A DNA stretch of 21,934 nt. Source: a virus. The notes beneath the pieces are model-generated. The model had not been told where the DNA came from. It saw only the letters and a list, made by a program, of their open reading frames with translations, and did no database searches. The stretch is from positions 1-21,934 of the IMG/VR virus record IMGVR_UViG_3300032322_002003, one strand, 5' to 3'. The translations under genes and the position numbers were made by a program. Each line of letters begins with the position of its first letter. Within the stretch, counting starts at the first letter, position 1. Below are positions 1 through 21,934 of this stretch, one piece after another.

Positions 1-408
1 ACCCTTTAGATAGAGTTGTCCTGCGATCACGGTGAGTTCCTTATTCGCGGTGAAAGAAGAGGACGACGGAGTTGTTCGAGATCTGTAGCGTCTTGCCAGC
101 GGTGAAAGTCTCGCGATTCTCAACTGCTCGTCGTGTGGAATCCCAGGAGACTTAGGACGCTGTCTCACGGACCTTGGCTTCTTCACAGGAGGTGTCGGAA
201 CGTTCCCAAGGGATACGACTGTCTCCGGAAGTTTTTTAACTACCCAGGAACGAACGGTTGACCTGCGGCGCGGTGGATCAAACGCATCGGCAATGGACTG
301 CAACGTCCACCCTGCCTCACTAAGATCCTGCACCCTTCTCCACAAACTTTCCTTTGACAGAGTGGCGATTAGTTCCTGCTCGCTCTTTGGCAGATCCGGA
401 GTATGCAT
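1..408 (-). CDS. HTH DNA-binding protein, C-terminus off the window
   Basis: Open minus-strand frame from ATG at 408 to the window edge (136 codons, no stop), so the C-terminus is missing. Residues 32-57 form a helix-turn-helix-like segment (GWTLQSIADAFD followed by an RRRS turn and TVRSWV). It closely resembles the first HTH of the 204-aa protein at 10675-11289 (GWTLESVGQALD), suggesting the two are related regulators. The rest is basic and rich in Pro, Ser and Arg. The gene follows a strong terminator (599-632), so it should have its own promoter; no good Shine-Dalgarno is visible. Function beyond probable DNA binding is unknown. Confidence 0.7.
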   Translation of the reverse strand, partial: MHTPDLPKSEQELIATLSKESLWRRVQDLSEAGWTLQSIADAFDPPRRRSTVRSWVVKKLPETVVSLGNVPTPPVKKPRSVRQRPKSPGIPHDEQLRIARLSPLARRYRSRTTPSSSSFTANKELTVIAGQLYLKG

Positions 409-598
409 GTAGATACCGTATCATACTCTTTTGCCGATGTGTACATTTTGCGGTGATAAGATGATGTACATTTCGGATTATTTGATACCTTAAGGTTAAC
501 TGCCTTGGACGTGAGAGACGGCCTCGTATAGGGAGAGAGACTTTCCAAAACGTCTCCAACTATTTTTTAAGATAAAAAAATATTCTAAGAAACTTACA
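409..598. other. gene-free, AT-rich intergenic region
   Basis: I see no convincing gene here. The right half is AT-rich with long A/T runs (562-600). The left half carries two TGTACATTT direct repeats and the palindrome CCTTAAGG. It separates a terminated leftward unit from the HTH gene beginning at 408, so it probably holds that gene's promoter and operator. Confidence 0.6.
420..473 (-). promoter_or_regulatory. TGTACA repeats and terminase-like start motif upstream of HTH gene
   Basis: TGTACATTT occurs at 440-448 and again at 465-473, a 25-bp spacing. The stretch 420-444 matches the terminase start region (5287-5309) except for two single-base insertions. A TATGAT box lies 12-14 nt downstream of GTACA in both. 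It may be an operator or promoter; no factor is identified. Confidence 0.4.
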
Positions 599-632
599 AT
601 AAAAAAGACCATGCGCCTTGCGACACATGGTC
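599..632 (-). terminator. intrinsic terminator of lysis-protein unit
   Basis: Read on the minus strand, GACCATGTG pairs with CGCATGGTC (9 bp, one G-U) around an 8-nt loop and is followed by six T residues. This is a classic rho-independent terminator 18 nt after the peptidoglycan-binding gene stop. Confidence 0.9.
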
Positions 633-649
633 CTTCTTAACTTTCTAAA

Positions 650-1135
650 TTATAAGACGACGTTTACGTTTGAGTCGCCTTCAAAGATCTTCCTAAAGGT
701 GTCAGCGTCTACCTTTCCAGTAGCAGCCAAGCCTTTGTCCTTTTGGAATTTCTCAACTGACATCATGGTGAGATCTCCAAGCCATCCATCCTTGTCACCA
801 ATAACGTCCTTGTATCCTAGTTCCTCTAGGCGACGTTGTAGGTGGTGGATAGTTAGTGACTTGCGCTCATAGATATTCTTGTATACACATTTGGCTAGGT
901 ATACATCATCTGCGTCGCCCTTACCGATGACGTGTTTCTCTGCAGGCTTAGCCACGACTTGCACTGGCTTAACCTCAGGAACAGGTTCAGGTTTAGGTTC
1001 CTCGACGACAACAGGTTTAGGTTCCTCAACCTCTACAGGTTCAGGAGCTGGTGCCGCAGGGATGTCAATGACAACCGCAGGGGCTTCATCAACTACCGCA
1101 GGGATATTGTCTATGTCTAAGTTTTCTTGGTCCAT
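650..1135 (-). CDS. peptidoglycan-binding protein with Pro-rich linker
   Basis: 161 aa. Residues 1-66 are acidic and Pro/Val-rich with EEPKP-type repeats, a likely extended linker. Residues 91-150 match the PG_binding_1 fold (LQRRLEELGY, DGWLGDLTMMSVEKFQKDKGL, GKVDADTF), which binds the cell-wall peptide or glycan. There is no catalytic domain and no signal peptide. It begins 14 nt after the stop of the SLT transglycosylase gene, so the two may work as a two-chain lysin, with wall binding on one polypeptide and cleavage on the other; that pairing is inference. A virion-associated wall-binding role is also possible. A strong terminator follows. Confidence 0.8.
   Translation of the reverse strand: MDQENLDIDNIPAVVDEAPAVVIDIPAAPAPEPVEVEEPKPVVVEEPKPEPVPEVKPVQVVAKPAEKHVIGKGDADDVYLAKCVYKNIYERKSLTIHHLQRRLEELGYKDVIGDKDGWLGDLTMMSVEKFQKDKGLAATGKVDADTFRKIFEGDSNVNVVL
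989..1027 (-). repeat. 24-bp-period repeat encoding EEPKP
   Basis: A 15-bp word (AGGTTTAGGTTCCTC on the plus strand) is repeated exactly at 989-1003 and 1013-1027. It encodes an 8-residue period in the Pro-rich linker of the peptidoglycan-binding protein and probably arose by tandem duplication. Confidence 0.8.
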
Positions 1136-1149
1136 AGGTTTATCTTAAT

Positions 1150-1725
1150 CTAAGACTTTCCTATTGACTTGGGAAACTCCGACATGAACTCCGTGATCTT
1201 TGTTTCGTGTGGAGTACCGTCGTACGCATTTGGACCTAGTCCCCATGCACCCCAGTCCTTACCACCCTTTGTCATGTGAAACGCGATCTGTGCGTTTGTG
1301 ACAGGGTCGAAGAGCTGGTTATTGGTTTCTAGTCCGAACTTCTCACGTCGATCCGCACCCAGGCTTCCGATCATGTTGATCTGAAACAGCCCGTATGAGT
1401 TATCACCGGTTCTCGTGTTATCATTGTGAGCTACAGGACGTCCACCTGATTCCTTCTTGGTGACGGCCCAGGCAACCTTTAGTGATTTGCCCGTAAAGCC
1501 CACCGCATCGAGAAGCTCGATGAGTTGGTCGTTCTCAAGGGATTTAACTCCCTTGTATTTAACTAGTGGGTCGGTGACTACCGCAGGGGTAGACACAGGC
1601 TCAGTAGTTGTTATTGCTTGTAGCGCCGAGCTGGCGTTCATGTTGAACACCATAAGTACGCCGATCGTTAGTGCCGAAATATAGGCCGCTGTCGACATTG
1701 CTATGCCACGTATTGTGATTTGCAA
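1150..1725 (-). CDS. SLT-type transglycosylase, probable lysin with N-terminal anchor
   Basis: 191 aa from TTG at 1725, which follows AAGGAGG by 10 nt; ATG at 1698 is the alternative start. Residues 8-36 form one hydrophobic segment (signal anchor or signal peptide), then a Thr/Pro/Val linker. Residues 80-165 are a lysozyme-like SLT domain with catalytic Glu in KKESGGRP (about residue 92) and YGLFQINM (111-118). This family cleaves the MurNAc-GlcNAc bond. The N-terminal segment suggests secretion or membrane tethering, as in signal-arrest endolysins. A peptidoglycan-binding protein follows 14 nt downstream. A virion-associated transglycosylase is the alternative role. Confidence 0.8.
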   Translation of the reverse strand: MQITIRGIAMSTAAYISALTIGVLMVFNMNASSALQAITTTEPVSTPAVVTDPLVKYKGVKSLENDQLIELLDAVGFTGKSLKVAWAVTKKESGGRPVAHNDNTRTGDNSYGLFQINMIGSLGADRREKFGLETNNQLFDPVTNAQIAFHMTKGGKDWGAWGLGPNAYDGTPHETKITEFMSEFPKSIGKS

Positions 1726-1974
1726 CGCTAGTTCGCCTCCTTAGGTTAGGGATGGGACAACCTGGCAAGTTTCTGCCAAGCTTCTTGCTACCTCTATGCT
1801 TCTCAAGCTTGCGCCTGTCCTCTACCGCTTGCATAGGGCCGGAGATAAGAAGGGATGACAATGTCGGTCCTCCGTCTCTCCGTAGCTGGGCTGTTTGCCC
1901 ATTAGGTATAACTATACCACAGATTGGGTGAAACAGGCACCCGTAGGGCGCCCGTTTCTCCAATTTATGAACTT
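1726..1974 (-). other. intergenic region and long leader of the transglycosylase gene
   Basis: No gene is supported. A minus-strand extended -10 (TGGTATAGT, 1911-1919) lies inside an inverted repeat GGTATA-N2-TATACC (1905-1918). That would give a leader of about 180 nt with small hairpins, such as GGGC-AAACA-GCCC and TGGCA-GAAACT-TGCCA. A TTG-started frame crosses it but its composition is not protein-like. Confidence 0.4.
1911..1919 (-). promoter_or_regulatory. extended -10 promoter candidate
   Basis: TGGTATAGT on the minus strand resembles TGnTATAAT. It differs from the repeated CCTGATATAATTAA cassette and would serve the transglycosylase and peptidoglycan-binding genes separately. No clear -35 is present. 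Confidence 0.4.
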
Positions 1975-2145
1975 CTAGCTCCTTAGAGCCAATAACGCCG
2001 CGGATACCGAGGCTAACCCTAGGGCTAGGACCAAGGAACCCCTCTCAGGGGAACTGAGCGCCACAAGAACGGCAAGTCCAGCGGAGCCAGCGGATGTTAT
2101 CGCCGGCCAGGCTAGCTCGCGTAAAACTAGCAGCAGGTTATTCAC
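1975..2145 (-). CDS. small two-helix membrane protein, holin-like
   Basis: 56 aa from GTG at 2145. The start overlaps the stop of the HTH gene by one base (TAGTG), indicating translational coupling. Two hydrophobic segments are visible, about residues 12-32 (WPAITSAGSAGLAVLVAL) and 37-54 (SLVLALGLASVSAALLAL), separated by SSPERG. Size, topology and position next to the transglycosylase fit a holin or holin accessory. There is no conserved motif to prove it, and a better holin match lies at 21462-21710. It is too short for routine ORF calls, but the coupling and composition support it. Confidence 0.65.
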   Translation of the reverse strand: MNNLLLVLRELAWPAITSAGSAGLAVLVALSSPERGSLVLALGLASVSAALLALRS

Positions 2146-2324
2146 TACTTAGCCTTTCGGGTCTTACCCTTAAGTCTATCGGAGGTATTGCGGATCTCGG
2201 TGCCTGATTCCTGTATTAACTTACGAGCCTTGCCGTACGTAATTCCAAGCTCCTGGGCTACCTCCACCACGGACTTACCCGATGTATACAGTGACGCAGC
2301 CTGCGTAGGTGTAATTGTTGACAC
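2145..2324 (-). CDS. small HTH protein
   Basis: 59 aa from GTG at 2324. The start is preceded by AACTACGAAAGGA, a variant of the repeated translation leader, at 6-nt spacing. Residues 6-40 form a helix-turn-helix (PTQAASLYTSGKSVVEVAQELGI, then TYGKARKLI), and the C-terminus is basic (RLKGKTRKAK). It is probably a compact DNA-binding regulator. No consensus -10 lies directly upstream, so it may be co-transcribed with the zinc protein at 2423-2872 or use an unrecognised promoter. Confidence 0.75.
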   Translation of the reverse strand: MSTITPTQAASLYTSGKSVVEVAQELGITYGKARKLIQESGTEIRNTSDRLKGKTRKAK

Positions 2325-2351
2325 TGGTCTTCCTTTCGTAGTTTTTCATTT

Positions 2352-2426
2352 TAGTGCTGGATAAAGCAAGACACGCGAACGCACTATTAACTCGCCTGCC
2401 TCTTTGAGCAAAGTGGTACTGCTCAA
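2352..2426 (-). other. two inverted repeats between zinc protein and HTH genes
   Basis: TTGAGC/GCTCAA (2404-2409, 2421-2426; 11-nt loop) includes the stop codon of the upstream gene. TAGTGC/GCACTA (2352-2357, 2381-2386) lies before the HTH leader. Neither is followed by a T-run, so they may be processing or attenuating hairpins rather than intrinsic terminators. Confidence 0.4.
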
Positions 2427-2872
2427 GATTTCTTTGCCTTTTCCGGCTTAGGAGGAGTTTTACCATGCTTGTTGCATAGTACCTTTCCACCCCATGCGCC
2501 CCTAGGCTTTATGTTGTTATCACACTCGGTTCCGTAGTTTGCAGCGTAGCACTCAAGCTTCTCAGTCTTTCTCAAGGCCGAGGTAAGAGCTACAAGCGCT
2601 CGCTTAGTGACGCTTGTCTGAACTACGAATCCATCATCCTCGTGACACGCACCGCACAGGTACTCGTTTCGTCTGTGCACAGGATCTCTAAATGCACTCG
2701 GACGATCACACCTATCACAGTGTTGGACGAAGTTTACGTTCGCGGTTAACTTCTTGTAGTCATTCGCGCACATAAGTCTCTCGTCAAGCTCGTAGACGAG
2801 CACGTTTGTCTCACCGCACAAGGAACAGGTGTCATAGACATAGCGTTGTTCACGCTGGTTGGTGCCTAGCAT
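2423..2872 (-). CDS. multi-zinc-ribbon protein
   Basis: 149 aa. The start is well supported by GGAGG 7 nt upstream. Three Cys clusters are visible: C16/C19 with C35; C52/C55 with C73/C76 (a four-Cys zinc ribbon); and C108/C117 with C133/H136. The C-terminus is Lys/Pro-rich. The protein probably binds two or three structural zinc ions and could contact nucleic acid or protein. No enzymatic motif was recognised. Confidence 0.75.
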   Translation of the reverse strand: MLGTNQREQRYVYDTCSLCGETNVLVYELDERLMCANDYKKLTANVNFVQHCDRCDRPSAFRDPVHRRNEYLCGACHEDDGFVVQTSVTKRALVALTSALRKTEKLECYAANYGTECDNNIKPRGAWGGKVLCNKHGKTPPKPEKAKKS

Positions 2873-2911
2873 GTTGGTCCTCCGTATTCGTCCTTAGGAA
2901 GAATATATTCC

Positions 2912-3178
2912 TTATTCCTCTTCTTGTAAAACCTTTTTGTCATATTTCCTTACCTGTCCGGCAAGTTGTGGACCCCACATGCGCTCGCCAGGTTGAAGTT
3001 GTTCTTCATCTCTTGCCTCGCATTTACCCCACACTTGATATCCGATTAGAATATTTCCTGTTTGCTTGAACTCGCGGACCAGCTGTATCCAGTGTGTTCC
3101 ACCTACAGGCGGATGATAAACGATACACTTACACTCACTTGCCACAATTTCTTTAGATGTGTCTCTTGTAGTTTTCAT
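2912..3178 (-). CDS. hypothetical protein, 88 aa
   Basis: Strong AAGGAG ribosome-binding site 5 nt before ATG at 3178. Soluble and charged, with an early C-x-C (ECKC, residues 15-18), VWGKCEARDEEQ in the middle and an acidic end (QEEE). No family recognised. It lies 9 nt after the membrane protein gene at 3188-3388, in the same leftward unit. Confidence 0.65.
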   Translation of the reverse strand: MKTTRDTSKEIVASECKCIVYHPPVGGTHWIQLVREFKQTGNILIGYQVWGKCEARDEEQLQPGERMWGPQLAGQVRKYDKKVLQEEE

Positions 3179-3187
3179 ATTTACTCC

Positions 3188-3388
3188 TTATTTCTTTTTT
3201 CTTGGACCTACGACGCCAAGTAAGGGTTCAACCTTTACGGTGTTCTTCCTGTAGCGGTAGATCTTTACGGCGACACCAACTAGGGCAGCCGCAAGAATTA
3301 AAAACATGTTGATGTCAATTAGTATCAGATCTCTTATGAAGATCGATAAAAATTGATCGTAGGTCTCGATGCTAAACAGTGGATCCAT
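3188..3388 (-). CDS. small single-pass membrane protein
   Basis: 66 aa. One transmembrane segment at about residues 27-42 (NMFLILAAALVGVAVKI) is followed by a strongly basic tail ending in RKKK, consistent with a cytoplasmic C-terminus. The preceding residues are amphipathic. It starts 2 nt after the stop of the neighbouring membrane protein gene, so the two probably form a pair. Function unknown; holin, antiholin or spanin-like roles are possible but unsupported. Confidence 0.65.
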   Translation of the reverse strand: MDPLFSIETYDQFLSIFIRDLILIDINMFLILAAALVGVAVKIYRYRKNTVKVEPLLGVVGPRKKK

Positions 3389-3390
3389 GG

Positions 3391-3633
3391 TTATCTTCCC
3401 ATCTCTCGGTTCGCGAACTCGGTGTCCGCGATGTCATCCATCGCCGCGGCAAGAAGCATGGCTGGGAAGAATCCTAGGATTCCCATGATAACTGCGCCAA
3501 CGAACGTTAGTAAGCTTTCACCTGCAAAGAAGAACATCGCTGAGTAGATAACCCAGGCAGTGGCAACGAACTTCATTGCAACCGCGTATCTGCGATACCG
3601 ATAACCTCTAAAGTTATTTATCTTGATTTTCAT
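3391..3633 (-). CDS. small two-pass membrane protein
   Basis: 80 aa. The N-terminus is basic (NFRGYRYRRY) and is followed by two hydrophobic segments, about residues 19-38 and 41-64, with an acidic stretch DDIADTE at the C-terminal end. It has the full regulatory cassette: -10 at 3665-3678, then AACGACGAAAGGA and ATG 7 nt later. It is first in a run with the membrane protein at 3188-3388 and the 88-aa protein. Function unknown. Confidence 0.7.
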   Translation of the reverse strand: MKIKINNFRGYRYRRYAVAMKFVATAWVIYSAMFFFAGESLLTFVGAVIMGILGFFPAMLLAAAMDDIADTEFANREMGR

Positions 3634-3664
3634 GGGGAAGTCCTTTCGTCGTTTTGTCCTTGGA

Positions 3665-3678
3665 TTAATTATATCAGG
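3665..3678 (-). promoter_or_regulatory. repeated extended -10 promoter
   Basis: CCTGATATAATTAA on the minus strand, followed by AACGACGAAAGGA and the start at 3633. No TTGACA-like -35 is present at the usual distance. Confidence 0.8.
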
Positions 3679-3691
3679 TAGGTAGGGAAGA

Positions 3692-3868
3692 TTAGTTCTT
3701 TGTTCCCCATGTCACCAAGGTGATGACCTTGTCCGCAAGGAATTGGCTACGGGTATAAGTTTCGGCCCATGATTCAGCCTCTGCCTCTGATCGGCAATAT
3801 TGGTAGATGGTTTCACCGTTACTAAGTGTATAGTAGTACTTAGTTTGGTTTCCTGGAACGTTTATCAT
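3692..3868 (-). CDS. hypothetical protein, 58 aa
   Basis: ATG at 3868 follows the leader variant AACGACGGAGGGA, and its own -10 box lies at 3893-3906. The sequence is Tyr-rich (KYYYTLSNGETIYQY) with an Ala/Glu helix (SEAEAESWAETY). It is probably a small folded soluble protein; no family recognised. Its existence is supported mainly by the dedicated promoter and leader. Confidence 0.7.
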   Translation of the reverse strand: MINVPGNQTKYYYTLSNGETIYQYCRSEAEAESWAETYTRSQFLADKVITLVTWGTKN

Positions 3869-3892
3869 TTTAATCCCTCCGTCGTTTATAGG

Positions 3893-3906
3893 TTAATTAT
3901 ATCAGG
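3893..3906 (-). promoter_or_regulatory. repeated extended -10 promoter
   Basis: CCTGATATAATTAA starting 3 nt after the terminase stop codon, so the next gene gets its own start of transcription. No -35 seen. Confidence 0.8.
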
Positions 3907-3908
3907 AT

Positions 3909-5303
3909 CTACCTGACGGAGAACCCACCTTTGCCCCTGAAACTCGGGATCTTCCTATGGGCTGGAGATTTGGCCTTGATCTTTCCACCCATAAAGCCGG
4001 AGGGAGGCTTGATCAGTAGCGCGGTAAGGGCATGGACCAGCGCGTCGACTCTGTCCGGTGATTTACCCTCGCCAGGAATCCAGGCACACATCTGGGACTC
4101 TAGGTCTCCAAGATAGCCCACGTGGTGAACGCGGCTTTGCTCGTAGGCCAAGGTTATCGGCTCGGCGCGTAGAGCCTTGCCGTACTTGGAGTGTACCTCA
4201 AGAACCTTTACCGTTGGGTCAATCGTGTTAATCGCATTACGAACCAGCGCACCGCCTTGGTTAACCTCAGCCACAACTGGACAGCCCCACTTACGAGCCA
4301 TCTGAACTACTCGGTTTGCCCACACGTCGGGTGAGCCGTGAATTGATGCGTCCTCAAGAACCCAGCTCTGACGCTTGTAAAGATCTCGTTCACCTGTTGA
4401 TGCAACGACAACGATGCCACACTCGTCTCGTGGATTTTCAGCCACGGATGGATCTACGCCGATGCAGCGTAGCGGAGTTCCGATTGGATACTGCATGTCA
4501 CGGCCCTTATCAATAAGTTCCTGTGTCCATAGAGCTCCCTCGACGTCTGAGAGCATCTCGCCGTATAGTTCCTGGCTTGCCAGACGTGTACCTTCGTATA
4601 CACCAAGTATTGCGTCCAGGTAGGTCTTAGAAAGGTTTCCGGTGTTGTCCATGGTTGATCCACGTGTAATCTTTACTCGCCCTGTTTTCTCGGCCTCGGA
4701 CATAAGCTGGTAAAGAAGTGGAACACGCTTAGGAGTTGTTGTAATCATAATTTTTGGGTTGGCTCCAAGACGTGTACCAACGCGAAGGTTGTCAAATGCT
4801 GTCATACCTGCCGCATCGGGAGTTTGTCTCCAGGCTGCAACCTCGTCACCCCAGGCATGTGTAAATTGTGGACCACGAAGTGAATCTGGTTCGTCAGCCG
4901 TAAAACATGTAGCCGTATTTCCATTTGGCCAGGTTAATCTTCTTTTCGATGGTTCGTACAGTGGACGCTCACTTGGCGGAGTCACGTTAATGATTCCTGA
5001 CTCACCCTCAACGATAACGTCACGTACGTCAGCGGCAGTTCGAGCTACAAGTGCAAAACGCTTCTGTCCTTTGCTTGCGTCACGCGCTTCACTTCTAACC
5101 CACTCGGCGGCGGTACGTGTCTTACCAGCTCCACGTCCAGCCATGTAAAGCCAGATTGACCAATCACCCTCGGGTGGTTGCTGTTCAGGTCGACCCCACA
5201 CTGACCAGTCCCAAAGAAGTTGCTCGGCATCGAAACCTGCAAGTACAGCTTGCTTCTCTTCCTCTGAGAGGAGAGCTAATTTTTCCATCATACTCTTTGC
5301 CAT
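3909..5303 (-). CDS. terL: terminase large subunit
   Basis: 464 aa, full length for the family. The N-terminal ATPase has Walker A AGRGAGKT (55-62), Walker B HAWGDE (149-154, acidic pair D153/E154) and coupling motif TTTPK (188-192). The C-terminal RNase-H-like nuclease has candidate metal ligands D284 (IGVDPS), E346 (VAEVNQGG) and D417/D420 (SPDRVDAL). It drives DNA translocation into proheads and cuts the concatemer. The gene lies between an intrinsic terminator (5321-5358) and a repeated promoter, so it is a single-gene unit. ATG at 5303 has almost no leader (the palindrome 5305-5318 abuts it); M5 or M6 after AAAGAG are alternative starts. The small-subunit-like gene lies about 15 kb away. 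Confidence 0.95.
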   Translation of the reverse strand: MAKSMMEKLALLSEEEKQAVLAGFDAEQLLWDWSVWGRPEQQPPEGDWSIWLYMAGRGAGKTRTAAEWVRSEARDASKGQKRFALVARTAADVRDVIVEGESGIINVTPPSERPLYEPSKRRLTWPNGNTATCFTADEPDSLRGPQFTHAWGDEVAAWRQTPDAAGMTAFDNLRVGTRLGANPKIMITTTPKRVPLLYQLMSEAEKTGRVKITRGSTMDNTGNLSKTYLDAILGVYEGTRLASQELYGEMLSDVEGALWTQELIDKGRDMQYPIGTPLRCIGVDPSVAENPRDECGIVVVASTGERDLYKRQSWVLEDASIHGSPDVWANRVVQMARKWGCPVVAEVNQGGALVRNAINTIDPTVKVLEVHSKYGKALRAEPITLAYEQSRVHHVGYLGDLESQMCAWIPGEGKSPDRVDALVHALTALLIKPPSGFMGGKIKAKSPAHRKIPSFRGKGGFSVR

Positions 5304-5304
5304 G

Positions 5305-5318
5305 TGTACTATAGTACA
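5305..5318 (-). promoter_or_regulatory. 14-bp palindrome at terminase start
   Basis: TGTACTATAGTACA is a perfect palindrome ending one base before the terminase ATG. It contains TATAGT, which as a -10 box would give a nearly leaderless mRNA. It shares TGTACA half-sites with the regions upstream of 408 and 21299, so an operator is plausible. Confidence 0.5.
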
Positions 5319-5320
5319 TT

Positions 5321-5358
5321 AAAAAAGTAAAAGCTAGGCGGATAGGTACGCCCAGCTT
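5321..5358 (-). terminator. intrinsic terminator after deacetylase operon
   Basis: On the minus strand AAGCTGGGCG pairs with CGCCTAGCTT (10 bp, one G-U) around an 8-nt loop, followed by TTACTTTTTT. It lies 100 nt after the deacetylase stop and isolates terL from upstream transcription. The 5359-5457 interval before it holds only a weaker bulged hairpin and no gene. Confidence 0.9.
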
Positions 5359-5457
5359 CTACTTACCTGAAAGGATGTCTCAACCTGGTGGGATTGGAGG
5401 CTCACCAAGGAGACCCCCGCATAGGCATGAACGTACCTTGCGGTTAGTAATACTTTA

Positions 5458-6396
5458 TCACTTTTTTGCGAAAAGTGAAACCTCGTCATATACCGCATCA
5501 ACAACTCTTGCCCAGATGGCTGGAGTATGATCGAACGGCTGGTATCCACCGGCTCCTCCGATAAGTACTCTTCCATCAGAGTATGAGGATGCAATTCGAC
5601 CTACGGTACGAGCTGCGAACTCATATCCGTAGTAATCAAACTTAAGAGTAGATAACGGATCGGTGCGATGTGCATCAGCTCCGGTAGCCAACAGAACGAC
5701 GTCTGGTTTTATCTTGTCTGCCAGGATCTCGATCTCGCCCATTACGTTCATAAAGACCGAATCACCACTTGCCATGTCAAGTGCCCAGTTATATATTCCC
5801 TTTTCAGGTGAGTGACCACTTAGTCCAGTGCCAGGAAAGATAACTGAGTCATGAATAGAACACGTCACAAGATCAGGATCATCTGCCAAAAGGTTTTCAA
5901 CGCCATCTCCGTGATGTGCGTCCCAGTCAATATACATAACCTTCATGCCATTTTTCTGAAATTCCTTTGCAGCCCAAGCCATGTCGTTAAACACGCAGAA
6001 CCCAGAGCTGTGGTTGTATTGAGCGTGGTGCTTAGCTCCCTGAGGATTAAAGCCAACTCTCAACTCACCTGCAAGCATCTTCTCAGTTAACCGAACTGTT
6101 CCGGCAAACATGTGAAGGGCAACCTTTCCAAGCTCAACCTGGTCAGGATACCACTCACCACAGTGACCTTCGTCTAAAACCTTAGAAACATAGTCCTTGT
6201 CATGAATAGATTCAACTCTAGCTCGATCACCTTCTTGAATATCTGGTTTTACGATAACAAGTTCGTGGTCGTTAGAAAGAAGTTGTGTCGCGTACTTGGC
6301 ACGCACAGGATTAGTAGGATGTGAATCATTTGTCCTACCACCTAGCTTCCAGTCAAGATACACGTCATCGTATGCTACATGTATCTTATCTTTCAA
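5458..6396 (-). CDS. histone-deacetylase-superfamily zinc hydrolase (AcuC/HDAC-like)
   Basis: 312 aa, full domain length. Motifs: H123-H124 in GAKHHAQY (catalytic pair), DWDAHHGDG with zinc ligands D159 and H161, third ligand D241 in ATGADAHRTDPL, and Y285 in GGAGGYQ (transition-state Tyr). The family removes acetyl or acyl groups from lysines, or from polyamine and other small substrates; the substrate here is unknown. TTG start at 6396 follows GGAGG at ideal spacing and overlaps the phosphatase gene by 11 bp, so translation is probably coupled. The SD sits in GAGGA-GGT-TCCTC, a small self-complementary hairpin. All metal-binding residues are intact, so activity is expected. Confidence 0.9.
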   Translation of the reverse strand: MKDKIHVAYDDVYLDWKLGGRTNDSHPTNPVRAKYATQLLSNDHELVIVKPDIQEGDRARVESIHDKDYVSKVLDEGHCGEWYPDQVELGKVALHMFAGTVRLTEKMLAGELRVGFNPQGAKHHAQYNHSSGFCVFNDMAWAAKEFQKNGMKVMYIDWDAHHGDGVENLLADDPDLVTCSIHDSVIFPGTGLSGHSPEKGIYNWALDMASGDSVFMNVMGEIEILADKIKPDVVLLATGADAHRTDPLSTLKFDYYGYEFAARTVGRIASSYSDGRVLIGGAGGYQPFDHTPAIWARVVDAVYDEVSLFAKK

Positions 6397-6904
6397 GAGG
6401 AACCTCCTCGGACATAACTAGATAGTCGACAAAGTGTTTATTTAATAAGACAGCCTTACTTCTTTTTTCCCGCATAAGATTTATTGCGCCCTTTGCGGTA
6501 TATCCATCTTTCATTAAAACATGAGCCATGACAAGACTTGAACGATTGATTCCGGCCTGACAGCGAATTAACACGCGCTTACCAGACTTCCAGGCGTTGT
6601 ACGCAAACTCTGCTGCTCTATCAACCGCATCAAAATCGATGTGACTAATCTCTGAATCATAGAAGCCATAGCGCACCTCCTCGACTAACCAGTCAACTGG
6701 TTGAGCCCATGAGTAAAGTGTGACCACCGTATCAAATTCATTTTTTGTAATTACACGTGGTAAGTATGTGTTAACACTAGTTTCAATAGTGTCATCATCA
6801 TCCGTACCACCAAGCCACAATCCTGGGAGGATTTCACTCCATAGGGGGAAGTCCCAGCCGATGTCATGGACTGGTGCGTATAAGCTTTTATCCTCTAATT
6901 TCAT
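6386..6904 (-). CDS. dual-specificity / tyrosine phosphatase-like protein
   Basis: 172 aa. Residues 22-160 match the DSP fold: LPGLWLGG near the N-terminus, possible general acid D83 or D90, and the P-loop CQAGINRS with C115 and R121 (CX5R), followed by LVMAHVL and a helix. The His that usually precedes Cys is Arg (IRCQAG), which could alter Cys pKa but does not remove the nucleophile. It would dephosphorylate Tyr/Ser/Thr on protein or possibly a nucleotide or phosphoinositide-like substrate. The gene sits between a zinc protein and the deacetylase in one operon, suggesting paired removal of protein modifications from host targets (inference). GGAGGAG lies 10 nt before ATG. Confidence 0.88.
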   Translation of the reverse strand: MKLEDKSLYAPVHDIGWDFPLWSEILPGLWLGGTDDDDTIETSVNTYLPRVITKNEFDTVVTLYSWAQPVDWLVEEVRYGFYDSEISHIDFDAVDRAAEFAYNAWKSGKRVLIRCQAGINRSSLVMAHVLMKDGYTAKGAINLMREKRSKAVLLNKHFVDYLVMSEEVPLER

Positions 6905-6906
6905 TA

Positions 6907-7131
6907 TTATTCATCTCCTCCGTAATTTGTCATTACTTCCCAACATTTTGGGTGAATACCAGACTTAAGTTGTTCTCTTAGTGATTTGTCCAAATCAGGA
7001 AACGCATCTTGAATTAGCATTCCAAAGTTCCACTGAAGGAATCCTACTGAAGGAACCTCAACAAAACCATCCTCTTTACAGATTCCGCACACAGGTGTGT
7101 TTACTACATACACCATATCCTTGACGTCCAT
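6907..7131 (-). CDS. small zinc-binding protein, actinophage HPxCW family
   Basis: 74 aa with C15-x2-C18 and H60-x2-C63 as likely zinc ligands. The central part (GFLQWNFGMLIQDAFPDLD, then LREQLKSGIHPKCW) resembles a widespread small actinophage protein with pattern CxxC...QDAFPxL...REfL.sG..P.CW. The function of that family is not known to me. First gene of the zinc protein-phosphatase-deacetylase operon, with the standard promoter and AACGACGAAAGGA leader (6 nt to ATG). Confidence 0.75.
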   Translation of the reverse strand: MDVKDMVYVVNTPVCGICKEDGFVEVPSVGFLQWNFGMLIQDAFPDLDKSLREQLKSGIHPKCWEVMTNYGGDE

Positions 7132-7158
7132 GATTTGTCCTTTCGTCGTTTAATAAGT

Positions 7159-7171
7159 CTATTATATCAGG
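7159..7171 (-). promoter_or_regulatory. repeated extended -10 promoter
   Basis: CCTGATATAATAG on the minus strand, 4 nt after the Ntn-hydrolase stop codon. It drives the zinc protein, phosphatase and deacetylase genes. Confidence 0.8.
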
Positions 7172-7175
7172 TTTT

Positions 7176-7739
7176 CTAACCCTTCTGAGACATGATAATT
7201 ACTTCTCCACCTGAATACGCATCCCAACGAATTGAAACCTCAATAGCCTTTCGCAGTAGCTTCTCAGCCTCATCTATGTTCTTAGCCTTTTCAGCCTGGA
7301 GAGCTCCAAGAGCTCCAAGAGCGTACTTGCCTCCTGAACCGGCAACGTAGAGTCCACGCTTACATCTTTCCCATGAGTAATCCTCGGCGATGCTGTAAAG
7401 ATTTCCCTTAACCGCAACTATAAAGTTGTTGTCGTTGTATGCTACGTCTCCGTCGTCCTTCATGTCGTAGCCAGCCTTAATAAAAGCCTGCCGCATGCTT
7501 GGTATAAAAACCTTTGTCATGTATTCGTCGGTAGACCTACCGGTGAAACGAGGAGCAGCCCAACCAAACTGAAGTATGTTAATTCCACGAACAGCGCCTG
7601 CACCTGCGATTAACGTAGGTCCGTTCTTAAATGTCTTGCCTGTGACGATCTGCATCATGAAACCAGACTCGTCGCTAGCTTGACTGTCTGCACCAATGGT
7701 GCACCAGCCATCGCCTTGAATGGCCGCAAGAGTAGTCAT
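7176..7739 (-). CDS. Ntn-hydrolase, proteasome beta / HslV-like peptidase
   Basis: 187 aa. Starts M-TTLAAI, so removing Met would expose Thr2 as N-terminal nucleophile; D18 (GADSQAS) and K35 (TGKT) are in place, and VAGSGGKYALGAL matches the GSGG loop of HslV/20S beta subunits. There is no long propeptide. Such enzymes act as rings, usually with an ATPase (HslU, ARC/Mpa); none of those is encoded adjacent. It could self-assemble, process virion proteins or interfere with the host proteasome (inference). ATG follows GGGGGAA. The 64-nt upstream gap has two TATACA words but no consensus cassette. A short AGCTCCAAG tandem near 7300 encodes LGALGAL. Confidence 0.85.
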   Translation of the reverse strand: MTTLAAIQGDGWCTIGADSQASDESGFMMQIVTGKTFKNGPTLIAGAGAVRGINILQFGWAAPRFTGRSTDEYMTKVFIPSMRQAFIKAGYDMKDDGDVAYNDNNFIVAVKGNLYSIAEDYSWERCKRGLYVAGSGGKYALGALGALQAEKAKNIDEAEKLLRKAIEVSIRWDAYSGGEVIIMSQKG

Positions 7740-7803
7740 GGTTCCCCCGTAGAGAAGTCCTCGGTGTATAGGACAACTGTATACTACACGCCTAGGTCAC
7801 GTC

Positions 7804-8136
7804 TTATATTAGGTCTAAGATTCCTACCGGACAGGTCACGTTCGAGGATTCTACCTGACGGGTGACAGGATTTATCCTGGCAAATCTTCCTGTTGGATTA
7901 TCCAAACGAACCACAACCTTCGTGCGGTTCTTTGAAACGATGGTGGCGGTTTCACCTACCATGTACCTAGTTCCTGTTTGCTCGTTAAACTTAACCTTGT
8001 CCCCGATGTTATAGTCGAAGATGGTGCGTTCCTTACGAACTGCCTTTAGGCGTTGGGCAACTGCCTCGTTGATCTTCCCGAGGGAGGAGTCATAGGCACC
8101 GGATGATATATCCGCTAAAAGTGTCTCAATGCTCAT
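7804..8136 (-). CDS. hypothetical protein with SH3/KOW-like barrel
   Basis: 110 aa. Residues 1-40 are helical and charged. Residues 43-95 (YNIGDKVKFNEQTGTRYMVG, then ETATIVSKNRTKVVVRLD) read as alternating beta strands typical of small SH3 or KOW barrels that bind RNA or protein. The name is fold-level only. Its leader is unusual: the 13-nt translation leader forms the loop of an 8-bp hairpin (8136-8164). Confidence 0.7.
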   Translation of the reverse strand: MSIETLLADISSGAYDSSLGKINEAVAQRLKAVRKERTIFDYNIGDKVKFNEQTGTRYMVGETATIVSKNRTKVVVRLDNPTGRFARINPVTRQVESSNVTCPVGILDLI

Positions 8137-8164
8137 AGTACCTTCCTTTCGTCGTTAGGTACTA
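8136..8164 (-). promoter_or_regulatory. hairpin with the 13-nt leader exactly in its loop
   Basis: On the minus strand TAGTACCT (8164-8157) and AGGTACTA (8143-8136) are perfectly complementary. The loop is exactly AACGACGAAAGGA (8156-8144), and the last stem base is the A of the start codon. The ribosome-binding site would be displayed in the loop while the AUG edge is paired, so translation could be controlled by stem melting. Confidence 0.65.
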
Positions 8165-8174
8165 TTATATCAGG
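8162..8174 (-). promoter_or_regulatory. repeated extended -10 promoter
   Basis: CCTGATATAATAG ends within the leader hairpin stem; it lies directly after the stop codon of the gene at 8175-8420. Confidence 0.8.
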
Positions 8175-8420
8175 TTAGGAGTCAACCTCTGCTCTAAAAT
8201 ACTGGATTCCCTCTTCTTTTTGAACCTCATCCTGGGTCCAAGGTAGACGGGTACGACTTAAGTCACCTAGGCTGTTGGCAAACAACACGGCAGTCTTCTT
8301 TGCCGCACCTAACGAGGTGTGAGCCGCATAGCGAGTTTCACCGGACGCTAAGTCCTTAACTGTTACCAGCCATGCTGCCTGTGGTGCCTTGTTTTTTAAT
8401 AGGGTTGCTACTATACTCAT
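8175..8420 (-). CDS. hypothetical protein, 81 aa
   Basis: Basic N-terminus, a strand-rich middle (AAWLVTVKDLASGETRYAAHTS) and a helix (GAAKKTAVLFANSLG), then an acidic end. No recognised domain. ATG lies 4 nt after the preceding gene's stop, within AGAGAG-type spacing, so it belongs to the unit started at 8904-8917. Confidence 0.65.
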   Translation of the reverse strand: MSIVATLLKNKAPQAAWLVTVKDLASGETRYAAHTSLGAAKKTAVLFANSLGDLSRTRLPWTQDEVQKEEGIQYFRAEVDS

Positions 8421-8424
8421 TAAC

Positions 8425-8646
8425 TTACTCTCTTTCTACTTCGATTGTGTACATATGATTACAAAGTTTACAAGTTACCTCTTGACTGATGTTTCCCCAG
8501 TCATCGGTATGAAAATCTTCATTCCACACGCTAAGGCAGGTTTGCCCATCAACACAGTCATTGCATCGTTCTTTACATACGATCTCTAAAGTTACTTCCT
8601 CAGAGTAGATGCCTGAGCCCATCATTGAGCCTGCGTAATAGCTCAT
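8425..8646 (-). CDS. small Cys-rich zinc-binding protein
   Basis: 73 aa with C24, C28, C31, C37, then C59-x2-C62. The six Cys residues suggest one or two structural zinc sites. The C-terminal CKLCNHMYTIEVE resembles a zinc-ribbon knuckle. Middle gene of a three-gene run (8649-8885, 8425-8646, 8175-8420) with 2-4 nt gaps. Function unknown. Confidence 0.7.
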   Translation of the reverse strand: MSYYAGSMMGSGIYSEEVTLEIVCKERCNDCVDGQTCLSVWNEDFHTDDWGNISQEVTCKLCNHMYTIEVERE

Positions 8647-8648
8647 CT

Positions 8649-8885
8649 TTACTTTACCAGTTTTGGGTGGTAGCCGTCCTTGATGTCATTTTCAACATGC
8701 TGAACAGCCATGCTAAAACCTGCACCATTTTTGTTGTACCAATGATTTAAGTCACGTTCTCCGCAGCTTACGCCATCTTCAATTATCTCATAGGTGTTAT
8801 CCGCATATGCCTTAATCACGTATGAACCATCTGAGTTTGACCACTCCTTAATCAAAGTGTGATCTACATTAATTAACTTTGTCAT
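8649..8885 (-). CDS. hypothetical protein, 78 aa
   Basis: Begins MTKLINVDHTLIKEW and shows beta-type alternation (SDGSYVIKAYADNTYEIIEDG), then a helical C-terminus. No family recognised. ATG lies 5 nt after AACGACGAAAGGA. Here the -10 box and leader are nearly fused (TATAAT-TAA-AACGACG), giving the shortest predicted 5' UTR of the set. Confidence 0.7.
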   Translation of the reverse strand: MTKLINVDHTLIKEWSNSDGSYVIKAYADNTYEIIEDGVSCGERDLNHWYNKNGAGFSMAVQHVENDIKDGYHPKLVK

Positions 8886-8903
8886 TACTATCCTTTCGTC
8901 GTT

Positions 8904-8917
8904 TTAATTATATCAGG
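8904..8917 (-). promoter_or_regulatory. repeated extended -10 promoter
   Basis: CCTGATATAATTAA immediately followed by AACGACGAAAGGA. It lies 3 nt downstream of a perfect 8-bp hairpin. Confidence 0.85.
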
Positions 8918-8920
8918 TAG

Positions 8921-8944
8921 GGCGCCTACTTCTCCTTAGGCGCC
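8921..8944 (-). terminator. hairpin before promoter, possible terminator
   Basis: GGCGCCTA and TAGGCGCC form a perfect 8-bp stem with an 8-nt loop between the stop of the 96-aa basic protein gene and the next promoter. There is no T-run, so it may terminate inefficiently or protect RNA 3' ends. Each arm also contains the palindrome GGCGCC. Confidence 0.5.
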
Positions 8945-8960
8945 ATACCCGAGTTTTAAC

Positions 8961-9251
8961 TTACTTTGTTTTTGGGAACTTTTTAGTTCCCTTACGAAAT
9001 TGGCTCATAAAGCGAGAAGCCTCCTTCGTAGAAGCTACCTGGAGTTTCTCACCTGTTGAGGTGTTAAACACTAGGTAGTGTGAGCTATTCACCGCACGTA
9101 ATACAGCAAGTGTTTTACGCTTGCGGAAGTACGCTGGTGTATAACCTGTTGGTAGCTTAACTCCACGTGACAAAGGGGGAAGAGTTTCTACTCGAGTCCC
9201 TGGCTTTGTTCGCGCAGGTTTGGCTACGGGCTTGGCAGTTTTTGTTGCCAT
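8961..9251 (-). CDS. basic hypothetical protein, 96 aa
   Basis: I place the start at ATG 9251, 5 nt after GAAAGGA. An in-frame ATG at 9284 lies inside the leader motif and would put the ribosome-binding site in the coding region. The first about 25 residues are Lys/Ala/Pro-rich and look disordered (TKTAKPVAKPARTKPGTR). Residues 40-80 are strand-like (LAVLRAVNSSHYLVFNTSTG). The end is basic. It may bind nucleic acid by charge; no domain recognised. Confidence 0.7.
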   Translation of the reverse strand: MATKTAKPVAKPARTKPGTRVETLPPLSRGVKLPTGYTPAYFRKRKTLAVLRAVNSSHYLVFNTSTGEKLQVASTKEASRFMSQFRKGTKKFPKTK

Positions 9252-9288
9252 GCTCGTCCTTTCGTCATTGCTGGCGGTTGCCAACTCT

Positions 9289-9302
9289 TTAATTATATTA
9301 GG
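9289..9302 (-). promoter_or_regulatory. repeated extended -10 promoter (variant)
   Basis: CCTAATATAATTAA: the G of the TG extension is A here, so it may be weaker. The leader also contains a 6-bp hairpin GTTGGC-AACC-GCCAGC before the AATGACGAAAGGA leader. Confidence 0.7.
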
Positions 9303-9325
9303 TAGTTGGAGTTCTGTACAACGGA

Positions 9326-9514
9326 TTAATTGTAGGCAAAGTCACTGCAGGGAGGAAGGGCATGGGTACGCCAGTCCCTAGTTATTCTGTCAAGAAGATC
9401 TTTGTACTCAGGATTCTTTGCTCCAAGTTCAACAAGAGCGGCAAGGTCCATCAATGTATCAACGTGACTTTGCTTGTGCTCGTCGGGAGTCTGAGAACAG
9501 TATTGGCAACTCAA
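9326..9514 (-). CDS. small CxxC protein, 62 aa
   Basis: TTG start at 9514 overlaps the upstream stop as TTGA, typical of coupled translation. C3-x2-C6 (SCQYCSQTPDEH) with H13 and H17 nearby could bind zinc. The remainder is an acidic helix (VDTLMDLAALVELGA) and DWRTHALPPC. No family recognised. Confidence 0.6.
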   Translation of the reverse strand: MSCQYCSQTPDEHKQSHVDTLMDLAALVELGAKNPEYKDLLDRITRDWRTHALPPCSDFAYN

Positions 9515-9825
9515 GATAGAACCTTGAAGTTAGGGTGCATTGCTTCTTTGATCAGTGAGACTACGTCTCTTGATTTTCCTCCGATGTGATACTCACAGAT
9601 CTCATTCATTCCTGGAGTTCCATCCTCGTATCTTTTCCAATCATAGATCGTTGCGATCTCTCCATTGTCAAATTGAACTATCCACTCGAGGGTGACCTTA
9701 TCGGTATCCTCGTCAAAGCGAATTGGTTCTCCAAATGTGTCGATTAGATCACTTTGGGTAGTAGTGATGTATCCTTGAAGTGATGTGCCTGACGCGTTAA
9801 TGTCATGACTCGCATAAAATTCCAT
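9511..9825 (-). CDS. hypothetical protein, 104 aa
   Basis: I prefer ATG 9825 (MEFYASHD), 5 nt after GAAAGGA; ATG 9831 overlaps the ribosome-binding site itself. Sequence features: ITTTQSDLIDTFGEP, VTLEWIVQFDNGEIATIYDW and CEYHIGGKSRDVVSLI. This resembles small phage proteins with a mixed alpha/beta fold that sense or bind ligands, but I cannot name the family. Co-transcribed with the CxxC protein at 9326-9514. Confidence 0.7.
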   Translation of the reverse strand: MEFYASHDINASGTSLQGYITTTQSDLIDTFGEPIRFDEDTDKVTLEWIVQFDNGEIATIYDWKRYEDGTPGMNEICEYHIGGKSRDVVSLIKEAMHPNFKVLS

Positions 9826-9846
9826 GTTCATCCTTTCGTCGTTTGT

Positions 9847-9860
9847 TTAATTATATCAGG
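9847..9860 (-). promoter_or_regulatory. repeated extended -10 promoter overlapping a stop codon
   Basis: CCTGATATAATTAA whose TGA is the stop codon of the 43-aa gene upstream. It drives the genes at 9511-9825 and 9326-9514. Confidence 0.85.
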
Positions 9861-9987
9861 AAACGTACGCTGATAGAACCTGTTCCCAGGATTGATCCTT
9901 AATTTTTTTCTGAAGGTTTTTGTTTCCCTCAAGAGCGATAAGAATAAGTTGTAGCTCTTCCTCGCTGACCTTTACGTTGTAGTCCAT
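9856..9987 (-). CDS. hypothetical protein, 43 aa
   Basis: ATG at 9987 follows AGAGGGGGAAATT and has its own -10 box at 10011-10024. The peptide begins MDYNVKVSEEELQLILIALEG, an amphipathic helix, followed by NKNLQKKIKDQSWEQVL. It is probably a small helical binding protein. The TGA stop is part of the next promoter. Confidence 0.65.
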   Translation of the reverse strand: MDYNVKVSEEELQLILIALEGNKNLQKKIKDQSWEQVLSAYVS

Positions 9988-10010
9988 AATTTCCCCCTCT
10001 GTTGTTAGGG

Positions 10011-10024
10011 TTAATTATATCAGG
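10011..10024 (-). promoter_or_regulatory. repeated extended -10 promoter overlapping a stop codon
   Basis: CCTGATATAATTAA; its TGA is the stop codon of the zinc protein gene at 10020-10232. It serves the 43-aa gene. Confidence 0.85.
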
Positions 10025-10232
10025 ACTTTGGAGTCTTTAGCTCCAGTTCAATAAATTCCTTTGCCCATCTGGTAAGCCCAGCCTCATGGTGGGTCTTGTG
10101 GTGGCCGCACATAAATAACTCACCGGAGTCTCCAACGATCTTCCAGGTGGCACGGGCGACTCTACACGAGTCACATTGAACCCACTCGGTAAACGACGGA
10201 TCCTTTACATCAGGTTGTACGGCTGTTTCCAT
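10020..10232 (-). CDS. DUF7455-like zinc-ribbon protein
   Basis: 70 aa. C20-x2-C23 and C42-x-H44/H45 with the spacing and GELFMCGHH core seen in DUF7455-type proteins common in Actinobacteria and their phages (pattern CDxC...A...GELxFCxHH). It probably binds one zinc; the family's function is unknown. ATG has only a weak ribosome-binding site and lies 9 nt after the gene at 10242-10523, so it is likely translated from that transcript. Confidence 0.75.
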   Translation of the reverse strand: METAVQPDVKDPSFTEWVQCDSCRVARATWKIVGDSGELFMCGHHKTHHEAGLTRWAKEFIELELKTPKS

Positions 10233-10241
10233 GGGCTAATC

Positions 10242-10523
10242 TTAATCTTGTTCTTCGTTTGTGTCTTCATCAAAAAGCTCAGGACGCAGTGCGGAATCAT
10301 ACATGTCACCGCGAAACGAGTTTGAACCGAATGAGATGTCCTCCTCCATTAACTTATTCAAGGACAGGACGGCGGTGTTTCCTTCACCAGGAAACATGAC
10401 GACTAACTTTGTGTCGCCATCATTTGGATCATCAACCAACGCAACGTGAAATCCAATTCCACCAACGCCGTTGCGATGATAGTCTGAATCAACTATCTGT
10501 AATAGGTTTGGATCAAACTTCAT
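10242..10523 (-). CDS. hypothetical protein, 93 aa
   Basis: Acidic protein with GGIGFHVALVDD and KLVVMFPGEGNTAVLSLNKL, likely a small beta-rich domain, and an acidic tail (DEDTNEEQD). No family recognised. ATG is preceded by GGAAAGGA and overlaps the stop of the 52-aa gene (ATGA), indicating coupled translation. Confidence 0.65.
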   Translation of the reverse strand: MKFDPNLLQIVDSDYHRNGVGGIGFHVALVDDPNDGDTKLVVMFPGEGNTAVLSLNKLMEEDISFGSNSFRGDMYDSALRPELFDEDTNEEQD

Positions 10524-10678
10524 GATGTCTTCCTTTCCGGTCTCCTCTGACTAATCTCTAGCTTGGATATATCGTATCCGTTTTTCTTTATCCATGCCTT
10601 TGCCGTATCGATATCTAGGAACTGTCCTAGCCACCTGTCTCCATCAAACACATTTACAAGATCGTATAAGGTACTCAC
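10520..10678 (-). CDS. hypothetical protein, 52 aa
   Basis: GTG start at 10678 overlaps the stop of the sigma-like gene (GTGA), and its own stop overlaps the next ATG (ATGA). This double coupling supports a gene too short for routine calling. It encodes STLYDLVNVFDGDRWLGQF, LDIDTAKAWIKKNGYDI and a basic tail. It is probably a small accessory protein of the HTH protein upstream; no family recognised. Confidence 0.7.
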   Translation of the reverse strand: MSTLYDLVNVFDGDRWLGQFLDIDTAKAWIKKNGYDISKLEISQRRPERKTS

Positions 10679-11289
10679 TTTGAAAACCTGTTCTCCGTGC
10701 GAACCTTAGTGTAGCACTTACTTGTACCGTTGGTCTCTAGGTACCCATAGCGAACAAGTCTAAATCGCAAGGCTCCGTGGGTTACCCCTAGACGTTTGGC
10801 AAGACGGTACAGAGGTACTCCCTCGACGGTGTGTGCGTAGTTAAGTAAACGTGTGTATTCCTCAGCGGCCTCACGACCAAGGGGTCTATTCCACCTTACT
10901 TTCTCGGCAAGAGGTTGTAGCTCAAGAAGACGAGTTAATGTTTCCGGTGAAGGCTCCGCGTACACGACTATCTCCTCCTCAACGATTCTTGTTGGAACAT
11001 CAGGAACAGGATATGACCCTGGGTTAGAAAGAATTGTTATCGCGTCAAGTGGCTTAGCCTTGCTCTCAAGTTGACGAATACGCTCGCGTGTAAGATCAAG
11101 AGCTTGCCCTACTGATTCAAGTGTCCAACCCTTCATGCGAAGAGTATAGATGTACGCATCGCGCAGGTGCAACTGACTCTTTGGGAACAGGTGCAATGCG
11201 ACCACAACTTCTGGCGGAAGTGTTAGTCCCTGCCTCTGGTTCACCTGTCTCTTTACAATTTTCTTGTTTACAGTTCTTTTATAGGTCAT
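10675..11289 (-). CDS. sigma-region-4-like HTH protein
   Basis: 204 aa. Residues 45-78 (YIYTLRMKGWTLESVGQALD, then LTRERIRQLESKAK) match sigma-70 region 4.2, including the T-x-E-R-x-R-Q-x-E-x-K-A signature that contacts -35 DNA. A second HTH lies at 157-183 (GVPLYRLAKRLGVTHGALRFRL). There is no region 2 for -10 binding, so it is not a complete sigma factor. It may be a transcription regulator, co-sigma or appropriator. In a phage whose promoters lack -35 boxes it is an attractive regulator candidate (inference). The ribosome-binding site is weak (GGAAA). Confidence 0.75.
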   Translation of the reverse strand: MTYKRTVNKKIVKRQVNQRQGLTLPPEVVVALHLFPKSQLHLRDAYIYTLRMKGWTLESVGQALDLTRERIRQLESKAKPLDAITILSNPGSYPVPDVPTRIVEEEIVVYAEPSPETLTRLLELQPLAEKVRWNRPLGREAAEEYTRLLNYAHTVEGVPLYRLAKRLGVTHGALRFRLVRYGYLETNGTSKCYTKVRTENRFSK

Positions 11290-11299
11290 AGGTTTCCAA

Positions 11300-11491
11300 T
11301 TAGTTGCTGTTATGATTTAAGAACTCGGTTATAGCATCAGTTATCACATCATTGATCTCTTCTGATAAAAGATCAATCTGCTCGTTTGTGAATGTTTGTA
11401 GATCATCTCCACCGTAGGTCGTCATTTCCTCTAGGTCCTCTACTGTTAGGACGTATTTTACGATCTCGTGGTTCTGTGGGTACTTGTCCAT
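11300..11491 (-). CDS. acidic hypothetical protein, 63 aa
   Basis: Strongly acidic, mostly helical C-terminal half (NEQIDLLSEEINDVITDAI). Small acidic phage proteins sometimes mimic DNA or bind host regulators, but nothing here proves that. ATG lies 5 nt after AACGACGAAAGGA. First gene of a unit that continues into the sigma-like protein. Confidence 0.7.
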   Translation of the reverse strand: MDKYPQNHEIVKYVLTVEDLEEMTTYGGDDLQTFTNEQIDLLSEEINDVITDAITEFLNHNSN

Positions 11492-11515
11492 TTTTGTCCT
11501 TTCGTCGTTATAGGG

Positions 11516-11529
11516 TTAATTATATCAGG
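11516..11529 (-). promoter_or_regulatory. repeated extended -10 promoter
   Basis: CCTGATATAATTAA followed by CCCTAT and AACGACGAAAGGA. It probably drives the acidic protein, the sigma-like protein and the four genes after it to 9856. Confidence 0.85.
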
Positions 11530-11555
11530 TTTTATTCCATAAAGTAAAATATAGG

Positions 11556-11738
11556 CTATTCCCAATCAGTGAGGTATACAGCCTCAAAGTCAGTTAGTGG
11601 ACGCTTTAACCCAACGGAGGCCATGCGAAGCATCCGGTCAACGTCCGAGCGCTTACGCGCTCTAAACTTTGTAATCCGTTCTCCGGTATGGACGTCCTTA
11701 ATTTCCCAGATGCCAGCCGCAAGCTTAGAGTTCGACAA
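11556..11738 (-). CDS. hypothetical protein, 60 aa
   Basis: I choose TTG 11738, 8 nt after GAGGGCGG, giving 14 nt of overlap with the DUF3846 gene. ATG 11768 (70 aa) is the alternative; the 94-aa version would overlap far too much. Sequence: LAAGIWEIKDVHTGERITKFRA, then RKRSDVDRMLRMA. A short beta-hairpin plus basic helix; possibly nucleic-acid binding. No family recognised. Confidence 0.6.
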   Translation of the reverse strand: MSNSKLAAGIWEIKDVHTGERITKFRARKRSDVDRMLRMASVGLKRPLTDFEAVYLTDWE

Positions 11739-12093
11739 GTTTGAATCCGCCCTCAAGAGCGTTGACATAACTTGAGCATAACTTCTTAATGTTGTTTGCG
11801 TCATCCTCAAGTAGAGAGGTAGTGTTACCTTCCTCATCACAGCCGCCGGTGAATATCACGTTGCCGACGATAACGTCGGTCTCGCCGAAGTAGCGCGTCC
11901 ACATTGCGGTAGCAACCGGATTGACAGGTAAGCCTATTAGCTTGCCTTCCTCGTTGCACCACATGGTTAGGCTAGGTGTAAGGTCAACAGCTTGGATAAG
12001 TCCACCCACCGCATCCTGAAGAGTCTCAAGTTCGGTGTCCTCGATTGCACTGTTGAATGAACAGTCAGTTAATACCTGTAATGTGCTTGTCAT
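11725..12093 (-). CDS. DUF3846-family protein
   Basis: 122 aa. The core VGGLIQAVDL, LTMWCNEEGKLIGLPVNPVA and GETDVIVGNVIFTG matches DUF3846, a small domain common in phages and mobile elements of Firmicutes and Actinobacteria (pattern GG.ie.v.l...v..NEegkl.glp.N..a). Molecular function is unknown. ATG follows GGAGAGGAATAAC, 1 nt after the previous stop, in the operon begun at 12527-12540. Confidence 0.85.
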   Translation of the reverse strand: MTSTLQVLTDCSFNSAIEDTELETLQDAVGGLIQAVDLTPSLTMWCNEEGKLIGLPVNPVATAMWTRYFGETDVIVGNVIFTGGCDEEGNTTSLLEDDANNIKKLCSSYVNALEGGFKLVEL

Positions 12094-12094
12094 G

Positions 12095-12322
12095 TTATTC
12101 CTCTCCTACTATTTCACTTGCCCTATTTAGGCAGTGCACTACCTCAAATTCTTCCATTGAAACTTCACCGTTGTCGAAGACATTAACTGCCATCTCCCAG
12201 TGAGCATCTGGAATTTCCTTGTTTAGGTTTCCCTCAACGTGCTCCTTTGTGAACCACTGAATCATTAAGTCTGAATCTGGGTTTTCATCTGATAAAAGTT
12301 GGATTGCTCTTGAAACCTTCAT
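12095..12322 (-). CDS. hypothetical protein, 75 aa
   Basis: Contains a helical N-terminus (SRAIQLLSDENPDSDLMIQWF) and MAVNVFDNGEVSMEEFEVVHCLN. Acidic. ATG overlaps the preceding stop (ATGA) and has GGAGG upstream inside that gene. No family recognised, though the opening is reminiscent of short phage proteins starting KVSxAIxxL. Confidence 0.65.
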   Translation of the reverse strand: MKVSRAIQLLSDENPDSDLMIQWFTKEHVEGNLNKEIPDAHWEMAVNVFDNGEVSMEEFEVVHCLNRASEIVGEE

Positions 12323-12501
12323 ACTGCTACCTCCGCATCAGGGAACCACTTCAACATAGTTTGAAGAAGGTGGTCATAGTCACCTGAGGTCATCTCAGCG
12401 GTAAATGCCGCAACCTCGTTGTCGCGTCCTAGCTTCTCTAGCTCGCGTCGCCCTGCGCCAATTATGGCGAAGGCATTTCCATCGGTAAGTTTGATTGCCA
12501 T
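12319..12501 (-). CDS. hypothetical protein, 60 aa
   Basis: ATG 12501, 6 nt after GGAAGGA, is preferred. A further in-frame ATG at 12519 lies within the leader itself. The sequence reads as helices (AFAIIGAGRRELEKLG; VAAFTAEMTSGDYDHLLQTM) and a short end WFPDAEVAV. First gene of the unit leading to the DUF3846 protein. Function unknown. Confidence 0.7.
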   Translation of the reverse strand: MAIKLTDGNAFAIIGAGRRELEKLGRDNEVAAFTAEMTSGDYDHLLQTMLKWFPDAEVAV

Positions 12502-12526
12502 GTGTTTTCCTTCCGTCATTATAAGG

Positions 12527-12540
12527 TTAATTATATCAGG
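12527..12540 (-). promoter_or_regulatory. repeated extended -10 promoter
   Basis: CCTGATATAATTAA beginning directly at the end of the gene at 12541-12735. It drives at least the three coupled genes to 11725. Confidence 0.85.
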
Positions 12541-12735
12541 TTATGAGTTAATAAGCTTGATTAGGTCCTCATAAAGTTCTTGGACCTGAATTCCATTTTC
12601 CATAATTACATCCTCGAACTTATCGTTGTCCGGTGATTCGTCCGCAGGACAGTCCTCCGGCCGCATGATGTATAGCACATCGCCTGGGTTAAACTCCCAC
12701 CAGTCTCCATTTTCATTGGCAATATACAGACTCAT
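12541..12735 (-). CDS. acidic hypothetical protein, 64 aa
   Basis: Begins MSLYIANENGDWWEFNPGDVLYI and is very acidic in the middle (PADESPDNDKFEDV), ending in a helix. No family recognised. GGTAGG lies 5 nt before ATG, within the end of the previous gene. Last gene of the unit started at 12998-13011. Confidence 0.65.
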   Translation of the reverse strand: MSLYIANENGDWWEFNPGDVLYIMRPEDCPADESPDNDKFEDVIMENGIQVQELYEDLIKLINS

Positions 12736-12737
12736 GA

Positions 12738-12893
12738 TTAACCTACCTGGAAATCGTCGCAGTAGCGACAGTCATAGGAGTCACCTAACAGTGAGTTAGG
12801 GTCATAACTATGGACATAGTCATGTTGTTCGTCAGTGGCACAGAACTTATTGCCATTAACGTAGATATACTTTAATTCTTGTTTTGTCGTCAT
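12738..12893 (-). CDS. small Cys-containing protein, 51 aa
   Basis: ATG overlaps the preceding TAA by one base (TAATG). Residues: YIYVNGNKFCATDEQHD and DCRYCDDF near the C-terminus; C18, C42, C45 and H24/H28 could form a zinc site. Too short for routine calling; supported by coupling on both sides and the upstream promoter. Confidence 0.6.
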   Translation of the reverse strand: MTTKQELKYIYVNGNKFCATDEQHDYVHSYDPNSLLGDSYDCRYCDDFQVG

Positions 12894-12973
12894 TATTCGT
12901 CACCGTCACCCACAGAGATATGGTAGCAGACGTTGTTGCCTGTTATCATACAACTTGAACATACTATGCTCAT
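12893..12973 (-). CDS. 26-aa peptide with CxxC
   Basis: ATG at 12973 follows AACGACGGAAGGA and the consensus promoter at 12998-13011. The peptide MSIVCSSCMITGNNVCYHIS has C5, C8, C16 and H18, a complete minimal zinc knuckle. It is either a real microprotein or a leader peptide coupled to the 51-aa gene by TAATG. Confidence 0.55.
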   Translation of the reverse strand: MSIVCSSCMITGNNVCYHISVGDGDE

Positions 12974-12997
12974 GGTATTCCTTCCGTCGTTGTTGGT

Positions 12998-13011
12998 TTA
13001 ATTATATCAGG
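12998..13011 (-). promoter_or_regulatory. repeated extended -10 promoter overlapping a stop codon
   Basis: CCTGATATAATTAA; its TGA is the stop codon of the gene at 13007-13213. It drives the 26-, 51- and 64-aa genes. Confidence 0.85.
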
Positions 13012-13213
13012 AAATAGAGTCAGACTCAAGCATTGAAACACTGAAGTCTATATCAATTCCACGATTACGCTCTTGAGCGTTTGGAAGGTCAGAGATGTTA
13101 ATGTCGCCGTTCTCACACTGTTTCATGAGCGCGTGTGCCTGTGCTACGTTCTCAGCCTCGAACCAGACCTGGTTCATCGAGACCTCGTTGAATCTAAAAC
13201 TATATGTTGCCAT
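13007..13213 (-). CDS. hypothetical protein, 68 aa, behind structured leader
   Basis: ATYSFRFNEVSMNQVWFEAEN, then a helix (VAQAHALMKQCENGDINISDL) and IDFSVSMLESDS. This strand-helix-strand pattern resembles small phage proteins of the type that start with a Y-x-F-x-F strand followed by an A-x-A-x-A-L helix; I cannot name the family. ATG follows AACGACGGAGGGA. The distinctive feature is its roughly 110-nt leader containing an 82-nt stem-closed element (13240-13321). Confidence 0.7.
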   Translation of the reverse strand: MATYSFRFNEVSMNQVWFEAENVAQAHALMKQCENGDINISDLPNAQERNRGIDIDFSVSMLESDSIS

Positions 13214-13239
13214 GTTCCTATCCCTCCGTCGTTTTATAG

Positions 13240-13321
13240 AACGCGGCGAGTGCTGGGATTGTTTCGACCCCCTGCAGGTTTCGAGGTTTTCGTTTGGCCA
13301 CCAGTGAAGCCTCGCCGCGTT
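13240..13321 (-). promoter_or_regulatory. 82-nt structured 5' leader, candidate cis-regulatory RNA
   Basis: AACGCGGCGAG and CTCGCCGCGTT (11 bp, perfect) close a 60-nt interior. Within it, CTGG/CCAG and ACCTC/GGGGT can pair, and CGAAA recurs three times. The closing stem begins about 7-8 nt after the TATAAT box, so it would form the very 5' end of the mRNA. No T-run follows, and the ribosome-binding site is about 10 nt beyond it. It is not a tRNA, and I could not match it to a riboswitch class I know. It could be a riboswitch, protein-binding leader or RNA-stabilising 5' structure. Confidence 0.65.
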
Positions 13322-13326
13322 AGTAT

Positions 13327-13339
13327 CTATTATATCAGG
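13327..13339 (-). promoter_or_regulatory. repeated extended -10 promoter overlapping a stop codon
   Basis: CCTGATATAATAG; the stop codon TAA of the subtilase gene is inside TATAAT (reading CTG ATA TAA). It drives the gene at 13007-13213. Confidence 0.85.
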
Positions 13340-14250
13340 TTATGTTGCTTTTGTATTACATCCTTCATCGAGCGGTACGCCTTTTCAAGCCCACCTTGGA
13401 TGGTTGACCATACGGAATCATACGTACCACCTTGTGAGAGGGACTGAGTCCATTTAGAGGCTGCCGCAACCGTTGCCGCTGAGGTACCTACGGCAAGTAT
13501 ACGCCTGCCGTTAAGAGTAATGGTGTCATACTTACCTAGGACGTACAGATCAAGATCCGGACCTCCGTTGGACGTAGGCATCACCGGATATATCCATCCG
13601 GTCACGCCGCGTTGTGAATAACGGATATCCGTCGCGCCTACAGCTATTGCCTCAGGTATACACGCCGGATAGTCAACCTTGTTTGGGTTGGACCTGTTGC
13701 CGGCAGCGATAAACACTCCGACGTTATTTTGTTTCAACGCAATAATTTGAGATTGCAGCGTTGCCTCTACAGGACACGCTGCCTCTGAATACGCACGACC
13801 TAATGAGATTGAGACCGCGCCGACGTTTAGTCGTGTGGCGTTTGCCGCAACCCAGTCAAGTGCTGGAATCAACGCGTTGGTTCTATACGTATTGGCAAAG
13901 CCTTTGTCAGACATACCTACGATACGAATTGCGACTATCTTTACTCCAGGGTTAACCGCAACCGCAACGGAGGCCATCTGTGTTCCGTGGTTAAAAGTTC
14001 TATCTCTATCAGCATCTCTTAGCGAGAGAGTTGCAGCTCCTGGACCAGTCATTGACGCCTGTCCATTTGGACACTTGCCGAACTCAATAAAGCATGCCTC
14101 CTCGACTAGTGCATTCTTTACCCAGTCAAGTTGAGAGTTAATCCCTGAATCAATGATGACCAAGGTTTTTTGTGGTGTAGCGCTAACAGGACCTGCCAGC
14201 CCAGCTACTAACGTTGAGGCTATCGCCGCAACTATGATCTTGTTCTTCAT
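13330..14250 (-). CDS. secreted subtilisin-like serine protease (S8)
   Basis: 306 aa. Residues 1-24 form a Sec signal peptide (basic MKNK, hydrophobic core, PVSA then T). The subtilase triad is visible: D34 (VIIDSGI), H88 (NHGTQMA), S257 (VGTSAAT), with oxyanion N185 (IAAGN). Four Cys in the mature part could form disulfides. There is no obvious propeptide: Asp lies only about ten residues after the cleavage site, so maturation is unusual. It would act outside the membrane, for example on host surface proteins, on a lysis component or against competing phages (inference). Promoter degenerate, leader AACGAC...GAAAGAAGGA. Confidence 0.9.
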   Translation of the reverse strand: MKNKIIVAAIASTLVAGLAGPVSATPQKTLVIIDSGINSQLDWVKNALVEEACFIEFGKCPNGQASMTGPGAATLSLRDADRDRTFNHGTQMASVAVAVNPGVKIVAIRIVGMSDKGFANTYRTNALIPALDWVAANATRLNVGAVSISLGRAYSEAACPVEATLQSQIIALKQNNVGVFIAAGNRSNPNKVDYPACIPEAIAVGATDIRYSQRGVTGWIYPVMPTSNGGPDLDLYVLGKYDTITLNGRRILAVGTSAATVAAASKWTQSLSQGGTYDSVWSTIQGGLEKAYRSMKDVIQKQHNLI

Positions 14251-14278
14251 GTCGTCCTTCTTTCGTTTTGTCGTTTAG

Positions 14279-14292
14279 TTAATTAGATCCGG
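14279..14292 (-). promoter_or_regulatory. degenerate copy of the repeated promoter
   Basis: CCGGATCTAATTAA differs from the consensus at two core positions (TG to GG, TATAAT to TCTAAT). It is probably weak or inactive and overlaps the 3' side of a strong hairpin. Confidence 0.5.
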
Positions 14293-14339
14293 TGCAGGTG
14301 GGCAGACAATCTGACGGAAGGTTTCCCACCCACACCGAA
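14288..14339 (-). terminator. long hairpin after VWA gene
   Basis: GGTGTGGGTGGG pairs with CCCACCTGCACC (12 bp, two G-U) and can extend to about 15 bp, with a 22-nt loop. It starts 4 nt after the VWA gene stop. No T-run; a terminator or RNA-processing site is likely. Confidence 0.5.
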
Positions 14340-14343
14340 TAGT

Positions 14344-16167
14344 TTAGGCAGCGTTCTTTCTGCCAATCTTTTCTAAAGCTTTTGCTGCTGCTTGGCCAAT
14401 CTGTAGTGCGGCAGCTGCTGGATCCTTTAGATTATTTAGCACAACTGTTGCTGTGCCACCTGTAATCTTTTCAAGATATCCACGATGAGGGTTATACCCT
14501 GGATCCTCGTATGATAGCCAAAGAACTGCAACACCATTGCGTTCACACTCGCGAACCCAGTGTTTAGCTCTATCAAGCTCAGTCTCGGTATAGACGCCAT
14601 CACTCACAACCACAAGTAGACGAGCGCCAGTACTTTGTAGAAGACCAAGTGATCCATCAAGCGCCTTGAATGCCTTGTCGAACTTCTCGGTAGGATCCGG
14701 AGCAGTGAACACGTTTACCTGATCAAGGTGTTGACCTGGTTTAAGTGTAGGGAACACACCTGCGCCATAGTAGACCATCGCGCAACGTCCTTGAACTCGA
14801 CGAGATGCCTCACTCATTGCCCAGGCAGTTGCTGCCATAGGTTCCATTGCTGCACTCATAGATCCGGAGATATCGACCATGACGCCAACCTTAAGAGTTG
14901 GATCATCAGTATGTTTGCGAACTGTACGTCTCCAAGGTTCTGCATTCATCATTGAACCTTGTGCCTTGTAGGCTGCCTGTTGAACTACTGCACGAGTGCG
15001 TAGACGTCCAGGTGGAAGTATAGACTGAATCTCAGTCTCATCGCGCTCACGATACTTAGCCTTCTCAAGTAGTTGAGCAATCTTGACTGCTGCTGCACGC
15101 TCGGCAGGAGTTGGAGTACGAGACTCCTTAAGAATAGATGAGCTGCCTGTTGATCCACTTTCTGATGTAGACTTAGAGAATACATCGTGGGCAACGTTCT
15201 CGTGATCACGTTGTTGACGTGCAGCCTGACTGCGCATATCAACAACCTTCTGCCAATCTTCCTTCTGCTCTTGCTCCTGAACCTCATCACCTGTGGCGAT
15301 GGCTACGTTTGAGGATGCCTCCTCGATAGCTTTTGTAAGTTCATCGATAACTGCGTCGATAAGAATCTTTGCACCTTCAGGAGATATCTTGGCATCTTGA
15401 TTTTCGCCAATATCCTCTGAAAGTTTAGATAGGATCTTTTCCCACTCGCGTGCTAACTCATAAAGATACGTTGGGTTAGTGTGGTTGTCATGAGCTTGAA
15501 ACTTGATCCAGATCTCACGAATAGCGTCGTAGATGTCTTGACCTAGGTGATCAACTACGATCGCCTTTATCTCTGCAACGTCGTCTGAATCAAGTGAACC
15601 TGCGTCAACGCGTGCACATGTAAGTGCTGCAAGTCCTGCGACTGAGCGAACTCCATGGGCAAGGTGTTGATCTGCCTGAGCTTGAACGTCATGTAGAACT
15701 ATCTCTAGTGCACATGCACGTAAGAAGACTCGATTACCTGGAAAGTTATCAACGCCATGCTTCTCGATACGAGACTCCTCTAGGGACATGAACGCATTGA
15801 ACTCGTAGTTTGAAAGTTCTTTTTGTGCAGCCTCAAGGGAATAGCGAGAGTAACGTGCGTGTAGTGCCTCATGGAATATTGCACCTGAGGCTTTTGGCCA
15901 ATCAAATAAGTTATCGCGATTGGTTAGATCACCAATCATCTCTGGTGTGACGCCTGCGCCAAAGGCAGCATCAATGTTAATCTCAACCTCTGCGCATATT
16001 GGATTAAAGCATGCAGGTGTTGGTCCACCGGCGCCTGGTCCAACGTACGCAACGATGTCTGAGCGTCCTGCCCAGGTATTTACTAACTCACCAATGCGTG
16101 CGCCAACTGGCAGCCACTCTGAAGGTGTACGTTCCGCACGTGTGGCGGATATCTTTATGTGTGCCAT
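14344..16167 (-). CDS. VWA-domain protein with HExxH metallopeptidase-like N-terminus
   Basis: 607 aa. The N-terminal part contains H99-E100-x2-H103 (GAIFHEALHARYS) with nearby acidic SLEESRIE (about 128-135), the gluzincin-like pattern of DUF2201_N. The middle (250-420) is charged and coiled. The C-terminal VWA domain has MIDAS D432-x-S-x-S436 (VDISGSM) and D523 (VVSDG). Such proteins partner with MoxR AAA+ ATPases (CobS/CobT, RavA/ViaA style) in metal insertion or complex remodelling. The MoxR gene is directly upstream, separated only by a hairpin and promoter. Related CobS-type pairs occur in other phages, but the role is unresolved. ATG follows AATGACGGAAGGA. Confidence 0.88.
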   Translation of the reverse strand: MAHIKISATRAERTPSEWLPVGARIGELVNTWAGRSDIVAYVGPGAGGPTPACFNPICAEVEINIDAAFGAGVTPEMIGDLTNRDNLFDWPKASGAIFHEALHARYSRYSLEAAQKELSNYEFNAFMSLEESRIEKHGVDNFPGNRVFLRACALEIVLHDVQAQADQHLAHGVRSVAGLAALTCARVDAGSLDSDDVAEIKAIVVDHLGQDIYDAIREIWIKFQAHDNHTNPTYLYELAREWEKILSKLSEDIGENQDAKISPEGAKILIDAVIDELTKAIEEASSNVAIATGDEVQEQEQKEDWQKVVDMRSQAARQQRDHENVAHDVFSKSTSESGSTGSSSILKESRTPTPAERAAAVKIAQLLEKAKYRERDETEIQSILPPGRLRTRAVVQQAAYKAQGSMMNAEPWRRTVRKHTDDPTLKVGVMVDISGSMSAAMEPMAATAWAMSEASRRVQGRCAMVYYGAGVFPTLKPGQHLDQVNVFTAPDPTEKFDKAFKALDGSLGLLQSTGARLLVVVSDGVYTETELDRAKHWVRECERNGVAVLWLSYEDPGYNPHRGYLEKITGGTATVVLNNLKDPAAAALQIGQAAAKALEKIGRKNAA

Positions 16168-16191
16168 TCTATTTTCCTTCCGTCATTTAGG

Positions 16192-16205
16192 TTAATTATA
16201 TCAGG
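16192..16205 (-). promoter_or_regulatory. repeated extended -10 promoter
   Basis: CCTGATATAATTAA between the post-MoxR hairpin and the VWA gene, letting the VWA gene be expressed apart from its ATPase partner. Confidence 0.85.
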
Positions 16206-16211
16206 TAAATA

Positions 16212-16249
16212 GCAAGGTCCTGGACACCCTATCCAGGACCCTACCTTGC
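16212..16249 (-). terminator. hairpin after MoxR gene
   Basis: GGTCCTGGA/TCCAGGACC (9 bp) with an outer GCAA/TTGC stem and a 7-nt loop, followed by TATTTACC. It sits between the MoxR stop and the next promoter; the weak T-richness suggests partial termination. Confidence 0.6.
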
Positions 16250-16260
16250 GCCAAGGGGAA

Positions 16261-17265
16261 TTAGATCTTGGCTGATTGGCAACCTTCACCGTAGACCCGA
16301 GTGAACACGTCCGCAACGACGGGGCGGTCGAGTTCTGGGGCAGCGGCGATGATGTTCGCGATAGCGAACTTCGTGCCAAAGGTTTTTGCAATATCGCGGA
16401 ACGCAAGTAGTTCACGCATCTGAGGTGCCCAGCCACACTCACCTGAAAGTTGACGACGAGATAAGTTCTGCGCAACTGTCACGATCTGTTGTGGTGCACC
16501 AAGCTTTTTAGCAAGTAGGAAGTCTGTTGTCATCTCTGCCTGAACGATAAAGCGAGATAGAAGTGCTTCTGACAATCGAACTCCAGGAGCGTTTGGATTG
16601 GTTGCTGCAATTACGTAGAACCCTTCCTTAGCTTTTACGGTGCCACGCTCTGGATTTGCAGTGATTGTAAGTTCTGCACGTCCATCCATAAGTCCATAGA
16701 CACCGGCCATAACCTTAGGATCGACAAGACCTACCTCATCGATAAAGAATGGTCTGCCTTGTTCGGCAGCTTTTACAAGTGGGCCATCTTCCCAGATGAA
16801 TCCACCTGACGGAGTTTGTACGTATCCACCAATGAAGTCTGCAAGTTCAGTATCACCGGTACCAAGTACTGTTAACACATCTGAGAATGCTGCCTCAACA
16901 AGTGCTGTCTTTCCACAACCTGGAGCACCATACAGAAGAACGTATTGGTTGTTCTCGCGTGCGGTACGCAAGACTAGTACATCGTCGTGCTCACCCCACT
17001 TGCGTGCATGGTAAACCTCGCCATTAGGGCGCTTGTAGGTAGATGATTCTCCTACGATTGCATCTGCTGATATCACCGGAATAACCTTCGTCTTAGGGGT
17101 TGGTCGATTGCCAACCTTACCCTGAGCGATAACCTGTGTATCGAGTTCTGCGGATACTGATGGATCTAGTTGCTGGGCAACTACATCAATGAATACTTTA
17201 CTCAACGGGGTGGCTGAGTCTGTGTATAGAGCATCTAGTGATGACTCTAAAAGTGATGTCGTCAT
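16261..17265 (-). CDS. MoxR-type AAA+ ATPase
   Basis: 334 aa. Walker A GAPGCGKT (113-120), Walker B FFIDE (173-177), sensor 1 ATNPN (221-225) and arginine finger in LSEALLSRF (R238). The GLMDGRAELT segment is the helix-2 or pre-sensor insert of the MoxR/AAA_5 clade. It should form a ring that remodels the neighbouring VWA protein or its target with ATP. About 70 residues precede the core. ATG follows AACGACGAAAGGA directly, but no -10 box is present, so it is co-transcribed with the 152-aa gene at 17297-17755. Confidence 0.92.
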   Translation of the reverse strand: MTTSLLESSLDALYTDSATPLSKVFIDVVAQQLDPSVSAELDTQVIAQGKVGNRPTPKTKVIPVISADAIVGESSTYKRPNGEVYHARKWGEHDDVLVLRTARENNQYVLLYGAPGCGKTALVEAAFSDVLTVLGTGDTELADFIGGYVQTPSGGFIWEDGPLVKAAEQGRPFFIDEVGLVDPKVMAGVYGLMDGRAELTITANPERGTVKAKEGFYVIAATNPNAPGVRLSEALLSRFIVQAEMTTDFLLAKKLGAPQQIVTVAQNLSRRQLSGECGWAPQMRELLAFRDIAKTFGTKFAIANIIAAAPELDRPVVADVFTRVYGEGCQSAKI

Positions 17266-17270
17266 TTTGT

Positions 17271-17283
17271 TCCTTTCGTCGTT
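17271..17283 (-). promoter_or_regulatory. translation leader without a promoter
   Basis: AACGACGAAAGGA before the MoxR ATG with no TATAAT upstream. It shows that the 13-nt leader is conserved as a translation element in its own right. Confidence 0.75.
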
Positions 17284-17296
17284 TTGGGTGTGGGTA

Positions 17297-17755
17297 TTAG
17301 CTTACAAATAATTCTTCACTGAAACCTAGAGCCTTGCGAACTCTGGTTATGCGACCTAGTACCTTGTAAGGTGTCTTGCCAAGGCGAATTCCATCTAGGT
17401 CCTCTGAGGCAACCTCAACTACGATGGGTAACTTATACAACTGGTACTTGTATCCCACCATCTGGTTGATGGTTGTCATCATAAATTCAAGTCTGCCCTT
17501 GGCAGTTTGAATTGCTTGGTCCTTAGGCATCGTTGTAAATGCTCCGAACTCGTTTATGTTTAGCGATGGAAGGCTGTAGCTTTTCCATGCCCTACGTGGT
17601 CTGCTCGATGATACCTGGCGTCGGTACACCATCGCTGGCACATATTTACCGTTGGAGTTAACTCCGTCCGGTGTGATCATCAACTGATAGGTCTGTGAAC
17701 CTGAGCGAAACTCGGTATAGAGAGCCTTACCAATGACCTTGTCTTTTTCAGCCAT
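17297..17755 (-). CDS. hypothetical protein, 152 aa
   Basis: Basic protein with strand-rich parts (YQLMITPDGVNSNGKYVPAM), SSSRPRRAWKSY and KYQLYKLPIVVEV. It precedes the MoxR-VWA pair in the same transcript, so it could be an adaptor or substrate of that pair (inference). No family recognised. ATG lies 5 nt after AACGACGAAAGGA. It has two tandem promoters (17783-17796 and 17843-17853). Confidence 0.7.
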   Translation of the reverse strand: MAEKDKVIGKALYTEFRSGSQTYQLMITPDGVNSNGKYVPAMVYRRQVSSSRPRRAWKSYSLPSLNINEFGAFTTMPKDQAIQTAKGRLEFMMTTINQMVGYKYQLYKLPIVVEVASEDLDGIRLGKTPYKVLGRITRVRKALGFSEELFVS

Positions 17756-17782
17756 GTTTATCCTTTCGTCGTTTGGGTAGGA

Positions 17783-17796
17783 TCAATTATATCAGG
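17783..17796 (-). promoter_or_regulatory. repeated extended -10 promoter
   Basis: CCTGATATAATTGA. Its transcript begins with ATCCT, which can pair with AGGAT at the ribosome-binding site of the same leader. Confidence 0.85.
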
Positions 17797-17842
17797 ATTC
17801 TAGGCGACTCCTAACAACTCCAATTCCCTGGGTGTTTTAAGT

Positions 17843-17853
17843 CTATTATATCG
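17843..17853 (-). promoter_or_regulatory. minus-strand half of a divergent promoter pair
   Basis: CGATATAATAG carries a perfect TATAAT but lacks the TG extension. Its box lies only 13 bp from the plus-strand TATAAT, so the two polymerases would compete. Confidence 0.65.
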
Positions 17854-17858
17854 TATTA

Positions 17859-17872
17859 CCTGATATAATTAA
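17859..17872 (+). promoter_or_regulatory. plus-strand copy of the repeated promoter
   Basis: CCTGATATAATTAA, the only copy facing right. It drives the only rightward gene in the window. The predicted RNA start is near an ATG at 17876 that opens a 20-codon frame overlapping the main start. Confidence 0.85.
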
Positions 17873-17918
17873 TCCATGCAACCAACCGGGGGCATAAATG
17901 ACGAAGGGAAGGGTCCAA

Positions 17919-18251
17919 ATGGCCAGCACCACAGTTAGAACCACAACCACGGAGATCGTGGTCACACATCTAGTCGCACACCTTGATGAATCTGCGGAGG
18001 CAGTAATCAAGGAGTTTGCAAAAGCCAAGGAGGACATAAAGGTCCTTGAAGAAAAGAAGAAGGTTGCCGAACAAAAGATTCGTCAACTACTTGGAGATTC
18101 CAAGCTTGGTTATATCAACGGAGTTAAGCGAGTTGAAATTAAAGACCGCGCTCTAACTAAAGTTGACCGCAAGATTCTTCAGGCTGCATACCCTGACGCC
18201 TACGAGGCATCATTGGTCTCAACTGCATACACAATTGTAGACGCTGAGTAA
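17919..18251 (+). CDS. YqaJ-recombinase C-terminal-like coiled-coil protein
   Basis: 110 aa from ATG 17919, preceded by GACGAAGGGAAGGG, a form of the repeated leader; ATG 17898 would add seven residues encoded by the leader itself. Residues 25-60 are a coiled coil (KEFAKAKEDIKVLEEKKKVA, then EQKIRQLLGDS). Next comes GYINGVKRVEIKDRALTKVD and YEASLVSTAYTIVDA. This layout (helix, GDxxxGxING, strands, T-x-S/T-x-x-T end) resembles the segment after the nuclease domain in YqaJ/lambda-exonuclease-type phage recombinases. Here it stands alone, so it may be an accessory to a nuclease elsewhere. The name is tentative. Confidence 0.7.
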   Translation: MASTTVRTTTTEIVVTHLVAHLDESAEAVIKEFAKAKEDIKVLEEKKKVAEQKIRQLLGDSKLGYINGVKRVEIKDRALTKVDRKILQAAYPDAYEASLVSTAYTIVDAE

Positions 18252-18263
18252 TCAGTAAAACTT

Positions 18264-18297
18264 AAAAGGCTCCTCGCTAACGCGGGGAGCTTTTTTT
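18264..18297. terminator. bidirectional intrinsic terminator
   Basis: GCTCCTCGC-TAAC-GCGGGGAGC followed by seven T on the plus strand, with AAAA on the other side giving TTTT for the minus strand. It ends the rightward gene and also the leftward zinc-ribbon unit, whose stop codon touches it. Confidence 0.92.
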
Positions 18298-18529
18298 ATT
18301 GTCCTGGAGTAATTACGCTGGACGCGCAGTCCTGACAGACAATCCAGTAGTCATCGTCATCCTCATTAACACAGACGACACATGGGAAGAACTTGTTTAG
18401 CGCGATTCCAACTACGACGTCACAATCAGCACACTGGTCATCGTCCTGATAGAACTCGATAGGCTCCTCACTCTGGAGATGATGAGCCTGGTCGAGCGTG
18501 TTTACTACGTAGAGCTGGTAGGTCGCCAT
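18296..18529 (-). CDS. six-Cys zinc-ribbon protein
   Basis: 77 aa with three CxxC knuckles: C33/C36, C50/C53 and C65/C68, enough for one four-Cys ribbon plus a spare pair. Very acidic loops (YQDDDQ; NEDDDDYW). Small adaptor or nucleic-acid contact is possible; no enzyme motif. No clear ribosome-binding site precedes ATG 18529, so it may be translated by re-initiation after the winged-helix gene 21 nt upstream. Confidence 0.7.
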   Translation of the reverse strand: MATYQLYVVNTLDQAHHLQSEEPIEFYQDDDQCADCDVVVGIALNKFFPCVVCVNEDDDDYWIVCQDCASSVITPGQ

Positions 18530-18550
18530 GGAGGCAACCGTAAACTAATT

Positions 18551-19174
18551 TTAGATAGCTGACTTGAGGAAATCACGTAGGCGATTTAACTCGGCCCTCG
18601 TGGAGTCTAGCTCCTTTTGAATTTCAGCGGTACGCTCAGCAACGATCTTTTCAATTAGATAATCTACCATGCCATTGCTGGTCATGCCTGGGCTTGAGGA
18701 TATTGGATCATCTACCTCGATAAGTTCTACCTCAACAGACTGCTTTTCTTTTTTCTTCTTTGACCATGGTTTAACCTCAACAAGAACAACACCAGGAATA
18801 ACCTCGGTAACTGTTCGGGTTGGAACTGGGTCTGACGTTGAGTAAAGTCTTGAAGATATGCTCTTGCGGAATACTCCTCCACCTGCGCGAACCTGACGTT
18901 CTTTAGGTTCCTCGGTACGGGAAAATATCTTTCCCATCCGAATAAGTTGAAGTGCGTACGAGCGTAGGGTTACCTCGCGATGTACCTTGCTAGACTTACT
19001 GTTTATGTGCGCGACGATCTCACTCAAGGTAAGAGGTTGCGAGTTAGAGCTAAGAGCCTCAAGTATTAGCTTGTGATACTCATGAAGTTGTAGCTCTGGT
19101 TTTTCCTGTGAGTTATCCTGCGTGGTTAGATTTACGGGTGTCGTAAAACGTGCCACCTGAAGTATGTTTGGCAT
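18551..19174 (-). CDS. winged-helix DNA-binding protein with C-terminal coiled coil
   Basis: 207 aa. Residues 30-110 fit a winged helix: helix 1 HEYHKLILEALSSNSQ, helix 2 LTLSEIVAHINS, recognition helix VTLRSYALQLIRMGKIF, and a wing with SSRLYSTSD. Residues 165-207 form a coiled coil (VDYLIEKIVAERTAEIQKEL, then STRAELNRLRDFLKSA), suggesting a dimer. The gene is adjacent to the divergent promoter region, so it may regulate it (inference). The leader AATGACGAAAGGA is 14 nt from ATG, longer than usual, but no other in-frame start exists nearby. Confidence 0.75.
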   Translation of the reverse strand: MPNILQVARFTTPVNLTTQDNSQEKPELQLHEYHKLILEALSSNSQPLTLSEIVAHINSKSSKVHREVTLRSYALQLIRMGKIFSRTEEPKERQVRAGGGVFRKSISSRLYSTSDPVPTRTVTEVIPGVVLVEVKPWSKKKKEKQSVEVELIEVDDPISSSPGMTSNGMVDYLIEKIVAERTAEIQKELDSTRAELNRLRDFLKSAI

Positions 19175-19206
19175 GCTGTCTTTTTGTCTCCTTTCGTCAT
19201 TGAAGT

Positions 19207-19220
19207 TTAATTATAACAGG
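19207..19220 (-). promoter_or_regulatory. repeated extended -10 promoter (variant)
   Basis: CCTGTTATAATTAA keeps TGnTATAAT with T for A at one position. It is the rightmost copy seen; none occurs in the lysis-terminase block to its right. Confidence 0.85.
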
Positions 19221-19268
19221 AGGTAGTTAATTTTGGAACAGGGTGTCTCGAACAGGCATCGAGCTTAA

Positions 19269-19298
19269 ACTTCTTAGTGAGAGGTCCTACTAAGAAGT
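19269..19298 (-). terminator. hairpin ending the lysis block
   Basis: ACTTCTTAGT and ACTAAGAAGT form a perfect 10-bp stem with a 10-nt loop, followed by TTTAAG on the minus strand. A second small hairpin (CTCGA/TCGAG, 19247-19263) follows. It separates the lysis genes from the next promoter. Confidence 0.7.
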
Positions 19299-19301
19299 GA
19301 G

Positions 19302-19451
19302 CTAGCTAGCAGTAGCTGGCTTCTTCTTTCCGTACGGACCAAGGTCAGCCTTAATTCTTCCGTCCTTGCGAATTACAACTATCCGGCCGTCCTTAATTAC
19401 GGTCTTGTTGAACGGGTGTTTTGTCTTGCTTGTCCCCTTGTGCTTGCTCAT
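19302..19451 (-). CDS. small basic protein, 49 aa
   Basis: ATG overlaps the lysin stop (ATGA) with GAGGAAAG just upstream. Very basic (MSKHKGTSKTKHPFNK; GPYGKKKPA) around two beta-like repeats DGRIVVIRKDGRI. It may bind nucleic acid. Too short for routine calling, but coupling and codon pattern support it. Confidence 0.65.
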   Translation of the reverse strand: MSKHKGTSKTKHPFNKTVIKDGRIVVIRKDGRIKADLGPYGKKKPATAS

Positions 19452-20206
19452 TTACTTTCCTCCACCGTAAACAGTCCGGTTCTTTCTCCCAAAGCTCGAA
19501 GGCTTCTAAGATCTGGGATGCCCCTTGCATCCGGTCCGACGTATCCTAACGTCCGTTGCCAGTGCGCGTATGCTCGCTCTGTCTCACCGTCGAACATGTC
19601 GACCGTCACCTTACCCAGGCCTACCGTTTTCGCCAAGCCTGACTGAACAAGCCCGATCGACTTATTACGTCGTCCAGGCCTTACCGTCTCAACGTCTACG
19701 ATTCCCTTGCCCGCCAAGCCTACCCGTCTTAATATCGCAGGCCGGAAGGCAGGCCTGCCAAATCCAAGAACCTCATGCCGTGACCGTACCCGCTCGAACA
19801 CACCCGTCAAGCCTGGGTCTCCCTTAGGCAGGCCTGAGTTAATATTTCCCTCAATCGTCTTTACCAACCCGTCAGCACTCCACCGGTCCGTTGCCTTTAC
19901 CAGGCCGACATGCGGCATGCCGTAGCTTAGACCCGTCACTGAAAATGAGAAGAACACGATGTCCCCAGGCCTCGGATTTTTATACAGCCGTCCCCGTCTT
20001 ACAAACTCCGCCAGGCCTGTCGGCGAGTAACCGCAGCTAGGTATCACCGCGCCCGCCTTGAAAAATACATAGTCAATGAACATGCCTGCCCAGGTCTGCC
20101 CGTTGTATCCGGACAGCTCGCCGAACGGCGTTGCCATGTTCGCGGCAGGTCTGAAGCCAAGCCAACGCTCCGCCTCGTCAACTACCGCCTTAACGTTATC
20201 CGTCAC
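19448..20206 (-). CDS. CHAP-type endolysin-like protein lacking the catalytic Cys
   Basis: 252 aa from GTG 20206, 5 nt after AGGAG. Residues 25-155 align with actinophage CHAP amidase/endopeptidase domains: GYNGQTWAGMF, PRPGDIVFF, H99 in PHVGLV, E119 in TIEGN and LGFGRPAF. At the usual W-C position the codon is GCA (Ala40), so the nucleophile is absent; the only Cys is C58. Residues 180-248 resemble the peptidoglycan-binding tail of these lysins (RAYAHWQRTLGY, GIPDLRSL). It may be an inactive wall-binding protein or a regulator of lysis. Position after the terminase-small-like and holin-like genes fits a lysis cassette. Confidence 0.82.
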   Translation of the reverse strand: MTDNVKAVVDEAERWLGFRPAANMATPFGELSGYNGQTWAGMFIDYVFFKAGAVIPSCGYSPTGLAEFVRRGRLYKNPRPGDIVFFSFSVTGLSYGMPHVGLVKATDRWSADGLVKTIEGNINSGLPKGDPGLTGVFERVRSRHEVLGFGRPAFRPAILRRVGLAGKGIVDVETVRPGRRNKSIGLVQSGLAKTVGLGKVTVDMFDGETERAYAHWQRTLGYVGPDARGIPDLRSLRALGERTGLFTVEESK

Positions 20207-20214
20207 TAAAACTC

Positions 20215-20409
20215 CTATGCGCTCTTGTGCTGTTTATCAAGCTCCGATATCAGTAGCCGTTGAATGGTATCACTTAAGGCCTCCGCCTCGTTAGCCCGTG
20301 CGGACAGCCGGATGTGCTCCTCGCGCGTTGCCGCCTGCTCGACGTCGTTTAACAGTAACGCCGCGTGCTCTCTTATCTTAAACGCGATGTCCTCTAGATC
20401 GTTTATCAT
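20215..20409 (-). CDS. small helical protein, 64 aa
   Basis: Starts by ATGA overlap with the terminase-small-like gene. Almost entirely helical (LEDIAFKIREHAALLLNDVE, HIRLSARANEAEALSDTIQR), likely a coiled-coil dimer. No membrane segment. Stop lies 8 nt before the lysin start. Could be a chaperone or accessory for a neighbour; function unknown. Confidence 0.65.
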   Translation of the reverse strand: MINDLEDIAFKIREHAALLLNDVEQAATREEHIRLSARANEAEALSDTIQRLLISELDKQHKSA

Positions 20410-21299
20410 TCCGGTTTCTCCTCAACCACGGTCGCTTCCTGTATTGCCTGGGCGTCATTAACTCCGTCGTTTGTAAGCTCAACCGCAACGTCAATCGCGT
20501 TCTCCTTGAGTCGGGCAAGCCGCTCTGAGATGATCATCGCCGCAGGTCGTGCGTCGTGAACCGAAACACTTGCGTCTAACTCTACACCGCCTCGTATTCC
20601 GGCGCGGTCTAGAATCTCCGTGGACGCCTTAAGTTTTACCGGCTCTGACACGGCGTTCTGCATCAGGTCCTCAAGCATGTCAACCGCGTACGGCGCTGCC
20701 TGCATAATTTTCTTTCGAGCTCTCTCGATGTCCTCGCCTGGCTTCTTCGAGATGTGTCGGAGATGTACCCGGCAGAGACCGTCGTCCTTCGGACGCCCGC
20801 TACTCCAAAGCATGCAGCGGATGCCGTCATCCTTGATGGTGTTGCAGCGGTGAGGAAGATACGTCGGTTTTCTCTTCTCGGAGACGATCGGGTCGTTCTG
20901 CTCCTTTCGCCACATCTTAGTGGCGCCGATGACCCACGCCGGAGCTATCCGCTCCGCGCTCGGCTCGATCAAAAGATCAAAGCCCGTCAGGTAGTCGGAG
21001 TTAACGTCGTCAGGTTTCACAAGAATCGGCTTCTTCTCGGCGAGGGACAGAAGTCGTCCGGCCGTGGCCATGTCGCGGGACCGTGCCTGGATCAGGCCGG
21101 TCGGAACACCGTTCGTCGAGTACACCGCGTCCCAGCCCATGTTCGCCTTGCGAAGGAGCGAGCGGTTCTCAAAGGTGTCCTCGCAGATGCCGCGCTCGAT
21201 CTCGGCGATGCCGATCTCTGAGAGATCAGGACGAAGGTTTACAGGCTCGTCAACCTGGATCTCGGGGGTGGGCTCCTCGGGAGGAGTGATCTCTAGCAT
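20406..21299 (-). CDS. terminase small subunit-like protein
   Basis: 297 aa. The C-terminal region 191-265 (IERARKKIMQAAPYAVDMLE, then SEPVKLKASTEILDRAGIRG) resembles the helical segment of phage small terminases, which bind DNA at the packaging start. Before it lies a Cys/His cluster C152, C162, C176, H179 (a treble-clef-like knuckle with GLCRVHL). The first 25 residues are Pro/Glu-rich. Unlike most phages, the large subunit is about 15 kb away on the same strand. A different DNA-binding role is possible. TTGTACA repeats lie 8-22 nt upstream of ATG. Confidence 0.6.
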   Translation of the reverse strand: MLEITPPEEPTPEIQVDEPVNLRPDLSEIGIAEIERGICEDTFENRSLLRKANMGWDAVYSTNGVPTGLIQARSRDMATAGRLLSLAEKKPILVKPDDVNSDYLTGFDLLIEPSAERIAPAWVIGATKMWRKEQNDPIVSEKRKPTYLPHRCNTIKDDGIRCMLWSSGRPKDDGLCRVHLRHISKKPGEDIERARKKIMQAAPYAVDMLEDLMQNAVSEPVKLKASTEILDRAGIRGGVELDASVSVHDARPAAMIISERLARLKENAIDVAVELTNDGVNDAQAIQEATVVEEKPE

Positions 21300-21306
21300 G
21301 TTTCAA

Positions 21307-21321
21307 TTGTACACTTGTACA
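21307..21321 (-). promoter_or_regulatory. tandem TTGTACA repeats, possible operator
   Basis: TTGTACA-C-TTGTACA on the plus strand, an exact 7-bp direct repeat with 1-bp spacing. It lies just upstream of the small-terminase-like start and shares TGTACA with sites at 440, 465 and 5305. Confidence 0.45.
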
Positions 21322-21461
21322 CAAAAGGAGACAGACCCCGCACGGCAGGGGGAGAGGACTTGCCGGCGGAGCCTGCCTCGTTCTACTCAGTTGGCATCCG
21401 TGTTCTCAGGACGCCTACTGAAGATGAGCGTCACTGTGAAGATGGGAGTGCTAGCTGGGTG
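21322..21461. other. structured gap between holin-like and small-terminase-like genes
   Basis: 140 nt with no supported gene. On the minus strand GGCGTCC/GGATGCC (21393-21415, 9-nt loop, one G-U) and CCCC/GGGG near 21336-21352 form hairpins. Its position beside a small-terminase-like gene makes a packaging (cos/pac) site possible, but nothing shows it directly. Confidence 0.4.
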
Positions 21462-21710
21462 TTACTTCTTCTTTTTTGCCGCTGCCTTCTTTGCGACGGC
21501 GTCTCCGGCGACCACAAGTACGGACGATGCGACACGGCCGAACGCTGGATCCTTGGAGTTTACGTAGCGAACGATTACGGGTATTACCGCGGCTAAACCT
21601 GCGTTAATAAGCAACAGAGGATCTGTCTCACCGATCGATACTAGAGCTGCAACGGCCGCGATAAATGAGCGAGCCCATGAGGCTGCCATTGCTTTTAATT
21701 CCTTTGACAT
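21462..21710 (-). CDS. holin-like membrane protein
   Basis: 82 aa. ATG follows AAGGAG at 6 nt. Residues 10-28 (SWARSFIAAVAALVSIGE) and 32-50 (LLLINAGLAAVIPVIVRYV) are two membrane helices. NSKDPAFG follows, and the tail ends KKAAAKKKK. The pattern ASWARSFxAA...DP...NAGLAAVxPVxxRxxNxxDPAFG is shared by small phage holin-like proteins. It would permeabilise the membrane to release a lysin. A hairpin GGAGTC-GAAT-GACTCC (21725-21740) sits just before the ribosome-binding site. Confidence 0.82.
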   Translation of the reverse strand: MSKELKAMAASWARSFIAAVAALVSIGETDPLLLINAGLAAVIPVIVRYVNSKDPAFGRVASSVLVVAGDAVAKKAAAKKKK

Positions 21711-21750
21711 GTGTATCTCCTTGTGGAGTCATTCGACTCCGTGGGTACAT

Positions 21751-21779
21751 CATATACCTATTTTGAAAGTTTATTTCAA
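21751..21779 (-). promoter_or_regulatory. sigma-70-type promoter candidate for the lysis block
   Basis: TTGAAA (21774-21779) and TATATG (21751-21756) on the minus strand with a 17-bp spacer. The -35 is half of the inverted repeat TTGAAA-N5-TTTCAA (21763-21779), a possible operator. It is unlike the -35-less cassettes further left. Confidence 0.5.
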
Positions 21780-21934
21780 GTGAGGGGAGAAATAGCCCCT
21801 AGACTGGCCTCTTCAGAAACAGATTGTGAAACTGCTTTTACAACAGGCTTATTCCACTTGCTCTTGTTGCTTTCCTTAACTACGACATCCTTAGGCTTCC
21901 ATGACTTGTTACAGTCACATCCGCAGATCCAAAG
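21776..21934 (-). CDS. C-terminal part of a gene running off the right edge
   Basis: 53 codons are visible, ending TGA within the promoter candidate. The segment has a Cys cluster (WICGCDCNKSWKPKD), then a Lys/Ser/Val-rich tail. The start is outside the window. It may be a zinc-knuckle end of a larger protein. A small hairpin AGGGG/CCCCT lies near the stop. Confidence 0.6.
   Translation of the reverse strand, partial: LWICGCDCNKSWKPKDVVVKESNKSKWNKPVVKAVSQSVSEEASLGAISPLT

Follow-up and report, generated by a model that had tools for sequence, protein, structure and literature searches.

The 21,934-nt stretch of viral DNA analysed here (the window; 47.8% GC, an IMG/VR viral record) carries an array of extended -10 promoters without a -35 element, whose positions are shared with related phages and whose flanking sequences are not. 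We give roughly even credence to a model in which these promoters, each serving a single gene or a short operon, would form one autoregulated phage regulon with a core read by the host sigma factor and genome-specific flanks bound by a phage factor, most likely a winged-helix repressor or timer. The model draws on features of the sequences: the arrays with their concerted flanks, where the winged-helix gene lies and with what it co-occurs, and the lack of a detectable sigma-70 gene. In these common uncultured lake phages, roughly 10–35 promoters per genome would belong to the regulon, their flanks having turned over jointly many times at constant positions, and each phage's own flanks around a constant core suggest that a phage-carried protein controls all these promoters together. 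The group may thus provide a natural series for studying joint specificity change of a regulator and all its sites, along with a defined candidate regulator and a source of strong promoters and leaders, possibly orthogonal ones, for use in actinobacteria.

The window is a fragment of a DSL-LC01-group phage (group genomes of ~115–135 kb), a placement based on its terminase, AAA ATPase, VWA, HslV-like and other genes. The nearest annotated member, Actinomycetia phage DSL-LC01 (129 kb), has a terminase 79% identical to that of the window (large subunit, 3909–5303, minus strand, close to where the array ends downstream) and the same order of anchor genes; the array lies among small genes ahead of the terminase. 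An actinobacterial host has been predicted (PMC10611076). Relatives were gathered using the conserved AAA ATPase gene (16261–17265, minus strand) as anchor, so that the set was not picked by the box.

With up to two mismatches, the box CCTGATATAATTAA occurs 16 times in the window against 0.06 expected from dinucleotide shuffles; the copies reported in a preliminary description are therefore real, and every coordinate it listed was right within 1 nt. Copies nearly always precede gene starts, mainly of small genes, and all but one lie on the minus strand. The box agrees letter for letter with the extended -10 consensus TGnTATAAT, and a search of the window for a -35 gave a score of z = 0.8, with -35/-10 pairs no more frequent than in shuffles, in keeping with the earlier designation as a -35-less extended -10 promoter.

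On the minus strand, the first box of the array (19207–19220, CCTGTTATAATTAA; leader 19189–19201) belongs to the winged-helix gene, followed by those of the gene at 17297–17755 (box 17783–17796, CCTGATATAATTGA; leader 17761–17773) and of the VWA-domain gene (16192–16205; leader 16175–16187), whose orthologue has a box in most relatives compared. A degenerate box, CCGGATCTAATTAA, precedes the S8 protease gene (14279–14292; leader 14263–14275), and the box at 13326–13339 (CCTGATATAATAGA) is followed by a degenerate leader, AACGCGGCGAGGC, and a GTG start. Further boxes lie at 12998–13011 (leader AACGACGGAAGGA, 12979–12991), 12527–12540 (leader AATGACGGAAGGA, 12508–12520), 11516–11529 (leader 11497–11509), 10011–10024 (poor leader, AACAACAGAGGGG), 9847–9860 (leader 9831–9843), 9289–9302 (CCTAATATAATTAA; leader AATGACGAAAGGA, 9257–9269) and 8904–8917 (leader 8891–8903, just 3 nt from the -10). 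The box at 8161–8174 (CCTGATATAATAGT; leader 8144–8156) is also genuine at three mismatches, and the series ends with 7158–7171 (CCTGATATAATAGA; leader 7138–7150), 3893–3906 (leader AACGACGGAGGGA, 3874–3886) and 3665–3678 (CCTGATATAATTAA; leader AACGACGAAAGGA, 3641–3653). The single plus-strand box is divergent (17859–17872; leader 17897–17909, gene start near 17919), and back to back with it on the minus strand is a weak site (17843–17856, ACGATATAATAGA) which, counted earlier among the copies, is indeed box-like but reads ACGATATAAT, without TG and without a leader. A terminator-like hairpin (18264–18295) is associated with the divergent plus-strand unit.

The leader AACGACGAAAGGA has 18 matches in the window at up to two mismatches (0.67 expected), again all but one on the minus strand. 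Box and leader are separate elements, because the distance from -10 to leader varies from 3 to 27 nt (commonest 6–10) and three good leaders, at 2331, 13221 and 17271, stand without a box, the last of them (17271–17283) being that of the AAA ATPase gene. The fixed promoter-leader unit of the preliminary description consequently gives way to two elements that also occur apart, the box being a lineage-specific version. Its statement that a leader follows almost all boxes is right for nearly all, but the leader is poor at 13327 and 10011 and absent at 17843; the start codon placed 5–7 nt past the leader is mostly there, with exceptions at 14 nt (19189) and 9 nt (17897, plus strand). Over 428 sites the firm core is ACGAAAGGA, preceded by an A/C-rich and slightly less structured 5' part, and the proposed fit of GAAAGGA to the actinobacterial anti-Shine-Dalgarno sequence is supported. 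With its native upstream leader the Shine-Dalgarno sequence is slightly more accessible (0.684 vs 0.661), and the median 5' UTR is 26 nt, counted from an assumed transcription start 7 nt past the -10. In the regulon model the leader would provide a strong Shine-Dalgarno sequence within a 5' UTR of ~26 nt that is open and A/C-rich, so that short mRNAs are translated at a high level. A weaker form is also found in relatives without boxes, which makes the leader less distinctive than at first sight. We regard it as highly improbable that the whole is a start-associated translational element of the Cluster K kind, with a box that has no promoter role: leaders close to starts, some without boxes, would suit it, but the box matches a promoter consensus in full, its distance from the start is not fixed, and the -10 stays constant among changing flanks.

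Among the relatives, a -10-centred promoter, usually extended, is kept before the same genes, while the flanks are genome-specific and homogenised within each genome. The motif had been expected to be conserved in related phages, and the arrangement does recur before orthologous genes in dozens of them; the box sequence given as the constant unit does not, as relatives carry other flanks around the same -10. In DSL-LC01, for example, the same kind of leader follows another box, GATTCTAAAGnTGTTATAATnGAATC, and further lineage-specific flanks include ACCTACCTGATATAATTATCCTA, TACTT..CATGATATAATAGTACTA, TTCTAAAGAAGTTATAATGTACTTACC and AATCTAGGGATTGTATAATAATCT. Two genomes, L317 and L330, lack TGn and have a weaker -10 and no -35; their arrays were detected by per-genome motif fitting and are missed by a filter for TGnTATAAT only. 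The -10 match averages 5.75 of 6. The conserved flanks run from roughly -24 to -16 and from -6 to +2. Dyad-symmetric or direct-repeat operators were not significant in most genomes.

For promoters detected in both genomes of a pair, similarity of the flank upstream of the -10 was 0.55 between different genes of one genome and 0.35 between genomes, for orthologues and non-orthologues alike; downstream of the -10 the values were 0.56 within genomes and 0.40 (orthologues) vs 0.39 (non-orthologues) between them, and a control region further upstream gave 0.29 within and 0.26 and 0.26 between. The same trend was seen with fitted registers. The flanks have turned over together within each genome, because genes of the same genome agree while orthologous promoters resemble each other no more than unrelated ones, which suggests a trans-acting factor reading all the sites as the simplest reason. 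Whole-cassette copying is unlikely, since the spacer varies in length and upstream sequence is hardly shared. These observations bear on the proposal that there is no dedicated factor, only strong promoters read by the host, with copying, recombination or mutational bias making the flanks uniform within genomes, which we consider unlikely. The near-consensus core would suffice on paper and, as described below, boxes persist in one relative that lacks the winged-helix gene and a Mantel test did not single out its protein; however, box and leader are conserved across a variable spacer, unlike copied cassettes, the upstream region shows hardly greater similarity inside a genome than across genomes, and mean flank information is 13.3 bits in flank-type genomes with the winged-helix gene vs 5.8 in the others.

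The best candidate for a trans-acting factor is the protein encoded by the first gene of the array (18551–19174, minus strand), which lies under its own box. This 207-aa protein has a weak Pfam helix-turn-helix match, and its AlphaFold model (mean pLDDT 78.9) shows a confident winged helix followed by a long C-terminal helix; fold matches were to generic winged-helix DNA-binding regulators, at low significance and with no specific family. Across 39 genomes, site density per 10 kb is 10.35 downstream of this gene vs 0.58 upstream of it, and in many genomes the gene stands under its lineage's own box. Within the ATPase-anchored set, L278 being left out of the tables, all 39 nonredundant genomes whose promoters are of the flank type and lack a -35 carry the gene, and none of the 18 others does; 11 of these 18 have a significant -35, in some cases close to TTGACA. 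In isolated Microbacterium and Gordonia relatives, a winged-helix homologue was not found, nor were box arrays in the 30-kb regions examined, and a pattern search for distant relatives of the protein was unsuccessful because the family is too diverged.

Independent evidence for this co-occurrence is thin, because the ATPase tree shows only about three changes of promoter class. In the gene-family table, genomes were sorted by whether they carry the winged-helix gene, so that the perfect score of this gene there is built in; what stands independently is that promoter measures divide the genomes into the same two sets as does presence of the gene. The next best family within ~10 kb of the ATPase gene at following promoter class was present in 22 of 36 vs 0 of 17 genomes. 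That the flanks are instead bound by another phage protein is distinctly unlikely: the gene-by-gene comparison covered only ~10 kb to either side of the ATPase gene, leaving room for such a protein, as does L278, but no other family within that distance follows promoter class as closely, and the winged-helix gene is located exactly at the start of the array. Flank divergence was significantly related to divergence of the winged-helix protein (Mantel test, partial r 0.39); control genes tracked the flanks equally well or better, and the correlation was dropped as evidence for the protein.

How the winged-helix protein might act is constrained by flank position and by L278. The flank covers about -24 to +2, where a bound protein would compete with RNA polymerase, and we therefore favour repression or timed shut-off over activation, an inference from flank position. 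L278 is 83–90% identical to the window and has lost the winged-helix gene by a clean deletion of ~680 bp while keeping its boxes, which argues against a required activator. It is compatible with a repressor, recent loss, an assembly error or a gene copy elsewhere, and loss of a repressor could be tolerated more readily than that of an activator. The converse reading is doubtful: the protein would activate the promoters or confer promoter specificity, standing in for the -35 contact in the style of T4 sigma appropriation, possibly with WhiB-like proteins occupying sigma region 4. This reading would explain why a -35 is absent where the winged-helix gene is present and often present where the gene is absent, and why L317 and L330, which carry the gene, manage with a poorer -10 and neither -35 nor TGn. 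Actinobacterial promoters often have no good -35, however, and the conserved flank extends over positions -6 to +2, which are melted when the open complex forms and would be hard for a bound activator to occupy. Binding to SigA region 4 has been shown for WhiB7, of the WhiB-like family (PMC3905903), and one to three WhiB-like proteins are encoded in every near-complete relative with the winged-helix gene that was tested; WhiB also occurs in G020, a genome without that gene, and was rejected as a discriminating factor since it is found in both promoter classes. In its strongest form, with the winged-helix protein as a new promoter-specificity factor activating -35-less, -10-abutting elements and sites and protein co-changing as a lineage-specific orthogonal promoter dialect over 10–35 genes, activation is likewise a reading that we consider doubtful.

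In the favoured model, the constant TGnTATAAT would be read, with no -35, by the host principal sigma factor, and the flanks on either side of the -10 would be the genome-specific putative binding site of a phage-encoded trans-acting factor. That factor is most likely the winged-helix protein, predicted to be an autoregulated repressor or timer that would shut or gate all promoters jointly. Promoters for a phage sigma factor are disfavoured, as no match to sigma-70 region 2 or region 4 families was found in 13 near-complete genomes of relatives. A host origin of the box-leader unit was also rejected, with 25 stretches spread over several phyla in a prokaryote genome collection, none of them actinobacterial, vs at least 120 in viral contigs. 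Nor is there support for a lysogeny repressor, because no tyrosine integrase was found in the 13 genomes and no actinobacterial genome had a box-leader match; serine recombinases of 225–260 aa are encoded in 8 of the 13.

Viewed as a multi-site phage promoter regulon, the array comes closest in its proposed working to T4 middle promoters or to the Cluster A operator network, and it does not fully share the defining features of either. T4 middle promoters depend on sigma appropriation by MotA/AsiA, with the MotA box centred at -30 (PMC2988021). As in T4, many promoters combine an excellent host -10 (in T4 often with TGn), no -35 and a phage-specific element; the element seen here, unlike a -30 element replacing the -35, lies directly against the -10 and extends past it on the downstream side, and the candidate winged-helix protein has no family match. 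The stoperators of Cluster A mycobacteriophages are proposed to stop transcription and lie mostly away from promoters (PMC9262239). They resemble the present sites in being many, short, asymmetric, mostly intergenic and in one orientation, with variants that differ between lineages (here one strand save one site, dyads mostly not significant), whereas each site here coincides with a promoter -10 and no tyrosine integrase was found in the 13 genomes.

The SAS of Cluster K mycobacteriophages is GGGATAGGAGCCC, and the ESAS comprises paired 17-bp inverted repeats (PMC3203893). The analogy with Cluster K drawn in the preliminary description is apt as to position, both being repeats just before the starts of small non-structural genes, and ESAS repeats differ by subcluster; it does not extend to sequence, as the SAS consensus had no match in the window at up to two mismatches, and the ESAS is not an extended -10 promoter. 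Cluster O phages offer another case of many short repeats in an actinobacterial phage that are thought to bind a phage protein, but these 17-bp repeats are palindromic, lie largely away from promoters and are about one-third intragenic (PMC4351075).

Promoter arrays also occur in related phage sequences that lack the winged-helix gene, the candidate regulator at the head of the box array. In the close relative L278, this gene and its own promoter have been removed by a clean deletion of ~680 bp (L278:1-1400), but the boxes are still present. A separate promoter array lies at about 56–84 kb in G003 (L126-L130), another relative without the gene; there a TTGCGAAATGTC-like element is conserved and the leader reads ACGAAAGGAAATCAAATG. 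L333, which also lacks the gene, carries near-canonical TTTGACA-N-TATAAT promoters arrayed 5' of small genes. Within the window, back-to-back promoter-like boxes occupy 17843–17872; downstream of the plus-strand box, a short divergent gene starts near 17919 and ends at a terminator-like hairpin (18264–18295).

A small serine recombinase (225–260 aa) was identified in the Actinomycetia phage DSL-LC01 (2281–2724), the nearest annotated member of the group, and in seven relatives, and no tyrosine integrase was found among the 13 near-complete genomes. The neighbouring genes for an AAA ATPase and a weakly VWA-like protein (window 14344–17265) co-occur in most relatives compared. The small-gene region of the window includes genes for a dual-specificity phosphatase (6386–6904), an HslV-like peptidase (7176–7739) and a subtilase (S8; 13330–14250), and the window also encodes a protein with a histone-deacetylase-family domain (5458–6396; Pfam E-value 5e-53), which is uncommon for a phage.
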